NCBI RefSeq assembly: GCF_014635285.1
Contig: NZ_BMCR01000003.1
Coordinates: 1-64,000, forward strand
Direction of reading: 5' to 3'
Source: Stappia taiwanensis
GTDB lineage: Bacteria > Pseudomonadota > Alphaproteobacteria > Rhizobiales > Stappiaceae
DNA length: 64,000 nucleotides
A program made the translations under genes and the position numbers. The notes under the pieces are model-generated. The model made no database searches, was not told the DNA's origin, and saw only the letters and a program-made list of their open reading frames with translations. Numbering within the stretch: the first letter of the stretch is position 1; each line of letters opens with the position of its first letter. This document shows, piece after piece, positions 1 to 64,000 of this stretch.

Positions 1-290
1 TCGCCCCAGTCGCGCCACAGGTAATCGCAGGCCTTCAGATCGGCCGGCCGCGACGCGCCAATTCCCCGGTAGTCGTAGGTCAGAACATCGAAGCCCCGCC
101 CGGCCAGGAACTGGGCGTAGCGATGATAGTAGCGGGCCAGCACCCCGGTGGCCGGGTTGATGATCACCTGGCCGCAGCAGCCGTTATCAGTGCCCCGCCA
201 CAGATGGCCGCCGAGAACAACCCCGTCCTTGCAGGGAATCGTGATCTCTTCGCAGCCAATCGGTTTCAGGTGAAGGACATTGTCGTGCAT
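1..290 (-). CDS. Alpha/beta hydrolase, N-terminal part (runs off left edge)
   Basis: An open frame from ATG at 290 runs off the left edge, so only about 96 residues are visible. They fit the start of an alpha/beta hydrolase: an opening beta-strand region, then VIINPATGVLARYY around an oxyanion-type loop, then FDVLTYDYRGIGAS, the strand and loop that precede the nucleophile elbow. The catalytic Ser, Asp and His lie outside the window. It points the same way as the MaoC/FabG arm but is separated from it by a dyad-containing gap on the promoter side. Membership of the biosynthetic cluster is unproven. The substrate cannot be read from this fragment. Confidence 0.75.
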   Translation of the reverse strand, partial: MHDNVLHLKPIGCEEITIPCKDGVVLGGHLWRGTDNGCCGQVIINPATGVLARYYHRYAQFLAGRGFDVLTYDYRGIGASRPADLKACDYLWRDWG

Positions 291-320
291 GTCGGTCAGG
301 CTACGCCCACCCGCCCCTTT

Positions 321-344
321 AGTACATTCACTAGTGAGTATACT
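321..344. promoter_or_regulatory. 24-bp dyad upstream of the hydrolase, TetR-operator-like
   Basis: The core TCACTAGTGA (328-337) is a perfect 10-bp palindrome, flanked symmetrically by AGTA (321-324) and TACT (341-344). It sits 31-54 bp upstream of the hydrolase ATG at 290, where a repressor would block initiation. TetR-family operators often have this size and symmetry, but no TetR gene is visible in the window. Confidence 0.45.
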
Positions 345-429
345 TTTTCAGCGCGCAACCGGACATGCTGACCGTCCATGACGGTATGCCGCAGCAGGAA
401 CGAGCAAGCTCCGCCCGGTGCGCGGCAAG

Positions 430-888
430 TCAGGGCTGGGTGCGGCGTTGCATCACCAGTTTGGCGACCATCACCTGAACCGGTTCATCGCGCTGATTGA
501 GCGTCTTGATCCGCAACTTGACGATCCCGCGCTTCGGTGCGGATCGGGAGGGGATGGTTTCCAGCGCGGTGATGTCGAGCCTGAGGGTATCGCCAGGCAG
601 GACGGATTGAGGCCAGCGAAACTCCTCAAAGCCGGCGCCGACGATCCCGCCGGCGGGCCGGAAAGCGCTGCCGACGAGAAGGCGCATGGTCAGCGCCGCC
701 GTGTTCCAGCCACTGGCCACCAGCCGTCCGAAGAACGTATCGCGGGCGCGCTCATCGTTGAGATGAAACACTTGCGGATCGTATTGCGCGGCGAAGGTGA
801 CGATCTCTTCTTCGGTCACCGTGACGGATGGCGAACCGAAGGTCATGCCGGGGACGATCTCGTCGAGATAAAGCAGGGGTTCGCTCAT
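430..888 (-). CDS. MaoC-like (hot-dog fold) enoyl-acyl hydratase/dehydratase
   Basis: A 152-aa protein starting MSEPLLYLDEIVPGM at 888. Longer in-frame starts would run into the neighbouring SDR gene. It shows the MaoC pattern: a short N-terminal strand, FAAQYDPQVFHLNDERA near residues 32-48 with Asp and His at the hydratase active site (Y-D-P-x-x-x-H), and the FGRLVASGW segment. Family members hydrate or dehydrate (R)-3-hydroxyacyl thioesters. It lies 52 bp downstream of the FabG-like gene in the same operon, with a second dehydratase (FabZ-like) further upstream. It probably handles a beta-hydroxyacyl intermediate of the cluster's acyl chain. Which of the two dehydratases acts on which intermediate is unknown. 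Confidence 0.85.
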   Translation of the reverse strand: MSEPLLYLDEIVPGMTFGSPSVTVTEEEIVTFAAQYDPQVFHLNDERARDTFFGRLVASGWNTAALTMRLLVGSAFRPAGGIVGAGFEEFRWPQSVLPGDTLRLDITALETIPSRSAPKRGIVKLRIKTLNQRDEPVQVMVAKLVMQRRTQP

Positions 889-940
889 GCCACCTCCCGT
901 GGTTGCGTGTGTCCTTCGCCAGGTCTGGCCGGGCGCGGTG

Positions 941-1675
941 TCATCTTGCGAAGCCGCCATCGCAGCGGATGGTGGTCGACTGCACATAGCCCGGCTCGAG
1001 CAGGAACCGGACGGCTTGTGCGATTTCCTCCGGCTTGCCGATGCGCCTGAGGGCGGAGACATCCAGAAAGGGTTGAATCCGCTCCCGGGCGAGGGCGGCG
1101 GTCATGTCCGTTTCGATGAAGCCCGGGGCCACGGCATTGACGCCAATTCCCTTCGGGCCGAGCAATTCGCCAAGCCAGTGCGTGACGCCGATCAGCCCAC
1201 CCTTGCTGGCGCTGTAGGGAACCTGCCCGTCCGTGCCGTACACGCCCCCAAGCGAGGAGACCAGGACGATACGGCCCGCCGCCGATTGCTCCAGAAAGGG
1301 CAATGCGCCGAGGAGCAATCGCAAGGTTCCGGTCAGATTGGTCCGGATGACCGAGGAGATCTGATCCGCCTGCAAGGTGAAAAAGGGGCCATCCTTCGTC
1401 ATGCCCGCATTGCCGACCACGGCATCGATGCCGCCGAAACGGGCAGCGACGCGGGCCGGCAGCTCTCGCGTTTCCTGCGGGTCGGACATGTCGGCCTGAA
1501 ACACCTCCGCCTCGGCGCCGGCAGCTTGCACCGTCGCGGCGATCTGGTCGGCAGCACCGCGATCGCTGCGATAGCACAGGGCTAGCCGGTGGCCGCCTGC
1601 GGCCAGATGCTCGGCAATGGAGGCGCCAATGCCCCGGGAGGCACCGGTGATGAGAATGGTCGAGGGCGGGGTCAA
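941..1675 (-). CDS. 3-oxoacyl-ACP reductase (FabG-like SDR)
   Basis: A 244-aa classical short-chain dehydrogenase. The NADP-binding motif TGASRGIG is at about residues 11-18, followed by NAG (GNAGMTKDG), the catalytic Ser in LVSSLGG, YSASKGG with catalytic Tyr and Lys, and a C-terminal DGGF. It ketoreduces beta-ketoacyl-ACP. The best start is TTG at 1675, which overlaps the upstream stop as TTGA and puts the Rossmann strand in the usual place. The open frame extends further upstream, but that stretch overlaps the previous gene in another frame. All catalytic residues are present, unlike its partner at 1672-2385. Confidence 0.88.
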   Translation of the reverse strand: MTPPSTILITGASRGIGASIAEHLAAGGHRLALCYRSDRGAADQIAATVQAAGAEAEVFQADMSDPQETRELPARVAARFGGIDAVVGNAGMTKDGPFFTLQADQISSVIRTNLTGTLRLLLGALPFLEQSAAGRIVLVSSLGGVYGTDGQVPYSASKGGLIGVTHWLGELLGPKGIGVNAVAPGFIETDMTAALARERIQPFLDVSALRRIGKPEEIAQAVRFLLEPGYVQSTTIRCDGGFAR

Positions 1676-2385
1676 ATGCTCTGCTCCGTCAAACCGATGC
1701 CGACAGGAACGACCAGACCGGACATGGGAAGGTCTGCCTGAGCGAGCAGGCCGCACAAAAAGCCGGCAACCGAGGTCGCGGGCGACTTGCGAAACCGCGA
1801 GGCATAGACATTCGTGCGGTTGCGCGGGGTGCGCCACTGGTCCGCCGGAACCTGGTCGAATTCCAATTGAACCTCGAGGCAGTTGACGAGGACATCCATC
1901 CGGCGGATCTCCCGGGCAAAGCTCTTCACCGCGGCGCGCCGGGCCATCGTGTCGATGGGCGAGGTGGATATGGGAACAAGGTATCTGGCGCTTTGATCGG
2001 GGGTGATGACCCAGATCTGCCCGCCGCGATGGCGGGCGAGCAGGCGGCCGGCGGCCTGCAGCTGCATCAGGAACGACAGGAGTGCCGTTTCGTGAGCAAG
2101 CGCCAGCCGCTCGATGTCGTCGGCCGTGCGCGGCAGATCGTGCTCGATGGCGACCGGACCGAAGATGATCCGGTCGATGGGGGCTATCGACATGTCCCAG
2201 GCATCGAGCACGGCCACGGCAGACCCTTGCCGGTCGCCATCAGGGCGGCCGACAGGGGCTCCAGCGGGGGCGTGATCGCCAAGCTCATGGACGGCGACCG
2301 GCAGGCCGGATAGCTTCGCGCGAAGCGCGTCCATCAGGCTGTCGGGCTCGCCAATCAAGAGGACGCCGTTCATGCGCTTCGACAC
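1672..2385 (-). CDS. Degenerate SDR-like protein, probably catalytically inactive
   Basis: A 237-aa protein (GTG at 2385; ATG at 2373 is the alternative). Overall layout follows an SDR: an N-terminal Rossmann-like strand (GVLLIGEPDSLMDAL), a central strand GGQIWVI, and SPIDTMARRAAVKSFAREI, which aligns with the YxxxK helix region, followed by a VNCLEV strand. The glycine-rich cofactor motif is lost (GEPDS), and no Tyr-x-x-x-Lys pair is visible. It is translationally coupled to the intact ketoreductase (TTGA overlap) and lies 9 nt after the ACP stop. I infer a non-catalytic partner, for example a heterodimer subunit of the reductase. The family assignment is by pattern only. Confidence 0.6.
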   Translation of the reverse strand: MSKRMNGVLLIGEPDSLMDALRAKLSGLPVAVHELGDHAPAGAPVGRPDGDRQGSAVAVLDAWDMSIAPIDRIIFGPVAIEHDLPRTADDIERLALAHETALLSFLMQLQAAGRLLARHRGGQIWVITPDQSARYLVPISTSPIDTMARRAAVKSFAREIRRMDVLVNCLEVQLEFDQVPADQWRTPRNRTNVYASRFRKSPATSVAGFLCGLLAQADLPMSGLVVPVGIGLTEQSI

Positions 2386-2394
2386 CTGCGAGGT

Positions 2395-2700
2395 CTATTG
2401 TGCCGGGGCGGCGTCTTGCGGCACGCGCCGCGTCACGTAATCGGCAAGCGTGCCGATGGTGGCGCAGGTCTCCCGCAGCTCTTCGGGAGTCAGGTCCTGC
2501 CGGGGAAGCGAGAACTGCCGTTCGACGCCCACGACCAGTTCCAGCGTATCGACGGAGTCGAGCGAGAGCGGCGGCTCGCTCAAGGCGGTCGCCTCATTGA
2601 GATCCTTGAGTTCGATGCCGCTTGCGCCGAGATCGAGGCGCTCGATCAGAAGGTCCTTGCAGATGAAATCGACGATCTGGTCCCTGGTAATCGCAGTCAT
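2395..2700 (-). CDS. Acyl carrier protein
   Basis: A 101-aa carrier protein from ATG at 2700, preceded by a good ribosome site (GGAG, 8 nt upstream). The phosphopantetheine serine sits in PLSLDSVDTLELV, a clear DSxD/E-L motif, in a mostly helical protein of ACP size. The N-terminal TAITRDQIVDFICKDL matches helix 1. It lies between the FabZ-like dehydratase and the SDR pair, so it is likely the carrier for acyl-chain processing in this arm. The cluster has two further carrier proteins (6343-6600 and 19198-19464) with divergent attachment motifs, which implies separate jobs. The C-terminal tail (RVPQDAAPAQ) is unstructured. Confidence 0.9.
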   Translation of the reverse strand: MTAITRDQIVDFICKDLLIERLDLGASGIELKDLNEATALSEPPLSLDSVDTLELVVGVERQFSLPRQDLTPEELRETCATIGTLADYVTRRVPQDAAPAQ

Positions 2701-2802
2701 ATCGGTTGCTCCGTCTTGGTTCGGATCCTGAATGGTGCCGCGCGACGCTCCGTGCTCTGGCAACAATGTCGGCACCAATGTCGAGGCGTACGGCCTGGCT
2801 CG

Positions 2803-3282
2803 TTAGTCCGCCCACCAGAGTGTCAGTTCGGCGCGCATGCACAGAACGGACCCCCGTCGGATCGACGTCTTGAAGGAAAAGAAGCTGCCCGGGCCGGCAT
2901 TCCCTTGCGGGCCGGGATCACGCGTCAGCCGTGCCTGTGCGACCACGGTTTCACCCGGCAGCACCGGCGCCTTGAAGGCGGCATTGCCGGAGCCGACGAG
3001 ATAGGCCTTGACCGTCTTGCCGGCGCGCAAGCCCAGCAGCACGTTCGAGGTCTGGGCAGCCATTTCCAGAAGAAGCACCCCCGGGACAATCGGGTCCCCC
3101 GGAAAGTGACCGGCAAAGAACCAGTTTCCTTCATCGAACCGGTGGGTTCCGCGTGCGGTCAGGAGTTCGCTGTCGGCCTCCACATGGTCGACGAAGAGAA
3201 AAGGGTCCCGGTGGGCAAGCAGGTTTTTCACAGAAGCGGCGGACGCAGTGTCGGTCACGGTCCCGGTCTCGGGGGTAAGCAT
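2803..3282 (-). CDS. 3-hydroxyacyl-ACP dehydratase (FabZ/FabA-like hot-dog)
   Basis: About 159 aa, starting at ATG 3282, which has GGAG 6 nt upstream; ATG 3303 is possible. The FabZ active-site signature is intact: the catalytic His in GHFPGDP and the catalytic Glu in VPGVLLLEMAAQ. An earlier LLAHRDPFLFVDHV segment matches the FabZ substrate strand. It dehydrates (R)-3-hydroxyacyl-ACP to the trans-2-enoyl thioester. It lies in the minus-strand operon with an ACP, FabG-like and MaoC genes, which together with the KS/KS-beta pair across the divergent promoter make a nearly complete type II chain-building set. Confidence 0.9.
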   Translation of the reverse strand: MLTPETGTVTDTASAASVKNLLAHRDPFLFVDHVEADSELLTARGTHRFDEGNWFFAGHFPGDPIVPGVLLLEMAAQTSNVLLGLRAGKTVKAYLVGSGNAAFKAPVLPGETVVAQARLTRDPGPQGNAGPGSFFSFKTSIRRGSVLCMRAELTLWWAD

Positions 3283-3329
3283 CTGGCTCTCCGAATGTCT
3301 CATGCGTCCGCCGTTCCTCGTCTCGGGCC

Positions 3330-4550
3330 TCAGTTCTTCGCGGTTTCCTTCTGCTCGATGACCTCCCAGCCGTCGGTCATCGCCTTCACCAGGACAAAGT
3401 CCTTGTCGGATTCGCCCTCATTGGTCCGGGCAATGGGGCCGAGAAGGCCGTCGACCAGGTTGAGCTTCTGGATGCCCCGGCGGATCTTCTCGCGATCCTC
3501 GGCGACGGTTTCCGGCTTTGCCTCAACGCCCTCGTTTTCGATTGCCTGCTTGATCGCGTACATGTTTTCCCAGGCCGCCATGCTGTGAAGATCCGCATAG
3601 CCGCCGAACTGCGCCGTGGCGGCGGCCGCCGCGCGGGCGATATCGTTGATCGGGGCGAAGCTGGTCGGCACGATCATTCCGGCGGCCTGCGCGCCGCAGT
3701 CCTCGATCAACTGAGGGGTGGTGAGGCTGGTCAGCCCGATGACCGCAGGCGGGTTATAGTTCTGGCGCTCCATCTCGCGCAGCACGCCGCAGGCGGAGAA
3801 CGGGTGGGCGGAGATCACGACGATATCCGCATTCACGGCGGCCATTTCCTTGACCTGTTCGACGAAGTCCACATCGTCGACCAGCCACTTGGCCTGACCC
3901 TTCACCTCATAGCCGGCGAGCCCGGCGCGCTCCTTGATGATGTTGTACCAGGTCTGGTTGGAGTGAACGAAGTTCTCCTCAACGCCGGCGTAGACGGTCT
4001 TCAGCTCGGCGTTCTCCTGGCGCATCCACGCCCAGAGCGCGTCGTACATCTGGATCTCGTCGGGGATGTTGCGGAACGCCCAGTCGGAAATCCCGGCAAG
4101 ACCCTTGCGCATCGCCACATCGGCGAAAACCGGGATCCGGTGGCCGGTGTCGCTGTCATCGCCGGCCTGTTTCTGCAGACTTTCGAACACCGGCTTCAAC
4201 ACCGAGGAGCAGGTGGTGCCGATGACCGCCAGCCAATCTTCCTCTGCGAAAGACCCCAGCGTCGCAACGCCCAGTTCCGAGTCGCAGCGATCGTCCCGAT
4301 ACTCGATCTCGATGCGCGCCCGTGTGCCATCGGCCAGGCGAACCCCGCCGGCGCGATTGATGAGCGATCCGGCGGCGCGCATGGCGGCTTCACTGTTGTC
4401 GCCAAAGGGTTTCAGAACGCCGGACTTCGCGCCGAAGCCGCCGATCTTCACGACCCGATCGGCAGACCAGGCCGGCTGCGCACAAAGCATGGCGGCTGCG
4501 AGTCCGACAACTGCCCCCGTACAGGACTTCACTGCAGAGATCGTGATCAT
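3330..4550 (-). CDS. Periplasmic binding protein, LivJ-type (peripla_BP_6), orphan
   Basis: A 406-aa protein with a Sec signal peptide (hydrophobic stretch about residues 10-29, cleavage near AWSA-D). The mature part starts VVKIGGFGAKSGVLKPFG, the usual opening of branched-chain amino acid/amide binding proteins, and contains VIGTTCSSVLKPV and DIVVISAHPFSACG, typical of the two-lobe fold. No permease or ATPase of the Liv type is nearby. It is the first gene of the minus-strand arm, so it is probably transcribed with the FabZ-ACP-SDR-MaoC genes. Possible roles are sensing or scavenging a precursor, or binding the product in the periplasm; none is shown by sequence. Confidence 0.85.
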   Translation of the reverse strand: MITISAVKSCTGAVVGLAAAMLCAQPAWSADRVVKIGGFGAKSGVLKPFGDNSEAAMRAAGSLINRAGGVRLADGTRARIEIEYRDDRCDSELGVATLGSFAEEDWLAVIGTTCSSVLKPVFESLQKQAGDDSDTGHRIPVFADVAMRKGLAGISDWAFRNIPDEIQMYDALWAWMRQENAELKTVYAGVEENFVHSNQTWYNIIKERAGLAGYEVKGQAKWLVDDVDFVEQVKEMAAVNADIVVISAHPFSACGVLREMERQNYNPPAVIGLTSLTTPQLIEDCGAQAAGMIVPTSFAPINDIARAAAAATAQFGGYADLHSMAAWENMYAIKQAIENEGVEAKPETVAEDREKIRRGIQKLNLVDGLLGPIARTNEGESDKDFVLVKAMTDGWEVIEQKETAKN

Positions 4551-4601
4551 TGCTAAGCCTCTATTTTAAGGTTCACCCTTCGGGACTGAAATAGAATCAA
4601 T

Positions 4602-4631
4602 GCAAATCAAATAATACATAATCTGATTTGC
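4602..4631. promoter_or_regulatory. Inverted repeat in the divergent promoter region
   Basis: GCAAATCA (4602-4609) and TGATTTGC (4624-4631) form perfect 8-bp arms around a 14-nt AT-rich spacer. The site lies in the markedly AT-rich gap between the binding-protein gene (start 4550) and the exporter gene (start 4842), about 52 bp upstream of the minus-strand arm. It is a plausible operator for that arm. The motif CGTAGGTAAT (4661-4670) in the same gap recurs at 13107-13116. Confidence 0.45.
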
Positions 4632-4701
4632 GTATTTGGTGATGAGTTAAATCGTAATAGCGTAGGTAATGAAGAATCATGTATATGGTAAATTAGATCA
4701 A

Positions 4702-4740
4702 CTACCCTTTATGGTAGTAGGGATTGTCAATTAATATAAA
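4702..4740 (+). promoter_or_regulatory. Lux-box-like element with -10 box, promoter of the exporter-PKS arm
   Basis: CTACCCTTTATGGTAG (4702-4717) is a CT-N12-AG palindrome with 6-bp arms when the flanking A and T are included (4701-4718). This is the layout of lux/las boxes bound by LuxR-type regulators. TATAAA (4735-4740) follows at a distance that would put the box over the -35 position. A related element lies at 13047-13062 upstream of the hydrazine operon, and a LuxR-type HTH gene is in the cluster. Binding is inferred. Confidence 0.5.
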
Positions 4741-4841
4741 GAACTAGTGGATTTGCTACTATTGTTGGTAGTTGTCCGTCCTGTTTCCCTGATCAATTCT
4801 CTCAGCGATTTTCTATTTCGCAATTGCACCCTGGAGGGGTC

Positions 4842-6350
4842 ATGCCCGGCGTGCCCAAAGACACGGCCCCTGAACCGGGCGCCAACCACGATGCCCGCTC
4901 CGGTCCCGGGACCGGAGCCGTTTCCACGCAAGGGTCGCTCTGGATGCTTGCGGTCATTCTGTGCGGGCAGGCTCTGGCCGCCATGGATACGGCGATCGTC
5001 AACGTCGCGGCGCCGACCCTGCAGGCCGAACTCGGCCTGTCCGGCGCCTCCTTGCAACTGACCGTTGCCGGCTATGGCCTGGCCTATGCGTCCTTTCTGA
5101 TCACGGCGGCGCGGCTTGGGGATCTTTACGGCTACCGCCGCCTGTTCATGCTTGGCGTGACGGTTTTCACGATCTCGTCGCTGGTGTGCGGCACGGCCCA
5201 GACCGCTGGCGTCCTGATCGTCGGCCGCATCCTGCAGGGGCTTGGCGCGGCGCTTCTGGTGCCGCAAGTTCTCTCCCTGATCCAGCTGAGCTACAGCGGG
5301 GCCGCGAAGGCGCGCGCCGTCGGGCTCTACTCCATGATCCTGGGGCTGGGGGCCGCGGCCGGTCAGCTTCTGGGCGGGGTTATCGTCGACGTCGACCTGT
5401 GGTCGCTGAGCTGGCGCCCGGCGTTTTTGGTCAATATTCCCGTTGGCGTCGCGCTCATCGGTCTGGCGCTGTTTTTTCTGCCAAGGATTGTCGAGCGCCG
5501 ACGGGTCAGGCTCGATCTGGTCGGGGTGCTGGCGATCACCGGCGTTGCCCTCTGCGTGCTGATTCCGCTGACCTTCGGTCGGGAGTTCGGCTGGCCGCTC
5601 TGGTCGCTCGCGATGATCGGCGTCGGGCTGCTCGCACTCGTTGCCTTCTGGCGCTACGAGCAGGCGCTGTCGGGCCGGGGCGGCGCGCCGCTTCTCGACC
5701 CTGCCTTGCTGACCGTGCGGGGTGTGCCTCAGGGGCTGGGGATCGTCGCTGTCGGCTTCATCGGATACGGCGGCTGGCTTCTCACCGTTGCCCTTTATCT
5801 GCAGGTGGGCCTGGGCTTCAGCCCGTTGGTCTCCGGGGTGACCTTCGGTGCCTATGCGGCCGGCTTCGGAGTGTGGAACCTGTTCTGGTCGCGCCTGCCG
5901 GACCGGATCGTCGCCCATGCGCCGTCGGTGGCCCTGGCGACCTTGCTGTGTGCCAGTCTGGCATTCGGGTTTCTGGTCTCCGATGGCTGGTGGCATCCGG
6001 TCCTGGGGCCGCTTCTTCTGTTTGCCGCCGGCAGCGGTCATGGCCTGAGCTTCGGCACCAGCGTGCACCGCATGACCGCCGTCATCCCGTCTTCGTTCGC
6101 GGCGTCGCTGAGCGGCCTCGTCACCAGTTGCTCCCAGTTTTCCATCGTCACCGGAACCGCGCTCCTGGGCAGCGTCTATTTCGCGGTCGCAGCCAGCGTT
6201 CCGGACGGCGAAAACGGGTCTGGCGCGGGGATGGGCGCTGTGGCGTTCGCGGTCGCCATTGGCGCGGGGCTCGGCCTCATTCTCTCGGCCCGGCTGCCGT
6301 CCACTTCCTTGATTTCACAGATTAAAAGCGCGAGGCCCTCGGATGGTTGA
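4842..6350 (+). CDS. MFS drug exporter, DHA2 (14-TM EmrB/QacA) family
   Basis: A 502-aa membrane protein. ATG at 4842 is chosen because GGAGGGG lies directly upstream; the frame is also open from a TTG at 4824. Motif A-like LGDLYGYRRLFMLG follows TM2, and TM1 has DTAIVNVAAPTLQ, characteristic of the DHA2 group. The length fits 14 segments. It is the first gene of the plus-strand arm, overlapping the ACP gene by 8 bp (ATGGTTGA), so it is co-translated with the biosynthetic genes. The likely job is proton-driven export of the cluster product, which may also give self-resistance. Confidence 0.9.
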   Translation: MPGVPKDTAPEPGANHDARSGPGTGAVSTQGSLWMLAVILCGQALAAMDTAIVNVAAPTLQAELGLSGASLQLTVAGYGLAYASFLITAARLGDLYGYRRLFMLGVTVFTISSLVCGTAQTAGVLIVGRILQGLGAALLVPQVLSLIQLSYSGAAKARAVGLYSMILGLGAAAGQLLGGVIVDVDLWSLSWRPAFLVNIPVGVALIGLALFFLPRIVERRRVRLDLVGVLAITGVALCVLIPLTFGREFGWPLWSLAMIGVGLLALVAFWRYEQALSGRGGAPLLDPALLTVRGVPQGLGIVAVGFIGYGGWLLTVALYLQVGLGFSPLVSGVTFGAYAAGFGVWNLFWSRLPDRIVAHAPSVALATLLCASLAFGFLVSDGWWHPVLGPLLLFAAGSGHGLSFGTSVHRMTAVIPSSFAASLSGLVTSCSQFSIVTGTALLGSVYFAVAASVPDGENGSGAGMGAVAFAVAIGAGLGLILSARLPSTSLISQIKSARPSDG

Positions 6351-6600
6351 GAACTCAAACGCAGAAATTGTCGATGACCTTCGTCATCTGATAGCACAGA
6401 TCATCCATCTGGAGCCCGACGCGATGGAAGCGGGGCAGCCGCTGCGCGACTACGGCATCACCTCCATCGAGTTGATCGATTTCATCAGGCGGATCGAGCG
6501 TCGCTACTCCATTTCGTTTCAGCCCGATGCGCTGAAAGAGATCACGCTGAATGCGCTCGCCGAGAATGTTCATCTGGCAATGGACGGGCAGATGCAATGA
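6343..6600 (+). CDS. Acyl carrier protein (DYGITSIEL attachment motif)
   Basis: An 85-aa helical protein. The phosphopantetheine site is in DYGITSIELIDFI, with Ser followed by Ile-Glu-Leu in place of the common DSL; such variants occur in carriers of discrete PKS systems. It overlaps the exporter gene upstream by 8 bp and the ketosynthase downstream by 4 bp (ATGA), so it is the natural carrier partner of the KS/KS-beta pair. The N-terminus NAEIVDDLRHLIAQIIHLEP matches ACP helix 1. Confidence 0.88.
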   Translation: MVENSNAEIVDDLRHLIAQIIHLEPDAMEAGQPLRDYGITSIELIDFIRRIERRYSISFQPDALKEITLNALAENVHLAMDGQMQ

Positions 6601-7787
6601 CAGCGATTGCGATCACCGGCTCAAGCGTTTTCTCGCCAAATGGATCGACCGATCAGGGGTTCTGGGAAAGCCTGGTGGATGGCGCCGACCGGCGCGGTCC
6701 CTGGCCTCATCGGGCGCTCGAGATCTATCCGGTCGACAATGTCATCGCCATTCCGGAAGCGACCTGGGCGACGCTATCGGACGCTCATGGGACGACCCGC
6801 TCCAAACGGATGGCTGACTTTCTCGCGCGCGGTGCCTTGCGGGATGCCGGCCTGCCGGTTGACGGGGCCGGGCGTGTCGGATGCGCTCTGGGCACCACAA
6901 CCGCCTGCGCGGAGCTGATGGAACTGGCAACCCTGGGGGCGGCGGACGAAGGCGCCACCGGCGCGCACCAGAGTGCGGATCTGGTGCCCCGCGAGGGGCT
7001 TTCCTGGCAGGGGCCAACCTTGACCCTGTCGACGGCCTGCTCTTCCGGGCTGCTGGCGCCGGCGCTGGCGGCGGACATGATCAAATCCGGCGAGGCCGAG
7101 GCCATGGTGGCCGGCGGCATGGACGTTCTGCTGGAATACACAATCTGCGGCTTCAATTCGCTGCGGGTGGCGACGCAGGAGACCTGCCGCCCCTTCAGCA
7201 GCGAGCGCAAGGGGGTCATCCTCTCCGAAGGCGGGGCTTGTTTCTGTCTGGAGCCGGTCGAGGCCGCGCAAGTCCGACAGGCCCCGATACAGGCCGTCAT
7301 TCTTGGCTACGGCATCAGCTGCGATGGCGGCCATCCGACCGCGCCCAGTGTTGCCGGAATCGGGCGCGCCATTCGTCAGGCGCTGGCCTCGGCGCAGGTG
7401 TCGCCCGTGGAAATCTCCGGCGTCATCGCCCATGGCACGGGCACGCCGACCAATGACAAGGTCGAGATCGAGGCGATGCGCGATGTCTTCGGCGATGTCC
7501 CGCTTCCTCCTGTCACCTCGGTCAAGAGCGCCATCGGCCATGCACAGGGCGGCGCGGGCGCGATCTCCCTTTTGGCGGCGCTGCTCAGCCTGAAACACGG
7601 CGAACTTCCCGGCATCACGCATCTGGGCGAGGTCGATCCGGCGCTCGGCGCGGTATCGGTGTCGGCACGGCCGATGCCGCTTGAAGGCACCTGCCTGATG
7701 GTCAACGCCTTCGGGTTCGGCGGCAACAACTGCGTGATGATTGTCGCCGATGAACGGTTCCTCGCAACCCGGAGGCAACTGGGATGA
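6597..7787 (+). CDS. Beta-ketoacyl-ACP synthase, KS-alpha (FabF-like)
   Basis: A 396-aa condensing enzyme with a full Cys-His-His triad: the Cys in LSTACSSG (near residue 149), the first His in IAHGTGTPTNDKVE, and the second in SAIGHAQGGAGA. A C-terminal GFGGNN loop is present. The protein extends acyl-ACP with malonyl-ACP. It is sandwiched between its ACP and a KS-beta-like gene with 4-bp overlaps on both sides, the classic minimal type II PKS order. No acyltransferase is encoded nearby, so malonyl loading would rely on the housekeeping FabD. Chain length and starter are not predictable. Confidence 0.92.
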   Translation: MTAIAITGSSVFSPNGSTDQGFWESLVDGADRRGPWPHRALEIYPVDNVIAIPEATWATLSDAHGTTRSKRMADFLARGALRDAGLPVDGAGRVGCALGTTTACAELMELATLGAADEGATGAHQSADLVPREGLSWQGPTLTLSTACSSGLLAPALAADMIKSGEAEAMVAGGMDVLLEYTICGFNSLRVATQETCRPFSSERKGVILSEGGACFCLEPVEAAQVRQAPIQAVILGYGISCDGGHPTAPSVAGIGRAIRQALASAQVSPVEISGVIAHGTGTPTNDKVEIEAMRDVFGDVPLPPVTSVKSAIGHAQGGAGAISLLAALLSLKHGELPGITHLGEVDPALGAVSVSARPMPLEGTCLMVNAFGFGGNNCVMIVADERFLATRRQLG

Positions 7788-8683
7788 CCGGCATCGTCAT
7801 ACGCGCGACGGCCGCTGGCAAGGCGGCGAACGACGGCAGCATGCCGGCGGATATGCTGTGCGCCGAGCGTCGCTCGCCGCGTGTCGGCGCGATCAATACC
7901 CAGGCGCGGATGGTCGTCCAGGCGCTCAGGCGCTGTCTTGAGGGCAATGATGGACCGCAACAGGAATGGATCGGCCTCAGCCTCGGCACCGCCGATGGTG
8001 CGAACGGAATTGTGGAGACCTCCCTGAAGACGGCGCACGGCACGGGCTTCGAGGATGTCATCACCGCCTGGTACGCAACGGGCCTGCCGAACTCCACCGC
8101 CGGTGTCGTGGCCAGTCTGGAGCAGTTGCTCGGTCCCAACCTTACCTTGCTCGGCGAGCAATCGGGACTTGAGGCCATCGTCATGGCCTGCCGTCTGATC
8201 CGCGCCCGGCATGTGGATGGCATGGTCGCCGGCGGGTTTGACACCCCCGCATCGGACAGTGTGCCGGGGGAGGGGGAGACCGCTCCTTCCGCCCCCGTGA
8301 AAACCGCACTCCCCGGCGTCGGCCTGCTCATGCTGGCGGCTGCCGATGACGCCGACAGCGATTTGGTCCGGATCCTCGGCTGGTCCAGCGACATGGCCGG
8401 CGGTCGGTCGGATGACGACCTGATCGCCGCCGCGCTCGCCGTCGCCGGACGAACCGCGGACCCGTCCAGCGTGCGCAGGATCGTTCTTGATGGCGATCGG
8501 GGCGATGGCGACTACCGGGCGGCGACGGGCCCGATCCACCTGATCGAGGTGATCGGCGCGGCTCCTGCGAGCGGTCTTCATGCGTTCATCGCACATGGCA
8601 ATGACGGCAAGGCAGTGTGTCTTCTTCTGGACATTCCGTCTTCTGCAAACGGCGAAATCGGGGAGGAGCAGCGTGATCATTGA
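7784..8683 (+). CDS. KS-beta / chain-length-factor-like protein (Gln replaces active-site Cys)
   Basis: A 299-aa thiolase-fold protein, shorter than the KS before it (396 aa). At the nucleophile elbow it reads LLGEQSGLEAIVMA, so Gln takes the place of the catalytic Cys, as in chain-length factors and KSQ domains. The VDGMVAGGFDTP segment follows in the KS position. The HGTGT and GHxxG histidine motifs of an active KS are not evident. It overlaps the KS gene by 4 bp and would form a KS-alpha/KS-beta heterodimer that sets chain length or decarboxylates a malonyl starter. The reduced C-terminal part is notable. Confidence 0.8.
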   Translation: MTGIVIRATAAGKAANDGSMPADMLCAERRSPRVGAINTQARMVVQALRRCLEGNDGPQQEWIGLSLGTADGANGIVETSLKTAHGTGFEDVITAWYATGLPNSTAGVVASLEQLLGPNLTLLGEQSGLEAIVMACRLIRARHVDGMVAGGFDTPASDSVPGEGETAPSAPVKTALPGVGLLMLAAADDADSDLVRILGWSSDMAGGRSDDDLIAAALAVAGRTADPSSVRRIVLDGDRGDGDYRAATGPIHLIEVIGAAPASGLHAFIAHGNDGKAVCLLLDIPSSANGEIGEEQRDH

Positions 8684-9611
8684 TGCGGACGCGGCCGAGG
8701 TACTGGATGTCCTGACCTATCTGCCGGAGGAAGCGCGGACCTGGGAGCTTGCCGATGCCGGCCGGGTCTTCACCCATTCCCTCTGCCGGGCGGACGACGG
8801 CCAGCCGCTGCACGTGTTCGAGGCGGGCGACAGGTCCAATCCGACATTGTTGCTTGTCAACGCCGTCGGCATGTCCGTTCTCTTCCTGGCGGCCATCGCC
8901 AGGGAGCTGTCGCAGCGGTATCACGTGGTGAGCTGGGAAACGCGCGGGCTTCCCCGCGCCTCGGAAAGCGTAGCGGACTGCGATCTGTCGCTGGAAAGGC
9001 TCGCGAAAGACGGCGCCGATGTGCTGTGGCGGCTCGGCATCAGTCAGCCTGAGGGCATTCTGACCTATTGTTCGGGCATCAACGTCGCGCTTTGCGGGCT
9101 CGTTCAAGGGCTGTTCACGACACGCCGTCTTTGCATCGTCAGTCCGTCCATCGAGTTGCCGGTTCCCCGGGAGGAGACGGTCTATCAGCGCACCATGCTG
9201 CCGATCTGGCGCGATGTGGCGGAGAAGGGAGCCTCGGAAGCGGCTCTTATTCAGCGCCTGCTGCAAACATCCGCATCATCCGCTCCGGCAGGACTTGCGG
9301 AGGAGCTCGAAGCGATCGACCGGCTGCCGTTCCTGACGCCGGAGAGCACCCACACCTACGCCCGCCTGCAGGCGGCGTGTCGCGACGAAACCGTTTTCGC
9401 CGGCCTCGGCAATGTCGGCATTCCCGCGCTGGTTCTGCATTGCTGCGACGACACGGTCATTCACGCCGATACGGCGACGACACTCGCCGATGCCCTGCCG
9501 GCCTGCAGCTACTCTGAAATCCGAAACAGCGGGCATTTCGGCATTTTCACGTCCGACACAATTCACGGCACTGCGGTCGCGTTCTTCAGCCGTGGCCGGC
9601 CGGAAGCGTGA
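8673..9611 (+). CDS. Alpha/beta hydrolase with probable Cys nucleophile (thioesterase-like)
   Basis: A 312-aa protein from GTG 8673, with GGGGAGGAG just upstream; it overlaps the KS-beta gene by 11 bp. The nucleophile elbow reads ILTYCSGINVA, i.e. x-Y-Cys-S-G, so the nucleophile appears to be Cys instead of Ser. The acid is likely in LVLHCCDDTVIH and the base His in NSGHFGIF, both in canonical positions. The VSWETRGLPRAS loop before the elbow is typical of the fold. Type II thioesterase, chain-release or acyl-transfer activity would fit a KS/ACP operon. Cys-type thioesterases are known to favour acyl transfer, but the actual reaction here is unknown. Confidence 0.78.
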   Translation: MIIDADAAEVLDVLTYLPEEARTWELADAGRVFTHSLCRADDGQPLHVFEAGDRSNPTLLLVNAVGMSVLFLAAIARELSQRYHVVSWETRGLPRASESVADCDLSLERLAKDGADVLWRLGISQPEGILTYCSGINVALCGLVQGLFTTRRLCIVSPSIELPVPREETVYQRTMLPIWRDVAEKGASEAALIQRLLQTSASSAPAGLAEELEAIDRLPFLTPESTHTYARLQAACRDETVFAGLGNVGIPALVLHCCDDTVIHADTATTLADALPACSYSEIRNSGHFGIFTSDTIHGTAVAFFSRGRPEA

Positions 9612-9644
9612 TCATGACCCCTCATCAGACTGCGGAGGCGTTCA

Positions 9645-10577
9645 ATGTATACGAATATTTCTGAGGATTCGGCCCTGGTGCGCAATGCCCTGGCGACGCT
9701 GGGAAAGAGCTGGGATGAGCGCGTTGCCGTGCGCAAGGAGCGCCTGGATCTGACCCAGTATTACGATCCGAGCATTCCCGATTTCCCGGTCTCGCTGGTG
9801 CCCTTCTGGGACGATGAGGATTTCGCCAATCTGGATCCGGATTTCAAGCTGCGGTTTCTCGCCGTCGCCTGGCTGGCCTACAATGAAAAGGCGATCTATC
9901 TGGAAGAGGCCATCGTTCAGCCCGCCTGCGCGCTGTTGTTCCGCAACGAACTGCCCGGCGTTGGCGCTGCGCAGACCAAGCAGGTCATCGCCCAGATTCA
10001 GGTCGACGAGCAGTTCCATATCCTGATGTGCCTGGATATCTGCCGCGTCTCCCGGCTGCGGCACGGGCTGGAAGACTACACCATGCCCGAACCGGCCCTC
10101 GGCACGCATCTGAAGGAGCTGGTTCGCAACGCGGCCGACGCGGATGATGCCCGGATTGCCCAGGTGGCCTATGCCTCGGTGGCCGAGATGTCGATCAACG
10201 CCTACCTGAACGAGGTGGCGGGCGACATGACCATTCAGCCGCTCAACCGGATCAACACCGACATGCATCGTCAGGACGAGGCCGCGCACGGCATCGGTTT
10301 CTCCGAGATCGTCGGCTCGGTTTATCGCAGGATGTCCACGGTCCAGCGGGATCGGTTCCGCGCCTATATCGGTGTGGCCTTGCGCGATTTCACCAAGCCG
10401 GATGAGACCTACTGGGCCTCGATGCTCGACTATCTCGACGTCCCCAATCGCGACGCCATCTTGCAGCGGCACGCGAACACCACCCGCGGCCTGGTGCTGA
10501 AGCGGAACTACACGACCATCCGCCGATTGTTCGACGAACTCGAGATCACCGACGCAATCGATTTCGACTTCCAGTAA
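9645..10577 (+). CDS. AurF-type non-heme diiron N-oxygenase
   Basis: A 310-aa protein with GGAGG upstream of ATG 9645. The seven diiron ligands of the AurF family can be placed: Glu87/88 (YLEEAIVQP), Glu122 and His125 (DEQFH), Glu181 (AEMSINAYL), and His208, Glu212 and His215 (HRQDEAAH). Spacings between them match AurF (E101, E136, H139, E196, H223, E227, H230) almost exactly. Family members oxidise amines to hydroxylamine, nitroso or nitro groups using O2. It lies in the KS operon of a cluster that also makes a hydrazine unit, so an amine or hydrazine nitrogen is the likely target. Which nitrogen, and how far it is oxidised, is unknown. Confidence 0.9.
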   Translation: MYTNISEDSALVRNALATLGKSWDERVAVRKERLDLTQYYDPSIPDFPVSLVPFWDDEDFANLDPDFKLRFLAVAWLAYNEKAIYLEEAIVQPACALLFRNELPGVGAAQTKQVIAQIQVDEQFHILMCLDICRVSRLRHGLEDYTMPEPALGTHLKELVRNAADADDARIAQVAYASVAEMSINAYLNEVAGDMTIQPLNRINTDMHRQDEAAHGIGFSEIVGSVYRRMSTVQRDRFRAYIGVALRDFTKPDETYWASMLDYLDVPNRDAILQRHANTTRGLVLKRNYTTIRRLFDELEITDAIDFDFQ

Positions 10578-10669
10578 GGCGCGAGGCCGTCCCTTTGCCG
10601 ATCCGGCGGGGCGCCCGCCGGGGCGGCGTTGCGAGGGGCTGGCTTCCGGCCGGCGTGGGGGGAACGCCA

Positions 10670-11902
10670 ATGAACCTGCCAAACGGAGTGTTGCGCCGCT
10701 GGGGCCTGCTTGTTCTTGCCGGCGGCATCGTCATGGGCCTCTCGCTCGGCACACGTCAGTCGCAGGCGCTGTTCATGTTGCCGGTGTCCATGGGGCTGGA
10801 CTGGGCCATCGAGGACGTGGGCTTCGCCTTCGCGCTGCAGAACCTGATCTGGGGGCTGACGCAGCCGCTGACGGGCATGATCGCGGACCGGTTCGGACCG
10901 GCGCGGGTGATCTTCTTCGGCGTGCTGCTCTATGCGGCCGGCCTTTTCGCGATGGCGCAGGCCTCCGACCTGTTGCTGTTCAATCTCAATGCCGGGGTGC
11001 TGGCCGGGGTTGGCCTCGGCGGAACCGCCTTCGGCGTCATCTATAGCGCGGTGGGCAAGATCGTCCCGCCCGGCGATCGGGCCTTTGCGATCGGGGCGGT
11101 GGGCGCGATCGGCGCCACGGTGCAGTTCCTGGTCGTCCCCTTCGTTCATGAAATGCTGAACACCCAAGCCTGGGATGGGACCTTCCTCGTCCTCGCCGTC
11201 CTGCTTCTTGCGGTCTGTCCTCTGGCCTGGCTGCTGCGGACAAGGGGGGCTGAGGAGGGGGGCACTGGCCCGGACGCGCCTACCATGGGCGCGGCGCTTT
11301 CCGAAGCGCTCCGCCATCGCGGTTTCTGGCTTCTTCTCTTTGGCTTCACGGCCAGCGGATTTCAACTGGCGTTCCTGTCCGGCAACGTGCCGTCCTATCT
11401 GGTCGACCGGGGCGTTCCCCTTCCGGTCGCCGGCACCGCGATTGCGCTGATTTCGCTGACCAATATCGCCGGCGCCTTCGTGTTCGGCTATGTCGGCGGC
11501 CCGGTTTTCCGGCGCAAATACACGCTCGCCTTTCTCTACACCTGCCGTACCCTGGCGATGGTGGCCTTCATCTCGGTGCCGTTGACGCCGGTCAGCACCT
11601 ACCTGTTTGCGGCCATGATCGGCTTCCTGTGGCTCGGCTCCGTACCGCTGACCATCGGGTTGATCGGGCAGATCTTCGGGGGGCGGTATCTCACGACCCT
11701 GTTCGGCTTCGCCTTTCTCGGCCACCAGCTCGGCGCCTTCTTCGGCATTTGGCTGGCCGGCTATGTGTTCGACACAACCGGCTCCTACAGTTCCATCTGG
11801 TGGCTGTCGATCGGTGCTGGCGCGCTTGCCGCCCTGCTGCACATGCCGATCAATGACCGGGAGCTTGCAAGGCGCAAATCAATCGAGGCGGTGCTCGCAT
11901 GA
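10670..11902 (+). CDS. MFS transporter (oxalate/formate-antiporter-like group)
   Basis: A 410-aa, 12-TM protein. ATG at 10670 is used because GGGGGG lies upstream and the first membrane segment follows at once; an upstream in-frame ATG at 10595 adds only an Arg/Gly-rich tail. It contains GMIADRFGPARVIFFG (motif A after TM2) and GLIGQIFGGRYLTTLFG in the second half, a pattern seen in OFA and monocarboxylate-type MFS proteins. It is the second transporter of the arm, so it may import a precursor or export a product or shunt. It is coupled to a tiny membrane-peptide gene by an ATGA overlap. Confidence 0.85.
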   Translation: MNLPNGVLRRWGLLVLAGGIVMGLSLGTRQSQALFMLPVSMGLDWAIEDVGFAFALQNLIWGLTQPLTGMIADRFGPARVIFFGVLLYAAGLFAMAQASDLLLFNLNAGVLAGVGLGGTAFGVIYSAVGKIVPPGDRAFAIGAVGAIGATVQFLVVPFVHEMLNTQAWDGTFLVLAVLLLAVCPLAWLLRTRGAEEGGTGPDAPTMGAALSEALRHRGFWLLLFGFTASGFQLAFLSGNVPSYLVDRGVPLPVAGTAIALISLTNIAGAFVFGYVGGPVFRRKYTLAFLYTCRTLAMVAFISVPLTPVSTYLFAAMIGFLWLGSVPLTIGLIGQIFGGRYLTTLFGFAFLGHQLGAFFGIWLAGYVFDTTGSYSSIWWLSIGAGALAALLHMPINDRELARRKSIEAVLA

Positions 11903-12045
11903 GCAAAGACCTGCCGTTCGCTTCTCTTGCCGTGAATGCGGTGCTGGTGATGGCGCTGCTGGCGGTGCTGATCTACGGGTTCCTCACCTATCTCGATCCC
12001 GTGTTCGTCTACACCTATGCCTCGTCCATGCGGTTTTGCGGCTAG
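11899..12045 (+). CDS. 48-aa single-pass membrane peptide coupled to the MFS gene
   Basis: A short gene beginning ATGA on the MFS stop codon and ending TAG at 12045. The peptide opens MSKDLPFASLAVNAV, then has one hydrophobic segment (about residues 9-30, VLVMALLAVLIYGFLTYL) and a short polar C-terminus ending RFCG. Start overlap, codon use and a clean transmembrane profile argue for a real gene. I do not recognise a family. Small membrane peptides encoded directly behind transporters often act as accessory subunits or stabilisers, which is the working guess here. Confidence 0.6.
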   Translation: MSKDLPFASLAVNAVLVMALLAVLIYGFLTYLDPVFVYTYASSMRFCG

Positions 12046-12160
12046 GCCGCGCGCCGCCGCTGCGTGCAGCGCACATGGCGTCCCGTTGCCCCTTGCGCTG
12101 GTTGGTCGGTGCATCAGGTGGCGCGGCCCGCGCGCTCTTTTGTTTGAGACCTATCGCGCT

Positions 12161-12195
12161 TGCTGCACGGCCTCCCGTCGGAAGGCCGTGCAGCA
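12161..12195. terminator. Strong hairpin between convergent operons
   Basis: Perfect 13-bp arms (12161-12173 and 12183-12195) around a 9-nt loop, in the gap between the end of the plus-strand PKS arm (12045) and the end of the minus-strand LuxR gene (12319). No T-run follows directly on either strand, so intrinsic termination is likely weak or assisted. Position suggests a bidirectional transcription barrier. The rest of 12046-12318 shows no gene I can support. Confidence 0.45.
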
Positions 12196-12318
12196 GGGAC
12201 CTGCGTTCGCCGCGTTGCACCTCCCGTCCAATGCGGCGCCCGACTGTGTCGTCGGAAGGGGCCATCCCCCAGTTGGGTGGATGGCGCGTGGTGGTGGTGA
12301 AGCGAATGCGTTGATCCG

Positions 12319-12525
12319 CTACTGGAGTTCGAGCAATCCGGACCGGATCGCGGATGCAACCGTTGAGGCCCGATTGGCGGTTCCGAGCTTCGACATCGTG
12401 TTCTTGATGTGAAAATTTACAGTGTTGATCGAGATATTCAGGATCATCGACGTCTCGCGCGACGTTTTCCCATGCGCGGCCCACTTGAGGACCTCGATTT
12501 CACGGTCTGTAAGCTTGTTCACCAT
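12319..12525 (-). CDS. Stand-alone LuxR-type HTH (GerE-like) regulator
   Basis: A 68-aa protein from ATG 12525, with GAGGGAG upstream. It is a complete LuxR/GerE DNA-binding domain: LTDREIEVLKWAAHGKTSRE, then SINTVNFHIKNTMSKLGTANR, the recognition-helix region. The frame stays open upstream to 12693, but that sequence has no domain character, so there is no autoinducer-binding or receiver domain. GerE is a precedent for such minimal regulators. It sits between the two biosynthetic operons, each with a CT-N12-AG palindrome upstream, and is the obvious candidate activator. How it senses a signal is unclear. Confidence 0.85.
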   Translation of the reverse strand: MVNKLTDREIEVLKWAAHGKTSRETSMILNISINTVNFHIKNTMSKLGTANRASTVASAIRSGLLELQ

Positions 12526-13046
12526 GGAGTCTCCCTCGTTCCTCCGTTGCAACATTTGAATTTTCAAATCTCCCCGGGGGCGCCCTGACCAACGATGGCC
12601 ACATGACGTGAGGCAGGTTGCTCCCATCAAGAAGGGAAAGCGCAGAAACTGCGTCTGATTTTCAGATCTTTCGCGAGCTGAGAGCAGAGCCAATCCGGTC
12701 GCGTGCGGCGGATATGGAAAAAGCTTCGCCCCGCGTCCTCAAAGCGCCGGACCGGGCGAGGCGTCCGCTCTGCACACTCTTTCTTGCGGTGGGGTGCTCT
12801 TCCTCATGCCATGTCAGCCTCATTTGCGGGTCCGTACCCTGAAAAAGGGGGCGATGCCGGACTGGCTGCGCCCCAAGGGATTTTCAACCAAAGGTTACAT
12901 TCACGTGTAATATGCATGTTTGTAGGTATTTTTTCTAATACTTTTTTTGAATTATATGTATTTGTCATTTTTGACAGTGTCTTTTATCGTATATCCTGAT
13001 TTTTCTTTGTCTAGTTAAAATGAGTATCAATTAGTATTATCGAAAC

Positions 13047-13062
13047 CTACTAATTATGTGAG
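13047..13062 (+). promoter_or_regulatory. Lux-box-like element upstream of the hydrazine operon
   Basis: CTACTAATTATGTGAG has the same CT-N12-AG frame as the element at 4702-4717 and matches it at 11 of 16 positions, sharing CTAC, TTATG and AG. A TATACG sequence (13087-13092) lies about 32 bp past its centre and could be a -10 box. The element is less symmetrical than the first one. Regulation by the neighbouring LuxR-type protein is inferred from this pairing. Confidence 0.4.
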
Positions 13063-13142
13063 TTGAGATTGAGAGCGGCGGATTGTTATACGATCTAAGT
13101 GAACGACGTAGGTAATTCATGAAATATCAATAGCTGCCATGA

Positions 13143-13173
13143 CTTAAAATAACTTCATTAGGTGTTATTTAAG
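13143..13173. promoter_or_regulatory. AT-rich dyad in the hydrazine-operon leader
   Basis: CTTAAAATAAC (13143-13153) and GTTATTTAAG (13164-13173) pair across a 10-nt spacer with one bulged A. It ends 73 nt upstream of the GTG start at 13247. It could be an operator or an RNA hairpin in the 5' leader; nothing in the sequence decides between them. Confidence 0.4.
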
Positions 13174-13246
13174 ATAACAAAACCTGTGATTGCATTGGGC
13201 CGCTATTGTTTCGATGGGAACGTGCCGAACTTTGGGGAGAGCAGCC

Positions 13247-14536
13247 GTGAAGATGCAGATCGTCGGTGTCGGTGTGGGGCCGGCCAATCTTAGTTTGGCG
13301 TCCCTTGTGTATCCGAAAGGGGTGCGAAGCCAGTTTTTCGAAAAGGACCAGGAATTCACCTGGCATTCGGGCCTCCAGCTTCCCAATGCCAGCCTGCAGG
13401 TGTCCTTTCTGAAGGATCTGGTCACTCTGGCCGATCCGACGAACCCGTTCTCTTTCCTGGGGTACCTGCACGAGCATGGTCGTACCTACCAGTTTCTGAA
13501 CGCCCGGTTCGATGCGGTCACACGCCAGGAATTCACGCAGTATCTGCAATGGGCGGCGCGGAAGAACGAGAACATCCAGTTCGGCGAAGAGGTTGTTGAC
13601 ATCGATTTCGACGGCGACTTCGTGGTCACGACCACTGCAAGGACCGTGCGGGCGGAAAACATCTCGGTTGCGGTTGGGAAGGTTCCCTCGGTTCCGGCCT
13701 TCGTTGCCGGGAGCCTGGGCGAGACCACGTTCCACAGCTCCGACTACCTCAGGCACGCGGACAAGCTGGCGAACAAGCGGGTCGCCATCGTCGGCTCGGG
13801 CCAGTCTGGCGCCGAGATCTTTCTCGATCTGATGTCGCGGGAGGGGGCGGATGCGCCCGCGCATGTCTCCTGGGTGTCCCGCCGGGCCGGGTTCTGGCCG
13901 CTGGACGATTCGCCCTTCACCAATGATCTCTTCATGCCGTGCCACCAGAACTATTTCGCCTCTCTGGGCGAGACGACGCGGCAGCAGTTCCTGAAGGACA
14001 ATGTCCTGGCCAGCGACGGCATTTCCATGTCGACCCTGAACGAGATCTATCAGGGGCTTTATCTGCGCCGCTTTGTCCGGCCGGCGAAAAACACCGTCGA
14101 GCTGTTGCCCAACCGGGCCGTCGAACATGCCGCGCCTGATGGGCCACGGTGGAATCTGCGCACCGTTCACGGCGAGGCCAACACCCGCGAGATGATGAAT
14201 GTCGACGTGGTCATCTGGGCGACCGGCTACCGGAATGCACCGCTTCACTTCATGGATAACCTTGCCGAAAGGCTGCAGTATTGCGGCGACGAGGTTGCCG
14301 TCGACGACAATTTCGCAGCTCTCTGGAATGGGCCACGGAACCGGGCGATCCTCATTCACAACGCCAGCCGAAGCCAGAAGGGGCTCGCCGATCCGAATCT
14401 GAGCCTGCTTGCCTGGCGCAGCGCCAAGATGGTGGAGCGGATCACCGGCTTCCCCGCGTCGGTCGAGCCCATTCCGTCGGCGGTGTGCTGGGGGCCGCTC
14501 GCCTCGGTTTCCGACGAAGCGCGGAGGTCGGCATGA
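13247..14536 (+). CDS. L-lysine (or ornithine) N-hydroxylase, flavin-dependent
   Basis: A 429-aa protein of the IucD/SidA/PvdA family. GTG 13247 is favoured because GGGGAG sits 7 nt upstream; an in-frame ATG at 13253 is the alternative. It has the FAD motif GVGVGPANLSLA at the N-terminus, the NADPH motif VGSGQSGAE near the centre, the class-typical LQVSFLKDLVTLADPTNP segment, and IWATGY. It N-hydroxylates the side-chain amine of a basic amino acid. The next two genes are the DAO-type and cupin-MetRS partners of hydrazine-forming pathways, where this enzyme makes N6-hydroxylysine; that context favours lysine over ornithine and argues against a siderophore role. Confidence 0.9.
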   Translation: MKMQIVGVGVGPANLSLASLVYPKGVRSQFFEKDQEFTWHSGLQLPNASLQVSFLKDLVTLADPTNPFSFLGYLHEHGRTYQFLNARFDAVTRQEFTQYLQWAARKNENIQFGEEVVDIDFDGDFVVTTTARTVRAENISVAVGKVPSVPAFVAGSLGETTFHSSDYLRHADKLANKRVAIVGSGQSGAEIFLDLMSREGADAPAHVSWVSRRAGFWPLDDSPFTNDLFMPCHQNYFASLGETTRQQFLKDNVLASDGISMSTLNEIYQGLYLRRFVRPAKNTVELLPNRAVEHAAPDGPRWNLRTVHGEANTREMMNVDVVIWATGYRNAPLHFMDNLAERLQYCGDEVAVDDNFAALWNGPRNRAILIHNASRSQKGLADPNLSLLAWRSAKMVERITGFPASVEPIPSAVCWGPLASVSDEARRSA

Positions 14537-15612
14537 TGACGACCGCTCCGTCCTTCGCCATCGTCGGTGGCGGTATCATCGGCTTCACCGTGGCTCGGGA
14601 AGTCTGCCGCGCGTTCCCCGATAGTTCTGTCACCCTGATTGACCGGGATGTTCCGGGATCCGGCGCTTCGGCCCGCTCCGCCGGGCTGCACTTCCCGCTC
14701 GGCCGGTATCCGCGCGTGCGCGAGATGAGCCGCTACAGCGAGGAATTCTATCAAGACCTCCGTGCGGAATTTCCAGCCGCGCCGATCCATCCGCTTGGGC
14801 TGCGCGTTCATTCGGCGAAGCTGGACCATGCCGGTCTTTCGTCCATGTTCACCAGCACGGTGACGCCTCTGGCGGCGGACGCGCAGCCCGGTTCTCTTGC
14901 GTCCGCGGACGCGGACTACCGCGTGTGGACGGTGGACGACGCCCAATATGCCGATGTTCCGGCTTTGATCGCCTTCTACCGCGAGGCGCTGGGGGAGCGA
15001 CTGAGGACGCTTTTCGGCCTGAAGATCGCGAAGATCGAGGAGACGCCGGAGAAGGCCACCCTGTCGACCCATGACGGCCTCAGCATCGACGCCGACCATC
15101 TCATTCTGTGTCCCGGGCCCTGGGCGCTTTCGGACGTGTTCCGGCCCTACACCCGCAATCTCGATATTCGGATCAAGCGGGTCGTTGCCTTTCACATCGA
15201 TGCGGCTGGCCTCCGGGAGGCGTCCTCCGTGCCGGCCGTGGATCTGTTCTTCGACGAAGACGCGTTCTTCATGCCCTGGGGCAAGGGGGACAAGCGTCTG
15301 TTCAGCTTCACCCGCAAGAAGTGGGACGTCACGCCAGAAGACTCCTACGGGGCGATTACCGCCGAGGACCGCGCCGAGGCGCTGGCGGTGCTGGCCCGGA
15401 TCGCTCCGCAACTGCGCGATTCCGTCGGGGGCGGGCAGGTTTTCTGCGACGCCTATAGCGCAACCGGCGCGCCCGTCGTCGCGTCGGTCACGTCCTCCGG
15501 GCGCATTGTGTTCGCCGGGGCGGCAAATGGATCGGGCTACCGTCTCGCGCCGGCCATTGCCCGCAAGACGCTCAAGGCCATTGCGAAAGTACCTGCCCGG
15601 GAGATGGTGTGA
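14533..15612 (+). CDS. FAD-dependent oxidoreductase, DAO/glycine-oxidase-like (hydrazine pathway)
   Basis: A 359-aa flavoprotein with the dinucleotide motif AIVGGGIIGFTVAREV at the start and a GSGASARSAG segment typical of D-amino acid/glycine oxidases. The C-terminal FAGAANGSGYRLAP closes the FAD site. ATG 14533 overlaps the hydroxylase stop (ATGATG). In s56-p1- and triacsin-type pathways a DAO-family enzyme cleaves the lysine-glycine hydrazine adduct by oxidising its C-N bond, releasing the hydrazinoacetic or hydrazonoacetic acid unit. That role fits the gene order hydroxylase-DAO-cupin/MetRS seen here. Direct substrate evidence is lacking. Confidence 0.88.
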   Translation: MMTTAPSFAIVGGGIIGFTVAREVCRAFPDSSVTLIDRDVPGSGASARSAGLHFPLGRYPRVREMSRYSEEFYQDLRAEFPAAPIHPLGLRVHSAKLDHAGLSSMFTSTVTPLAADAQPGSLASADADYRVWTVDDAQYADVPALIAFYREALGERLRTLFGLKIAKIEETPEKATLSTHDGLSIDADHLILCPGPWALSDVFRPYTRNLDIRIKRVVAFHIDAAGLREASSVPAVDLFFDEDAFFMPWGKGDKRLFSFTRKKWDVTPEDSYGAITAEDRAEALAVLARIAPQLRDSVGGGQVFCDAYSATGAPVVASVTSSGRIVFAGAANGSGYRLAPAIARKTLKAIAKVPAREMV

Positions 15613-17660
15613 TGAGAGTTTTCAAGCTGAAGGACCAGTCGCTTCTGCCCGCGTTCGGGATCCAGATGGCTTCGGTCGATGCCTTTTCCGGAACGGCCGA
15701 CGTCGGTGCTGGCTATGGGGTGATCGAACCTGAGGGTGTCACCGCCTTTCACCGCCACGATGAATGCGAATTGTTCGCGATCCTGGAAGGCGATGGCGTG
15801 GTGGAGGCCGACGGGGGGGACAGGATTGCCGTCGGTCCGGGCGATCTCGTCGCGATTTCCCCGTTCGACAAGCATGTGTTGCGCAATACCGGATCCGGCA
15901 AACTCGTTTTCGCAACCGCCTATTGGCGCGACGCGAAAACCGCAGTGACGGAAGCGGAGAAGGGGGCTTCGGCGCAGGAGGAGGCGACGGATCCGGCCGC
16001 CGAGGCGCCGTGTTTCGTCTTTTCCACGCCGCCGACGCCCAATGGCGATCTGCATCTGGGCCACCTGTCCGGACCGTATTTCGGGGCGGATGTCTTTGCC
16101 CGGTTCCAGCGATTGCTCGGCAAGACCGCCTTCCACATCACCGGGAGTGACGATTTCCAGAGCTACGTGATCGCCAAGGGGCGGCAGCTGAACAAGACGC
16201 CGCAAGAGGTCGCCGACCATTTCAGCCGCGAGATCACCGAGACCCTCGACCTTCTCGACGTTCAGATCGACCAGTTCACGCTGACCTCCCATGCACCGGA
16301 CTATGAGCGTCAGGTGAAGGCATTTTTCCAGAGCGTGGCCGCATCCGACAGCGTTCAGCGCCGAGCCGACAGCGCGGCCTTCGATCCGACGACGGATGCC
16401 TATCTGTATGAGTGTGACATCAAGGGGCGTTGCCCGACCTGCGGATCTGGATCCGGCGGCAACATCTGCGAGGAATGCGGCGAGCCGAACCTGGCCTATG
16501 ACATGCTGGACCCGGTTTCGACCCAGACAGGGGCAACGCCCGTGGTCCGCCCCTGCGAGCGCTATACGATCACCCTGAATGACTTTGCCGATCATATCCT
16601 CGGCGCAATGCGGGAAAGCAAGGCCAGCGCACGCCTTCAGGCTCTGGCCGAGCGGGTGCTTGCGCGTGAGGCGTTCCACGTTCCGATCACCCACCCGCAG
16701 ACCTGGGGGATTTCGCCGACCGATCCGGACATGGCCGATCAGGTCTTCTGGGTCTGGCCCGAGATGTCTTTCGGCTTTCTCTATGGGATCGAGGCGCTCG
16801 GTCAGCGGACCGGACACGACTGGAAGGCGCTGGAGCCGCAGGACAATTGGAAGTTTGTCCATTTCTTCGGCTACGACAACAGCTTCTACCACACGATCCT
16901 CTACCCCGCGCTCTACAAGGCCGCCTTCCCCGATTGGCACGCGGACATCGAGTATCACGTCAATGAATTCCTGTGCCTTGAGGGCGATAAATTCTCCACC
17001 AGCCGGCAGCGGGCTGTCTGGGGCAAGGAGGTTCTGACCCCCGAGACGGTCGATTGCGTCCGCTTCCACCTTGCGCTGACGCGCGGCGAGGTCGAGCGCA
17101 CGAATTTCTCGGTGAGCGCCTTGCAGGCCACAAACCGGGAGCTGATCGCGGAGTGGCAGGGCTGGCTTCAGGCCCTTGGAGACGAGGTGCTCGAGCGCCA
17201 TGACGGCGTGGCGCCGGACGCGGGCGACTGGAGTGTGGATCACCAGGCGTTCCTGCAGCTGCTGGAGCAGCATCGCCAGCAGATCGAAACCTGCTACGGC
17301 TCGGCCGGCTTTTCGCTGAACAAGGCCGCCGAGACGATCCGCACCCTGGTGCGCGATACCATCAGGTTTGCCAAGGGCAATCGGCATCTGGCGGGCCACG
17401 CCGCCGCTGCGGATCGCCACAGAACGACGCTCGCCCTGCAACTGGCGGCAGCGCGCCTTCTCGCCGATGCCACCGCGCCTTTGACGCCGCGTTTCTCCGA
17501 AGCCTTGAGAAAGGGGCTGGGGCTTGATCCGGCCAGCGTCTGGCCGCGGACCATCGAGCTCTTGCCCGCCGGCAATCGGGTCACCTTGAGCGACCAGCGC
17601 TTCTTTTCCGAGAAGGTGGGCGAGAACGTCGCGCCGATCAAAGTGACGGATGCAGCCTGA
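15612..17660 (+). CDS. Cupin-methionyl-tRNA-synthetase fusion, N-N bond-forming hydrazine synthetase
   Basis: A 682-aa fusion. Residues 1 to about 108 are a cupin with metal ligands His47, His49, Glu53 and His88. After a Glu/Ala-rich linker, residues from about 133 resemble class I methionyl-tRNA synthetase: HLGH at 148-151 (HIGH motif), a zinc knuckle (CPTCGSG...CEECG), and KFSTS (KMSKS motif). A housekeeping MetRS lacks the cupin. This architecture is the hallmark of enzymes such as Spb40 and Tri28, in which the MetRS-like part activates glycine to acylate N6-hydroxylysine and the cupin drives rearrangement to an N-N bond. ATG 15612 overlaps the previous stop. Confidence 0.95.
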   Translation: MRVFKLKDQSLLPAFGIQMASVDAFSGTADVGAGYGVIEPEGVTAFHRHDECELFAILEGDGVVEADGGDRIAVGPGDLVAISPFDKHVLRNTGSGKLVFATAYWRDAKTAVTEAEKGASAQEEATDPAAEAPCFVFSTPPTPNGDLHLGHLSGPYFGADVFARFQRLLGKTAFHITGSDDFQSYVIAKGRQLNKTPQEVADHFSREITETLDLLDVQIDQFTLTSHAPDYERQVKAFFQSVAASDSVQRRADSAAFDPTTDAYLYECDIKGRCPTCGSGSGGNICEECGEPNLAYDMLDPVSTQTGATPVVRPCERYTITLNDFADHILGAMRESKASARLQALAERVLAREAFHVPITHPQTWGISPTDPDMADQVFWVWPEMSFGFLYGIEALGQRTGHDWKALEPQDNWKFVHFFGYDNSFYHTILYPALYKAAFPDWHADIEYHVNEFLCLEGDKFSTSRQRAVWGKEVLTPETVDCVRFHLALTRGEVERTNFSVSALQATNRELIAEWQGWLQALGDEVLERHDGVAPDAGDWSVDHQAFLQLLEQHRQQIETCYGSAGFSLNKAAETIRTLVRDTIRFAKGNRHLAGHAAAADRHRTTLALQLAAARLLADATAPLTPRFSEALRKGLGLDPASVWPRTIELLPAGNRVTLSDQRFFSEKVGENVAPIKVTDAA

Positions 17661-19201
17661 TGACGATCAAGGCCTGGCCACATGAGACCGCGCTTCTCAA
17701 CGCTCTGTTCAAGCGTCGATGGAGCGCGGAGCACAAGCTCAGCGTCTATCGGTTTGGCGCCGAAGCTGAGGCCATCCCCCTGTCGGACCTGCAGGGGATG
17801 GTGGAAGGCGTGGCCGCCTGGCTGACATCCCTCGGCCTCGAGCAGCACGATCGGATCGGCATTTTATCGTCCAACCGGCTCGAATATGTCCTTCTCGATC
17901 TTGCCGCCCTCCGCTTGGGGCTCGTGACCGCGTGTTTCGACCCCGCGTCCTTTGCGCAAGAGACCGATCTGGCGGAAAAATACGGTCTGAAGCGGTTGTT
18001 TCTGGACGCGCGGCTTGCAAGCCCGCAATCGGGCGCAGACCACGTCTTGCCCATCGAGCGGGTGCTGGAGGAAGCGGGCAAGGAGCGGGACGGGGACAGT
18101 GCCGAGCCGGTTGCCTATGCCCCGGAGGATATCAGCACCATCAAGTTCACCTCCGGGAGCACGGGGATCGCCAAGGGGCTTGGCGCCACCGTCGGCAGCA
18201 TTGAGCAATCCCTTCGCTCGACCCAGAAGCTGTTTTCGCACGGGCCGGGCGATACGCTCCTTGTGTTCCTGCCCTTGTCCTTGCTGCAGCAACGCTACTG
18301 GGTCTATTCGGCCATTCTCTATTGGCACGATATCGTGATCACCGACTCCCGGCTCGCGCTGGAGGCGATCCAGCGGGAGCATCCCACCGTGATCATGGGG
18401 GTGCCCGCCTTCTTCGACACCTTGAAGGAATACATCGAGATGTCGGCGGGCGCTGGCTCGCCGCGTGCTTCGGCGATCGATGTGTTGGGCGACCGCCTGC
18501 GCTATCTCTGGACCGGGTCCGCCGCCGCGCGGCCCGACACGCTGGAATTCTTCGAGGTCACCTGCGGGGTGCCGATCTTCGAAGGCTACGGTCTCAACGA
18601 GACCTGCATCACCACCAAGAACCACCCCGGCGCCCACAAGCGCGGCAGTGTCGGCAAGCCGCTGGACGGCGTTCGGGTCGAGATCGACGCGGAGGGCCAG
18701 ATCCGTGTCTTTCGCGATCACCCGGTGAACACCCGCTATCTGTTCGCGCCGGAGGGCGCCTCGGAGAAGGTGTTCATGGCCGATGGATCGGTGGCGACCG
18801 GCGATCTCGGCTACATCGATGACGAGGGCTTTCTCTATGTGATGGGCCGCGCCGATGACGTGGTCGTGCTTGCCAACGGCAAGACGGTCTCGGTGCGCCC
18901 GCTTGAAGAGGCCATCCTCAGGCTGCCTGAGGTGAAACAGGCGATGGTGTTCGGCACCGGGCGCCCCGTTCTGGCCTGCCTGGTCTGTCCCGTGCCGGGG
19001 ACCGATCCGGACGTGGTCAAGCGCGCCGTCCAGCAAGCCACGCGCGGCTTCGGATCCGAAGCCGTCGAACTGGTGATCCCCGTCGCCGATGGCTTTTCGG
19101 AGAGCGCGGGCCTTCTGACCTCGCAGGGAAAACTGCGCCGCCGGGCCATCACCGAACATTATGATCAGGAAATTCAACAGGCGTATGGAGACCAGTCATG
19201 A
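17660..19201 (+). CDS. Acyl-AMP ligase (ANL superfamily), likely loads the hydrazine acid onto a carrier
   Basis: A 513-aa adenylating enzyme with the usual core motifs: FTSGSTGIAKG (P-loop, A3), EGYGLNE (A5), ATGDLG (A7), GRADDVVVLANGK (A8), and a C-terminal TSQGKLRRR with the catalytic Lys (A10). ATG 17660 overlaps the cupin-MetRS stop (TGATG), and the end overlaps the carrier gene by 4 bp. In triacsin and azaserine pathways a comparable enzyme activates hydrazino- or hydrazonoacetic acid for a free-standing carrier protein, the role assigned here. It lacks condensation or carrier domains, so it is not an NRPS module. Confidence 0.88.
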   Translation: MTIKAWPHETALLNALFKRRWSAEHKLSVYRFGAEAEAIPLSDLQGMVEGVAAWLTSLGLEQHDRIGILSSNRLEYVLLDLAALRLGLVTACFDPASFAQETDLAEKYGLKRLFLDARLASPQSGADHVLPIERVLEEAGKERDGDSAEPVAYAPEDISTIKFTSGSTGIAKGLGATVGSIEQSLRSTQKLFSHGPGDTLLVFLPLSLLQQRYWVYSAILYWHDIVITDSRLALEAIQREHPTVIMGVPAFFDTLKEYIEMSAGAGSPRASAIDVLGDRLRYLWTGSAAARPDTLEFFEVTCGVPIFEGYGLNETCITTKNHPGAHKRGSVGKPLDGVRVEIDAEGQIRVFRDHPVNTRYLFAPEGASEKVFMADGSVATGDLGYIDDEGFLYVMGRADDVVVLANGKTVSVRPLEEAILRLPEVKQAMVFGTGRPVLACLVCPVPGTDPDVVKRAVQQATRGFGSEAVELVIPVADGFSESAGLLTSQGKLRRRAITEHYDQEIQQAYGDQS

Positions 19202-19464
19202 GCGAGCTTGAAACCACCATACGGCATCACATCGCGGCGACGGCGAAGCCCGCTCAGATCGCGCCGGACAGCATCGACCTTGACGTCGATCTCAAGCAGG
19301 AGTTCGGCATTTCGTCCATGAAGATGATCTTGCTGATGACGACCCTTTGCAAGGAGCTCGGGGTCACCTTGTCGAGCTTCGATGAAAGAGATCTGGCAGG
19401 CATCAACAGCGCGGGCGATCTGATCCGCGCCTTCGAAAAGGCCCGGGAGGGGGTGGCATCATGA
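19198..19464 (+). CDS. Carrier protein for the hydrazinoacetyl unit (FGISSM motif)
   Basis: An 88-aa carrier protein whose attachment motif reads EFGISSMKMILLM, with the second Ser the likely phosphopantetheine site. The departure from D-S-L marks it as a specialised carrier, unlike the ACPs at 2395 and 6343. It overlaps the AMP-ligase upstream and the GNAT downstream by 4 bp each, so all three are made together. It probably holds the hydrazino acid while the GNAT and dehydrogenase act on it. Confidence 0.85.
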   Translation: MSELETTIRHHIAATAKPAQIAPDSIDLDVDLKQEFGISSMKMILLMTTLCKELGVTLSSFDERDLAGINSAGDLIRAFEKAREGVAS

Positions 19465-20081
19465 CCTGGAAAACCGTGTTCAGTCAAACGCTTGAAAACG
19501 AGCGTGTTCTCATGCGGCCCTTGCAGGCTTCGGATCGCGCCGAGCTTGCCAAGATCGTGTTCGATCCGGATATCTGGCGCTATTTCGTCGCCCGGATCGA
19601 CAGCGAGGAAGACCTCGACCGGTTCGTGGAAACCGGGCTGGCCGACATCGCGGCGGGCCGGCGCGCGGTCTTCATGATCTTCGACAAGAAAACCGGAAAG
19701 CTGGCCGGCAGCATGTGTTTCGGCAATCTCGCCGAGGCGGATCTGCGGCTTGAAATCGGCTGGTCCTGGCTGTCCAGGGACTATCGCGGCGCGGGCCTCA
19801 ACCGCTACGCCAAGCTCGCCCTCCTGACCCATGCCTTCGAGGCGCTGGGCTGCGCCCGTGTCGAGTTCAAGACCGACGTGTTGAACGAGCAGGCCCGCAA
19901 GGGGCTGCGCAACATCGGCGCCACCGAGGAAGGCGTGTTGCGCAGTTTCAATTTCATGCCGGGAGGTCGGCGCCGGGATGCGATCTTCTATTCGATTCTC
20001 GCGGATGAATGGCCCCGGGTGAAGGCGTTGCTGCTCGGGCAGGACCGTGTCGAGGGTGCCCGCGATGTCCAGCCTGCCTGA
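19461..20081 (+). CDS. GNAT-family N-acyltransferase
   Basis: A 206-aa RimJ/RimL-type GNAT: the N-terminal strand LENERVLMRPLQASDRAEL, then SWLSRDYRGAGLNRYAK as the acyl-CoA loop (R-G-A-G variant of Q/RxxGxG/A), then CARVEFKTDVLNEQARKGL, typical of this subfamily. It is embedded between a carrier protein and a C45-type hydrolase. In triacsin biosynthesis a GNAT succinylates the hydrazine nitrogen of a carrier-bound hydrazinoacetyl group, and the same protection step is proposed here. The acyl donor cannot be read from sequence. Confidence 0.85.
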   Translation: MTWKTVFSQTLENERVLMRPLQASDRAELAKIVFDPDIWRYFVARIDSEEDLDRFVETGLADIAAGRRAVFMIFDKKTGKLAGSMCFGNLAEADLRLEIGWSWLSRDYRGAGLNRYAKLALLTHAFEALGCARVEFKTDVLNEQARKGLRNIGATEEGVLRSFNFMPGGRRRDAIFYSILADEWPRVKALLLGQDRVEGARDVQPA

Positions 20082-21141
20082 CGTCATTGCGCTTGATGGC
20101 TGCCCTCTGACCCGGGGGCAGCAGCACGGCCGGCAGGCGGCCGGCCGCATCGCTGCGTTCCTTGACGATGGTTTGGCCCGTCTCGACACCTTCCTTGGGC
20201 CGGACATTCGGTTGTCGGATCTTGGCCAGGACATCGCCGCCTATGGCGCGGCGATCGAACGGGAGACGCCGGAGCTCTACCGGGAAATCGCCGGGTTGAG
20301 CGAAGGCGCCGGGATCTCGATGGACGAGGCCGTGCTCTTGCAGGTCCGCAGGGAACTGGCCGGGTTCAGCCGGTTCAACACCTCCGGCGACTGCACGACC
20401 TTCGCCCGCACGGGCGAGGGGGCGGTGATCGGCCAGACGGTGGACCTTGCCGGCGATCTCGACGATCAGGTCACCCTCCTGAAGGTTCGAGACGCGGCAA
20501 GCGGGCACCGAGCGCTGGTGATGAGTTTCACCGGGCTGCTCGGCTATCTCGGTGTCAACGATCGCGGTCTGGCCGTTGGCCTCAATCTGGTGCTTGCCGG
20601 CGACTGGCGGCCCGGGTTGCCGCCCTATCTGGCGATCCGCCACCTGCTCGATACCTGCGGCTCGGTGGAAGAGGCCATCGCCTGCCTTCAGGAGCTCGAT
20701 CTTGCCAGCTCGCGCTGCTTCATGCTGTGCGACGGCAAGGCCGCCGCCTTTGTCGAGGCGATGGAGGGGAAGCTGGCGGTGCATCGCGGCGCGGAACTGA
20801 CCCACACCAATCATTTCCTCGATCCCGCTTTCGCGCCGCATGACGAACTGAACATCTTTGCGCAAAACGGCTCGCGCAAGCGGTTTGAAGCCTGCCGGGA
20901 CTGGCTGGCCTCTCATGACGCCAATCGGGAGCCGGGAAGTTATTTCGACCTGTTCAGCACGGAACCGGTCCGGGTGAAGGACAGCGGCAACAGGGCCGTT
21001 GAAAAAACGGTGGCCTCCGTTGTCCTCGATCCGGTGAACAGGAGCCTTCACGTCCGGGCGGGCGATCCATTCGGCGCACCGACCGCGTCCTTCGACATGG
21101 TCGGCTGGGGAGAGAACAGACATGAATGTGCAAACGCCTGA
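20065..21141 (+). CDS. C45-family Ntn-hydrolase / acyl transferase (isopenicillin N acyltransferase-like)
   Basis: A 358-aa protein from ATG 20065 (GAGG 9 nt upstream), overlapping the GNAT by 17 bp. NTSGDCTTFAR places Cys110 as the autocatalytic, N-terminal nucleophile, at nearly the same position as Cys103 of isopenicillin N acyltransferase. GAVIGQTVDL after it and GLLGYLGVNDRGLAVGLNLV are typical of the AAT domain. Members cleave or transfer amides. Placed after a GNAT, it could remove the protecting acyl group or move it to another acceptor, a protect/deprotect pair. It could also form the final amide. Confidence 0.82.
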   Translation: MSSLPDVIALDGCPLTRGQQHGRQAAGRIAAFLDDGLARLDTFLGPDIRLSDLGQDIAAYGAAIERETPELYREIAGLSEGAGISMDEAVLLQVRRELAGFSRFNTSGDCTTFARTGEGAVIGQTVDLAGDLDDQVTLLKVRDAASGHRALVMSFTGLLGYLGVNDRGLAVGLNLVLAGDWRPGLPPYLAIRHLLDTCGSVEEAIACLQELDLASSRCFMLCDGKAAAFVEAMEGKLAVHRGAELTHTNHFLDPAFAPHDELNIFAQNGSRKRFEACRDWLASHDANREPGSYFDLFSTEPVRVKDSGNRAVEKTVASVVLDPVNRSLHVRAGDPFGAPTASFDMVGWGENRHECANA

Positions 21142-22324
21142 TCGCAAGGCCGGCCACGCGCAAGATGGTGACTGGCTCGCGGCGGATCGCGCCGACCTGC
21201 CGTTTTTCGGCGACGAGCACCAGGCGCTGACGCGGCGCCTGTCCGACTGGGCAAGAGACGCGGAGCGTGAGATCGCCGAGGCGCTGGATCTGCCGCCGTC
21301 CGAGGCGGTCCGCCGGCTCACCCGCCTTCTGGGACAGGGCGGATGGTTTTCGCTGGCGCTCAAAGCCCCGGCGGACACCCGCAGCCTCTGCCTCATTCGC
21401 GAGGCCTTTGCCTATCGCCACGATCTTCTCGACTATGCGTTTTCCATTCAGATCCTCGCAGCCCTGCCGTTGGCTCTGTGGGGCAGCGACAGGCACCGCG
21501 CCGAGATCCTGCCCCGGTTGTGTTCCGGCGAGGAGATCGGGGCCTTCGCGCTCACCGAGCGTGACAGCGGCTCGGATATCTCCGCCATCGGTCTGCAGGC
21601 CGTGGAAACCGAGGGCGGTTACCGCCTGACCGGTCAGAAGAGCTGGATCGCCAACGCGGATATTGCCGATCAGGTCGTCGTCCTGACGCGGACGGGTGCG
21701 GGGACGGGGCCGCTTGGCCTGACGCTTTTCGTCGCCGACACCAGGTCCGAGGGCTGCCGGGTTGAGCCGGTTGAGCTGATTGCGCCCCGGCCCTTTGGCG
21801 ACATTGCATTTGATGATTTCTTCGTTCCCGCCGACCGGCTTGTCGGCGATAAGGGAATGGGGCTTGCGGTTGCCATCGACACGCTGGAGCGCTGCCGGAT
21901 CACCGTCGGTGCGGCCGCGAACGGCTTTGCCCGCCGGGCGGTGGTCGAAGCCGGCGGCCACGTGCTGGAGCGCCGCGCAACCGGGCGCCGTCTTGCGGAT
22001 ATTCCTGCCGTGCGCGGCATCCTGACGAGAATGACCGCCGCGATGCACCTGTCGCAACTGACCGTGACCGAAGCGGCCTGGGAGATGGACAGGGGCGGCG
22101 CGCGCAAGAGCCCGCTGTCCTCACTCGCCAAGCTGCATGCCACCGAGGCGGCCCAGGGTATCGTCGACCAATGTGTGCAATTGCACGGTGCCGCCGGGCT
22201 GGTGGCCGGATCCCTACCGGAAAACCTCTATCGTCAGATCCGCTCCCTGCGGCTTTATGAGGGGGCGTCGGAAGTGCAGGAAGACATCCTGAGCGAGGCG
22301 GTCATGGCCGGAAGCCTTCGCTAG
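21122..22324 (+). CDS. Acyl-CoA-dehydrogenase-like flavoenzyme
   Basis: A 400-aa protein with GGGGAG upstream of ATG 21122 and a 20-bp overlap with the C45 gene. Typical ACAD features: FALTERDSGSD (FAD/substrate strand), GQKSWIANADIAD, and LRLYEGASEVQ, in which the Glu before Gly is the usual catalytic base. Relatives in N-N pathways oxidise carrier-bound hydrazines to hydrazones, and here the likely substrate is the (acylated) hydrazinoacetyl carrier. An alternative is alpha,beta-desaturation of the acyl chain. Nothing in the sequence separates the two. Confidence 0.87.
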   Translation: MNVQTPDRKAGHAQDGDWLAADRADLPFFGDEHQALTRRLSDWARDAEREIAEALDLPPSEAVRRLTRLLGQGGWFSLALKAPADTRSLCLIREAFAYRHDLLDYAFSIQILAALPLALWGSDRHRAEILPRLCSGEEIGAFALTERDSGSDISAIGLQAVETEGGYRLTGQKSWIANADIADQVVVLTRTGAGTGPLGLTLFVADTRSEGCRVEPVELIAPRPFGDIAFDDFFVPADRLVGDKGMGLAVAIDTLERCRITVGAAANGFARRAVVEAGGHVLERRATGRRLADIPAVRGILTRMTAAMHLSQLTVTEAAWEMDRGGARKSPLSSLAKLHATEAAQGIVDQCVQLHGAAGLVAGSLPENLYRQIRSLRLYEGASEVQEDILSEAVMAGSLR

Positions 22325-22337
22325 AAGGCGCTGCCTG

Positions 22338-23168
22338 ATGCAGGATCGCGTCAGCAAGCAGCCCGGCACTGGTGGCCGCGTGAGTGGCGGATGGTCGCTG
22401 TCGGGCGGATTTTCGCCGCTCCGGGGGCGGCGCCCATTCGTGCGGGTGGCACTGCTCGATCTGGGCGATCTGGCACCTTTGCTGACTGCACGCATGATGG
22501 CCGATCTCGATCCGCAGGAGCGGCGGCGGGCCGGGATGCTGCGGTCTGCCGCCTTGCGCGCCGAGTATGTGCTTGCCCACGGGCTCCTGCGGCATCTGTT
22601 GAGCTGGACCTTTCAGGTGCCCGCCCGGTCCTGGGCGATTTCCGCCGACGCCGCCGGCCGGCCGCATATCGTCTCGCCCCACCCGCATCGGGATGTCGCG
22701 GTGTCCCTGTCCCATACGCGCGGGTTCGTGGCAGCCGCAATCGCCCGTGGCTTCAGGGTCGGTATCGATGCGGAACGGCGGGACCCGTCGCGGTCCCAGC
22801 TCGATATCGCCGACCGCTTCTTCGCGTCGCATGAGGCGGCGCGCTTGCGGTCCTTGCCGCAGCACCGGACGAACTCGGAATTCACCGCCCTGTGGACCTT
22901 GAAGGAAGCCTTTGTGAAGGCCATCGGCAAGGGCTTCGCGCAACCGCTGAAGAGCTTCTCCTTCGACGGCGCGACGCCTGCGAGGGTCGCGTTTCACGAT
23001 GCGGAACTGGGGGCGGCGGAGCGCTGGCGCTTCGTCTCCGGTGCGTTCGGCAGCGTGCATGTCTCGCTTGCCTGCGAGCCGACGACGATGGAGCGACCCC
23101 GCCTGCCCATGGAGGCGGTTGCTTTGGCATCCGGACGGCTTCCGCCCATCGGCAGACGCATAGTGTAG
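22338..23168 (+). CDS. 4'-phosphopantetheinyl transferase, Sfp type
   Basis: A 276-aa protein with VSLSHTRG, the Mg-binding VGIDAERRD (Gly-Ile-Asp-x-Glu), and WTLKEAFVKAIGKG, the complete Sfp-type signature. It converts apo-carrier proteins to the holo form with CoA. It closes the operon, and the three carrier proteins of the cluster are its obvious substrates. AGAAGG lies about 9 nt before ATG 22338. A cluster-encoded PPTase suggests self-contained production. The following hairpin separates it from the next, oppositely oriented operon. Confidence 0.93.
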   Translation: MQDRVSKQPGTGGRVSGGWSLSGGFSPLRGRRPFVRVALLDLGDLAPLLTARMMADLDPQERRRAGMLRSAALRAEYVLAHGLLRHLLSWTFQVPARSWAISADAAGRPHIVSPHPHRDVAVSLSHTRGFVAAAIARGFRVGIDAERRDPSRSQLDIADRFFASHEAARLRSLPQHRTNSEFTALWTLKEAFVKAIGKGFAQPLKSFSFDGATPARVAFHDAELGAAERWRFVSGAFGSVHVSLACEPTTMERPRLPMEAVALASGRLPPIGRRIV

Positions 23169-23217
23169 CTGGGGCAATGATGGGTTTCGCGGGCCGAGAA
23201 GGTTGCCGTCGCGAAAG

Positions 23218-23240
23218 CGCCGGACCCGATGGGTCCGGCG
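23218..23240. terminator. Bidirectional hairpin closing the biosynthetic cluster
   Basis: CGCCGGACCC (23218-23227) and GGGTCCGGCG (23231-23240) are perfect arms around GAT. It lies between the convergent ends of the PPTase gene (23168) and the ATPase gene (23259). No long T-run follows. It is a natural right boundary for the biosynthetic cluster. Confidence 0.6.
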
Positions 23241-23258
23241 TCTGGTGTCGATGGCGCG

Positions 23259-24344
23259 TCAGTCCCTGAGGACCGCCATGCTGTCCGTGTCCCAGCCAAT
23301 CCACACCGGCGCTTCGCCGACGGACTGGCCGACATCGGTGTCCACATAGGCCTTGAGACGCGCTCCTTCCGCCTCCGCGACCTCCAGATCGACCGCCATG
23401 CGGCTGCCAAGGAAGGTCTTGCCGACCACCCGGGCCTGAAGGGCGTTCGGTGTGTCCGGGCGCTGGGCGTGAAAGCCGAGGCGTTCAAGACGGATCGAGG
23501 CGGTGATCGCGTCGCCGGTGCGGGGCGCGCCCGCCGGGGCATGGCCGCGCAGGGTCTGGCCGCACCAGTCCATCACCACCGCATCGCTGTCGACGCCGCG
23601 CACCTTGCCGGTCAAGAGGTTGGTCTCGCCGATGAACTCGGCGACGAAGCGGGTCGCCGGGTGGAAATAAAGCTCCTCCGGCGTGCCGTCCTGCTCGACC
23701 CGGCCATGGTTCATGACGATGATCCGGTCGGACATTGTCAGCGCTTCTTCCTGGTCGTGGGTGACGAAGAAGAAGGTTTTCGAGGTGCGCCGCTGGATCG
23801 ACTTCAGCTCCTGCTGCACCTGACCGCGCAGCTTGGCGTCGAGCGCCCCGAGCGGTTCGTCGAGCAGAAGCAGGGCCGGATCGGGCGCCAGCGCCCGCGC
23901 CAGCGCCACCCGCTGCCGCTGTCCGCCGGAAAGCTGCGCCGGATAGCGCTCGGCGAAGGGCTGCAGCTCCAGGAAGGACATGATCTCGTCCGCCCGCCGC
24001 TTGATCGATGCGCGGTCGAGCCCCTGCAATTCCAGACCGAAGCCGATGTTCTGGCGCACGGTCATATGCGGGAACAGAGCGTAGTCCTGGAACACCATGT
24101 TCACATGGCGCTTTTCCGGCGGCAGGCGCGTCACGTCCTCGCCGTCGAGCAGGATGCGGCCGCGATCCGGCTGCTGGAAGCCGCCGAGGATGCGCAGCGT
24201 CGTCGACTTGCCACAGCCCGACGGGCCGAGGAAGGTGACGAATTCGCCGCGGGCGATGTCGAGATCGAGGTTTTCCAGCGCGACGGCCGCACCGAAGCTT
24301 TTGGAAATGCCCTGAATGCGCACGAGAGGATCTTGAACGGTCAT
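23259..24344 (-). CDS. ABC transporter ATP-binding protein, PotA/FbpC type
   Basis: A 361-aa ATPase with Walker A GPSGCGKST, the Q-loop region (VFQDYALFPHMT), the signature LSGGQRQRVALARALA, Walker B LLLLDEPLGALD and the switch His in VTHDQEEA. A C-terminal TOBE-like domain (about residues 240-361) is present, typical of polyamine, opine and iron-type importers. It is the last gene of the minus-strand operon and overlaps the permease gene by 4 bp. It powers the PotBC-like permeases. The substrate is not defined by sequence; the opine-dehydrogenase-like neighbour hints at an opine or related amino compound. Confidence 0.93.
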   Translation of the reverse strand: MTVQDPLVRIQGISKSFGAAVALENLDLDIARGEFVTFLGPSGCGKSTTLRILGGFQQPDRGRILLDGEDVTRLPPEKRHVNMVFQDYALFPHMTVRQNIGFGLELQGLDRASIKRRADEIMSFLELQPFAERYPAQLSGGQRQRVALARALAPDPALLLLDEPLGALDAKLRGQVQQELKSIQRRTSKTFFFVTHDQEEALTMSDRIIVMNHGRVEQDGTPEELYFHPATRFVAEFIGETNLLTGKVRGVDSDAVVMDWCGQTLRGHAPAGAPRTGDAITASIRLERLGFHAQRPDTPNALQARVVGKTFLGSRMAVDLEVAEAEGARLKAYVDTDVGQSVGEAPVWIGWDTDSMAVLRD

Positions 24345-25132
24345 CCTTCGGTTTCCTTCTTCAGGCGGCGGGTGAACCGTTCGGCCCAGATCCCGACGAC
24401 CGCCGTCAGGATGAGCGCCACGGTCGCGATGGCGTTGATTTCAGGGGACATGCCGGAGCGCAGCTTGGCGAAGATCAGAACCGGCAAGGTCGGCTCATAG
24501 CCGCCCAGGAAGAAGGAGCGGACGAAATCGTCGAAGCTGAGCAGCAGGCAGAAGATCGAGGCACCGAGAATGGCGGGCACCAGATAGGGCAGGGTGATCC
24601 GCAGGAACGCGATCAGCGGATCGGCGCCAAGGTCGCGCGCTGCTTCGATCTGGCTCTTTGGCAAGGTCGACAGGCGCGCCATCACAACCAGCACCACGAA
24701 GGGCACGTTGTGGACCGCATGGGCCCAGACGATTGCCCCCATGCCCGGCTCGATGCCAAGGCCCCGCGCGTAGATGCGGAAGGCAATCGCGGAGATGATG
24801 CCCGGGACCAGCGCCGGCAACACCGTCAGGCCGAAGATCACCGCCCGGCCCCAGAAGCGCCGGCCTTCGAGAAGCACGGCGATCCAGGTGCCGACGACGA
24901 CGGAGATCGCCGTCGACAGTACGGCGATCACCACCGAATAGCCGAAGGTGGAGAGCACTTGCGCGTCGGCGAAGACGCCCGTGTACCATTCGAAGGTCCA
25001 GGAGCGGATCGGGAAGCCGATGAACTTGCTGTCCTTGAAGCTGACCAGAACCATGAGGATCAGCGGCACGAAGACATAAAGCACGAAGGCCCAGTAGACG
25101 CAGGAGAGAAGAACGCGGTTGCCCCGGTTCAT
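24341..25132 (-). CDS. ABC transporter permease, PotC type
   Basis: A 263-aa inner-membrane protein with six predicted segments. The true start is ATG 25132 (MNRGNRVLLSCVY), which overlaps the previous stop as ATGA; the open frame further upstream lies inside the other permease gene. The EAA loop reads EAARDLGADPLIAFLRITLP, which contacts the ATPase. It forms the transmembrane pore with the 25129-26118 permease. The family transports spermidine/putrescine, opines, iron or thiamine. Confidence 0.92.
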   Translation of the reverse strand: MNRGNRVLLSCVYWAFVLYVFVPLILMVLVSFKDSKFIGFPIRSWTFEWYTGVFADAQVLSTFGYSVVIAVLSTAISVVVGTWIAVLLEGRRFWGRAVIFGLTVLPALVPGIISAIAFRIYARGLGIEPGMGAIVWAHAVHNVPFVVLVVMARLSTLPKSQIEAARDLGADPLIAFLRITLPYLVPAILGASIFCLLLSFDDFVRSFFLGGYEPTLPVLIFAKLRSGMSPEINAIATVALILTAVVGIWAERFTRRLKKETEG

Positions 25133-26118
25133 TTCACGTCCCCCTTTCGCAAGGCGCTCATCAGCCGCTGGAACACAACGGTGACGATCAGCGCGGAGAC
25201 GAACATGATGGTGGCGAAGGCCGCGCCCGTCGGCCACTCGTCGCCGGCGACATGAAAGAAGCCGGCGATGGTCTCGGCAAACACCGTCGTGGACGGACCG
25301 CCGAGCAGGACCGGTGTGGCGTAAAAGCCCGTGGCGATCAGGAACACTAGCGTGCAGCCGGAGGAAATGCCCTCGATGGTCAGCGGCAGCGTGACCCGGC
25401 GAAAGCGGGTCCAGGCGCCGGCGCCGAGATCGGCGGCCGCCTCATTGTAGCTTTTCGGCAGCTTCTCCAGCGCCGAGTAAAGCGGCAGCAGCATGTAGAG
25501 CGCGGTCAGGTAGACGATGCCCATGCCCATGGAGAAGCTGGTGTACATGAAGGGAATCGGCCGGTCGATCAGTCCGATGCTGCGCAACAGAAGGTTCACC
25601 GCGCCGGTGTTGCCGAGCAGGATCATGATGGCGTAGGTGCGCACGATCTCGCCCACCCAGAACGGGATGAGCAACAGCAAGAGCATCAGCATCTGGTTCT
25701 TCCGGCTGACGTGCCGGGCCAGGTAATAGGCCACCGGATAGGTGAGGATCAGCGTGCAGAAGGTGAAGGTGGCGGCGAAGAACAGGGTGCGGAAGAACGG
25801 CATCCAGAAGATGCTGTCGCCGAAGAAACGGGCGTAATTGTCGAGCGTCAGATGCTGCTCGGTGCCAGCGGCGACCGGATAGGCGTCGGTGAAGCTGACG
25901 CCGACCATCTGGATCATCGGGCCGAGATGCTGGGTCAGCACCCAGAGAATGGGGAAGAGCGCGAGGATCAGAAACTGGCGGCGCGGCGAGGCGGCGACCA
26001 GTCCGGCGAAGGCGCGATAGGGCGACCAGTTGACGAGGCGCCCCCAGAAGGTGCGATCGGCCTGCCGCAACGTGCTCGCAGCGCGCTCGTTCCGCGCGGA
26101 TGCGGCGTCATAACTCAT
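25129..26118 (-). CDS. ABC transporter permease, PotB type
   Basis: A 329-aa permease with start ATG 26118, preceded by AAAGGGA. After a cytoplasmic N-terminus of about 45 residues, several membrane segments follow. The EAA loop reads EAAADLGAGAWTRFRRVTLP. A periplasmic stretch between the first two segments (VSFTDAYPVAAGTE) is typical for PotB-like proteins. It lies 80 bp downstream of the binding-protein gene in the same transcript and partners with the PotC-like subunit. Confidence 0.92.
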   Translation of the reverse strand: MSYDAASARNERAASTLRQADRTFWGRLVNWSPYRAFAGLVAASPRRQFLILALFPILWVLTQHLGPMIQMVGVSFTDAYPVAAGTEQHLTLDNYARFFGDSIFWMPFFRTLFFAATFTFCTLILTYPVAYYLARHVSRKNQMLMLLLLLIPFWVGEIVRTYAIMILLGNTGAVNLLLRSIGLIDRPIPFMYTSFSMGMGIVYLTALYMLLPLYSALEKLPKSYNEAAADLGAGAWTRFRRVTLPLTIEGISSGCTLVFLIATGFYATPVLLGGPSTTVFAETIAGFFHVAGDEWPTGAAFATIMFVSALIVTVVFQRLMSALRKGDVK

Positions 26119-26198
26119 GAGGGTCCCTTTCTCCTCAAGCGGACCGCCCACCCCCGAAAAGGGCCCGGGGGTGGGAATTGGAGCGATAAGCCGGAGGG

Positions 26199-27305
26199 TC
26201 AGGCGGCCTTGATGGCTTCGACGGCCGGGTCGATCAGGCCGTATTTCATCTTGTTGGCCTCGGCCCGGAAGAACTGCAGCGAGGCCAGCTCCTCATCGGT
26301 GAAGGACGTGGATTTCTTCTCCAGATCCGTCAGATGGTTGGAGGCGTCCTTGTAGGTGGAGATGTAGCCGGAGGCCTTGGTCATCGCCGCGCCGATTTCC
26401 GGCGACGACAGGATCGCGTCGAGGAAAATGTACGCATTGTCCGCATTCGGCGCGTTCTTGGCGATGTTGTAGGTGTAGACGAAGCCGTAGGAGCCTTCCT
26501 TCGGAATGGTCATGTCCAGCGGGAAGCCGTCATTGATCAGGGCGGCCGCCGGGCCGTTCCAGGAATGGCCGAGGACGATGTCCTGGTTGACGAACATCTG
26601 CTGGATTTCCGCGCCGCCATCGTAGTATTTGCGCACCAGCGGCTTGTGCTTGATGAGGAACTGCTTGGCTTCTTCCACGATCCGCGCTGCTTCCTCGGGC
26701 TTGTCGAGGTAGGCCACCATGTTTCCGTCATAGCCCATCTTGAGCATGATGATCGACATCATGTCCTGGATGATATAGGCGGTCTGGTTGGCGTATTTCT
26801 CCGAGAACAGCGTGTCCCAGGTGCGGGCTTCCTCCGCCGACACATAGTCGGTGTTGTAGGACAGCACCTCCATGCCGGACAGGATCGGCGCGCCCCACTT
26901 GTTGCCCTTGATCGTCGACCAGTCGCTTTCGGAGAAGGTGGGGTTGATGTTGCCCCAGTTCTTCAGCCGGCCGGTGTCGAGCGGCGCCAGCAGGTCGCTG
27001 TCGATGAACTGCAGGAAGCGGTGTCCGGCCACCGTCATGATGTCGACGGTCGGGTTCGGCTGTTCGGCCGCCAGAAGGTTGAACTGCTTGCCCTGGTCGT
27101 CGACGAGCCGGACGTTGACCTTGATGCCGGTGTCGGCCTCGAACTGCTTCTTGAAGCTCTCCGGCACGAAGTTGTTGTAGGTCCAGATGTTGACCTCGCC
27201 GCCCGAGGCATGGGCGCGGCGCAGATAGGCCGGGCTGGCGAGCGCCACCGAGCCGATCGCGGCGGCTTTGAGCAGGTGACGGCGGTTGAGCGAGAGTTTG
27301 GTCAT
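26199..27305 (-). CDS. Periplasmic binding protein, PotD/opine type, with Tat-like signal
   Basis: A 368-aa protein from ATG 27305. The N-terminus SLNRRHLLKAAAIG carries a twin-arginine-type signal, with cleavage near AHA-S. The mature protein begins GEVNIWTYNNFVPESFKKQF, the opening strand of PotD-type (SBP_bac_8 family) proteins, and has WGAPILSGMEVLSYNTDYV in the hinge region. It delivers a substrate to the PotBC-like permease encoded just downstream. Specificity is not deducible. It follows the opine-dehydrogenase-like gene by 50 bp, in the same transcription direction. Confidence 0.9.
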   Translation of the reverse strand: MTKLSLNRRHLLKAAAIGSVALASPAYLRRAHASGGEVNIWTYNNFVPESFKKQFEADTGIKVNVRLVDDQGKQFNLLAAEQPNPTVDIMTVAGHRFLQFIDSDLLAPLDTGRLKNWGNINPTFSESDWSTIKGNKWGAPILSGMEVLSYNTDYVSAEEARTWDTLFSEKYANQTAYIIQDMMSIIMLKMGYDGNMVAYLDKPEEAARIVEEAKQFLIKHKPLVRKYYDGGAEIQQMFVNQDIVLGHSWNGPAAALINDGFPLDMTIPKEGSYGFVYTYNIAKNAPNADNAYIFLDAILSSPEIGAAMTKASGYISTYKDASNHLTDLEKKSTSFTDEELASLQFFRAEANKMKYGLIDPAVEAIKAA

Positions 27306-27355
27306 GTCGGTTTTTCCTTCTGAACGGTTCTTGTGATTGGCCCTTGCCATCGGGG

Positions 27356-28480
27356 TCAGCACGCCTCTTGCACGGGCGTCGTGTCGAGCCGGCCGGTCTG
27401 CGCGGCCTGCCGGAGCTCTTCCAGGCTGAACCGCGTGAGATCGAGCGCGGTCAGCAATTCGTTTTCGGCGGTAAAGTCGCGGCCATACATGGCCGAGAAG
27501 ATGCGGATGCCGGCTTCATGCAGCGTTGCCGGACGGCCGACCAGCGCACCGAGCGCCACGGTCAGGGCCAGCCCGTAGGGCACGTCCTCGGTGACGTAGC
27601 GGCTGTCGGCGGTTGCCGGGCCGGTGCCGCCGTTGCCTTCGGTGTGCATCTGCTGGTTCATCTCGGAGATCGAGGCCACCGGCACATGGAAGGACAGGTG
27701 GAAGTGCTCGAAGATGGTGCGCACTTCGAGGCCGAGCGCCTCGGCGATCGCCAGCCGCTCCGTGTCCAGCGCCTCCAAGAGGCGGCCGACATTGGGCGTC
27801 ACGTTCTGGCCCTGGCTCCAGGTTTCGCCGCGCTCCATGCGGGTCATGTTGCCAAGGGCGATGCCCATGTGGTTCTGCGGATTGAGGTTCGACAGCGAGA
27901 TCGCCAGAAGCCCGTCGCGGGCCTGGAAGCGGTCGCCGAACAGGCGCCGGCAGACGGCCTGCGCCTCCTCCGACCGGCTGGCCGGGACCGTGCACAAGTC
28001 GATCAGCTTGCGCACGGTGTTGACCGTGACCTCGGTGCCCGACTTGCGCCGGCCGGTGACGGCGGTGGTGCCCCAGGCGGTGACTGGCGCGTCGATGCCC
28101 CGTTCGGCGAGCAGCCGCATCAGATAGAGCGCCCCCATCGAGGCGTGCGAGGAAATGATAATGTGCTGGCCGGCGCGGATATGCGGGGCAAGCGCGTCCA
28201 TCACCGCCTTGTGGCCGTAGCCCGGCACGGCGATGACAAGAACGTCGTTGCCGGCCGCCAACTCGGCCGCGCTCGCGGCAAGGCGCGGGGAGAAGGTGGT
28301 CTCCAGCGCACCGGTCGCCACCAGCGGGTCTCCATTGGCGAGCGCGGCGGTGCCCTGACCCGAGGGCGACCAGAGCATCGGCTCATGGCCCCGGTCATGC
28401 AACAGCGCGGCGGTGGCGAAGGCGATGGAGCCGGCGCCGGCGATCCCGACTCTGGACGGTGCCGCGTCCTCACTCGTCAT
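27356..28480 (-). CDS. NAD/NADP octopine/nopaline dehydrogenase-family protein
   Basis: A 374-aa protein, ATG 28480 with GGGAGGA upstream. A Rossmann motif GIAGAGSIAFATAALL is at residues 12-27, followed by DVLVIAVPGYGHKAVM and IIISSHASMGALYL, the layout of octopine/nopaline and 2-dehydropantoate-type dehydrogenases. The C-terminal half has SNLNPQNHMGIALGN, the conserved Asn/His region of the opine DH domain. It would reversibly join or cleave an amino acid and an alpha-keto acid. With the transporter genes downstream, opine uptake and breakdown is a reasonable guess. Staphylopine-type metallophore synthesis is less likely because no nicotianamine-synthase-like gene is present. Confidence 0.82.
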   Translation of the reverse strand: MTSEDAAPSRVGIAGAGSIAFATAALLHDRGHEPMLWSPSGQGTAALANGDPLVATGALETTFSPRLAASAAELAAGNDVLVIAVPGYGHKAVMDALAPHIRAGQHIIISSHASMGALYLMRLLAERGIDAPVTAWGTTAVTGRRKSGTEVTVNTVRKLIDLCTVPASRSEEAQAVCRRLFGDRFQARDGLLAISLSNLNPQNHMGIALGNMTRMERGETWSQGQNVTPNVGRLLEALDTERLAIAEALGLEVRTIFEHFHLSFHVPVASISEMNQQMHTEGNGGTGPATADSRYVTEDVPYGLALTVALGALVGRPATLHEAGIRIFSAMYGRDFTAENELLTALDLTRFSLEELRQAAQTGRLDTTPVQEAC

Positions 28481-28611
28481 GAAATGTTCCTCCCGCTTGG
28501 TCGTTCCGTATCCGTCCGGATGTGTCTCAGATGAGGCCCGTTTGTACTTCGCCCGGGCGATTCCGCGGCATAATGACGCCTTTGAAGACGCGATAGAAGC
28601 CTTGGAAGCCG

Positions 28612-28645
28612 TGATTGGCGCGGGAAACGCCCGCATCACCAATCA
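28612..28645. other. Imperfect hairpin in the 226-bp gap of the catabolic operon
   Basis: TGATTGG (28612-28618) pairs with CCAATCA (28639-28645), enclosing an inner GCGGG/CCCGC stem. It lies in the only large gap (28481-28706) of the minus-strand operon, between the CMD gene and the opine-dehydrogenase-like gene. It may attenuate or terminate the upstream half, with a separate promoter for dehydrogenase and transporter. No other feature was seen in this gap. Confidence 0.35.
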
Positions 28646-28706
28646 GGGGTTTTACGTATGCCTCAATGCGTGATGCGCCTGTTGACAGATCGGCCGCCGG
28701 CATGGG

Positions 28707-29294
28707 TTACGCCTTCGCCGTCTTGGCGACCGGGTCGCCGAGAACATGCATCAGGCGGTTGGCCCAGCCGAACAGCGCCGAGGACAGGATCAGGTCGAGG
28801 ATCTCTTCCTCCGACAGGCCGGCCTCGCGCAGCTTGGACATATCCTCGGCACCTGCCTCCGGCGGCGCCTTGGCCAGCTTGACGGCGAAGTCGAAGATGG
28901 CGCGGTCGCGCGGCGACAATCGGGCATTGGGGCCGTTGAGGAAGAGCTGGTCGGTGACCTCGGTGCTCTTTTCCAGCTTGGCATGGCGGTCGGCATGGAC
29001 GGCAGCGCAGTAGATGCAGCGGTTGACCATGGAGGCGGCGAGGGCGCCGACCTCGCGTTCGGCCCGCGACATGCCGCCCGGATCGTACATGATCGCATTG
29101 AACAGCGGCGAGCGGACCTTCAGCGATTCCACGTCATGGGCAAGGGTCAGCACATAGGCTGAGACCTTGGTGTTTGACGGGGTGACCTTGAGCGCGTCGA
29201 GCTGCTCGGCGCTCGCCTCCTCCAGCTTGACCGGGGTAACGCGCGGCTGCCAGTCCGGAACGGTGCGGGTGAACTTGTGGACGATGCGCGTCAT
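28707..29294 (-). CDS. AhpD-like carboxymuconolactone decarboxylase-family protein (with CxxC)
   Basis: A 195-aa protein from ATG 29294. The AhpD core motif is intact: REVGALAASMVNRCIYCAAVH, i.e. Glu, CxxC and His in the spacing of alkylhydroperoxidase-like enzymes. The preceding segment (SPLFNAIMYDPGGMS) is typical of the peroxidase-related CMD subfamily. It could reduce peroxides formed by the flavin enzyme encoded two genes away. It overlaps the companion CMD gene by 4 bp. It resembles what is annotated as the Avi_7169-type family in rhizobia (from memory, not searched). Confidence 0.82.
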   Translation of the reverse strand: MTRIVHKFTRTVPDWQPRVTPVKLEEASAEQLDALKVTPSNTKVSAYVLTLAHDVESLKVRSPLFNAIMYDPGGMSRAEREVGALAASMVNRCIYCAAVHADRHAKLEKSTEVTDQLFLNGPNARLSPRDRAIFDFAVKLAKAPPEAGAEDMSKLREAGLSEEEILDLILSSALFGWANRLMHVLGDPVAKTAKA

Positions 29295-29773
29295 GCCGCG
29301 TCTCCCTGCATCAGGCGCAGACCGGCGATCAGCCGGATTTGATAGGCGAGAAAGGCGTTGAGCTCGCACAGGCGGACGATGTCGGCATCGGAAACGCCGG
29401 CGGTCTGAAGCGCGGCGATATCCTCGGCGGCAACCTCGGCGGTGCGGGCCGCGACCTTGTCGAAGAACCCGACGACGACGGCAAGGCCCTCGGCGCTGCC
29501 GTCCGTTCCGGTGTCGGCGAGCCCGGCGAAAGTCCCGGCCCGTGCGAGATAACGCTCGGCCAGGCCATCATCGCCGTTGAGCCGGGCCACCCGCGCGGCA
29601 AGCGCGGCGCGCAGCTCATGCGGGAAGGCACCGGTGTCCTCCGGGGCGAGGACGGCCTCCTCCGCCGCCTGGGTCATCTCCATGATGTTGGCGCGGGTCG
29701 CGGTGGCCGCGCCGGTGGCGGTCTCAGCGGCAATGCCGGCGACGCTCAGCGCCGTCGTCTCGAAAATGCTCAT
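29291..29773 (-). CDS. CMD-domain protein lacking the CxxC motif, partner of the AhpD-like protein
   Basis: A 160-aa, all-helical, Ala-rich protein. It has the general CMD layout: PHELRAALAARVARLNGDDGLAERY in the middle and LCELNAFLAYQIRLIAGLRLM at the end. The redox CxxC-H motif is missing; only one Cys (LCELNA) is seen. ATGA overlaps couple it to the flavin monooxygenase before it and the AhpD-like gene after it. A heteromeric role with the CxxC protein is likely. It matches the Avi_7170-type CMD family as I remember it. Confidence 0.72.
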   Translation of the reverse strand: MSIFETTALSVAGIAAETATGAATATRANIMEMTQAAEEAVLAPEDTGAFPHELRAALAARVARLNGDDGLAERYLARAGTFAGLADTGTDGSAEGLAVVVGFFDKVAARTAEVAAEDIAALQTAGVSDADIVRLCELNAFLAYQIRLIAGLRLMQGDAA

Positions 29774-31230
29774 GCAACCTGTCCTTCAGTCGCGGTCTCA
29801 TGCAGCTCGCTCGGCTGCCATTCATCGCCCTTCAGCTCGGGGGTGTCGTAGTCGAGCATCGCCTGCCAATGGGCATTGACGTCCTCGGCATAAAGGGTGG
29901 CGGCCATCGCCCGGGCGAGCCAGGCGGCACCTTCCGAGACGCCGGGAATGTCGCCGCTGACCTTGCCCAGGCTCGCCGAGGAGCCGTAGTTGAAGCAGTA
30001 GACATTGCCGAGCCAAGGGGCTGTGCCCGGCTGTTTCTCGCGGAAGGTGAAATCCGGGTTGAGATAGGGGAAACGGCCGAGGTCGGCGGATTCCTCACCC
30101 TCCGGCGGGGTGTAGACATCCTCCCACAGCAGGATGTCGCTTGCTGCCGCGCCAAACTCGCGCCGCGACAGCGGATCGACGGTGAAGCCGGTGCCCAGGA
30201 TCAGGAAATCCGCCTCGTAGGAGGTGCCATCGGTGAAGTCGATCCGCACCGCGCCGTTCACCTCGCGGGTGGCGGCCACCCCCTTGCCGAAGTGGAAATA
30301 GGCATTGGGATGGCGGCTGACCCGCTTGGTCGAGCCATGCGGCGGCGGGGTCTGGGTCTTGAACGAATACTGCATGAAGCGCCAGCGCCATTCGTCCGGC
30401 AACTCGCCGAACCCGGCGGTGAAGCCGAAGCTGCCGATGCCCATCATCTTGTTGATGGTCGGCATCTGCTTGCGGCGGATGAGGTGACGCACCTCCGCCG
30501 CGCCGTGTTCCAGGGCTTCGGCGGCATTGTCCACGGCCGAGGCGCCGACGCCGACGACGGCGACCCGCTTGCCCTTGAGGGCGGCAAAGTCGATGGCATC
30601 GGCGCTATGGGCCCAGAGCCGGCGCGGCAGGTCGCGGACGAAGCCGGGAATGTTGGGCTCGCCCGTGCCGTCGCGGCCGGTGGCGAAAACGAGTTTGCGG
30701 GTGAGGATCGAGGCTTCCTCAGCCCCCGATAGGTGCAGGCGCAGCAGCTCGCCTTCCGGCTCGACCCGGTCCACCGAGACGCCGTTCTCGACCGGAATGT
30801 CGAGCGCCTTGCGGTACCAGCGCAGGTAATCCATCCACATCGGGCGGGGGATCTTGTCCATCTCGCGCCAGGCATCGGTGCCGAACTGCGCCCGGTACCA
30901 GGCCTGGAAGGTCAGCGCGCCATGACCGAAGGCCGGGCCGGTCAGCTCCTTCGGCGAGCGCAGCGTTTCCATCCGGGCGTAGTTGAGCCAGGGGCCTTCG
31001 AAGCCGGCGGGGCTGCGGTCGAGCACCCGGATGTTGCGGACGCCGCCGGTCATCAGGCCGAGCCAGGCGACCATGCCGCACATGCCGCCGCCGATGATCA
31101 CGACATCGCTCACCCCGTCCTTGCGCGGGATCCAGTCCTTGCCGGGGTAGCAGAGAAACTCAAGGTCCTCCCGCAGGCGTGCCTCAAGTGCGGAAAGGCC
31201 AAGGCCGTCGATCGGAGATGCATTGCTCAT
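29770..31230 (-). CDS. FAD/NAD(P)-dependent monooxygenase-like flavoprotein (FMO-type)
   Basis: A 486-aa protein with a FAD motif VVIIGGGMCGMVAWLGL at about residues 43-59 and an NADPH motif VAVVGVGASAVDNAAEAL near the middle. It also has LVFATGRDGTG and LILGTGF, as in N-hydroxylating and Baeyer-Villiger monooxygenases. No substrate signature is clear. It is expressed with two CMD proteins and the class V aminotransferase-like enzyme, so an oxygenation step in breakdown of an N- or S-containing compound is plausible. It is not a close copy of the lysine N-hydroxylase at 13247, which has a different N-terminal signature. Confidence 0.83.
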   Translation of the reverse strand: MSNASPIDGLGLSALEARLREDLEFLCYPGKDWIPRKDGVSDVVIIGGGMCGMVAWLGLMTGGVRNIRVLDRSPAGFEGPWLNYARMETLRSPKELTGPAFGHGALTFQAWYRAQFGTDAWREMDKIPRPMWMDYLRWYRKALDIPVENGVSVDRVEPEGELLRLHLSGAEEASILTRKLVFATGRDGTGEPNIPGFVRDLPRRLWAHSADAIDFAALKGKRVAVVGVGASAVDNAAEALEHGAAEVRHLIRRKQMPTINKMMGIGSFGFTAGFGELPDEWRWRFMQYSFKTQTPPPHGSTKRVSRHPNAYFHFGKGVAATREVNGAVRIDFTDGTSYEADFLILGTGFTVDPLSRREFGAAASDILLWEDVYTPPEGEESADLGRFPYLNPDFTFREKQPGTAPWLGNVYCFNYGSSASLGKVSGDIPGVSEGAAWLARAMAATLYAEDVNAHWQAMLDYDTPELKGDEWQPSELHETATEGQVA

Positions 31231-31269
31231 GGGCTGGGGACTCGCTCTTGCGATGGGATGGGGATCATG

Positions 31270-32622
31270 TCAGCCGCGCATCGGTGTCCAGCAGGGGTGG
31301 AGATCGTCGATGCGGTAGACATGGCTGTGATGGTGATCGGAGCCTGAGGCCGGCGCCTCGCGCAAATGCGGATGGTCGGGCGGCAACTCCGGATGCGCAT
31401 GCGGCCGGGTCAGCGGATCATGGGCCGGCCAGACGCGGCTGGCCGCCAGTGCCACCAGCGCGGCGAGGCCGCACAGGATCAGAAGCGTGGTCTCAAGGGC
31501 GATCCGGCTGGCCAGCCATCCGGCCAGCGGATAGGCCAGCAGCCAGCCGGCGTGGCTGAGGGAAAACTGCGCGGCGAAGACTGAGGCCCGGTCCTCCCGG
31601 TTCGACGAACGGGTGATCACCAGCCCGCCGGGCGTCAGCACCAGCGACGACAGCAGGCCGAATCCCGCCCAGACTGCGAAGGGAAGGGCGGCGAAGGGAA
31701 GCGCGGCGGCGACCGGTGGCGACAGCGCGAATCCGGCGCCAAGCGCGGCGAAGCCGAAGACGCCCATCAGCATGCTCGAGCGCTCGGACCGGCGTTCGAC
31801 CAGACGCGGCACGAGCAGGGCGCCAAGCGCTGCGCCGCCGCCATAACACGCCATCAGCAGCGGATAGAGGGTTTCCGCATCGCCAAAACGGCGGCCGGCG
31901 TAGACCACCGTGTTCACCAGAACCCAGGCCATGGCGAGCGACAGGGCAAGGTTCAGCAGAAAGAGACCGCGCAGCCGCGGGGTGCGGCGGTAGATCCGGA
32001 GACCCTTCGCGGCGCGCGCCAGAAAGCGGACACCGGGAGCGGCGGCGGCGGTTGCCGGAAAGGCGGTGGTCAGCAGGAAGGCGACCGAGCCGGCAAAGGC
32101 AAGGGCGGCGAAGAGAAACAGGGTCTCCGGCGCCACCAGCCGCAGCACCAGTGCGGCGATGACCGGGCTCAGCACCGCCTCCAGCGTATAGGCGATGCGC
32201 GACCAGGCAAGCGCCCGGGTATAGGTCTCTTCATCCGGCAGCACGTCCGGAATGACCGACTGGAACAGCGGGGTGAAGCCGGCGGCCAGCACGAAAAAGG
32301 CGAAGGCAAGCCCGGCGATCTGCCAGGTCTCGGTGACAAACAGCATCGGCAGCAGAAGCAGCATCCGGCCCGCGTCGAGCCCGACCATCACCTGCTTGCG
32401 ATTTCGCCCGGCGAACAGGCCCTCGGCCAGCGGGGCGAGCCCGACATAGGCGACCATCTTCAAGGCCAGCAGCATTCCCAGAACGCGCCCGCCCGCCGCA
32501 TCGCCGCCGATTCGATAGGCGGCGAGGGAGAGCGCGACCGTCAGCAGCCCGACCCCGAGCAGAGAGCAAATCTGCGCGGCGAACAATGTCCGGAAGGCGG
32601 GGTGCGACAGGGGACTTTTCAA
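31270..32622 (-). CDS. MFS transporter with His-rich C-terminus
   Basis: A 450-aa, 12-TM protein (MFS_3/enterobactin-exporter-like pattern). The likely start is TTG 32622, which overlaps the upstream stop (TTGA) and is followed directly by a short polar stretch and the first membrane segment (HPAFRTLFAAQICSLLG). The open frame extends to 32691 with no domain content. The C-terminal tail is His-rich (HAHPELPPDHPHLREAP, then HHHSH), which could bind a metal. In the middle of the catabolic operon it may export or import a substrate or by-product. The exact start is uncertain. Confidence 0.75.
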   Translation of the reverse strand: MKSPLSHPAFRTLFAAQICSLLGVGLLTVALSLAAYRIGGDAAGGRVLGMLLALKMVAYVGLAPLAEGLFAGRNRKQVMVGLDAGRMLLLLPMLFVTETWQIAGLAFAFFVLAAGFTPLFQSVIPDVLPDEETYTRALAWSRIAYTLEAVLSPVIAALVLRLVAPETLFLFAALAFAGSVAFLLTTAFPATAAAAPGVRFLARAAKGLRIYRRTPRLRGLFLLNLALSLAMAWVLVNTVVYAGRRFGDAETLYPLLMACYGGGAALGALLVPRLVERRSERSSMLMGVFGFAALGAGFALSPPVAAALPFAALPFAVWAGFGLLSSLVLTPGGLVITRSSNREDRASVFAAQFSLSHAGWLLAYPLAGWLASRIALETTLLILCGLAALVALAASRVWPAHDPLTRPHAHPELPPDHPHLREAPASGSDHHHSHVYRIDDLHPCWTPMRG

Positions 32623-34079
32623 GAGACGAGGCTCGCTTCTCTCTGGTCGACGGGGGTGAACCGGGCGGTTCGAGGGTCCACCCGATAGCATGGAATGTAA
32701 TCTTGAGCGACTAAGGCAAGGTCATCCACAGCTTGGATGACCCGGTCGACCTTTTCATCGCTCATCAGGGCGGAAAGATTGAGGCGAACCCAGCCGGGTT
32801 TCTCCGTTTCCCGCCCTGCGCGAATGTCCGCGAGCATTGCATCCGAGCGGGTTTGATCGAGGCCAAGCAGACGATGGGCGTAGGCGCCGGCGCAGGCACA
32901 GCCGCCGCGTGCCTGGATGCCGTGCACGTCGCTGAGCAGCCGGGTGAAAAGCTGGTGGTGAACCAGCCCACCGGCGCCATCGCGAACGCGGAACGAGAAG
33001 ATCGGCAGCGCGGTGGCGGGCGCCTTGCCCAGAAGATCGATGCGCGGGTTGCGCGACCAGACGGCGAGCGCGCGGCGGCGCAATGCTTGCTGCCGCTCGG
33101 TCAGCCAGTCCTGCCCCACCGCTTCCTTGACCAGCATGGCAAGCGCGGTGCGAATGTCGCCGATGACATTGGGGGTGCCGCCTTCCTCGCGCGCGGCAAG
33201 ATTGGCGGAATAAGCATGGCCCCAGGGAGAGACGAAGCTGACCGTGCCGCCGCCGGGCAGGGTCGGCCGGGTGCGGCGGGCAATGGCATCGCGCACCACC
33301 ATGACGCCGGAGCCGCCCGGGCCGCCGGGGAACTTGTGCGGCGAAAAGACGATGGCGTCACGCTCCGCATCGGTGCCGGGCTTCATCTCCATCGGCATGT
33401 AGGGTCCGCCGCAGCCGAAATCCCAGATCGCCAGCGCGCCATGGCGCTTCAGGCAACGGGTGACCGCGTCCACATCGGTGAGGATGCCGGTCACATTGGA
33501 GGCGGCGGAAAAGGCGCCGACGATCAGCTCCGCACCGGCAGCACTGGTGAGCGCGTCTTCCAGCGCGGCCATGTCCGGCCCGCCCTCCGGGGCTTCCGGG
33601 ATCTCGATGACCTCGGCGCCGCTTTCGCGCCAGGGCAAGAGATTGGAATGGTGTTCGTAAGGGCCGATCAGCACCACCGCCCGCCCGCCGCCAGCGGTGA
33701 TCGCGGCGATGTCGAGCAGGCCGACGATCCGGTTGATGCCGGCGGTGGAGCCGGAGCCGGTGAAGACGACGCTCATGCTGTTATCGGCGCCGACCAGCCG
33801 GGCGATCTGTGCCCGGGCTTCCTCGCGCAGACGGGTGCAGTAGCTGCCGCAAAAGGACGCCTGGGTGTGGCTGTTGGCGTAATAGGGCAGGACCCGGTCG
33901 CGAATGAAATCCTCCACCTGCACCAGCGCCCGCCCCGAGGCGACATAATCGGCATAAAGCAACGGCTTCTCGCCGAACGGGCCGTCGATCGGCACGCCGT
34001 CGCCAATCAAACCGTCGCGGATCCGCTCTCGGATATCCGGCTGGCGAAGGGACTGGATGAAATCGGAAAGAGGGGACAT
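32619..34079 (-). CDS. Class V aminotransferase / cysteine-desulfurase-like PLP enzyme
   Basis: A 486-aa PLP enzyme, fold type I. The Schiff-base Lys is in FSPHKFPGGPG. The PLP pocket is marked by GPYEHHSNLLPW and AIWDFGCGGPY. A Cys-rich loop, RGGCACAGAYAH, sits where desulfurases have their catalytic Cys. The first gene of the minus-strand operon, it lies 105 bp from the divergent Lrp/AsnC gene, whose palindrome may control it. Because housekeeping Isc/Suf partners are absent, I infer a catabolic C-S or C-N lyase role over Fe-S assembly. Confidence 0.8.
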   Translation of the reverse strand: MSPLSDFIQSLRQPDIRERIRDGLIGDGVPIDGPFGEKPLLYADYVASGRALVQVEDFIRDRVLPYYANSHTQASFCGSYCTRLREEARAQIARLVGADNSMSVVFTGSGSTAGINRIVGLLDIAAITAGGGRAVVLIGPYEHHSNLLPWRESGAEVIEIPEAPEGGPDMAALEDALTSAAGAELIVGAFSAASNVTGILTDVDAVTRCLKRHGALAIWDFGCGGPYMPMEMKPGTDAERDAIVFSPHKFPGGPGGSGVMVVRDAIARRTRPTLPGGGTVSFVSPWGHAYSANLAAREEGGTPNVIGDIRTALAMLVKEAVGQDWLTERQQALRRRALAVWSRNPRIDLLGKAPATALPIFSFRVRDGAGGLVHHQLFTRLLSDVHGIQARGGCACAGAYAHRLLGLDQTRSDAMLADIRAGRETEKPGWVRLNLSALMSDEKVDRVIQAVDDLALVAQDYIPCYRVDPRTARFTPVDQREASLVS

Positions 34080-34166
34080 TCGAGCTCCGAGGCTGAAACT
34101 TTCCGACAGTTTGACATCAAATACGTAGGTATTTTCACATAAATCACTCTTGGTTTTGGAAAGATT

Positions 34167-34180
34167 CGATCATATGATCG
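34167..34180. promoter_or_regulatory. Perfect 14-bp palindrome at the Lrp/AsnC gene start
   Basis: CGATCATATGATCG is perfectly symmetrical and ends 4 nt before the Lrp/AsnC ATG (34185). CGATCATTTT (34199-34208) inside the coding start repeats half of it. Lrp/AsnC proteins bind such sites and often repress themselves, and the divergent catabolic operon (start 34079) is close enough to be co-controlled. Confidence 0.55.
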
Positions 34181-34184
34181 AGGA

Positions 34185-34649
34185 ATGACCCATAAACTCG
34201 ATCATTTTGACCGCCGCCTTCTGGAAGAGTTGCAGCGGGATTCCGCCCAGTCGCAACGAGCGCTCAGCGAGCGGATCGGTCTGTCGCAAAACGCCTGTTG
34301 GCGGCGCCTGAAGGCGCTGGAGGAAGCGGGCGTCATCCGCCACAGGACCGTGGTTCTGGACCGGAACCAGTTGCAGGCGGGGCTGGTGGTGTTCGTCATG
34401 GTCAAGACGCGGCACCATTCGGCAAGCTGGCTGCAGCGATTCCGGCGGCATGTCTCCACCATCCCGGAAGTGATCGACTTTTTCCGGATCGGTGGCGAAT
34501 ACGACTACCTTCTGAAGATCATCACCCGCGACATGGTCAGCTATGACGAGGTCTACAAGCGGCTGATCGACGAGGTGGAACTGGAGACCGTGACCTCCTT
34601 CTTTGCCATGGAGGCGATCGAGGAGCAGCGGCCGATTCCCCTCGCGTGA
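34185..34649 (+). CDS. Lrp/AsnC-family transcriptional regulator
   Basis: A 154-aa protein with the classic two-domain layout. An N-terminal HTH (LDHFDRRLLEELQRDSAQSQ, then LSERIGLSQNACWRRLKAL) is followed by an effector-binding AsnC domain, with GEYDYLLKIITRDMVSYDEV near the C-terminus. Regulators of this family respond to amino acids or related compounds. It is divergent from the aminotransferase-MFS-FMO-CMD-opine-transport operon and is its probable local regulator. GAGG sits shortly upstream of ATG 34185, inside the palindrome region. Confidence 0.93.
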   Translation: MTHKLDHFDRRLLEELQRDSAQSQRALSERIGLSQNACWRRLKALEEAGVIRHRTVVLDRNQLQAGLVVFVMVKTRHHSASWLQRFRRHVSTIPEVIDFFRIGGEYDYLLKIITRDMVSYDEVYKRLIDEVELETVTSFFAMEAIEEQRPIPLA

Positions 34650-34820
34650 CGGGGGCGGCGTTCGCCCGCGCCGTGACGACGTGCCGCATGGGGGCGGTTG
34701 GCGAAAGGCGCGACGTCAGCCGGCCGCCTTCCCGGTGCGAATTGGCCGGAAGCCTTGGAGGGGCGCGAGGCGCTGCCTAAGTCATTGGTCGGACACTTCT
34801 CACGAAACAGGAGTTCGGAC

Positions 34821-36143
34821 ATGGCCGATGGAACGAAGATGGCGCCGGCTGCGCGGCGCAGCCTGCTGGTTCAGGGCTTTACCAACAGTGTGCTCGATCC
34901 GAACGGCGAGATGCTCGGGCCGGTCGAGAATGGCGGTACCGTCATCGCCAACACCGCGCCGGGCTGCTGGGGGCCGATGATCACGCCGCGCCTGCGCGGT
35001 GGCCATGAGGTCACCCGGCCGGTGCGGGTCGAGGGCGCCGAGCCGGGCGATGGGCTGGCGATCCGCATTCGCGACATCACCGTCACCTCGATTGCCACCG
35101 CATCTGGCCATGACACCTCGCCGGAAGGCTTTTGCCTCGGCGATCCTTATGTGGCCGCGCGCTGTCCGACCTGCGACACGGTCTGGCCGGAAACCCATGT
35201 GGAGGGCATTGGCCAGGACGCGGTGAAATGCGACGTTTGCGGCAATGCGGTAAAGCCCTTTGAGGTGGAGCATGGCTATACGGTCACTTTCGACGACACC
35301 CGCACGGTCGGTCTGACCCTGCCGCAGGCGGCGGCGGAGACCATCGCCCACAACGCCAACCACTATGCCGCGCTGCCGGACGAAAGCCGTCAGCACTCGA
35401 TCCTGACCTATGCGCCCTCCGACATGCCGGGAACGCTGGTGCGCATGCGGCCGTTCCTCGGCCAACTCGGCACCTGCCCGTCTAGGGCCATGCCGGACAG
35501 TCACAACGCGGGCGACTTTGGCGCCTTCCTTGTCGGCGCGCCGCATGACTACGCCATCACCGCGGAGGAGCTGGCCGAGCACAAGACCGACGGGCACATG
35601 GACATCGATGCGGTGCGTGCCGGGGCGATCCTGGTTGCGCCGGTGAAGGTGTCGGGTGCGGGGCTCTACATGGGCGACATGCACGCCGGGCAGGGGGATG
35701 GCGAGATCGCCGGGCACACCATGGATGTCGCCGGCAGCGTGACGCTGCAGGTCGAGGTGGTGAAGAATTACCCGCTCGACGGGCCGGTGCTGTTCCCGCT
35801 GCTTGAGGATCTGCTGCCGCTCGCCCGGCCCTTCTCCGAGGAGGAAAAGACCAAGGGGCAGCGCCTGGCCGCGAAATGGGGCGTGTCGGAGATGGAGCCG
35901 CTGGCACCGATTTCGGTGATCGGCACGGCAGCCAACCTCAACGATGCCATCGAGAACGGCCTTGCCCGCGCGGCCAAGTTGCTCGGCGTCACCGTGCCCG
36001 AGGTGCGCAACCGGGCCACCATCAACGGCGCGATCGAGATCGGCCGGGCGCCCGGCGTCATCCAGGTGACCTTCCTGGCGCCGCTCGCCAAGCTCGATGC
36101 GGTCGGGCTCGGCGACTACGCGCGGGAACAATACGGCCTCTGA
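34821..36143 (+). CDS. Acetamidase/formamidase family protein with zinc-ribbon-like insert
   Basis: A 440-aa FmdA/AmdA-family protein, ATG 34821 with CAGGAG upstream. It begins with a GxV region (GPVENGGTVIANTAPGCWGP) and has GDMHAGQGDGEIAGHT, the signature loop of formamidase/acetamidase. It would hydrolyse short amides to ammonia. CPTCDTVWPETH and CDVCGNAV in residues about 115-145 form two CxxC pairs, an insertion that looks like a zinc ribbon; typical family members, as I recall them, lack it. It lies downstream of the Lrp gene on the plus strand, separated by 171 bp in which I saw no other feature. Confidence 0.85.
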   Translation: MADGTKMAPAARRSLLVQGFTNSVLDPNGEMLGPVENGGTVIANTAPGCWGPMITPRLRGGHEVTRPVRVEGAEPGDGLAIRIRDITVTSIATASGHDTSPEGFCLGDPYVAARCPTCDTVWPETHVEGIGQDAVKCDVCGNAVKPFEVEHGYTVTFDDTRTVGLTLPQAAAETIAHNANHYAALPDESRQHSILTYAPSDMPGTLVRMRPFLGQLGTCPSRAMPDSHNAGDFGAFLVGAPHDYAITAEELAEHKTDGHMDIDAVRAGAILVAPVKVSGAGLYMGDMHAGQGDGEIAGHTMDVAGSVTLQVEVVKNYPLDGPVLFPLLEDLLPLARPFSEEEKTKGQRLAAKWGVSEMEPLAPISVIGTAANLNDAIENGLARAAKLLGVTVPEVRNRATINGAIEIGRAPGVIQVTFLAPLAKLDAVGLGDYAREQYGL

Positions 36144-36166
36144 GCCGGCACGTTCCCTGATCTCTT

Positions 36167-36200
36167 CCGCTACGGCCCCATCGGGTCGTGGCGGATTTTG
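36167..36200. terminator. Intrinsic terminator-like hairpin after the amidase gene
   Basis: A 12-bp stem, including two G-U pairs (36167-36178 with 36183-36194), around a CATC loop, followed on the plus strand by ATTTTG. It lies 24 nt past the amidase stop and between convergent genes. It fits a rho-independent terminator for the amidase transcript. Confidence 0.65.
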
Positions 36201-36219
36201 TATCCGGGGAGAGGGCTTT

Positions 36220-36741
36220 CTAGCCCGCGCCTTCCGGCAAGACCCCTGACGCAGCCAGAAGCTGCCCGGCAAGATAGAGCCCGATGCCGAAGGACAGATG
36301 CGCAATGAGACTGCGGGAGCGGGCTGTCCAGGGCTTCGGCGTTCGTGACGCGGCGATGCCGGCGCCCAATCCCGGCTGCATCAGCAGGAACGGCGCCAGC
36401 ACGCTGGCGAGACCGATGATCAGCGCCGGAGCGAGGCTCGGCTGGCTTGCCCATCCCGGCTCCCAGACGAATAGAAGCACGGCGGCGAAGAGAACGCCGA
36501 TGGCGTAATGCGCCGTCCAGCCCAGGAAGGCCTCGCGGCGGACCGGTGCGGCCTTGCCGATGGCGTCATGGCTGAAGCGCCCCTGCCGGAAATGGCCGAT
36601 CCAGCGGCCCACCAACCGGTAGTCGAGCGCGGGAATTCCGAACAGGCGTTTTTGCAGGAGTGCCCAAAGGTCCATGAAGGCTGTGGCGCCAACGCCAATC
36701 GCCAGAGCTCCGATCATTCCCGGCAGCATGTTTCCCGTCAC
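36220..36741 (-). CDS. DUF2938-family membrane protein
   Basis: A 173-aa protein with about four hydrophobic segments. GTG 36741 is chosen because AAGGAG lies 6 nt upstream; ATG 36729 is also possible. Recognisable stretches are AIGVGATAFMDLWALLQKRLFG at the N-terminus, GRWIGHFRQGRF, LGWTAHYAIGVLFA and PGLGAGIAASRTP, which match DUF2938 as I know it. The function is unknown. It has its own promoter region with a long dyad (36785-36822), so it is probably regulated on its own. Confidence 0.75.
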   Translation of the reverse strand: MTGNMLPGMIGALAIGVGATAFMDLWALLQKRLFGIPALDYRLVGRWIGHFRQGRFSHDAIGKAAPVRREAFLGWTAHYAIGVLFAAVLLFVWEPGWASQPSLAPALIIGLASVLAPFLLMQPGLGAGIAASRTPKPWTARSRSLIAHLSFGIGLYLAGQLLAASGVLPEGAG

Positions 36742-36784
36742 CCGTCTCTCCTTCAGACTGCGTTGGCTCCTAGTGGAGGTCCTT

Positions 36785-36840
36785 CGCTTCATCATTCAAT
36801 AGATTTATTGATTGATGAAGCGATGAAGGACATCTGTCAA
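36785..36840 (-). promoter_or_regulatory. Promoter-operator of the DUF2938 gene
   Basis: On the minus strand TTGACA (36840-36835) looks like a -35 box. About 13 nt further on, a 17-bp inverted repeat with one mismatch and a 4-nt spacer (arms 36806-36822 and 36785-36801) covers where the -10 box would be. This is the arrangement of a repressor operator. No clear consensus -10 hexamer is seen inside the dyad. Confidence 0.5.
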
Positions 36841-36867
36841 CGGCGAAGAGAAGTCCGTGCCTGTCAG

Positions 36868-38034
36868 TCAGTCCCGCAACACGGTGTCGAGCGCCTCGGC
36901 GCCTGCCTGAAAGGTCTGGTCGTAGTCGCCCGGTCCGCCGATCACATAGCGGTAGTCGAGCCCAAGCCGCCGACTCAGCCAGAAATAGGTGCTCTTGACG
37001 AAATTCTCCGGAAAAATTTCCACCACCTGGGTGCCCGGCCGACAGAACAGCAGGTTGGTGAGCCCAGCCCCGTGCACGGCGACAACCCGGTCCGCAGCAT
37101 GGAAGGTCTCCACCTGTTCCGCGAAATTGCCGTAGTGGGCGATGAAGGGCGTGTAGCCATGCTGGTCGAGCACCGCGCGAACCGCTTGTTCGTCGGTCAT
37201 GCGCCTGAGCTTGGCCGTGCCGCGATCGAGAAAGACCCGTTTGGTGCGCGTGCTGTTCTGAGGGGCGTCGTTGCCATCGCGCAGGATCCGGGTCAGCCGG
37301 GCGGCAAGGTCCCGGGTCACCGGCATCCATTCGTAGTTGGTGCCGAGTGCGGCAATCCACTCCAGAGTACCGCCGGACAGCCGCTCATCCTTGCCGAACT
37401 CCTCGACGCTGAGGCAGGGGTACGCGTCGAGGAGAGCAGCGCAAACCTGTTGCTGCGCCGGATGTCCGCCGGACGGAACCAGTGCCGTCAGCGGCAGCTC
37501 CGCCGGGTGGCCCTCGAGCGCGGCGAGGAGCGGCAGAATGTCATTGGCGAAAAGGTGATAATAATGCCCCATATTGGGCAGCAGCACGTATCGCCCGGCG
37601 GCGAGCTGGCGGCGTTTCAACCGCGCCGGCTTGCTGAAGTTCCAGTTCGGTCGCGATCCGTCGAGATTGACGAGCGCCTGTTCCTGTGGTCGGAAGATCG
37701 TGCCGGTGTGGCCAAGCACCTCACAATTCTCAAGCACGGCCAGTTGCCTTCGCATGAGCGTCTCGCCGGATTCATTGCCCTTTGTGTCGCCAGTGTCGTT
37801 GCTGGCCGCAGGGCGCAAGATATCGCGGACTTCCTCGGGTGTAACGTCGACCTGCCAGCGCTCCCGCCGGTCTTCCAGCACCTTGGCGGCACAATCGACC
37901 GCCCGAAGGCTGATCAAGGGGAAGGCAAAGGCCCGTCCAAGCGGAGGGCAGAGCCGGACCGCACCGCGCATGAAGGACCAGCGTAGGCGGCGGACGCTCA
38001 GGATCTGTCGGAGTTTGGATTTCTTGCGCGCCAT
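36868..38034 (-). CDS. Glycosyltransferase family 61 protein
   Basis: A 388-aa protein with a basic N-terminus (ARKKSKLRQILSVRRLRW) and no signal peptide. The GT61 (DUF563) signature is seen in HGAGLTNLLFCRPGTQVVEIFP, plus YYHLFANDILPLLAAL and RVFLDRG upstream of it. These enzymes add sugars such as xylose or other pentoses in glycan synthesis. It is divergent (204-bp gap, nothing else seen) from a GT2 gene and next to a sugar-modification locus, so a role in capsule or LPS assembly is likely. The sugar donor is unknown. Confidence 0.83.
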   Translation of the reverse strand: MARKKSKLRQILSVRRLRWSFMRGAVRLCPPLGRAFAFPLISLRAVDCAAKVLEDRRERWQVDVTPEEVRDILRPAASNDTGDTKGNESGETLMRRQLAVLENCEVLGHTGTIFRPQEQALVNLDGSRPNWNFSKPARLKRRQLAAGRYVLLPNMGHYYHLFANDILPLLAALEGHPAELPLTALVPSGGHPAQQQVCAALLDAYPCLSVEEFGKDERLSGGTLEWIAALGTNYEWMPVTRDLAARLTRILRDGNDAPQNSTRTKRVFLDRGTAKLRRMTDEQAVRAVLDQHGYTPFIAHYGNFAEQVETFHAADRVVAVHGAGLTNLLFCRPGTQVVEIFPENFVKSTYFWLSRRLGLDYRYVIGGPGDYDQTFQAGAEALDTVLRD

Positions 38035-38238
38035 CAGCGGCAGCTTGTCCTCTGTGCGGCGGAGTGCGCCGGGTGATATTGCATGCGGCCGACCGCTCAG
38101 CGGGGATGGCCTTAATCTGATGGCTTGTCATGCCACAGCGAGGGTGCGAAGAACACCTCCGGCTCACCTGTGGGCAGATCGCATCGCAGGGGCCCCAGCG
38201 GTGCGGGCGAATGAAGCAGATCAAGAGGAAGTTTTGGA

Positions 38239-39141
38239 ATGGGCGAGGCGCCGAGAGTAACGATCGGGCTTCCGGTCTATAATGGCGAAGACCTGATGCG
38301 TGAGTGCCTGGCCTCGATCGAGGCGCAGACCTATCCGCACTTTATCGTCAATATCCATGACAATGCCTCGACCGACCGGACGGTCGCGATTGCGGAGGAA
38401 TTTGCCGCCCGGGACGCGCGGTTCCGCATTCATCGCAATCCGGTCAACGTCGGGTCGGAGAAGAACTTCCTTGATGCACTGGATCGCGCCGACACGGAGT
38501 TCTTCCTGTGGCGCGCCGACGATGATCTGACCTCGCCGGACTTTCTTGAGCGCATGGTCGCCCGCCTTGACGAGACGCCGGGAGCGGTGCTGGCAGTCGC
38601 CCGCGTGGAGTCGCGCAAGCCAAGCAAGGGACGGGTGAAGGAAATCGCCTTTCCGGAAAACTGGCCCGGTCCGCGCGTTCTCAACATCGTGCGGCATATG
38701 TTTCTGTCGCACCCCTCCTGGATCTACGGATTGTGGCGCACGGATGCTCTACGGCGCCACTATCGCGAGACCTGGGAAAAATACCCCGTTGGCTGGGCCA
38801 ATGACCACCTGGTTCTGCTTGGCGTGATCCTTGATGATGCGGTGGTCGGCGACAATCAGGCCTGTTTCATCCAACGGATCGGTGCGCGCAAGGGGCAGCT
38901 CAGCGCCCCTAAGCGGCGTCGGCCGCTCGACGAGTTGCTTGCCGACAAGGAGGCCTCACTTACCCGATTCCGGCCCTTGTGCCGGCAGGCGGTCGAGGAG
39001 CGGGAATGGAGCCCGCTTGAGCGCTTCGTCCTCAACCGGGTGATCGACCGCTATGCCTATTTCCGTGTTCGGTCCTCGCCTTGGCGGGTCTGGAAGTTGC
39101 GCATGCGCAAGAAACTGACAGGAGTCCTTGGCAGGAGCTGA
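38239..39141 (+). CDS. Glycosyltransferase family 2 protein
   Basis: A 300-aa GT-A fold enzyme. It opens VTIGLPVYNGEDLMRECLAS, then HDNASTDRT and a DxD-type FLWRADDDLTS, the nucleotide-sugar and metal site. AGAGGAAG precedes ATG 38239. The C-terminal region is basic (RVWKLRMRKKL). It stands at the start of the polysaccharide locus and probably transfers a sugar in O-antigen or exopolysaccharide assembly. Its specificity cannot be told. Confidence 0.88.
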   Translation: MGEAPRVTIGLPVYNGEDLMRECLASIEAQTYPHFIVNIHDNASTDRTVAIAEEFAARDARFRIHRNPVNVGSEKNFLDALDRADTEFFLWRADDDLTSPDFLERMVARLDETPGAVLAVARVESRKPSKGRVKEIAFPENWPGPRVLNIVRHMFLSHPSWIYGLWRTDALRRHYRETWEKYPVGWANDHLVLLGVILDDAVVGDNQACFIQRIGARKGQLSAPKRRRPLDELLADKEASLTRFRPLCRQAVEEREWSPLERFVLNRVIDRYAYFRVRSSPWRVWKLRMRKKLTGVLGRS

Positions 39142-39153
39142 GCCCCGGTCCGC

Positions 39154-39177
39154 GCATCAGCCGCCGTGGGCTGATGC
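39154..39177. terminator. Hairpin terminator between convergent GT2 and aminotransferase genes
   Basis: GCATCAGCC (39154-39162) and GGCTGATGC (39169-39177) form a perfect 9-bp stem with a 6-nt loop, followed on the plus strand by TCAGTTTTC. It is 12 nt past the GT2 stop and ends 12 nt before the aminotransferase stop. Confidence 0.75.
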
Positions 39178-39189
39178 TCAGTTTTCATG

Positions 39190-40326
39190 TCAGCGACGCA
39201 GGATTTCTTCCAGGGCCGCCGCCACCCGGTTCACCTTGGCCTCGTCCATGTGATAGCCGGACGGCAGGTTGACCCCCACCCGGGCAATCTCGTGACCGAC
39301 CGGATCTGACGGCAGGAACCGGGCGCTTTCCGGCCGTTCCGCATAGGCGGGAAGGGTCGAAAGCGGCGTGAAGAATGGACGGGAATCGATGCCGCGGGCT
39401 TTCAGGCCCTCCATAATGGCGAATTTGTCGAGGCCGTAGTCGGCGTCGGGCACGATGGTGACCATCCAATAGGAATTGCTGGTGCCGGCCGGCTCGGTAT
39501 TGAGGGCCACGCCTTGCAGGTTGGCGAGCCGGTCCCGGTACCAGGCGAAGATCTGGCGTTTCTGGGCGATCAGCTCGTCGAAACGCTCCATCTGGCCGAG
39601 GCCAAGGGCAGCCTGAACCGCACTCATCTTGTACTTGAAGGCCACTTCCGTGTTGAGGAAGAAGCGGTCGCCAGGCGGGCGGCCATGATCGCGCAGGGTC
39701 ATCACGCGGGCATGCAGCGCGTCGTCGCTGGTCACCAGCATTCCCCCCTCGCCGGTGGCCACCGTCTTTGAGCCGTGAAAGGAGAACACGCCGATATCGC
39801 CAAGGCTTCCGGCCTGCTGTCCGGCATAGGTCGATCCCAGGGCTTCGGCGGAATCCTCCAGGAGGAACAGGTCATGCGCGTCGGCGATGGCGCGCAGGCG
39901 CTGCCAGTCGGCCATGGAGCCGTAGAGGTCGACAGCGATGATCGCCCGGGTCTTGTCCGTGATCGCCGCAACGACGGCGTCGGGATCGATACACCATGTC
40001 TCCTTGAGACTGTCGACGAACACCGGTGTTGCGCCGACATAGCTCACTGGAGCCACTGATGCGATCCAGGTGACGTCCGGAACGATCACCTCGTCTCCCG
40101 GGCCGATGCCGCGCGCGGCAAGTGCCAGGTGGATGGCGGCCGTGCAATGGGGCAGGCTGACTGCGTGCTTGGCTCCGACAGTCTCGGCGAACAGGGCTTC
40201 GAAACGGGCGTTGAAGGCGTTGTGATTCTGATACCAGGCATTGCGAGCCGCATCAGCTGCATAGGCCACCTCCCGATCTGTGATGGAAGGTCCGGCAACG
40301 GGCAGGAAATCGTCTGCGATGGACAT
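39190..40326 (-). CDS. DegT/DnrJ/EryC1-family sugar aminotransferase
   Basis: A 378-aa PLP enzyme, ATG 40326. The Schiff-base Lys is in SFHGSKTVATGEGG; the upstream LLEDSAEALGSTYAG holds the PLP-pocket Asp. HGRPPGDRFFLNTEVAFKYKMS is the usual follow-on region. It transaminates a keto-sugar nucleotide (for instance a 3- or 4-keto-hexose) to an amino sugar. The N-acetyltransferase at 41210 could act on its product. It is divergent from the CmcI-like gene, with a 137-bp gap in which I saw nothing else. Confidence 0.9.
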   Translation of the reverse strand: MSIADDFLPVAGPSITDREVAYAADAARNAWYQNHNAFNARFEALFAETVGAKHAVSLPHCTAAIHLALAARGIGPGDEVIVPDVTWIASVAPVSYVGATPVFVDSLKETWCIDPDAVVAAITDKTRAIIAVDLYGSMADWQRLRAIADAHDLFLLEDSAEALGSTYAGQQAGSLGDIGVFSFHGSKTVATGEGGMLVTSDDALHARVMTLRDHGRPPGDRFFLNTEVAFKYKMSAVQAALGLGQMERFDELIAQKRQIFAWYRDRLANLQGVALNTEPAGTSNSYWMVTIVPDADYGLDKFAIMEGLKARGIDSRPFFTPLSTLPAYAERPESARFLPSDPVGHEIARVGVNLPSGYHMDEAKVNRVAAALEEILRR

Positions 40327-40463
40327 ATGGGCTTCAAGGCTCCTCGCATATGGGATCCCTGCTTGTGCCATAGGCCACGCATCCCGCGCAATCGACCAAT
40401 TTTGACCTTGGCCTTGCCTTCGTTCGCGGCTAGGTTCGCGCAAATTTCAGGAAGGACAAGCTG

Positions 40464-41204
40464 GTGAAAGACGATCGCGCGGAGTTCGAGGAAAACAAGC
40501 GTCGCCAGTCCGTGGCGCTGGGCAAGGATACGGCCGTCTTCGAGAAGAGCCTCGATACGATGGTCGCGCTCGATACCTATGACTACTCCTACCTCTGGAG
40601 CTGGATGGGGGTGCCGATCATCCAGTTCCCGGCCGATGTGATGGCGACCCAGGAAGTGATCTGGGCGACCAAGCCGGATGTGATCATCGAAACCGGTGTT
40701 GCCCGGGGCGGATCGGTGATCTTCATGGCATCGCTGCTCGAGATGCTCGGCAAGGGCAAGGTCATCGGTGTCGATATCGACATTCGTGCGCACAATCGCG
40801 ACAGCATCGAAAGCCACCCGATGTCGAAGCGGATCGAGCTCGTGGAAGGCTCTTCCGTTGGCGAGGAAACCCTGGCTCGCGTGCGCGATATGATCCCGGA
40901 GGGCGCCTCGGTGATGGTGGTGCTCGATTCCGACCATTCCCGCGATCATGTGCTGGCCGAGTTGCGCGCCTATGGTCCGCTTGTCACCAAGGGGTGCTAC
41001 ATGGTCGTCGCCGATACGGCCGTTGGCCACCTTGATGCGGATCGGGCGCCGACGAAGCGTTCAAAGATCTGGTACAAGGGCAACGAGCCGTTGACCGCCC
41101 TGCGCATGTACATGAACGAGGCCGACATGTTCGAGATCGATGAAGAGCTGAATGGCAAGCTCGTGATGTCCTCGTCGCCGGGCGGGTACATCGTAAGGCG
41201 ATAG
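40464..41204 (+). CDS. CmcI-family (cephalosporin-hydroxylase-like) SAM-dependent methyltransferase
   Basis: A 246-aa protein, GTG 40464 with GGAAGGAC upstream. It has PDVIIETGVARGGSVIFMAS (the SAM motif of this family), GVDIDIRAHNRDSIESHP and VMVVLDSDHSRDHV with the metal-binding Asp/His. CmcI-type proteins methylate hydroxyl groups despite the historical hydroxylase name. Here it likely O-methylates a sugar of a surface glycan. It is the first gene of a tightly packed seven-gene run to 44419. Confidence 0.85.
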   Translation: MKDDRAEFEENKRRQSVALGKDTAVFEKSLDTMVALDTYDYSYLWSWMGVPIIQFPADVMATQEVIWATKPDVIIETGVARGGSVIFMASLLEMLGKGKVIGVDIDIRAHNRDSIESHPMSKRIELVEGSSVGEETLARVRDMIPEGASVMVVLDSDHSRDHVLAELRAYGPLVTKGCYMVVADTAVGHLDADRAPTKRSKIWYKGNEPLTALRMYMNEADMFEIDEELNGKLVMSSSPGGYIVRR

Positions 41205-41209
41205 ACGCA

Positions 41210-41731
41210 ATGGTGGATCGTCCTGCGGTCGTGGCACTGCGCTTGCCAGTTCAAGCCGATATCAGCGGTTTCACGGAGATACGGTCGGACGCCGATATCC
41301 AGCACAGCCTGCTTGCCTATCCAGATGGCGGGACCTCGACCGACGTACAAAGCTGGCTAGACCGCAAGCGTGAGGATATCGATTGCGTCCTTCTGACCGT
41401 TGCCAATTCACGCGATGCGATGGTTGGCTATGTGCAGTTCGCGCAAATTCATCGGCGCGGGCGCCATGCGCATTTTGGCATCGCCATTTCCCGCAAGTGC
41501 TGGCGTCATGGGTATGGCCGGGCTGCCGTTGCCGCAGCGCTGGGCCATGCGCGGAGCGAACTTGGACTGTGCAAGGTAATGCTTGAGGTGCGGGCGGATA
41601 ATGTTGCCGCCTGCAGGATCTATGAGAACGCCGGTTTCCGGACTGTTGGAACTATGCAGCGCCATTATTATGACGGTCTGCGTTGGCATGATGTCAATTT
41701 GATGGAAGCCCTGCTGGAGAAGACGGTATGA
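41210..41731 (+). CDS. GNAT-family acetyltransferase (RimJ/RimL type)
   Basis: A 173-aa GNAT with the acetyl-CoA loop in CWRHGYGRAAVAAAL and the terminal pattern LEVRADNVAACRIYENAGFR. It starts 5 nt after the CmcI-like gene and overlaps the WbqC-like gene by 4 bp. In this setting it may N-acetylate (or N-formyl-analogue acylate) the amino sugar made by the DegT-type enzyme. The substrate is inferred from context only. Confidence 0.85.
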   Translation: MVDRPAVVALRLPVQADISGFTEIRSDADIQHSLLAYPDGGTSTDVQSWLDRKREDIDCVLLTVANSRDAMVGYVQFAQIHRRGRHAHFGIAISRKCWRHGYGRAAVAAALGHARSELGLCKVMLEVRADNVAACRIYENAGFRTVGTMQRHYYDGLRWHDVNLMEALLEKTV

Positions 41732-42453
41732 CACGGGTGGTCATTTCCCAGCCGATGTACCTTCCCTGGGCCGGTTTTTTGGCGCAGATGGCTCTCGCAG
41801 ATGTTTATATCTGGCTGGACGATGCGCAGTTTTCCAAGGGCAGCTTCACCAATCGGGTGCAGGTCAAGACCGACGCCGGCATGAAATGGCTGTCGATTGC
41901 GCTCGAGGGAAAGGGAAGCCATCGTGCCATTCACGACCTCGCTCCCGCAAAGGCCGATTGGCACCAAGCCCACCGCGCGCTTCTGTTGCAGGCCTTGCGT
42001 GACCGGCCTCACGCGAAGGCGGTGCTGGACCTGTTCGATGGGTTGCCCTTCGACGCTGCTCTTGTCGAGACGCTGATCGCCAGTGCGGAGGCTCCAGCTG
42101 CAAAGTTGGATGTGTTGCCGGCGCGGCGATTGCGGTCCTCGAAAATGGGCGTCGATGGTCGCTCGTGGGACCGGGTCCTGCGTCTTGTGCAGGCGGTCGG
42201 CGGAACCGAATACATCACCGGGCATGGCGCGTTGTCTTATCTCGACCATGAGACCTTCGAGGCTGCCGGTATTGCCGTGTCCTACATGGACTATGCGCCG
42301 CGGCCATGGCCGCAGTCGCCAGCGCCTTTTACGCCCTACGTCACGTGTCTCGATCTGCTTGCCAGTCTTCCCGCTGAGGAGGCGGCTACCCATTTGTGCC
42401 CTGCGACGTTAGGCTGGCGTCAGTTCAAGGATCGTAAGGAAACCGGATTGTGA
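41728..42453 (+). CDS. WbqC-like family protein
   Basis: A 241-aa protein with the start typical of WbqC: VVISQPMYLPWAGFLAQMALADVY, then WLDDAQFSKGSFTNRVQVKT. These proteins occur in O-antigen and modified-sugar loci; their chemistry is not firmly established, with N-acyl transfer to amino sugars or amino-acid-like groups suggested. It overlaps both flanking genes by 4 bp, so it is part of one translation-coupled operon. Confidence 0.85.
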   Translation: MTRVVISQPMYLPWAGFLAQMALADVYIWLDDAQFSKGSFTNRVQVKTDAGMKWLSIALEGKGSHRAIHDLAPAKADWHQAHRALLLQALRDRPHAKAVLDLFDGLPFDAALVETLIASAEAPAAKLDVLPARRLRSSKMGVDGRSWDRVLRLVQAVGGTEYITGHGALSYLDHETFEAAGIAVSYMDYAPRPWPQSPAPFTPYVTCLDLLASLPAEEAATHLCPATLGWRQFKDRKETGL

Positions 42454-43286
42454 CCAAGGATATTGCAGCGCACGCGGACGCCTTCCGCAAGGACGGATAT
42501 ACCATTATCCGTGGTTTCTACGACCCCGCAAAACAGGTCGAGCCGGTCCGGCAGGGCGCTCGCTGGATCATCGAGGCGCTGTGCCGCAAGTATGGCGTCG
42601 ATGCACCGACCGCGACGGTCGAGGACGCGCTCGGTCCGGGATACCTCGCCCTTGCCGCCGCCAGCCGTGCCTGGGGTGGGGAAGTCTATGATGCGGTGAA
42701 GCAGATACCGGCCTTCATGAGCCTTGTCAGCGATCCGCGCAATTCAGAGCTGTTCGCGGCCCTGCGCCCGGGCGCGGTTCCCGGATTGGCGGCAGGCGGC
42801 TACGGCATCCGCATCGATGCGCCGGGAGAAGCGAAGTTTCGTGCGCCCTGGCATCAGGAGTTTCCCGCCCAGTTGCGCAGCCCGGATGGCATTGTGTTCT
42901 GGTCGCCGCTGATCCCCGTCTTTCCGGAACTGGGACCGGTGGAACTGGCGGTCGGCTCCCACAAGGAAGGCATTGTCCCGGTGTGGGAGGATGACGGCGG
43001 CGTGGGCAAGACCGGTGCCTATGCGCTGCGTCTCGACCGGGAAGAGGAACGGCTTGCCCGCTATCAGCACGCTGCGCCGCTGACCGAACCTGGTGACCTC
43101 ATTTTGATGGATTTCCTCACCTTGCATCAATCCGGGCAAAACCGTTCTGATATTCCGCGTTGGTCGATGCAGTTCCGGTATTTCAACTATGCCGATCCGC
43201 TCGGCGAGAAGCTGAGCTGGAAAGGCTCGTTTGCTGCGGGGCAAAGCTTTGCGACAGTCCTGCCGGAACTGGTGGCCTCCCGATGA
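42450..43286 (+). CDS. Phytanoyl-CoA-dioxygenase (PhyH)-like protein, HxE variant
   Basis: A 278-aa Fe(II)/2-oxoglutarate-dioxygenase-like protein, GTG start overlapping the WbqC gene. The cupin-fold segments are seen in FRKDGYTIIRGFYDP at the N-terminus and GPVELAVGSHKEGIVPV centrally. The distal His is in TLHQSGQNRSD, with an Arg in PRWSMQFRY for 2-oxoglutarate. The first iron-ligand pair reads WHQE, i.e. His-x-Glu where PhyH enzymes normally have His-x-Asp. It probably hydroxylates a sugar or acyl decoration. Confidence 0.78.
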   Translation: MTKDIAAHADAFRKDGYTIIRGFYDPAKQVEPVRQGARWIIEALCRKYGVDAPTATVEDALGPGYLALAAASRAWGGEVYDAVKQIPAFMSLVSDPRNSELFAALRPGAVPGLAAGGYGIRIDAPGEAKFRAPWHQEFPAQLRSPDGIVFWSPLIPVFPELGPVELAVGSHKEGIVPVWEDDGGVGKTGAYALRLDREEERLARYQHAAPLTEPGDLILMDFLTLHQSGQNRSDIPRWSMQFRYFNYADPLGEKLSWKGSFAAGQSFATVLPELVASR

Positions 43287-44419
43287 CTCAATGCCGCATT
43301 TGCAAAACCGAGATGCGGGCGCCGGCCTATGCCGCGCCGGCACCGGCGATGACGTCGCTGTCAACCCTGATCGCAACGCCTACCGAGGTGTTCGTCTGCG
43401 ATGCTTGTGCGCATGTGCAATCACCGGATCTGCCGGATGTGCAGGCGTTCTACGATCGCGAGTACCGGATCTCGTTGCAATCCGACGAACACGATCAGCT
43501 CTATGAACAGCGCGACGATGGTCCGGTGTTTCGAACCGGACATCAGGCGTCGCTCGTTCTGGGCCTTGATCTGCCGGATGGTGCGAAGGTTCTGGATTTC
43601 GGCGCCGCCAAGGCGACCACCCTGCGTGCGGTTCTCAAGCAGAGGCCGGACCTGCATCCTCATGTTTTCGACGTGTCCGAGGACTATCGTGAGCACTGGA
43701 ATGGCTGGGTCGACGCTGCCGACCAGGCCACCTATCGGTTGCCTGAGGCCTGGACCGGGCGTTTCGACTTGATCACAGCCCATTTCGTGCTGGAGCATGT
43801 GACCGATCCGGTCGGCATTCTGGCGGAGCTGCGCGCCTGTCTTGCGCCGGGTGGGCGGTTGTTCTTCACCGTGCCTGATCCGGTCGGCAACTCTGGCGAC
43901 TTGCTCGTGGCCGACCATCTCAATCATTTCACCACCTCCAGTCTGACGGAAGCTTTGCACCGCGCCGGATTGCGGCCGCTAGCGATCCGCCAGGATCAGT
44001 TTCGCGGCGCCCATGTGGTGTTGGCGACACCGGCTCTGAATGGGGAGACGCTTGGTCCGGCGACCGGCGCGGCATCATGCGCTGAAACCGTGCGGGATTT
44101 GCTGAAGAATTGGGAGCATGCTCTGTCGAGCATTGATGCAGCTCAGATCGATGGCAAGACATTTGCGATCTATGGCGCAGGCTTCTATGGCACGCTGATC
44201 GCCAGCCGCTTGCCGGAGAAACCGGTTTGTTTTCTTGACCGAAATCCGCATTTGCAGGGAACTGAGCATATCGGTTGCCCGGTGTTGACCCCGGAGGCAT
44301 GCCCGGTCGGGGTCGAGCTGATTTTCGCAGGGCTCAATCCGGATCATGCGCGGCGCATTCTGCCTGCCGACGCCGCCTGGAAGCCGGACGGGGCGCGGAT
44401 CGTCTATCTCAACGGGTAA
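43283..44419 (+). CDS. Zn-binding N-terminal SAM-dependent methyltransferase
   Basis: A 378-aa protein; ATG 43283 overlaps the previous stop (ATGA). The N-terminus has two Cys pairs (CRICK and CDAC), the zinc motif of sugar methyltransferases. A SAM domain follows (KVLDFGAAKATTLRAVL, then FDLITAHFVLEHVTDP, LAPGGRLFFTVPD). The C-terminal third (FAIYGAGFYGTLIASRL) is a Rossmann-like domain as in NDP-hexose C-methyltransferases. It may be a second sugar methyltransferase alongside 46383-47624. Confidence 0.82.
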   Translation: MTQCRICKTEMRAPAYAAPAPAMTSLSTLIATPTEVFVCDACAHVQSPDLPDVQAFYDREYRISLQSDEHDQLYEQRDDGPVFRTGHQASLVLGLDLPDGAKVLDFGAAKATTLRAVLKQRPDLHPHVFDVSEDYREHWNGWVDAADQATYRLPEAWTGRFDLITAHFVLEHVTDPVGILAELRACLAPGGRLFFTVPDPVGNSGDLLVADHLNHFTTSSLTEALHRAGLRPLAIRQDQFRGAHVVLATPALNGETLGPATGAASCAETVRDLLKNWEHALSSIDAAQIDGKTFAIYGAGFYGTLIASRLPEKPVCFLDRNPHLQGTEHIGCPVLTPEACPVGVELIFAGLNPDHARRILPADAAWKPDGARIVYLNG

Positions 44420-44457
44420 GCGACAGTGCCGCCAAGCATTGGTCACGTTGCTCTGCA

Positions 44458-44486
44458 TTGTCATGGGCTGCGCCGGTCCCTATAAG
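44458..44486 (+). promoter_or_regulatory. Sigma70-type promoter of the CDP-sugar operon
   Basis: TTGTCA (44458-44463) and TATAAG (44481-44486) are separated by exactly 17 bp, in the 119-bp gap before the cytidylyltransferase start at 44539. This is the cleanest housekeeping promoter in the window. Confidence 0.6.
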
Positions 44487-44538
44487 ATCGGCGCTGTCAT
44501 CCTGAACATCCCACAGCGGGCGCGGGGCTCAAGAGTTC

Positions 44539-45309
44539 ATGAAAGCCGTTATTCTCGCCGGAGGTCTCGGAACCCGGATCTCCGAGGAAAGCCATCTTCG
44601 GCCAAAACCCATGATCGAGATCGGCGGACGGCCGATCCTCTGGCACGTGATGAAGATCTTCGCGGCCAATGGCATCTCCGATTTCGTGGTTTGCCTCGGC
44701 TATCGCGGCTACATGATCAAGGAGTATTTCGCCAATTACGTGCTGCACGCCTCCGATGTCACCATCGACGCGCGCAGCGGCGAGATCATCTATCACCAGA
44801 CCACCGCCGAACCCTGGCGCGTCACCCTGGTGGAAACCGGCGCCGATACGCTGACCGGCGGCCGGGTCAAGGCGGTTGCCGACTATCTCGATGCCGATGA
44901 GCCGTTCTGCCTGACCTATGGCGATGGTGTCGCCGATATAGACATCGCCAGCGAGGTGGCCTTCCACAAATCGCACGGCAAGCGGGCGACCGTTGCCAGC
45001 GTCATCCCGCCGGGCCGCTATGGCGCGCTGGAAATGACCGGCAACCGGGTCGACCGTTTCACCGAAAAGCCGCCGGGAGACAACGCCCGGATCAATGGCG
45101 GCTTCTTCGTTCTCAACCGCGATGTGATCGATCTGATCGACGGGCCGCAGACTTCTTTCGAGGGCGAGCCGCTGATGGAGCTGGCCAGCTCCGGTGAGCT
45201 GATGGCCTGGCGCCACGATGGCTTCTGGCACCCGATGGACACCTTGCGCGACAAGAACCACCTGGAACAGCTCTGGCAGGGTGGTAAGGCGCCCTGGAAG
45301 GTCTGGTAG
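44539..45309 (+). CDS. rfbF: Glucose-1-phosphate cytidylyltransferase
   Basis: A 256-aa nucleotidyltransferase. It opens KAVILAGGLGTRISEESHLR, with KPMIEIGGRPILWHVMK next, typical of RfbF. YGDGVADIDI holds the catalytic Asp pair, and ARINGGFFVLNRDVIDLI and GFWHPMDTLRDKNHL complete the family pattern. It makes CDP-glucose from glucose-1-phosphate and CTP, the first step toward CDP-linked deoxysugars. The next gene, 3 nt downstream, encodes the matching dehydratase. Confidence 0.95.
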   Translation: MKAVILAGGLGTRISEESHLRPKPMIEIGGRPILWHVMKIFAANGISDFVVCLGYRGYMIKEYFANYVLHASDVTIDARSGEIIYHQTTAEPWRVTLVETGADTLTGGRVKAVADYLDADEPFCLTYGDGVADIDIASEVAFHKSHGKRATVASVIPPGRYGALEMTGNRVDRFTEKPPGDNARINGGFFVLNRDVIDLIDGPQTSFEGEPLMELASSGELMAWRHDGFWHPMDTLRDKNHLEQLWQGGKAPWKVW

Positions 45310-45312
45310 CCC

Positions 45313-46386
45313 GTGACAGCGCCCAATCCTGAGTTCTGGCGGGGAAAGCGTGTCTTCCTGACCGGCCATACCGGCTTCAAGGGCGCCTGGGCGTCCCTGT
45401 TGCTTGCCCGTCTCGGTGCCGAAGTGACCGGATATGCACTCGCGCCGGAAGCTGAGGAAAGCCTCTTCGCCCTGGCCGGTTGCGACAAGGGCATCGACAG
45501 CCGGATCGGCGATATTCGCGATCGTGCGGCGCTGGCTGCGGCGGTGGCGGATGCGCGTCCGGACATCGTGCTGCATATGGCGGCACAGGCCCTGGTGCGC
45601 CGATCCTATGCCGAGCCGGTGGAAACTTGGCAGACCAATGTGGATGGCACGCTTCATCTGCTGGAAGCGCTGAAGCCGCTTGGCCATCCGCCGGTGGTTC
45701 TGGTGATCACTTCCGACAAGGTCTACCGCAACGACGAGACCGGACGTCCCTTCATCGAGGAAGATCCGCTCGGCGGCCATGACCCCTATTCGGCGTCCAA
45801 GGCGGCCTGTGAAATTCTGACCGCGAGCTGGCGCGATTGCTTCGCCGCCGACCATGGCATCCGCCTGGCAAGCGCCCGGGCCGGCAATGTGATTGGCGGC
45901 GGTGATTTCTCCCTGGACCGGATCGTTCCGGATATCTGGCGCGCGGTGCGGGACGGGCAGGAGCTGCAGTTGCGCAATCCTGGAGCGACCCGGCCCTGGC
46001 AGCATGTGCTCGATTGCCTGAACGGTTATCTGCTTTACATTGAGGCGCTGGCGGGTGAGGGCGGTGTGCCGCTGTCGCTCAATTTCGGCCCGGCGGACAG
46101 CAAGGGCCGGACCGTGCGCGAGATCGCCGAGGACATTCTCTCCGCGATCCGGCCGGGCAGTGACTGGGCGCAGGCCGCTGACACCGGCCCGCGCGAGATG
46201 GCCAAGCTGACCCTTGACACCAGCCGGGCGCGCGCTTTGCTGGGCTGGACGGATCACCTTGCCGGCGCGCGCCTGTCCACCTGGACGGCGGACTGGTATC
46301 GCGCCTGTGCGGAAGGGGCGGATATGCGCGCGCAAACCCTGAGCCAGATCGACAGTTTCCTGAACAACGCAGGCCAATCGCAATGA
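45313..46386 (+). CDS. rfbG: CDP-glucose 4,6-dehydratase
   Basis: A 357-aa extended SDR, GTG start. The NAD motif is VFLTGHTGFKGAW, the catalytic pair is in YSASKAACE (Tyr-x-x-x-Lys), and a downstream NVIGGGDF is typical of RfbG. It converts CDP-glucose to CDP-4-keto-6-deoxyglucose. It overlaps the C-methyltransferase gene by 4 bp (ATGA). Gene order F-G-methyltransferase-epimerase differs from the RfbFGH tyvelose/abequose order, which has a 3-dehydratase instead. Confidence 0.95.
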   Translation: MTAPNPEFWRGKRVFLTGHTGFKGAWASLLLARLGAEVTGYALAPEAEESLFALAGCDKGIDSRIGDIRDRAALAAAVADARPDIVLHMAAQALVRRSYAEPVETWQTNVDGTLHLLEALKPLGHPPVVLVITSDKVYRNDETGRPFIEEDPLGGHDPYSASKAACEILTASWRDCFAADHGIRLASARAGNVIGGGDFSLDRIVPDIWRAVRDGQELQLRNPGATRPWQHVLDCLNGYLLYIEALAGEGGVPLSLNFGPADSKGRTVREIAEDILSAIRPGSDWAQAADTGPREMAKLTLDTSRARALLGWTDHLAGARLSTWTADWYRACAEGADMRAQTLSQIDSFLNNAGQSQ

Positions 46387-47624
46387 CTGCAAAAACTCCC
46401 GCCTGCCGGTTCTGCGGCGCGCCCCTCGACACGTTGTTCGCCGATCTCGGCGAAACGCCGCTGTCCAATTCCTATGTCACCGAAGCCGATGTCGCGGCGG
46501 GTCGGGACACGGCCCATCCGCTGGTCGTGAGGGTCTGTGGCTCCTGCTTTCTCGTTCAAGCGGATGAGGTGGTGCGCCACGCCGATATCTTCGACGCGGA
46601 TTACACTTACTTTTCGTCCTATTCGGACAGTTGGGTCGCCCATGCCGGCCGCTACGCCGAGGCCATGCGGGCGCGGTTCGATCTTGGCCCGTCTTCCCGG
46701 GTGATCGAGGTTGCCAGCAACGACGGCTATCTGTTGCAGCACTTCAAGGCGGCCGGCGTTCCGGTGCTCGGGGTCGAGCCCACCGCGAGCACCGCAAATG
46801 CGGCGATTGCCAAGGGCATCGACACCCGCATCGAGTATTTCGGCAAGGCCTTTGGTCAGAAGCTTGCGGCGGAAGGGATTCGCGCGGATCTGACGGCGGC
46901 CAACAACGTGCTCGCCCATGTTCCGGACATCCTCGACTTTGCCTGCGGTTTCACCGAGGTGCTGACGCCGGAGGGCGTGGCGACCTTCGAGTTCCCGCAT
47001 CTTTTGAACCTGATCAACCTCGTGCAGTTCGACACGATCTATCACGAGCATTTCTCCTACCTCAGCCTGCTGGCGGTGGAGCGGGTGTTCGACAAGGCGG
47101 GTTTGCGCGTTTTCGACGCCGAGGAACTGCCGACCCATGGCGGGTCCTTGCGGGTCTTCGCCTGCCGCAAGGCGGCGGGTCATGCGGAGCTGCCGGGCGT
47201 TGAGGCCATCCGTGCCGCCGAAAAGGCGGCCGGGCTCGACACGCTGGCCGGCTATGCCGGGTTCCCGGAAAAGATCCGGGCCTGCTGCGACAGCTTCCGG
47301 GCCTTTCTCGACACGGCGCGCGCAGAGGGGCGGACGGTTGCCGCCTATGGCGCGGCGGCCAAGGGCAACACCTTCCTCAATGTGTGCGGGGTAACGGCGG
47401 AGGAGATCACCATGGTTGCCGACCGCAGCCATGCCAAGCAGGGCAAGCTGCTGCCGGGCAGCCATGTTCCGATTGTCGATCCGGCAGAGCTGATCGCCTC
47501 CCGTCCGGACTATGTGGTGATCCTGCCGTGGAACCTGGCGGACGAGATCCGTGCCCAGCTGGGTGAGCTGGAACAGGGTGGAACCCGGTTCGTCACCGCC
47601 GTGCCCGAGACCCGGATCTTGTGA
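46383..47624 (+). CDS. NDP-hexose C-methyltransferase (TylC3-like)
   Basis: A 413-aa protein with the three-domain layout of C3-methyltransferases such as TylC3: an N-terminal zinc site (CRFCG and CGSC pairs), a SAM-binding core (RVIEVASNDGYLLQHF), YHEHFSYLS as the active-site loop, and a C-terminal domain (VAAYGAAAKGNTFL). It likely adds a methyl branch at C3 of a CDP-4-keto-6-deoxy sugar. It overlaps the dehydratase upstream (4 bp) and the epimerase downstream (TGATG). Confidence 0.9.
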   Translation: MTAKTPACRFCGAPLDTLFADLGETPLSNSYVTEADVAAGRDTAHPLVVRVCGSCFLVQADEVVRHADIFDADYTYFSSYSDSWVAHAGRYAEAMRARFDLGPSSRVIEVASNDGYLLQHFKAAGVPVLGVEPTASTANAAIAKGIDTRIEYFGKAFGQKLAAEGIRADLTAANNVLAHVPDILDFACGFTEVLTPEGVATFEFPHLLNLINLVQFDTIYHEHFSYLSLLAVERVFDKAGLRVFDAEELPTHGGSLRVFACRKAAGHAELPGVEAIRAAEKAAGLDTLAGYAGFPEKIRACCDSFRAFLDTARAEGRTVAAYGAAAKGNTFLNVCGVTAEEITMVADRSHAKQGKLLPGSHVPIVDPAELIASRPDYVVILPWNLADEIRAQLGELEQGGTRFVTAVPETRIL

Positions 47625-48157
47625 TGCTGAGCTTCCAGGCAACCGACCTGCAGGATGTGGTGCTGGTGGAAACCGGCGCCCACCGGGACGAGCGCGGCGC
47701 CTTTGCCCGGCTCTACTGCCCTGAGGCCTTTGCCGCGGCGGGGATTGCCTTTACTCCCAGCCAGATCAACCTGTCGACCAATACGCTGCGCCACACCTTG
47801 CGCGGGCTGCATTTTCAGGCAGCTCCCTGGGCGGAGGCCAAGTTCGTACGGGTGGTCACTGGCGCGATCTATGATGTCGTGCTGGATCTTCGCCCGGACA
47901 GCCCGAGCTATCGCCGTTGGCAGGCCTTCGAGCTTTCGGCGGATAATCTGCGCGGCTTGTTCATTCCCGAAGGCTGCGCCCATGGCTTCCTGACCCTGGA
48001 GGATGACACCGGCGTTCTCTACCAGATGGGACGGCCCTATGAGCCCGGACATGCCGCCGGCATTCGCTATGACGATCCGGCCTTTGCGATCGACTGGCCG
48101 GCGGCGCCGGTCTTGATCTCTCGGGCCGACCGGGAGTGGCCGCTGTTCGCCGGGTGA
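47624..48157 (+). CDS. dTDP-4-dehydrorhamnose 3,5-epimerase-like (RmlC family)
   Basis: A 177-aa cupin-fold epimerase. It has RGAFARLYCPEAF (catalytic region), RHTLRGLHFQ with the catalytic His, IYDVVLDLRPDSPSY, and IPEGCAHGFLTL. These enzymes epimerise 4-keto-6-deoxy sugars at C3 and/or C5. With RfbF, RfbG and the C-methyltransferase it probably sets the final configuration of a C-methyl-branched CDP-hexulose. No 4-ketoreductase is seen here. ATG 47624 overlaps the upstream stop; GTG 47621 is possible. Confidence 0.88.
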   Translation: MLSFQATDLQDVVLVETGAHRDERGAFARLYCPEAFAAAGIAFTPSQINLSTNTLRHTLRGLHFQAAPWAEAKFVRVVTGAIYDVVLDLRPDSPSYRRWQAFELSADNLRGLFIPEGCAHGFLTLEDDTGVLYQMGRPYEPGHAAGIRYDDPAFAIDWPAAPVLISRADREWPLFAG

Positions 48158-48259
48158 AACCGGGGGGAAGCCCCATGTGCATTGATCTTGTCCATGCGTT
48201 GACCCTGTATCGCCGGGCAACGTACCATCGACCGCAAATTGTATTTTCCCTCAAGATAT

Positions 48260-48832
48260 ATGGATAATCCGATGCAGTCAGCGCTTTCGCTCTTTCGTGG
48301 ATTTGCCCGCTCGCGCCTCACTGCGCTGTTTGCGGCGCCTCTGCTTCTGGCCCTTGCCGGTCCGGCCGTCGCGCAGACGGAAAGCCCGGCCAAGGCTGCC
48401 GGCGATGCTGCCCCGAACTGGGTCGTGCAATGCGCGGAGGCCAAGGAAGGCAAGGCGAAACAGTGCCGCGCGCTGCAGAATATCGTCATGCAGAAAACCG
48501 GACAGCGGCTGCTGACCGTGGTGGTGGAGCCGCGCGACAAGGCGCCGAACCATGCATTGGTGCTGGCGCTGCCCCATGGCGTGTTCCTGCCCGCCGGTGC
48601 CTCCATCCAGGTCGATGATGGCAAGCCGGCGCCGATGGTGATCCAGACCAGCGATGCCAATGGCGCCTATGCGGGCATGGCGATCACCGATGAGCTGCTT
48701 GCGTCGATGAAGAAGGGGGAGACCCTGAAGATCGCCTTCAAGACGGCACAGCGTCAGGACCTGGCGGTGCCGGTCACCCTGATCGGCTTCACCGCCGCTT
48801 ATTCGCAACTGGGCAAGGCGGCGACGAACTGA
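48260..48832 (+). CDS. Invasion-associated locus B (IalB)-like periplasmic protein
   Basis: A 190-aa exported protein from ATG 48260 (MDNPMQSALS; ATG 48272 is also possible). A signal peptide spans about residues 15-38 (LTALFAAPLLLALAGPAVAQ). The mature part has NWVVQC and KAKQCRALQNI, the paired Cys of IalB, then LPHGVFLPAGASIQVDDGKP. IalB-like proteins are periplasmic proteins widespread in Hyphomicrobiales with an ill-defined stress or host-contact role. No clear sigma70 promoter was found upstream. Confidence 0.87.
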   Translation: MDNPMQSALSLFRGFARSRLTALFAAPLLLALAGPAVAQTESPAKAAGDAAPNWVVQCAEAKEGKAKQCRALQNIVMQKTGQRLLTVVVEPRDKAPNHALVLALPHGVFLPAGASIQVDDGKPAPMVIQTSDANGAYAGMAITDELLASMKKGETLKIAFKTAQRQDLAVPVTLIGFTAAYSQLGKAATN

Positions 48833-48853
48833 CCCGGCTCGGTTCTTTCGCTC

Positions 48854-48873
48854 GGCCGGGTTGAGGCCCGGCC
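48854..48873. terminator. GC-rich hairpin between convergent IalB and SapC genes
   Basis: GGCCGGG (48854-48860) and CCCGGCC (48867-48873) form a perfect 7-bp stem around TTGAGG. It lies 21 nt after the IalB stop and 57 nt before the SapC stop. No T-run follows, so its efficiency as an intrinsic terminator is uncertain. Confidence 0.45.
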
Positions 48874-48930
48874 ACCTGCGAGGGCGATGATTTTCGCCGC
48901 CCCCGCAAGGCGTTATGTCGACAGGTTGCC

Positions 48931-49707
48931 TCAGGCGGCGCTGGCCGCGATCTGGCGCATCAGGTCTGGCCAGTTGCGCATGGAGATCAGATGGCAGTAG
49001 ATCGCGCTGAGGGCGCCCGCCTTGCGCAGGTCAAGAAACGCCTCGTCCGACAGGGCGTTCAGCCGGTTCTCGTCGACGATCTGGAAATCGGCCACCGTCA
49101 GCACCTCGCCTGAGGGCAGGGTAAAGCGGCCCTCGTTCGGCACCAGCAGGTCATGCTCGGCCAGCTTTGCCAGAACCGCCTCGCTTTCCCGTGCTTCGCG
49201 CTGATAGGCGCCGCAAAAGTCCAGCGCCTTGCGGGTCGCCTCGGTGGGCTCGCCGTTTTCGAACAGCGCCGTGTCGCCATCCTTGCTCAGCTTGCCGCTC
49301 CGCGCATCGATGCACAGCGCGAACTCTGTCGAGGCGTCGTTGCGCGCGAGGATGAAGGGATAGCGGCGCACGTAGGAGGGCACATAGACATCGTCCTTCC
49401 AGGCGCCATCGGCATCTACGAAGAGATTTTGATCGCGCCGCAGGCCGAGCACGGCGATGGCCGCCGGCGGGGTGGTGTTGGCGGCAAAAACGATCGGATA
49501 GTGGCGCGCGGCCGGGGCGAATTCCACCGCATTGATCGGCACCGCATGGCATCCGCGCGCGAAGTCGAAATTGGGCCGTGTGTCCAGTGACAGATCACCA
49601 TGCCGATCGGCGCGCACCGGCTCAGGGGCTTGGTAGAACAGTGGCAGCCCGGAGGGACCCGCGCCGTCTGCGCGCGTTGCGCCGTTGTCGGCCGAAGGTT
49701 GCGTCAT
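48931..49707 (-). CDS. SapC family protein
   Basis: A 258-aa protein from ATG 49707 (a TTG at 49716 is in frame). It has GLPLFYQAPEPVRADRHG and HAVPINAVEFAPAARHYPIVF, then YVPSYVRRYPFILAR, the pattern of the SapC (S-layer-associated) family. LPSGEVLTVADFQIVDENRLNALSD closes the domain. The family occurs in Proteobacteria next to outer-membrane and surface genes; its biochemical role is not settled. It is divergent from the small ORF at 49885. Confidence 0.87.
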   Translation of the reverse strand: MTQPSADNGATRADGAGPSGLPLFYQAPEPVRADRHGDLSLDTRPNFDFARGCHAVPINAVEFAPAARHYPIVFAANTTPPAAIAVLGLRRDQNLFVDADGAWKDDVYVPSYVRRYPFILARNDASTEFALCIDARSGKLSKDGDTALFENGEPTEATRKALDFCGAYQREARESEAVLAKLAEHDLLVPNEGRFTLPSGEVLTVADFQIVDENRLNALSDEAFLDLRKAGALSAIYCHLISMRNWPDLMRQIAASAA

Positions 49708-49884
49708 GGTGGTCAAATCCTCATTTGCGAAAAAGGTTTTCTGTTGGCCAATGGGGCATCAAGTTTTTGTACAGTTCCAACGCTAAGTTGCCTAGAGTGA
49801 CGTGCACAGGCAATGCGCGGTATCGGTACCTTGCGTAGGGGCCGTGCGTCTTGCGCATGTGCAGACGGTGCATCAGGAGCAGGC

Positions 49885-50295
49885 ATGACAGCTGACACGA
49901 CCGACCAGGCCCCGCATCGGGGGGTAACATTCCAGGATCGGGAAGTCCTGCTGGATGGTGGTGCTTTCCACGGCTGCGTCTTTATCCGCTGTCACATGGT
50001 CTACGAAGGCGGCGTGCCGCCGGTGTTGTCGGGGTGCCATTTCGAGGGATGTCGCTGGGGCTTCGCCGGAGCGGCGGCCAACACGCTGCTGATGCTCGGG
50101 GCGTTGCGGCAGGGGGGCTTCGAAGGGGTGGTGGACACGACCCTTGCGGCCATTCGCGATGGATCGGTTCTGAACAGCCCCGCGGCGGAGGCGGTGGCGT
50201 CGACGATGAACGCATCGTCTTCGGCCACGCGCCGGGGGGGGATCGATCTGGGTTTCGGCACCTTCCCGATCCCCCGGATTCTGCGCCGGCGCTAG
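49885..50295 (+). CDS. Hypothetical protein with a Gly/Cys-rich pentapeptide-like region
   Basis: A 136-aa protein; CAGGAG lies 5 nt upstream of ATG 49885. It has no signal peptide. Residues about 25-60 contain GAFHGCVFIRCHMVYEGG and LSGCHFEGCRWGFAG, two copies of an x-F-x-G-C-type pattern resembling a short pentapeptide-repeat strand, followed by a helical part (TLLMLGALRQGG). The C-terminus is basic (RILRRR). I do not recognise the family. It is 64 bp upstream of the DUF6916 gene and may be co-expressed with it. Confidence 0.6.
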   Translation: MTADTTDQAPHRGVTFQDREVLLDGGAFHGCVFIRCHMVYEGGVPPVLSGCHFEGCRWGFAGAAANTLLMLGALRQGGFEGVVDTTLAAIRDGSVLNSPAAEAVASTMNASSSATRRGGIDLGFGTFPIPRILRRR

Positions 50296-50359
50296 CCCGC
50301 GACTGACCCCACGGCCACCGAATAGCGTCACGCGCAGACGATTTAAGGGAGCGATTTGC

Positions 50360-50662
50360 ATGAACGACTGGCCTGCCCTTGAGATCCTGACGATGGAGGA
50401 TTTCGAAACGCGCCGCCACCGCAAGCTGCATCTGGCCGCTGGCGGTGAAACCATGCCGCTTGAGATCACCGAGATCACGAAGATGGGGCAGTCGCAAAGG
50501 AATGGCGGCGCGTTCTCGGTGGTGTTTCGCGGCCCTTCCGAGCCGGTCGTTGACCAGGGCGTTCACTGCCTTGAGTTCGAGGGCATGAAGCCGCTGGAGA
50601 TCTTTCTGGTGCCGGTTGGCGAGGACGATGGTGGCCGGCTCTATGAGGCGGTCTTCGGCTGA
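50360..50662 (+). CDS. DUF6916-family protein
   Basis: A 100-aa protein beginning LEILTMEDFETRRHRKLHL. The centre (GAFSVVFRGPSEPVVDQGVHCLEF) and the end (LEIFLVPVGEDDGGRLYEAVF) match the small all-beta DUF6916 pattern as I recall it, a family that co-occurs with tail-collar (MdpB-like) proteins, three of which lie downstream here. Function unknown. Likely start ATG 50360. Confidence 0.7.
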   Translation: MNDWPALEILTMEDFETRRHRKLHLAAGGETMPLEITEITKMGQSQRNGGAFSVVFRGPSEPVVDQGVHCLEFEGMKPLEIFLVPVGEDDGGRLYEAVFG

Positions 50663-50687
50663 CGCGGCCGTCGCCCCAAGAGACGCG

Positions 50688-50745
50688 ACCGGCCGTTACG
50701 CCTGAGGGTTTGGGCCTGAGGGGAGAGGCGGCCGGTTTTCTTTCT
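50688..50745 (+). terminator. Terminator-like stem with T-run after the DUF6916 gene
   Basis: ACCGGCCG (50688-50695) pairs with CGGCCGGT (50729-50736), with a long 33-nt loop, and is followed by TTTCTTTCT. It lies 25 nt past the DUF6916 stop, between convergent genes. The long loop makes it less certain than a tight hairpin. Confidence 0.5.
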
Positions 50746-50767
50746 GAGCTGTGCGATCCGCGCGAGA

Positions 50768-51319
50768 TCAGCGCGGCGCCGGATCCCACCGCATCAGGTG
50801 GTAGACGCCTTTGTCCTCCCGCTTGGTGAAGCCGAGCCGCAAGTAAAGGCGCATCGCCGGATTGTTGTGCTCCACATGGATGCCGACCCCAAGGTTATCG
50901 CGCGTCGCCAGCGCCATCACGTCCCGCATCATCGCTTCGCCAAGACCCTGCCCACGGGCCTCTGGCAGAAGCGCAATGTCGATGACGCGAATTTCCGATG
51001 GCCAGCGTTCCAAGTATAGCCGGCCGATCGGCGCCTGCCGCCACTCGACAAGGAGCCAGTCCGCATCCGGGAAATGCGCCATGTAGTGGCTGTGCTGCGC
51101 CCGGAACTGCATGTCGAGAAAGGCCGATTTCTCGGCCGCGCTCCAGGGGAGCGGGGCGAGCTCCTCCGCTCGGGTCGATCCGTAAAGCAGGCTGAGGAAG
51201 GGAAGATCCGCTTCCTGGATACGGCGAAAGCGCAGGCCGCGCGCCCGCGCACGCGGCAAGGGGGGCAGGCGGCGCCGGCTGGCGGTGCCGTCCGGAATGG
51301 TGAGCGTGTCGGCAGGCAT
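50768..51319 (-). CDS. GNAT-family N-acetyltransferase
   Basis: A 183-aa protein with a basic, Arg-rich N-terminus (RRLPPLPRARARGLRFRR), then LLPEARGQGLGEAMMRDVMAL (acetyl-CoA loop Q/R-x-x-G-x-G) and VEHNNPAMRLYLRLGF, the classic GNAT end. It starts 1 nt after the propeller gene's stop, so it is the last gene of the minus-strand run that starts with the collar proteins. A GNAT recurs in MdpB-type gene clusters, as I recall, with unknown substrate. Confidence 0.82.
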   Translation of the reverse strand: MPADTLTIPDGTASRRRLPPLPRARARGLRFRRIQEADLPFLSLLYGSTRAEELAPLPWSAAEKSAFLDMQFRAQHSHYMAHFPDADWLLVEWRQAPIGRLYLERWPSEIRVIDIALLPEARGQGLGEAMMRDVMALATRDNLGVGIHVEHNNPAMRLYLRLGFTKREDKGVYHLMRWDPAPR

Positions 51320-51320
51320 C

Positions 51321-52598
51321 TCAGCCGGTCTTTGGCGGGGTCAGGTCCCGCACCACGCCAAACGTGCCGATGCCGCTCTTTGCCAGCGTGTCCCAGCCGA
51401 CCTCCCAACTGGTGGAATCGATCGTGTATTGCGAGAGGCACTGCAGATCGGCGTTGGCATCGACCCGCTGGAAGAGCGTCAGCCGGCCATCGGCGTTGTA
51501 GTCCATGGCGATCTCGCCGAACCCGGAGGCCACGCCGATCTGTTCCCAACCGATCCACTGCTGAAAGGCCGGGTCGATCTGCACATTGCCATGTACCCCC
51601 TTGTTCTCATCAATCGCGACAAGGACGATATGCGATGCGGCATTGAAGGAAGAGGTCAGCGCAACCAGTGGAACGCCGGTCATGCCGAGCCGCGCCCAGG
51701 TGGACCAGGTGGTCGCGCCGGCTGGCTGTTGCCGGATCTGAACGACCTGCGCCAGCGCGCCGATCATGAAGATGTTGACCGCGCCCTCGTGGTCGAGAAC
51801 GACGGTGGGGGCAGAGGCCGCGCCGCCGCTGGCGCTGGTGTCGAGGCGCTGCCAGCCGGTCCAGTCCGCCACCTTCAGGGAGACGTCGGTCTTCTGCTGG
51901 TTGACGTAAATCTTCTTGTTCTCCGCCTCGGTGCCAATGGCGGCGATCAGCACGCGCCCATCCGCATTGTTGCCGAGGGTAATGCGGGACACAGGCGTGT
52001 CCGTGCCGAGGGATTGCCAGTCGCTCCAGGGCGTCTCCGGCGGCGCGGCTTCATGGACGGTAATGGTGATCGGCTCGGTTTGCCCCGGCGGGACCTGCTC
52101 GATGGTCTTCTCGACGATCCGGTCCGGGTTCTGGTAGATCCACCAGACCGCGCCGGTCGCGTCGTCGACGCCGAAGACCGCGACCCGGCCGCCGGCGTTG
52201 ATGGTCATGGCAAGCTGGGCAAAGCCGCTGCAACCGGCCGGCAGGCCAAGACTGACCGGTGCATTCCACCGTTGCGCCCCATCCGGCGCTGCTGGCGCTT
52301 CATCGATGTACTGGACCTCGGCTGAGGCCTTGGCCTGCGCCGCCATGGCGACCCGGCCATCCGAGGTGGCGCCGGTCGCCAGTACGCTGTAGGCGGTGTC
52401 GTTGATCCGGGTCCACTGCGTGGTCCATGCCCCGTTCGGGGCCGGTTGGGCGTTCCAGGAGAGCGTATCATCGGCATTCACGTCGATGGCGATCACCATC
52501 AGCCGCGAAAGTTCAGCGAAGGGCGTTTCCCCTGGCGCGCCCTGCGGCAGGAACGCTTCCTCTTCCAGCTCGATTTCAGTTCTCTCGGCATCGCTCAT
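51321..52598 (-). CDS. Predicted beta-propeller protein (PLL/tectonin-like repeats)
   Basis: A 425-aa protein, ATG 52598 with CAGGAG upstream. Seven or so repeating blocks of about 50 residues each carry W plus a D-G-R-x-x-V/L-x-x-x motif (NADGRVLIAAIG, NAGGRVAVFGV, YNADGRLTLFQR, HEGAVNIFMIG), with W-x-x-W pairs (TTWSTWARLG, WSDWQSLG). That is the layout of PLL-like/tectonin lectin propellers. No signal peptide is seen. It is carried in one transcript with three tail-collar genes, and surface binding or sugar recognition is plausible. Confidence 0.65.
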   Translation of the reverse strand: MSDAERTEIELEEEAFLPQGAPGETPFAELSRLMVIAIDVNADDTLSWNAQPAPNGAWTTQWTRINDTAYSVLATGATSDGRVAMAAQAKASAEVQYIDEAPAAPDGAQRWNAPVSLGLPAGCSGFAQLAMTINAGGRVAVFGVDDATGAVWWIYQNPDRIVEKTIEQVPPGQTEPITITVHEAAPPETPWSDWQSLGTDTPVSRITLGNNADGRVLIAAIGTEAENKKIYVNQQKTDVSLKVADWTGWQRLDTSASGGAASAPTVVLDHEGAVNIFMIGALAQVVQIRQQPAGATTWSTWARLGMTGVPLVALTSSFNAASHIVLVAIDENKGVHGNVQIDPAFQQWIGWEQIGVASGFGEIAMDYNADGRLTLFQRVDANADLQCLSQYTIDSTSWEVGWDTLAKSGIGTFGVVRDLTPPKTG

Positions 52599-52641
52599 GA
52601 TCGCGCTCCTGTGCGAAAATCGTGTCGTGGCGGGGCCGCGC

Positions 52642-53169
52642 TCAACCGCGGGAGGGATAGAGCCCCTGCAACGCGATGATGAAATTGATGGCCAGAAAAG
52701 GCTGCAGGTTGTTGTGGGGCTGTGACCCGCCGGCGGGCAGCACCGCGGCATCCTCCATGGGGACAAGGTTGCTGCTCGTGTCGGTTTGATAGGCCGGGCC
52801 GCCCATCGACTGGGCCGGGACCTGGTTGGCAGAGGGCACCTGAGACGAGGCGCGGAACGTGTCCGCGCGCATCGTGTGCCGGTGCTGGGGCATCTGCGCT
52901 TCGGTCAAGGTCACCGTCTCGACGCCGCCGCGCTGGCCCAGGCGCCGGGAGGTCAGCCCGGGGCCCCGGCCGGGATGCATCGGTGCGCGCCCTTCAAGGT
53001 TCGGCAAGGCGGTGGTGGTGCGGCCATCGCCGCCATAGGTGGTGCCGATCAGCGAGAACAGCGCCGTATTCTGGGCAATGGGCAACAGTTGGCCGTTGCA
53101 GAAGGCCCAGCTTCTGGGAGCGAAATTGCCGGCGAAGATGCGGATTTCCGCGATGAAGGGTTCAGACAT
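52642..53169 (-). CDS. Phage tail collar domain protein (MdpB-like), copy 1
   Basis: A 175-aa protein with the collar core: EIRIFAGNFAPRSWAFCNGQ, LPIAQNTALFSLIGTTYGGD, then GRAPMHPG and MPQHRHTM. The middle is low complexity (SSQVPSANQVPAQSMGG), and the end reads NLQPFLAINFIIALQGLYPS. Collar proteins form trimeric tail-fibre or exported-fibre structures. It is 12 bp from copy 2 and closely related to it. No signal peptide, so export, if any, is by an unknown route. Confidence 0.85.
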   Translation of the reverse strand: MSEPFIAEIRIFAGNFAPRSWAFCNGQLLPIAQNTALFSLIGTTYGGDGRTTTALPNLEGRAPMHPGRGPGLTSRRLGQRGGVETVTLTEAQMPQHRHTMRADTFRASSQVPSANQVPAQSMGGPAYQTDTSSNLVPMEDAAVLPAGGSQPHNNLQPFLAINFIIALQGLYPSRG

Positions 53170-53181
53170 GGCGGGTCTCCC

Positions 53182-53700
53182 TCAATGCCGGCTGGGATAG
53201 ATGCCGAACAGCGCGATAATGAAATTCACGCACAGATACGGCATCAGGTTGGTATGCGAGCGGCTGCCGCCGGTGTTGGTGATGGCGCTGCTGGCGAACT
53301 GATCGGTGGGGGAGGCGTCGGTAAAGATGGCGACGGTGGGGCTTTCACCGATCAGGGTATTTTGCGGCGAACTGACGGTGGCCATGTCGGTCGTCGCATT
53401 GTAGGTGTGGCCATGGGAGGGAAGCTGATTGACCGTGAGGGTCACCTTCTCCGCACCGCCCTTGGCTCCGAGGCGGCGCTCCGACAGGCCCGGCCCGTGG
53501 CCGGCGTGGATCGGAATGCGCCCGCGCAGGTCCGGAAGCCCGAAGGTGGTGCGCCCGTCGCCGCCGTAGATGGTGCCAAGCAGGGAGAACAGGGCGTCGT
53601 TCTGTGAGACAGCGAGCAGTTGCCCGTCGCAAAAGGCCCATCCGCGAGGGGCGAAATTCCCCGCGAACATACGAATTTCACCGACAAAGGGTTCGGACAT
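53182..53700 (-). CDS. Phage tail collar domain protein (MdpB-like), copy 2
   Basis: A 172-aa paralogue of its neighbours: EIRMFAGNFAPRGWAFCDGQ, LLGTIYGGDGRTTFGLPDL, GRIPIHAGHGPGL, then QLPSHGHTYN. The C-terminus (NLMPYLCVNFIIALFGIYPSRH) matches the other copies. The variable central stretch (TTDMATVSSPQNTLIGES) differs from copy 1 and copy 3. The three proteins probably build a hetero-oligomeric fibre, but this is inferred. Confidence 0.85.
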   Translation of the reverse strand: MSEPFVGEIRMFAGNFAPRGWAFCDGQLLAVSQNDALFSLLGTIYGGDGRTTFGLPDLRGRIPIHAGHGPGLSERRLGAKGGAEKVTLTVNQLPSHGHTYNATTDMATVSSPQNTLIGESPTVAIFTDASPTDQFASSAITNTGGSRSHTNLMPYLCVNFIIALFGIYPSRH

Positions 53701-53751
53701 TCAGGTGGCCCTCCCAAGCCTTCAAAGGAAGCGGTCGTTCTGTCGTGGGGA

Positions 53752-54273
53752 TCAGTTGCGTGAGGGGAACAGGCCCTGGAGGGCGATGCAGAAATTGACG
53801 GCCAGATACGGCTGCATGTTCTCATGCGCCTGGCTGCCGCCGACATGGGTCAGTGTTGCGGAACTGAGGGGCTGGCGCGATGCTGCCGATGAGGACGGGG
53901 TGTAAAGGTCTGGCGTCGCCGCCAGGATGTGACCGCCTGGCAGAATGTGATTGGCCGGGGTATTGGAGGCATAGGCGATATGATCGTGCTGCGGCATCTC
54001 ATTGGCACTGAGCGTGTGGGTTTCCTCGCCGCTCTTCTGGCCCAGCCGATGTTCGCTTCCTCCGTCACTGCGCCCCACATGGATCGGGGTGCGTCCGCGC
54101 AGGTCGGGGAGGGCGAAAGTGGTGCGCCCGTCGCCGCCATAGGTCGTCCCCAGCAGGGAATAAAGCGACTGGTTCTGGTTTATGGGCAGGATCTGCCCAT
54201 CGCAAAAGCCCCAGCCACGTGGTGGGAAATTAAAACCCACCATCCGGACTTCGGCGAGGAATGGCTCGGACAT
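53752..54273 (-). CDS. Phage tail collar domain protein (MdpB-like), copy 3
   Basis: A 173-aa protein from ATG 54273, the first collar gene in the run. It has VRMVGFNFPPRGWGFCDGQI, LLGTTYGGDGRTTFALPDL, GRTPIHVGRSDGG and MPQHDHIAYA, and ends NMQPYLAVNFCIALQGLFPS. It is the collar gene nearest to the giant repeat protein. A perfect TATAAT lies 39 nt upstream of the ATG, the likely promoter for all three collar genes plus the propeller and GNAT. The open frame to 54312 adds 13 residues without support. Confidence 0.85.
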   Translation of the reverse strand: MSEPFLAEVRMVGFNFPPRGWGFCDGQILPINQNQSLYSLLGTTYGGDGRTTFALPDLRGRTPIHVGRSDGGSEHRLGQKSGEETHTLSANEMPQHDHIAYASNTPANHILPGGHILAATPDLYTPSSSAASRQPLSSATLTHVGGSQAHENMQPYLAVNFCIALQGLFPSRN

Positions 54274-54311
54274 ACGGTGTTCCCCAATTTGGTCAGCGAG
54301 AGGCTTATGCA

Positions 54312-54317
54312 ATTATA
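54312..54317 (-). promoter_or_regulatory. TATAAT -10 box upstream of the collar operon
   Basis: A perfect TATAAT on the minus strand, about 39 nt upstream of the first collar ATG, in an AT-rich stretch. No good -35 hexamer is seen 16-18 bp upstream (GGTTTT-like), so an extended or activator-dependent promoter is possible. The same gap (54274-54430) holds nothing else I can support. Confidence 0.4.
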
Positions 54318-54430
54318 GATTGCTTAATTTGTAAAAACCCCTCATGCGAGTATGCTGTCCTTCCGCTACGCAATCAAGGGTATTCGCGCCTCCGCCAATG
54401 ATAAATTTCCGGATCTCGCACCATCGTTGA

Positions 54431-57400
54431 TCAGGGCAGCGGGCAAGCCCCGCCGCCCTGGATCACACCGCCGCTAGCCAGGGACGTGGCGACGACTGGA
54501 GTGCCGGTGTTGCGGCCCTGCAGATACGCCTCGATCGCGGCGCCGTCATTCGCAGCTCCACCATAGCCATTGAGGTTGAGAGTCCCGTTCGACATTGCGC
54601 GAACGGCGATTTCCTGGGCAGTGGGTGTGGTGGTCGTCAGGTTGTTCTCAAAGCCGGCGCCGCCAAGATCGAGGCAAAGCTGATTGCCGTCACGGCTGTC
54701 GGCGAAGACTGCCGCGAAGGCGAAGGCGGAACCGGTCTCCGTCACGGTGTTGTTGCGGACCGTTGCGTTCAGGATTGCCTGATTGGAGGTGCCGTCCTTC
54801 GCTGTGAGGACGATGCCCGCACCGCCGAAGTCATGGATCGTGTTGTTCTGGATCAGCGCGGTCATCGTGCCGGCGCTCGCGGACGTGGCATGTCCAAGGA
54901 TCGTGAGGGAGATGCTATCGTAGCCGGCGGAGCCGATGACCCCCGCAGTGCCAATCGCGTTGCCGGTGATTGTGATCGCGTTACTGGAATTGCTGTTTGC
55001 GTGGTGAACCGCGATCCCGCCGCCGGAGAAGCCACCACCGACGGAGGTCATGGTATTGCCGCTGATCGTCGTTGAGGTGACAGTGGCGGTTCCGTCCAGG
55101 GTCAGGTGGATGTTGTAATCAGCGTTATTGCTGAAGCTGCTGTTCTGCACGGTGATCGTGCCGACGGAAGCGCCGGTCTGCAGATCGATGGAGATGCCAT
55201 CCCGCAACGAGCCGGTGGTGACATTCCGCAGGGTGCTGTCATCGAGCAGGAACGAGGTCATCCCCGTTGCGCCCGTTTGCTGAAGCACGCGGATATTGGA
55301 GTCGAAATTGCCCTCAGCCAGGACTTGCGACAGGTCGTAGGTGCCGCTGCCGTCAATAATACTCAGGCCATGCTCTGCATTTGCATTGCCGTTCGACGAC
55401 AGGGTCATTCCGTTCAGTGTCAGGTTGTTCACGCGCAAGGCATCGATGCCTTGGTCGGCGGACCCCGTGACCGTCATGTGCGACAGGTTTACGTCGACCG
55501 TATTGTTCAGCCAGATGCCCGTCCTTGTGCTGTTCTGGATCGTGCCGCCCGAGCCGTTGCCGCCCCGCGCCGGAGCGGTTCCGTCGCCGGTCACGGTAAG
55601 GCCGCCCGCACCGCCGGTGGTGTCGAGGAAGATGCCGTAGCTCGTACCATTCGACGAGATCGACTGGAAGGTCAGTCCGGCGGCGTCGATGGTGGTGTCG
55701 GTGACACGGAGCGCTGTGCCGGTGGTGGTTGTCAGGGAGTTGCCCGCTCCCTGGACCGTGACCGTGCCACCGTCGGCTGCGACGAAGCCCGCACCCGCCG
55801 TCGCGTCGATATCGAGGCCGCCGCCGATGAAGCTGATCGTGGAACCTGTATTCGCAGTCAGGCTGACGGCGGTCTGCATGCCGCTGTTGATCGTCTTCGT
55901 GCCACCGGAGAAGTTGAAGGTGGTCCCGCTGACGCTGTTCGCCACCAAAAGGCCGGTCCCGGTGGACCCGGTGATCGTCATGTTTCCCGTCAGATTGACC
56001 GTGCCGCCGACGCCGAGGAGCCTCATGCCGGTCCCGGTGCTGCCGGTCGAACGGGTGTGCGTCGCGTTCAGGTTCAGCGTGGTGTTGCTGATGTCCAGGA
56101 CCGCGCGGCCGTTCGAAGTGAGGCCGCCCGCACTCGTCGTGCCGATATTCAGCGTCCCGGTGTTGCTGGCAAGAATGGCCGATGCGTTGACTGCGGAAAT
56201 GCCTTGTATCGTGCTGAAGGTGAAGGTGCCGGTGTTGTTGACGAGCTTGAGGCCGCCGCCGCTTTCTCCCGCGTCGTCGTGATCGATCCAAAGGGTCTCG
56301 ATGGTGATGCCGCCGGCACCCAGTGTCGTGTTGGCGATGTCGACCGCATAAGTGTCTGCGCCGAGGATGTTGTTTGTTCGAATCGCACCGCCGGAAATGG
56401 TCAGTATGCCGCCGTCGTTGGCGACGATGGCCTGACCGGTCGTCAGCGGCCCGCCTGTGCGAGGATTGTCGTTGTAGACGAGATTTGTGAAGTTGATGGT
56501 CGCCGTACTGTTGTTCGTCAAGACGAAGCCGTCGCCCGCGCCTGCGCTGGCGTTGGCCCAGTTTCGGACCTCGATTTGAGCCTGGAAGTCGGCGGCAAAG
56601 CTGGCGGCGGAATTGGTGATCGCGACACCGCTTCCCGTTCGATTGTGAATGATCGAGCTGCCGGTGAGAGTGAAGCTGCCCGAGTTGTTGTCGAGGCGAA
56701 TGCCGGTCGCGACATTGTCCGCCGTTGCGTCTGATCCGATGGTCACCGTGCCGAAGGAGAAGGCGCCGGAGGACGAGGAAATGTCGATGCCGTTCGCCGT
56801 GCTGCCGGCAATGTTCATCGCGTTGGCAGTAAAGGTGCCTGCTCCGCCGACGTTGGTCATCGTCACGGCATTGCCGGTGATCTTGCCGGACGAGGCGAGC
56901 GTGTCGAAGGACATGCCGCTGGCAGCGATGCTGACGCCATTCAGTGAGATCAGCTGCCCGGTGGTGGTGTTGATCGTGTTGGTGCCGGTGGCGGTGCCGG
57001 AAAGGGAGCCGCCGCCCGAGCCGTCAAGCCGCAGGCCGCTGGTCAGCGCCAGACCTTGGAAATCGAAGGTGGAGGCGCCCGAAGTGGTGGCGACGTCGAT
57101 TGCGTCGCCGCCGGTCCCGCCGCCGATGCTGCTGAACCGGACGATCAGGTTTTCAGCCGCCGCGTAGCTGGCGGCGATGCCATCGAACGTTCCGCCATTG
57201 GTGATCTGGACGTTCTGGATGCCGGAGGATCCGGCAAGGGTCACCGTGTTGCCGGTGGCGGAGGTCAGGGTCGGCAGCACCGTGTCGATGCCGGTAGCGG
57301 GGGCGGCGACCACCGAGGACGAGCCCATGCCGGTCAGCTTTACACTGGCCGGAGCCCCGCCGCCGGAGATCCCGAGGGTCGAAACGTCGATGCTCTCGCC

Positions 57401-60400
57401 GGCGGCAAGGCCGATCAACACCTGTCCATCGGCAAGGTCGAGCGAGGTTTCGCCCTGGGCGTTCAGGTCGATCAGGTCGCTGGACCCATTCACATTGGTA
57501 TCGATCAGCACGATCACATCGGCGCCGGAGGCTTCCGCCTCGCCAGCGGTGCCCGGGTCGGCGAAGGTGCCGAGGCCGGAGGTGCCGGCGTTGTCGATGA
57601 CGAAGACGGTCGGGCCTTGCAGGTTGGCGACATTGCTGGCGCCGAAACCGACATCTTCGAAATTATACTCGCCGGTGGCGGTCGTGCCGGTCGTGACAAT
57701 GGCGAAATTGCCGGCAATGCCGGAGGTGTCGATCAGGCTGGCGACCGGTGCGGACCCGTCGCCATACTGGAAGCGGACGCCATTGGCGATGTTGGCGTTG
57801 GTCAGATCGACACCGACCTGCACGCCCTGGATCGTGCCGGAATTGGTGGTGACCACATCCTTGCTGTTGTCGTAGCCGGTGAGGTCGATGCCCTTCGAGC
57901 CAACCTGGCTTGTGCCGCTGATATCGAGGCGCGCGAAGGTCACCTGCCCATCGAAGGTGCCGCCGGAGAGGTTCAGACCTGTTCCCGCGCCGAGATTGGT
58001 GATGTCGACATTGCCGAAGGTCATGTTGCCGTTCGTGCCGGTCGCACGGATACCGTTGCCGCCCGCTCCCATGGCAATCGTCATGTCGCCAGTGGTGAGC
58101 GTTCCGGAGTTGCCAGTGAGGAGCAGACCGTCGCCACTGGTCGGCATCAGGTTGACCGCGCCGAAGGTCATATCCGACGACACATTCGTCGCGGCGATCG
58201 CCGACCCCAGGGTTCCCGAGATCGAGGTGGTTCCGCTGACGGTGAATGCGCCTCCGGTAATGGTGTGGAGCCCGAGGCCCGCAGGACCTGCGATATTCGT
58301 GCCTGTGATGGAGGTGAAATTGACGCCGCCGGCGCCAACGGCAATACCCGCGAAGTTGGCGATCTGCGCGTTGTTGACCGCAAGTGATCCGGTGCCGACG
58401 GACAGCGTTCCGCCGTTCTGAACGATCATGCCGAAGCCGCCATCCGTCGCCACATCAATGTCGGCGAAACTGACCGTGACGGCCTGGGTAGCGTTGTCGA
58501 TGAACACGCCGTGGCCGCCAAGCGCGGTCGTGGTCCCCAGATCCAACGTGCCGGTAAAGGAGATCGTATGCGCACCGGTCGCGCCGCTCGACAGAATGCC
58601 GCTCGATCCCGCGCCATTCGAGACGATGGTGCCGGCATGGGTGAAGCTGCCGCCAGAGCGGCCGGTGATCGATACCGCGGTTCCGGACGTATTGTTGATC
58701 GAGCTGGCGCCGTCGAAGGTGAAGACCGCGTCGCCCCCGTCGATCGACAGCGTGTTGCCGCCGGAAATGTCGACATTCACTGCATTGATGGTGCCGCCGG
58801 CATTGTTGAAGGCAATGCCGGCGGCCGCGCCGGAGATCGAGATGTTCTGCAGCGTCGTCGTGCCGGTGGCGTTGTTCAGCGTGATCGAGGTCCCGGTCAC
58901 GCCGGTGCTGGTCATGTTGCTGATGGAGGAGCCTGCGGCATTCAGCAGAATGTCATTGGCGTTGCCGGAGAAGGTGACACCGCTGATGGTGGTGTTGGTC
59001 GAGGGGGTGATCTCGATGCCGTAATTGGCAAAGTTGCTGATCCGGGAGCGCTCGATCAGCGTTCCCGTGGCGCCCGTGCCATTGTCCTTGATGCCGCGTG
59101 CGGCGGTGCCGTTGCCTTCCAGGTCGAGACCAGCGATGTGGTTGCCGCTGGACCCCAGCGTGACCACATTGTCGCCCGCGCTGGTGGTCAGCGTCGCCGC
59201 GCCGTTGCCGGTCGGATCGTCGATGGTCAGGCTTGGGGCGAAGAGCTGGATGGTCGGCGGCACCGTGAGATTGACGGCGACTGCCTGGCTGCCGCCGGCC
59301 CCGTCGCCGAAACTCAGAAGTTGCTGCGTGTCTTTCAGATTGAGGGTGTTGTCGCCATTGGTGCCCGCAGCTGTGATCGCACTGCCGTTGTTGATCAGGA
59401 TGATGATATCGTCGGTTGCCGCTGCAAGCTCCGCATCGGCAAGCGTCATGGGGTTCGCCGCATCCGATCCCGACCCGTCGCCGCCGCCGGCGGCCCCATC
59501 GGCATCGACGAAATAGATCCGGCCAACACCGAAGCCCTTGCCCGGGCTGCCCGCGAAGGCCACGTCCTGGAAATTGTAGGTGCCGGCGATCGGAGCGGAA
59601 CTGGCGTCGATGGCCGTGGTCGCGTCGATGGTCGATCCGGTGTCGATGCCGTCTTCGCCGTCGCCAAAGGTGAAGTTGGCGTTCGAGGCCGCATTGAGGA
59701 ACACACCGGTATCGACGCCGGCGATCGAGCTGGACGTACCGCCGGCGGCCGTATCGCCAAGACGGATGGTCTGGCCGCCAAGGACGCCGCGCAGGTCGAC
59801 ACCGATGGTGCCGGTGGCGCTGCTGCTGATCAGGTCGAAATCATCGGCCGTCACGGCGGCGTTCAAGGTTGCGCCGCTGACATCGAAACCGGTGCGGTTG
59901 TCGTTATCGAGTGCAATGTCGATGTTGTCGAAATGGATCGCCCCATCGATCGTACCGGCGATCCTGATTGCGGCGGCGCCGGCGGGAAGCGCTGGAATGA
60001 GCGGCGCGCCAATCGTGCTGTCCGTGCCGGGGTTGGTGATCGTCACCTGGCCGAAACTGATCACGCCGGAGGTATCGGTGATGCGGATCGCATCATCCAC
60101 CGTATCGGCGATCGTTGTGGTTCCGGATACGGAGAAGCTTCCGGTATTGCCGTTGAGGTCGAGGCCGATCGTGGCGCCGCCGGTGGTAAATTCCAGGCCG
60201 GCACCTGGCGCCAGCATCGGCGTCGATTGGATGTCCAGGGTGTTGAAGCTGATGTTCGCCGCGGAATTGACCACCTTGACCGCAGAGGTCTCGCTCCGGA
60301 GATAGTTTCCGCCGACCTGGGAGGAGACTTCCGGGGCAAGGATCGTCGCCGCACCGGTCACGGTGAAGGCTCCAGTGAAATTCCGAATCAGAAGCGCGTG

Positions 60401-63400
60401 CCCGCCGTAGGACTGGGTCAGGGTCAGATCGCTCAGGGTGATGGTGCCGCCAACAGGACCGCCGCCGCCGAAGCCGAGTGACATCGAGCCGCCGACGACC
60501 GATCCGTCGGCGATGTTCACGGCAAGACCCGGCTGATTGCCCTCGACCTGCAGGGTCGTGCTGTAGACATTGGCGTCGTAGTCGTCGAAGGCGATCGTGC
60601 CTTGGTTCGGGCCGGTGAGCGTATTGAAGAAGATGCCGCTTCTGATCGCCTGCGCGGCGCTGCCCGCCTGGAAGCGGCCTCCGGCAACGGTCTGCAATCC
60701 GGCGGTGGCAAGATCGCTGTCGAAGGTCACGCCACTGAAGGTGACGCCGTTGCCGAACAAGGTCGGATCGAAGGCGGTGGCATCGCCAACCAGCGTGTTG
60801 TCGGAGAAATCGGTGACGATCAGGTTCCCTGCAGGGCCAAGGCCGCGCAGGCGAACGCTGCTGTCCTCCGTCTTGAAGGTCGAGTTGGCAATGGAAACGA
60901 TCGCCCGGTCGTCGCCCTGGGTCTCGACAAGGATGCCGAATTCGTTTTGGGCAACCGCCGCGCCCGAGGCATCGTGGTTGATGGTGAGGCCATTGATGTC
61001 CAGCGTCAGGCTACGTGTCGCGCCGGCATCGTTCTGGAGGACCTTGAGGCTGCTGAAACTGCTGCCGGAGGCCACCGTGTTCAAGGTGCCGCCCTTCAGG
61101 GTGAATGAGCCGTCGACATTCTGGAGCAGCACCGAGTCCATATTGGCGTTGGTCGCATTGACCTCATCAAATGTGACGTTGCTGTTGATGCCGTTCAGTT
61201 CAAGCGCACGCGCGTTGGTCGCCGTCACCCTCTCGCTTGCCGCGTCACTGATCCGCAGCGTGCCGCCGTCGAAGGCGAGCAACCCAGTGTACCCTTGCGT
61301 GGCGATATCGAGGCCGGCATCGAAGGCAATGGTGGACGCTTGCCCATTGTTGTTGATGGTGACGCCCATGCCGCCACCGAGCGCTGTCGTCGTGCCGAGC
61401 GATACCGTGCCACTGAAGGTCACGTCGCTGGCGGCCGTGGCGCCGGAAATGGCGATGCCGCTCGATCCCGCGCCATTCGAGGCGATGGTGCCGGCATGGG
61501 TGAAGCTGCCGCCAGAGCGGTTGTCGAGGGTCACCGCGGTCCCGGCGGTGTTGTCGATCGAGCTGTCGCTGTCGAAGGTGAAGACCGCGTCGCCCCCGTC
61601 GATCGACAGCGTGTTGCCGCCGGAAATGTCGACATTCACTGCATTGATGGTGCCGCCGGCATTGTTGAAGGCAATGCCGGCGGCCGCGCCGGAGATCGAG
61701 ATGTTCTGCAGCGTCGTCGTGCCGGTGGCGTTGTTCAGCGTGATCGAGGTCCCGGTCACGCCGGTGCTGGTCATGTTGCTGATGGAGGTACCAGCGGCAT
61801 TCAGCAGAATGTCATTGGCATTGCCGGAGAAGGTGACACCGCTGATTGTGGTGTTGGTCGAAGGGGTGATCTCGATGCCGTAATTGGCGAAGTTGCTGAT
61901 CCGGGAGCGCTCGATCAGCGTTCCCGTGGCGCCCGCGCCATTGTCCTTGATGCCGCGTGCGGCGGTGCCGTTGCCTTCCAGGTCGAAACCCGCAAGGCGG
62001 TTACCACTGGCCCCCAGCGTGACCACATTGTCGCCCGCGCTGGTGGTCAGCGTCGCCGCGCCGTTGCCGGTCGGGTCGTTGAGGGTCAGGTTCGGGGCGA
62101 AGAGCTGGATGGTCGGTGGCACGGTCAGATTGACGACAATGGCCTGGCTGCCGCCGGCCCCGTCGCCGAAACTCAGAAGTTGCTGCGTGTCTTTCAGATT
62201 GAGGGTGTTGTCGCCATTGGTGCCCACGGCTGTGATCGCACTGCCGTTGTTGATCAGAATGATGATGTCGCCGGCCGCCGCCGCAAGCTCCGCAGCGGCA
62301 AGCGTCATGGGGTTCGCCGCATCCGATCCCGACCCGTCGCCGCCGCCGGCGGCGCCATCGGCATCGACGAAATAGATCCGGCCAATGCCGAAGCCCTTGC
62401 CCGGGCTGCCCGCGAAGGCCACGTCCTGGAAATTGTAGGTTCCGGCGACCGGAGCGGAACTGGCGTCGATGCCAGTGGTCGCGTCGATGGTCGATCCGGT
62501 GTCGATGCCGCTTTCGCCGTCACCAAAGGTGAAGGTCAGGTCAGTCGCGGCGCCGAGCAGCACGCCGGTGTCGACGCCCGAAATGCTGGCATTCTCGCCG
62601 GCAACCGTTGTATCGCCCACCTGGACCGTGCCGCCGCCGGTGGCGGTTTGCAGATCGATGCCGATGGTGCCGGTGGTCGAGGAACTGGTGACGTCGAAGT
62701 CGCCGAAGGTCATTGTGCCCGAGTAGGCGCCATCGATATCCAGCGCCGTCTGGCCCTGCAGCAGGTTGGTGTCGAAATCGGCGATCGTGATGGTGTTTGA
62801 GACGGTTCCAGACACCGAAATGGCGTTGGTCCCGTTGGCGGTGCCGTTGATGTCGACATCGCCGAGCACGATGTCTCCACCGGTTGTCGCTCCGCTGAGC
62901 GAGATGCCGTTTCCGCTCGTTGCGATATTCACGGTGTCGAAATGCAGTCCGGCCGATCCGATGGTGGAATTGAAGAGCAGGAGGCCGGTGCCGGTTCCCG
63001 AAGCGGTCAGCGTGTTGAGGCCGGGCGCGCTTGCGACGCTGGCCCGCGCGCTCGAAATGCTCAAGGCGGTGCCGCCGGTCGTCGAGACGGCGAGGCCGCC
63101 CTCGAAGCGTGTTTCGCCATCACCATCGTTGTCGGCGATCGTCACAGCCGTGCTGGTCTGGGATGAGGTGCGCACGTTCGTAAGGGTCGTCGTCGCGTCC
63201 GCGTCATGCGATCTTATGCCGTTGAAGACGGCGTCCAACCGCGCTTGGTTGGTCGTGTTGCCGAGGTTGATCGTGCCGCCGGCATCCGAGCCGATGGACA
63301 GCGCAGAGGAGCTGGGAGCTGAGGTTGAACCGATCTGTACGGTGCCGCTGGAGGTGGTGCCGAGATTCAGCGTTCCGCTCGTTTGCGCAATAACGATACC

Positions 63401-64000
63401 GCTGGTCCCGCCGTCGATGTTCAGGCCGGTGATGCCATTGGCGGTTCCCGTGCCGATCGAGACCGTGCCGTTCGCGCCGGAAACGGTAACGCCCGCGCCA
63501 CCGGCGCCCAGGTCGATATCCGCCGCGGTCAGCGAGAAGCCGTTCGCACCGCCGACGCCCTGGATTTCGATGGCCGCGCCGGTATGACCGTCGAGGTCGG
63601 CGGAGCCGAGCGCGATCCCGCCGAGTGTCGTGTCCAGGTTGGCGGCCCGGATGCCGGGCAACACTCCGCTCGAAGAGCCGGTGACGGAATCGAAGGTCAC
63701 CCCACCGGAGCCGATCGCCGTGCCGTAGACATTGAAGGCGGTGCCGCCCGATGTGGAGATGCTCCGCGTCCCGGCCGCCGCCACGCTGATGCTGCCGCCG
63801 TTGGTGGCAAGAAACCCGTCGGAGCCGGTGGTCGCGATCTCCAGACCGCCAGTGAAGGCGTTCGCCGATGATTGGCCGTTGTTGTCGATACCGACGCCCA
63901 CGCCGCCACCGAGCGCTGTTGTGGTGCCCAGCGACACCTGACCGCCGAAGGTCACATCGTTCGCAGCCGCAGCGCTGTGAATGACAATGCCGGAGGCGCC
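54431..64000 (-). CDS. Giant beta-strand-repeat (right-handed beta-helix-like) protein, C-terminal 3,189 aa
   Basis: An uninterrupted frame from the right edge to a stop at 54431; no valid start is visible, so the N-terminus lies beyond 64000. The composition is Gly/Thr/Ser/Asn/Ala-rich with short beta-strand repeats (GSFTHAGTI, ISGATAASDVTFSGTV, LGTTTALGGG), typical of right-handed parallel beta-helix adhesin-like proteins. It has a nearly duplicated block of about 355 residues (RIYFVDADGAAGGGDGSGSD and its surroundings) and a decayed third copy at about 57.2-57.8 kb. No autotransporter barrel or LPXTG motif is seen; it ends GACPLP. Export signals, if any, are outside the window. It is likely a secreted or surface fibre, but no function can be assigned. 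Confidence 0.85.
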   Translation of the reverse strand, partial: GASGIVIHSAAAANDVTFGGQVSLGTTTALGGGVGVGIDNNGQSSANAFTGGLEIATTGSDGFLATNGGSISVAAAGTRSISTSGGTAFNVYGTAIGSGGVTFDSVTGSSSGVLPGIRAANLDTTLGGIALGSADLDGHTGAAIEIQGVGGANGFSLTAADIDLGAGGAGVTVSGANGTVSIGTGTANGITGLNIDGGTSGIVIAQTSGTLNLGTTSSGTVQIGSTSAPSSSALSIGSDAGGTINLGNTTNQARLDAVFNGIRSHDADATTTLTNVRTSSQTSTAVTIADNDGDGETRFEGGLAVSTTGGTALSISSARASVASAPGLNTLTASGTGTGLLLFNSTIGSAGLHFDTVNIATSGNGISLSGATTGGDIVLGDVDINGTANGTNAISVSGTVSNTITIADFDTNLLQGQTALDIDGAYSGTMTFGDFDVTSSSTTGTIGIDLQTATGGGTVQVGDTTVAGENASISGVDTGVLLGAATDLTFTFGDGESGIDTGSTIDATTGIDASSAPVAGTYNFQDVAFAGSPGKGFGIGRIYFVDADGAAGGGDGSGSDAANPMTLAAAELAAAAGDIIILINNGSAITAVGTNGDNTLNLKDTQQLLSFGDGAGGSQAIVVNLTVPPTIQLFAPNLTLNDPTGNGAATLTTSAGDNVVTLGASGNRLAGFDLEGNGTAARGIKDNGAGATGTLIERSRISNFANYGIEITPSTNTTISGVTFSGNANDILLNAAGTSISNMTSTGVTGTSITLNNATGTTTLQNISISGAAAGIAFNNAGGTINAVNVDISGGNTLSIDGGDAVFTFDSDSSIDNTAGTAVTLDNRSGGSFTHAGTIASNGAGSSGIAISGATAASDVTFSGTVSLGTTTALGGGMGVTINNNGQASTIAFDAGLDIATQGYTGLLAFDGGTLRISDAASERVTATNARALELNGINSNVTFDEVNATNANMDSVLLQNVDGSFTLKGGTLNTVASGSSFSSLKVLQNDAGATRSLTLDINGLTINHDASGAAVAQNEFGILVETQGDDRAIVSIANSTFKTEDSSVRLRGLGPAGNLIVTDFSDNTLVGDATAFDPTLFGNGVTFSGVTFDSDLATAGLQTVAGGRFQAGSAAQAIRSGIFFNTLTGPNQGTIAFDDYDANVYSTTLQVEGNQPGLAVNIADGSVVGGSMSLGFGGGGPVGGTITLSDLTLTQSYGGHALLIRNFTGAFTVTGAATILAPEVSSQVGGNYLRSETSAVKVVNSAANISFNTLDIQSTPMLAPGAGLEFTTGGATIGLDLNGNTGSFSVSGTTTIADTVDDAIRITDTSGVISFGQVTITNPGTDSTIGAPLIPALPAGAAAIRIAGTIDGAIHFDNIDIALDNDNRTGFDVSGATLNAAVTADDFDLISSSATGTIGVDLRGVLGGQTIRLGDTAAGGTSSSIAGVDTGVFLNAASNANFTFGDGEDGIDTGSTIDATTAIDASSAPIAGTYNFQDVAFAGSPGKGFGVGRIYFVDADGAAGGGDGSGSDAANPMTLADAELAAATDDIIILINNGSAITAAGTNGDNTLNLKDTQQLLSFGDGAGGSQAVAVNLTVPPTIQLFAPSLTIDDPTGNGAATLTTSAGDNVVTLGSSGNHIAGLDLEGNGTAARGIKDNGTGATGTLIERSRISNFANYGIEITPSTNTTISGVTFSGNANDILLNAAGSSISNMTSTGVTGTSITLNNATGTTTLQNISISGAAAGIAFNNAGGTINAVNVDISGGNTLSIDGGDAVFTFDGASSINNTSGTAVSITGRSGGSFTHAGTIVSNGAGSSGILSSGATGAHTISFTGTLDLGTTTALGGHGVFIDNATQAVTVSFADIDVATDGGFGMIVQNGGTLSVGTGSLAVNNAQIANFAGIAVGAGGVNFTSITGTNIAGPAGLGLHTITGGAFTVSGTTSISGTLGSAIAATNVSSDMTFGAVNLMPTSGDGLLLTGNSGTLTTGDMTIAMGAGGNGIRATGTNGNMTFGNVDITNLGAGTGLNLSGGTFDGQVTFARLDISGTSQVGSKGIDLTGYDNSKDVVTTNSGTIQGVQVGVDLTNANIANGVRFQYGDGSAPVASLIDTSGIAGNFAIVTTGTTATGEYNFEDVGFGASNVANLQGPTVFVIDNAGTSGLGTFADPGTAGEAEASGADVIVLIDTNVNGSSDLIDLNAQGETSLDLADGQVLIGLAAGESIDVSTLGISGGGAPASVKLTGMGSSSVVAAPATGIDTVLPTLTSATGNTVTLAGSSGIQNVQITNGGTFDGIAASYAAAENLIVRFSSIGGGTGGDAIDVATTSGASTFDFQGLALTSGLRLDGSGGGSLSGTATGTNTINTTTGQLISLNGVSIAASGMSFDTLASSGKITGNAVTMTNVGGAGTFTANAMNIAGSTANGIDISSSSGAFSFGTVTIGSDATADNVATGIRLDNNSGSFTLTGSSIIHNRTGSGVAITNSAASFAADFQAQIEVRNWANASAGAGDGFVLTNNSTATINFTNLVYNDNPRTGGPLTTGQAIVANDGGILTISGGAIRTNNILGADTYAVDIANTTLGAGGITIETLWIDHDDAGESGGGLKLVNNTGTFTFSTIQGISAVNASAILASNTGTLNIGTTSAGGLTSNGRAVLDISNTTLNLNATHTRSTGSTGTGMRLLGVGGTVNLTGNMTITGSTGTGLLVANSVSGTTFNFSGGTKTINSGMQTAVSLTANTGSTISFIGGGLDIDATAGAGFVAADGGTVTVQGAGNSLTTTTGTALRVTDTTIDAAGLTFQSISSNGTSYGIFLDTTGGAGGLTVTGDGTAPARGGNGSGGTIQNSTRTGIWLNNTVDVNLSHMTVTGSADQGIDALRVNNLTLNGMTLSSNGNANAEHGLSIIDGSGTYDLSQVLAEGNFDSNIRVLQQTGATGMTSFLLDDSTLRNVTTGSLRDGISIDLQTGASVGTITVQNSSFSNNADYNIHLTLDGTATVTSTTISGNTMTSVGGGFSGGGIAVHHANSNSSNAITITGNAIGTAGVIGSAGYDSISLTILGHATSASAGTMTALIQNNTIHDFGGAGIVLTAKDGTSNQAILNATVRNNTVTETGSAFAFAAVFADSRDGNQLCLDLGGAGFENNLTTTTPTAQEIAVRAMSNGTLNLNGYGGAANDGAAIEAYLQGRNTGTPVVATSLASGGVIQGGGACPLP
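58596..59671 (-). repeat. Repeat block B of the giant protein gene
   Basis: About 1.07 kb, highly similar to 61455-62530. Sample points (58601 with 61460, and 59462 with 62321) all show the same 2,859-bp offset, so there are no indels across the block. The offset is exactly 953 codons, so the reading frame is kept. Substitutions are scattered, often conservative (for example VGRIYF against IGRIYF). Confidence 0.8.
61455..62530 (-). repeat. Repeat block A of the giant protein gene
   Basis: Partner of the block at 58596-59671. It encodes TYNFQDVAFAGSPGKGF, NLKDTQQLLSFGDGAGGSQA and ERSRISNFANYGIEITPS, all found in both copies. The right edge of the window (GASGIVIHSAAANDVTFGG) resembles the tail end of another block, suggesting more copies beyond 64000. 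Confidence 0.8.

Follow-up and report, generated by a model that had tools for sequence, protein, structure and literature searches.

The stretch of the Stappia taiwanensis genome that we analysed (the window, 64,000 nucleotides) contains 23 open genes at positions 430-23168, as judged from the list of open reading frames, start calls and Pfam matches. Stappia taiwanensis is a marine bacterium. Every enzyme named in the initial annotation of this region was found in an open frame, as were the two acyl carrier proteins and the one further carrier listed there. Four members of the cluster had been missed, namely an SDR-like protein (1672-2385), a periplasmic binding protein (3330-4550), an alpha/beta hydrolase (8673-9611) and a LuxR-type HTH protein (12319-12525). 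All 23 genes recur in Stappia indica with 84-100% protein identity, and 22 of them recur in an uncultured Pseudovibrio, which belongs to another genus, with 50-81% identity. Pseudovibrio has the two gene blocks in another arrangement, yet still together, and the phosphopantetheinyl transferase gene was the only one without a match on the 44.1-kb Pseudovibrio contig. This recurrence makes a chance grouping unlikely. The cluster is a complete, conserved unit across two genera, and the genes for the cupin/methionyl-tRNA-synthetase-like protein (cupin-MetRS) and the AurF-type diiron enzyme (FDO) described below were both found in the same three of 87 genomes of the family.

The first base of the window is also the first base of its contig, and an adjoining hydrolase gene is truncated there, so that further genes could lie past the maoC end. 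This truncation would fit a cluster whose essential genes extend beyond the contig, or one that was assembled but is silent or degraded. We regard this as highly improbable, since the S. indica contig runs 462 bases further out and is still inside the same hydrolase frame, all 23 frames are open with their catalytic motifs kept, and all but one of the genes are conserved in another genus. The motifs of the ketosynthase (KS), ketoreductase (KR), FabZ, carriers, C45 protein, hydrolase and FDO were intact in the sequences compared.

The first part of the cluster (430-11902) encodes predicted chain-building and accessory proteins. The reverse strand carries genes for a MaoC-like hydratase/dehydratase (430-888; PF01575, 54.3 bits; 71% identity in Pseudovibrio), a FabG-type 3-ketoacyl-ACP reductase, the KR, with intact Ser..Tyr..Lys residues (941-1675; PF00106/PF13561), the SDR-like protein, acyl carrier protein 1 (2395-2700; PF00550, 22.8 bits against a cut-off of 20.8; DS motif conserved), a FabZ-like 3-hydroxyacyl-ACP dehydratase (2803-3303; PF07977, 56.1 bits; active-site His and Glu conserved) and the periplasmic substrate-binding protein, which is of the branched-chain amino acid type (PF13458) and is 80.5% identical over 375 aa in Pseudovibrio and 58% identical in a Ramlibacter MAG locus. 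The D..H motif of MaoC was present in the three sequences compared, and no match to this protein was found on the Burkholderia-type loci. The SDR-like protein, a putative SDR with no Pfam or NCBIfam match, lacks the Tyr four residues ahead of the Lys in the sequences compared; it is conserved in Pseudovibrio and in the Burkholderia type, and is possibly a non-catalytic partner of the KR.

On the forward strand follow MFS efflux transporter 1 (4824-6350; PF07690; EmrB/DHA2-like, under cut-off), acyl carrier protein 2 (6343-6600; PF00550, 46.8 bits; Ser conserved), a KS-alpha (6597-7787; PF00109/PF02801), a short KS-beta/chain-length-factor-like protein (7784-8683; PF00109, 34.7 bits, partial domain), the alpha/beta hydrolase, the FDO and MFS transporter 2 (10670-11902; PF07690), which has a homologue in the Burkholderia loci at 51-52% identity. 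The hydrolase, a candidate releasing thioesterase with conserved Ser, Asp and His motifs, had no Pfam match, and the NCBIfam alpha/beta hydrolase models scored under cut-off. A type II polyketide synthase (PKS) of the KS/CLF kind is defined by an active KS and a KS-beta whose active-site residue is Gln. Both features are present here: the Cys-His-His residues of the KS were intact in seven of seven sequences, and Gln replaced the active-site Cys of the KS-beta in the same number. The KS is 51% identical to that of B. stagnalis, with 9s5h and 6kxd as its best solved-structure matches, while the KS-beta of the window lacks the catalytic His motifs and is unusually short (299 aa). As no other condensing enzyme was identified among the 23 genes, the KS is the sole candidate for joining starter and chain. 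The LuxR-family HTH regulator, on the reverse strand (PF00196, 67.1 bits), has 68 aa and no sensor domain, and is 64% identical to part of an autoinducer-binding LuxR adjoining the B. stagnalis cluster. A scan of the region from 11.8 to 13.4 kb detected two promoter-like sites (1.0 in shuffles) and five terminator-like sites (1.9 in shuffles).

The genes at 13253-23168, all on the forward strand, begin with a predicted L-lysine N6-hydroxylase in the DobG/AzsL/Spb38 role (13253-14536; PF13434, 343.4 bits), its substrate being assigned by analogy, a DAO-type FAD oxidase in the DobF/AzsM/Spb39 role (14533-15612; PF01266, 101.8 bits) and a cupin-MetRS, the candidate hydrazine synthetase in the DobE/AzsN/Spb40 role (15612-17660; PF07883 and PF09334). 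The last of these scored far under the NCBIfam cut-offs for MetRS and is 50% identical over 98% to its Sinorhizobium meliloti homologue, and 48-50% identical to the homologues in four azaserine-like loci. These genes are followed by those for an AMP-dependent acyl-carrier ligase (17660-19201; PF00501, 159.3 bits; DobC/Tri29 role), a starter-cassette carrier protein with conserved Ser (19198-19464; PF00550, 28.6 bits; DobQ/Tri30 role), a GNAT acyltransferase predicted to carry out N-succinylation (19461-20081; PF13302, 68.1 bits; DobB/Tri31 role), which is 69% identical to its S. meliloti homologue, and a C45 peptidase-family hydrolase predicted to carry out desuccinylation (20065-21141; PF03417; NF040521, 216.1 bits against a cut-off of 85; DobA/AzsT role), in which the nucleophile Cys is conserved. 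An acyl-CoA-dehydrogenase-like flavoenzyme (ACAD; 21122-22324; PF00441/PF02770; DobM/Tri22 role) that would convert hydrazine to hydrazone is 46-51% identical to azaserine-type homologues, and the phosphopantetheinyl transferase (22338-23168; PF01648, 63.9 bits; 84% in S. indica) closes the cluster.

Pfeifer et al. recognise a hydrazonoacetyl (HYAA) cassette by the presence of PF02770, PF13434, PF01266, PF00501, PF13302 and PF03417 in one neighbourhood. All six occur here, together with the carrier and the cupin-MetRS. Judged by sequence, the run from the lysine N-hydroxylase through the ACAD is the complete HYAA starter cassette of azaserine, triacsin and dob. The initial annotation had divided the locus into three modules; the genes it assigned to them are present, but a separate tailoring module did not hold up, as the ligase, carrier, GNAT, C45 hydrolase and ACAD form the second half of this cassette.

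The FDO (9645-10577, forward strand; PF11583, 100.3 bits), an AurF-type ferritin-like diiron enzyme, is the candidate oxidase of the terminal hydrazone nitrogen. It ranks with the best-conserved proteins of the cluster, being 100% identical in S. indica and 80% identical in Pseudovibrio, and its seven ligand positions (E87, E122, H125, E181, H208, E212 and H215), which correspond to the six metal ligands and additional seventh His of the dob FDO, were conserved in nine of nine sequences. Dob3, the characterised FDO beside a HYAA cassette, catalyses the two-electron oxidation of a hydrazone to a diazo group (PMC12154687 / PMC13061610). The two enzymes share the same seven ligand residue types with matching within-motif spacing, the residues having been paired by order and this spacing and not by alignment. 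However, the window FDO is only 28% identical to CmlI, the reported relative of Dob3, and falls outside the CmlI branch of the tree; its placement relative to Dob3 is based on the 47% identity reported between Dob3 and CmlI (PMC12154687 / PMC13061610). Given this distance from CmlI, and since its nearest outside relatives, of those examined, adjoin pab genes, the window FDO need not perform Dob3 chemistry. In its simple form, the proposition of a single clade for all FDOs of hydrazine clusters was rejected (AU p 2.9e-7). The Ramlibacter MAG has a second FDO, on a stretch (L036) where a thioesterase is the only other cluster match; this FDO nests with the Telmatospirillum FDO, and the nine-sequence FDO clade that includes it had 99/96 support.

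Taken together, these data make it probable that the locus is a two-module cluster in which a short polyketide chain is built on the HYAA starter and the FDO acts as oxidase of the terminal nitrogen, with a diazo group as the most likely result. In module 1 (13253-23168), lysine would first be hydroxylated at N6, and the cupin-MetRS would form the N-N bond between hydroxylated lysine and glycine, following which the DAO would release hydrazinoacetic acid by cleavage. The GNAT would succinylate this product and the ligase load it onto the carrier, where oxidation by the ACAD and removal of succinate by the C45 hydrolase would give a hydrazonoacetyl-carrier. In module 2 (430-11902), the KS and short KS-beta would condense this starter with malonyl-ACP at least once, and the beta-keto group may be reduced by the KR and dehydrated by FabZ and/or MaoC. 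The hydrazone nitrogen at the chain end would be oxidised by the FDO, a diazo group again being the likeliest outcome; release of the chain would fall to the alpha/beta hydrolase and export of the product to the MFS proteins. For module 1, homology to characterised pathways is the basis of every reaction given here; the C-C extension from the hydrazone end, the number of rounds, the order of FDO action and release, and the diazo outcome are inferred with less support. A counter-point to the pathway as a whole is the lack of a Tri13/AzsD-type transferase that could move the starter between carriers: for a KSIII of this type, the best matches of two queries from azaserine-like clusters had E values of no less than 1.5 in the 64-kb window and 5.4 in the Pseudovibrio contig. 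The central proposal of the initial annotation, a hydrazine-derived, PKS-type pathway to an undescribed product in an alphaproteobacterium, is supported.

The free NH2 of a hydrazone can close a six-membered ring on an extended thioester, and neither the SDR-like protein nor MaoC has been given a role. The hydrazone could thus cyclise on the line to a pyridazinone or pyrazole-type ring, with the FDO oxidising the ring or a different amine, but no cyclase-like gene was identified with Pfam or NCBIfam, and we consider this improbable. The initial annotation had also held that the product cannot be read from the sequence. This is not wholly so, because an FDO beside a HYAA cassette is the dob arrangement, and a diazo or other oxidised N-N group is thus a more likely end product than a hydrazine. 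A point against a diazo group is that an alpha-diazoketone is stabilised by its ketone, which the KR and dehydratases would eliminate. Should a double bond form next to the diazo carbon, ring closure to a pyrazole would be plausible. Alternatively, the FDO could act on the same starter and chain as a four- or six-electron oxygenase, leaving an azoxy, N-nitroso/N-nitro hydrazone or nitramine-type end. Its clade lies next to FDOs whose genes adjoin pab genes, a setting expected of arylamine N-oxygenases such as AurF, and not next to CmlI; hydrazinoacetate is converted to a nitramine in N-nitroglycine biosynthesis, whose cluster is reported to be without an FDO; and FDO oxidation of hydrazines to azoxy compounds is cited in the dob paper (PMC12154687 / PMC13061610). 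As the characterised HYAA-associated FDO performs a two-electron oxidation, we find the oxygenase outcome rather unlikely and continue to favour the diazo group.

Some distant bacteria hold much of the same gene set, with an unrelated N-N-forming enzyme where the lysine/cupin-MetRS route would be. Loci of B. stagnalis, Burkholderia sp. SRS-46, B. ubonensis and a Telmatospirillum MAG share the KS, KS-beta, hydrolase, FDO and carriers, as well as the ligase, GNAT, C45 hydrolase and ACAD; the three Burkholderia loci additionally share the KR, FabZ and SDR-like protein, and partial contigs of the Ramlibacter MAG and a Burkholderiales MAG share fewer genes. The B. stagnalis locus (L008) has counterparts for 17 of the 23 genes and none for the lysine N-hydroxylase, DAO or cupin-MetRS. 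In such clusters of the KinJ/FzmP heme hydrazine-forming type, which is known from Burkholderia among others (PMC12154649), a KinJ-family heme protein, present in L008, and a ferredoxin gene replace these three Stappia genes, and several of the clusters have genes for an HDO, an aldolase and a thioesterase as well. No cupin-MetRS was found in the three Burkholderia genomes, and a B. stagnalis KinJ-like query had no match in the S. taiwanensis, S. indica or Pseudovibrio genomes, with matches in five others. The exchange is clean-cut in the Burkholderia genomes alone, which carry this argument; the Ramlibacter MAG has both systems. The statement that all but one of the KinJ-type genomes hold only an ordinary MetRS was dropped, since the Telmatospirillum MAG carries, elsewhere in the genome, an additional MetRS-like gene that has no cupin part and neighbours a lysine/ornithine hydroxylase gene.

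That one downstream line follows two unrelated hydrazine makers speaks for a hydrazino acid as its true input. Different histories of the starter cassette and the PKS/FDO part are only moderately supported. Holding the Stappiaceae and Burkholderia-type sequences together was disfavoured for GNAT (p 0.030) and ACAD (p 0.045) and not clearly disfavoured for the ligase (p 0.066) and C45 hydrolase (p 0.17), these being raw p values from four tests. We tentatively propose, as a possibility short of an even chance, a Gram-negative, HYAA-primed type II line in which a Pab-branch FDO independent of Dob3 gives a vinylogous diazo compound or its pyrazole, and which is coupled to lysine/glycine cupin-MetRS chemistry in Stappiaceae and to nitrite-dependent KinJ-type heme chemistry in Burkholderia, with hydrazinoacetate as the common currency.

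Reports exist of fewer than 30 natural products with a diazo group and of very few oxidases that form one. The Stappia cluster provides, from a Gram-negative organism, a second FDO in which hydrazone oxidation may have arisen independently of Dob3, and the partners of this candidate are small free-standing type II PKS proteins instead of one multidomain type I enzyme. KinJ and AzaEFG have been suggested to be interchangeable hydrazine sources (PMC12154649). The paired Stappia and KinJ-type clusters offer a direct test of this suggestion: if it is true, each maker should deliver an identical hydrazino acid to the homologous carriers. Our findings are largely anticipated by this published logic and that of dob. 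Listings of papers in the open-licence PMC library on hydrazine or diazo compounds in Stappia, Pseudovibrio or Burkholderia named no described product. Pfeifer et al. have already described 129 clusters of this type from Actinobacteria and Proteobacteria, together with five further architectures; neither Stappia nor Pseudovibrio is mentioned in the main text of the Nature version.

Azaserine-like loci of Streptomyces plasmids (L012, L059 and L060) and S. meliloti pSmeSM11b (L009) contain the same cassette, its members in these four loci being at 32-69% protein identity. The gene order from lysine N-hydroxylase to C45 hydrolase is also that of azaserine-type clusters, minus their NRPS gene. However, these clusters have an NRPS and an HDO oxidase (AzsO, AzsE) where Stappia has the KS/KS-beta and FDO. 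No condensation domain was found among the 23 genes, two azaserine-type HDO queries reached nothing better than E 2.9 in the window, and none of the 11 cupin-MetRS plasmid loci compared (14-18 kb flanks; 26 records found) had homologues of the KS, KS-beta or FDO. Membership of the azaserine family was rejected on the absence of an NRPS and an HDO.

Triacsin biosynthesis, as described in PMC10445470, shares with Stappia a HYAA cassette feeding a type II PKS. This layout would suit a hydrazone-ended polyene to which a third nitrogen is added, or which is left as the hydrazone, with the FDO acting elsewhere on the chain. Triacsin differs in its Tri13-type KSIII and its nitrite-forming and Tri17-type genes, none of the latter two being recognised with Pfam among the 23 genes, and Stappia has an FDO that is strongly conserved. 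A triacsin-like product is accordingly very improbable, and membership of the triacsin family was rejected on the missing KSIII and nitrite/Tri17-type genes.

The precedent for the favoured diazo pathway is the dob cluster of Nocardia ninae, in which the cassette, a PKS and an FDO yield 4-diazo-3-oxobutanoic acid and diazoacetone (PMC12154687 / PMC13061610). Common to both clusters are a complete HYAA cassette, a ketosynthase to form C-C bonds, an MFS exporter and a regulator. They differ in that Dob2 is a type I PKS (TE-KS-AT-ACP), whereas the Stappia line consists of a type II KS and short KS-beta with free ACPs, together with a KR, FabZ, MaoC and a free hydrolase.

Gene calling (open reading frames and start calls) placed 23 genes between 430 and 23168, in a 4.42-Mb host genome of 20 contigs; the first base of the window is also the start of its contig. 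The first block (430-11902) carries genes for MaoC, FabG, an SDR-like protein, ACP1, FabZ and a binding protein on the minus strand, and for MFS1, ACP2, KS, KS-beta, a hydrolase, the AurF-type ferritin-like diiron enzyme (FDO, 9645-10577) and MFS2 on the plus strand. The second block (13253-23168, plus strand) encodes lysine N-hydroxylase, DAO, cupin-MetRS, ligase, carrier, GNAT, C45, ACAD and PPTase. The two are separated by a gene for a 68-aa LuxR-type HTH protein and a low-GC gap (GC is 56% at 12-14 kb but 62-68% in all other 2-kb steps of 0-24 kb). The chain builder, hydrazine maker, PPTase and two transporters named in the initial annotation were all recovered among these genes. Pfam families were matched above cut-off by 21 of the 23 proteins, the short KS-beta over part of its domain only; NCBIfam matches of the alpha/beta hydrolase were all below cut-off, and the second SDR-like protein had matches in neither Pfam nor NCBIfam.

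The genes 3' of 23168 resemble those of a polyamine-type ABC transporter and do not look like cluster members. Past them, on the minus strand, lie consecutive genes for an FAD oxidoreductase (partial lysine/ornithine monooxygenase match), an MFS transporter and a class V aminotransferase (29770-34079). Genes for a glycosyltransferase, WbqC, a sugar epimerase/dehydratase and a C-methyltransferase at 38239-47624 (plus strand) form a likely surface-sugar locus, and a 3174-aa ORF at 54431-63955 (minus strand) encodes a giant uncharacterised protein that matched no Pfam family at E 1e-5. At the maoC edge, both Stappia assemblies (window 1-430; S. indica locus L014, 1-900) stop within the same hydrolase gene, at most 462 bases apart, and a repeat at these contig ends is possible.

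The six Pfams by which HYAA-cassette clusters were selected, PF02770, PF13434, PF01266, PF00501, PF13302 and PF03417 (Pfeifer et al., PMC12154687), are all present in the window, together with cupin-MetRS and a carrier. The biochemistry reported there leads from lysine and glycine through succinylated hydrazinoacetate to carrier-bound hydrazonoacetate (PMC12154687). Azaserine-type clusters, on Streptomyces plasmids and on S. meliloti pSmeSM11b, show the same order from lysine N-hydroxylase to C45; however, they hold an NRPS gene between cupin-MetRS and the ligase, which the window does not have there, and their ACAD gene lies elsewhere in the cluster, outside this run. Judged by sequence, the second block is the known HYAA cassette. 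Given the Pfams, the cupin-MetRS, the carrier and the gene order, the ligase, carrier, GNAT, C45 and ACAD genes, previously labelled as tailoring, therefore belong to the second half of starter synthesis, in which the unit is loaded and oxidised.

Catalytic motifs of the chain-building part were examined in alignments. In the rows compared, Cys-His-His is kept in KS, Ser-Tyr-Lys in FabG, the active-site His and Glu in FabZ, Ser in all three carriers, Cys in C45, the Ser/Asp/His motifs in the hydrolase and seven ligand positions in FDO. KS-beta is short (299 aa), with Gln replacing Cys in 7/7 rows and the catalytic His motifs absent, and the catalytic Tyr is missing from the second SDR-like protein. 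Neither a Tri13/AzsD-type transferase, which moves the starter between carriers, nor HDO, the oxidase of azaserine-type clusters, was found in the window. KS, KS-beta and FDO homologues were absent within 14-18-kb flanks from all 11 plasmid loci with cupin-MetRS that were compared, out of 26 records found. Two plasmid loci differ in their surroundings: Mesorhizobium sp. 131-3-5 (L011, 11829-17001) has lysine N-hydroxylase, a partial DAO match and cupin-MetRS, with nif genes in the same plasmid region and no match to the remaining cassette genes, perhaps a different hydrazine pathway; on a Rhizobium rhizogenes plasmid (L065, 12606-17016), genes for lysine N-hydroxylase, an FAD oxidase and a cupin-MetRS of 38% identity have Rieske, DapA-like and TauD-like genes nearby.

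The cluster is a conserved unit. Counterparts of 23/23 proteins were found in S. indica (84-100% identity), and of 22/23 in an uncultured Pseudovibrio (50-81%), all on one 44.1-kb contig, on which PPTase had no match and the two blocks are kept in a different relative arrangement. Against S. indica, FDO and the LuxR HTH protein are 100% identical, PPTase differs by 16% and the other proteins by 1-7%. The periplasmic binding protein (3330-4550) is among the best conserved (99% in S. indica, 80.5% in Pseudovibrio, 58% in a Ramlibacter MAG); none of the 23 genes encodes a permease or an ATPase, and a role in sensing or self-protection is possible. Cupin-MetRS (E up to 1e-60) and FDO (E up to 1e-20) occur in the same 3 of 87 family genomes, own genome included. 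In the class sample cupin-MetRS was found in 2/385 genomes and in the phylum sample FDO in 2/398, each count comprising the own genome and one other, whose protein is 30% and 29% identical, respectively.

A scan of genome contigs with the FDO alignment, limited by two exact peptide patterns, returned 18 loci: two of the window type (S. indica, Pseudovibrio), a second Ramlibacter FDO, nine in Chromohalobacter with FDO as the only cluster gene, and six of a second type, from B. stagnalis, B. sp. SRS-46, B. ubonensis and Ramlibacter, Burkholderiales and Telmatospirillum MAGs. Another B. stagnalis plasmid (L008), outside these 18 loci, came from a separate search. Blastp counterparts among its 20 compared proteins exist for 15 of the 23 window proteins, and tblastn adds MFS2 and the LuxR HTH; MaoC, the binding protein, lysine N-hydroxylase, DAO, cupin-MetRS and PPTase were absent from L008 by blastp and tblastn. 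Additional L008 genes encode FdxA, HDO, a class II aldolase, a thioesterase and a 623-aa protein that matches no Pfam family; HDO had no match on the Telmatospirillum stretch, and the aldolase had none there or on the stretches from B. ubonensis and the Burkholderiales MAG.

From its residues, the 623-aa protein is KinJ-like. Distant homologues occur on seven Streptomyces plasmids, and in the two opened a ferredoxin gene is followed by the KinJ-like gene and then by kin/fzm-type genes with presumed cassette roles. R467, M468, H474, H511 and R521 are invariant over eight KinJ-like sequences, with exactly the spacing of KinJ R497, M498, H504, H541 and R551 (PMC12154649). For two further KinJ residues given in that source, C468 and R570, the eight sequences hold no invariant Cys and no invariant Arg at equal spacing, R546 and R549 being close by. 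KinJ enzymes are described as using nitrite, an amino acid and a ferredoxin to make a hydrazine (PMC12154649).

The KinJ-like gene is present in 5/6 second-type genomes, the Burkholderiales MAG being the exception, and had no match in the own, S. indica or Pseudovibrio genome. For each of the three Burkholderia genomes and for the Burkholderiales MAG, the closest match to cupin-MetRS (25-27%, from residue 124 or later) coincides with the strongest MetRS gene. None of the six genomes gave a DAO match at 1e-20, and five of them have lysine-hydroxylase-like genes (34-40%), located away from the cluster. In the Ramlibacter MAG a separate contig carries a complete cupin-MetRS gene (36%), accompanied by hydroxylase and NRPS-type genes, and the MAG thus has both hydrazine systems; it also has a second FDO and a second, more distant KinJ-like match, these additional features lying at L036 and on contigs C344 and C11 (L079). 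The Telmatospirillum MAG carries, on a contig other than that of its KinJ-type cluster, a MetRS-like gene without cupin, flanked by 2OG-Fe dioxygenase and lysine/ornithine hydroxylase genes (L078, 4981-8605), which may represent a further N-N or hydroxylamine pathway. Given these MAG complications, the clean cases of a swap are the three Burkholderia. Since two unrelated hydrazine formers precede homologous ligase, GNAT, C45, ACAD, KS and FDO, the comparison supports a shared downstream line that would consume a hydrazino acid. Interchangeable hydrazine sources have already been raised, with mention of Burkholderia clusters (PMC12154649); added here is a specific cluster pair with most downstream genes in common. 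Streptomyces sp. NBC_01244 (L057, 11006-17947), where ferredoxin and KinJ-like genes precede homologues of the window's GNAT (58%) and C45 (43%), is another mix of the two systems.

The FDO tree, with no root inferred, joined the window and second types in a 9-row clade (support 99/96) that also includes the second Ramlibacter FDO; the Chromohalobacter FDO adjoins this clade, then that of B. glumae, with CmlI and AurF outside. In contrast, the two types do not join in the GNAT, C45, ACAD and ligase trees (p under a constraint joining them 0.030, 0.171, 0.045 and 0.066, respectively). This difference points, short of proof, to different sources for the cassette and the PKS/FDO part. The nine Chromohalobacter FDOs are 44-46% identical to that of the window, and at the one of nine loci whose neighbours were opened the gene lies beside a PabB-PabC-type fusion gene (chorismate-binding/class IV aminotransferase; L026, 7479-10936), which suggests p-aminobenzoate N-oxygenation in halophiles. 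The B. glumae FDO adjoins pabB and a component II gene.

In the proposed pathway, hydrazonoacetyl-carrier would prime KS, and the chain would grow by malonyl units, with ketoreduction and dehydration as optional steps; FDO would oxidise the terminal nitrogen, and the product would be released by hydrolysis and exported. Kinship of the window FDO to the Pab-side FDOs makes insertion of oxygen at this step, instead of diazo formation, a possible alternative. We regard a diazo as the most likely outcome, by analogy, because the characterised FDO beside an HYAA cassette, that of the dob pathway, makes one (PMC12154687).

A survey that includes Proteobacteria describes 129 cassette clusters, along with five additional architectures (Pfeifer et al., PMC13061610). 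Its main text does not contain the words Stappia, Pseudovibrio, Burkholderia or "type II", and the window architecture may be among the five in its Extended Data or supplements. Pathways of this kind are already known; the combination found here is new within the literature examined.
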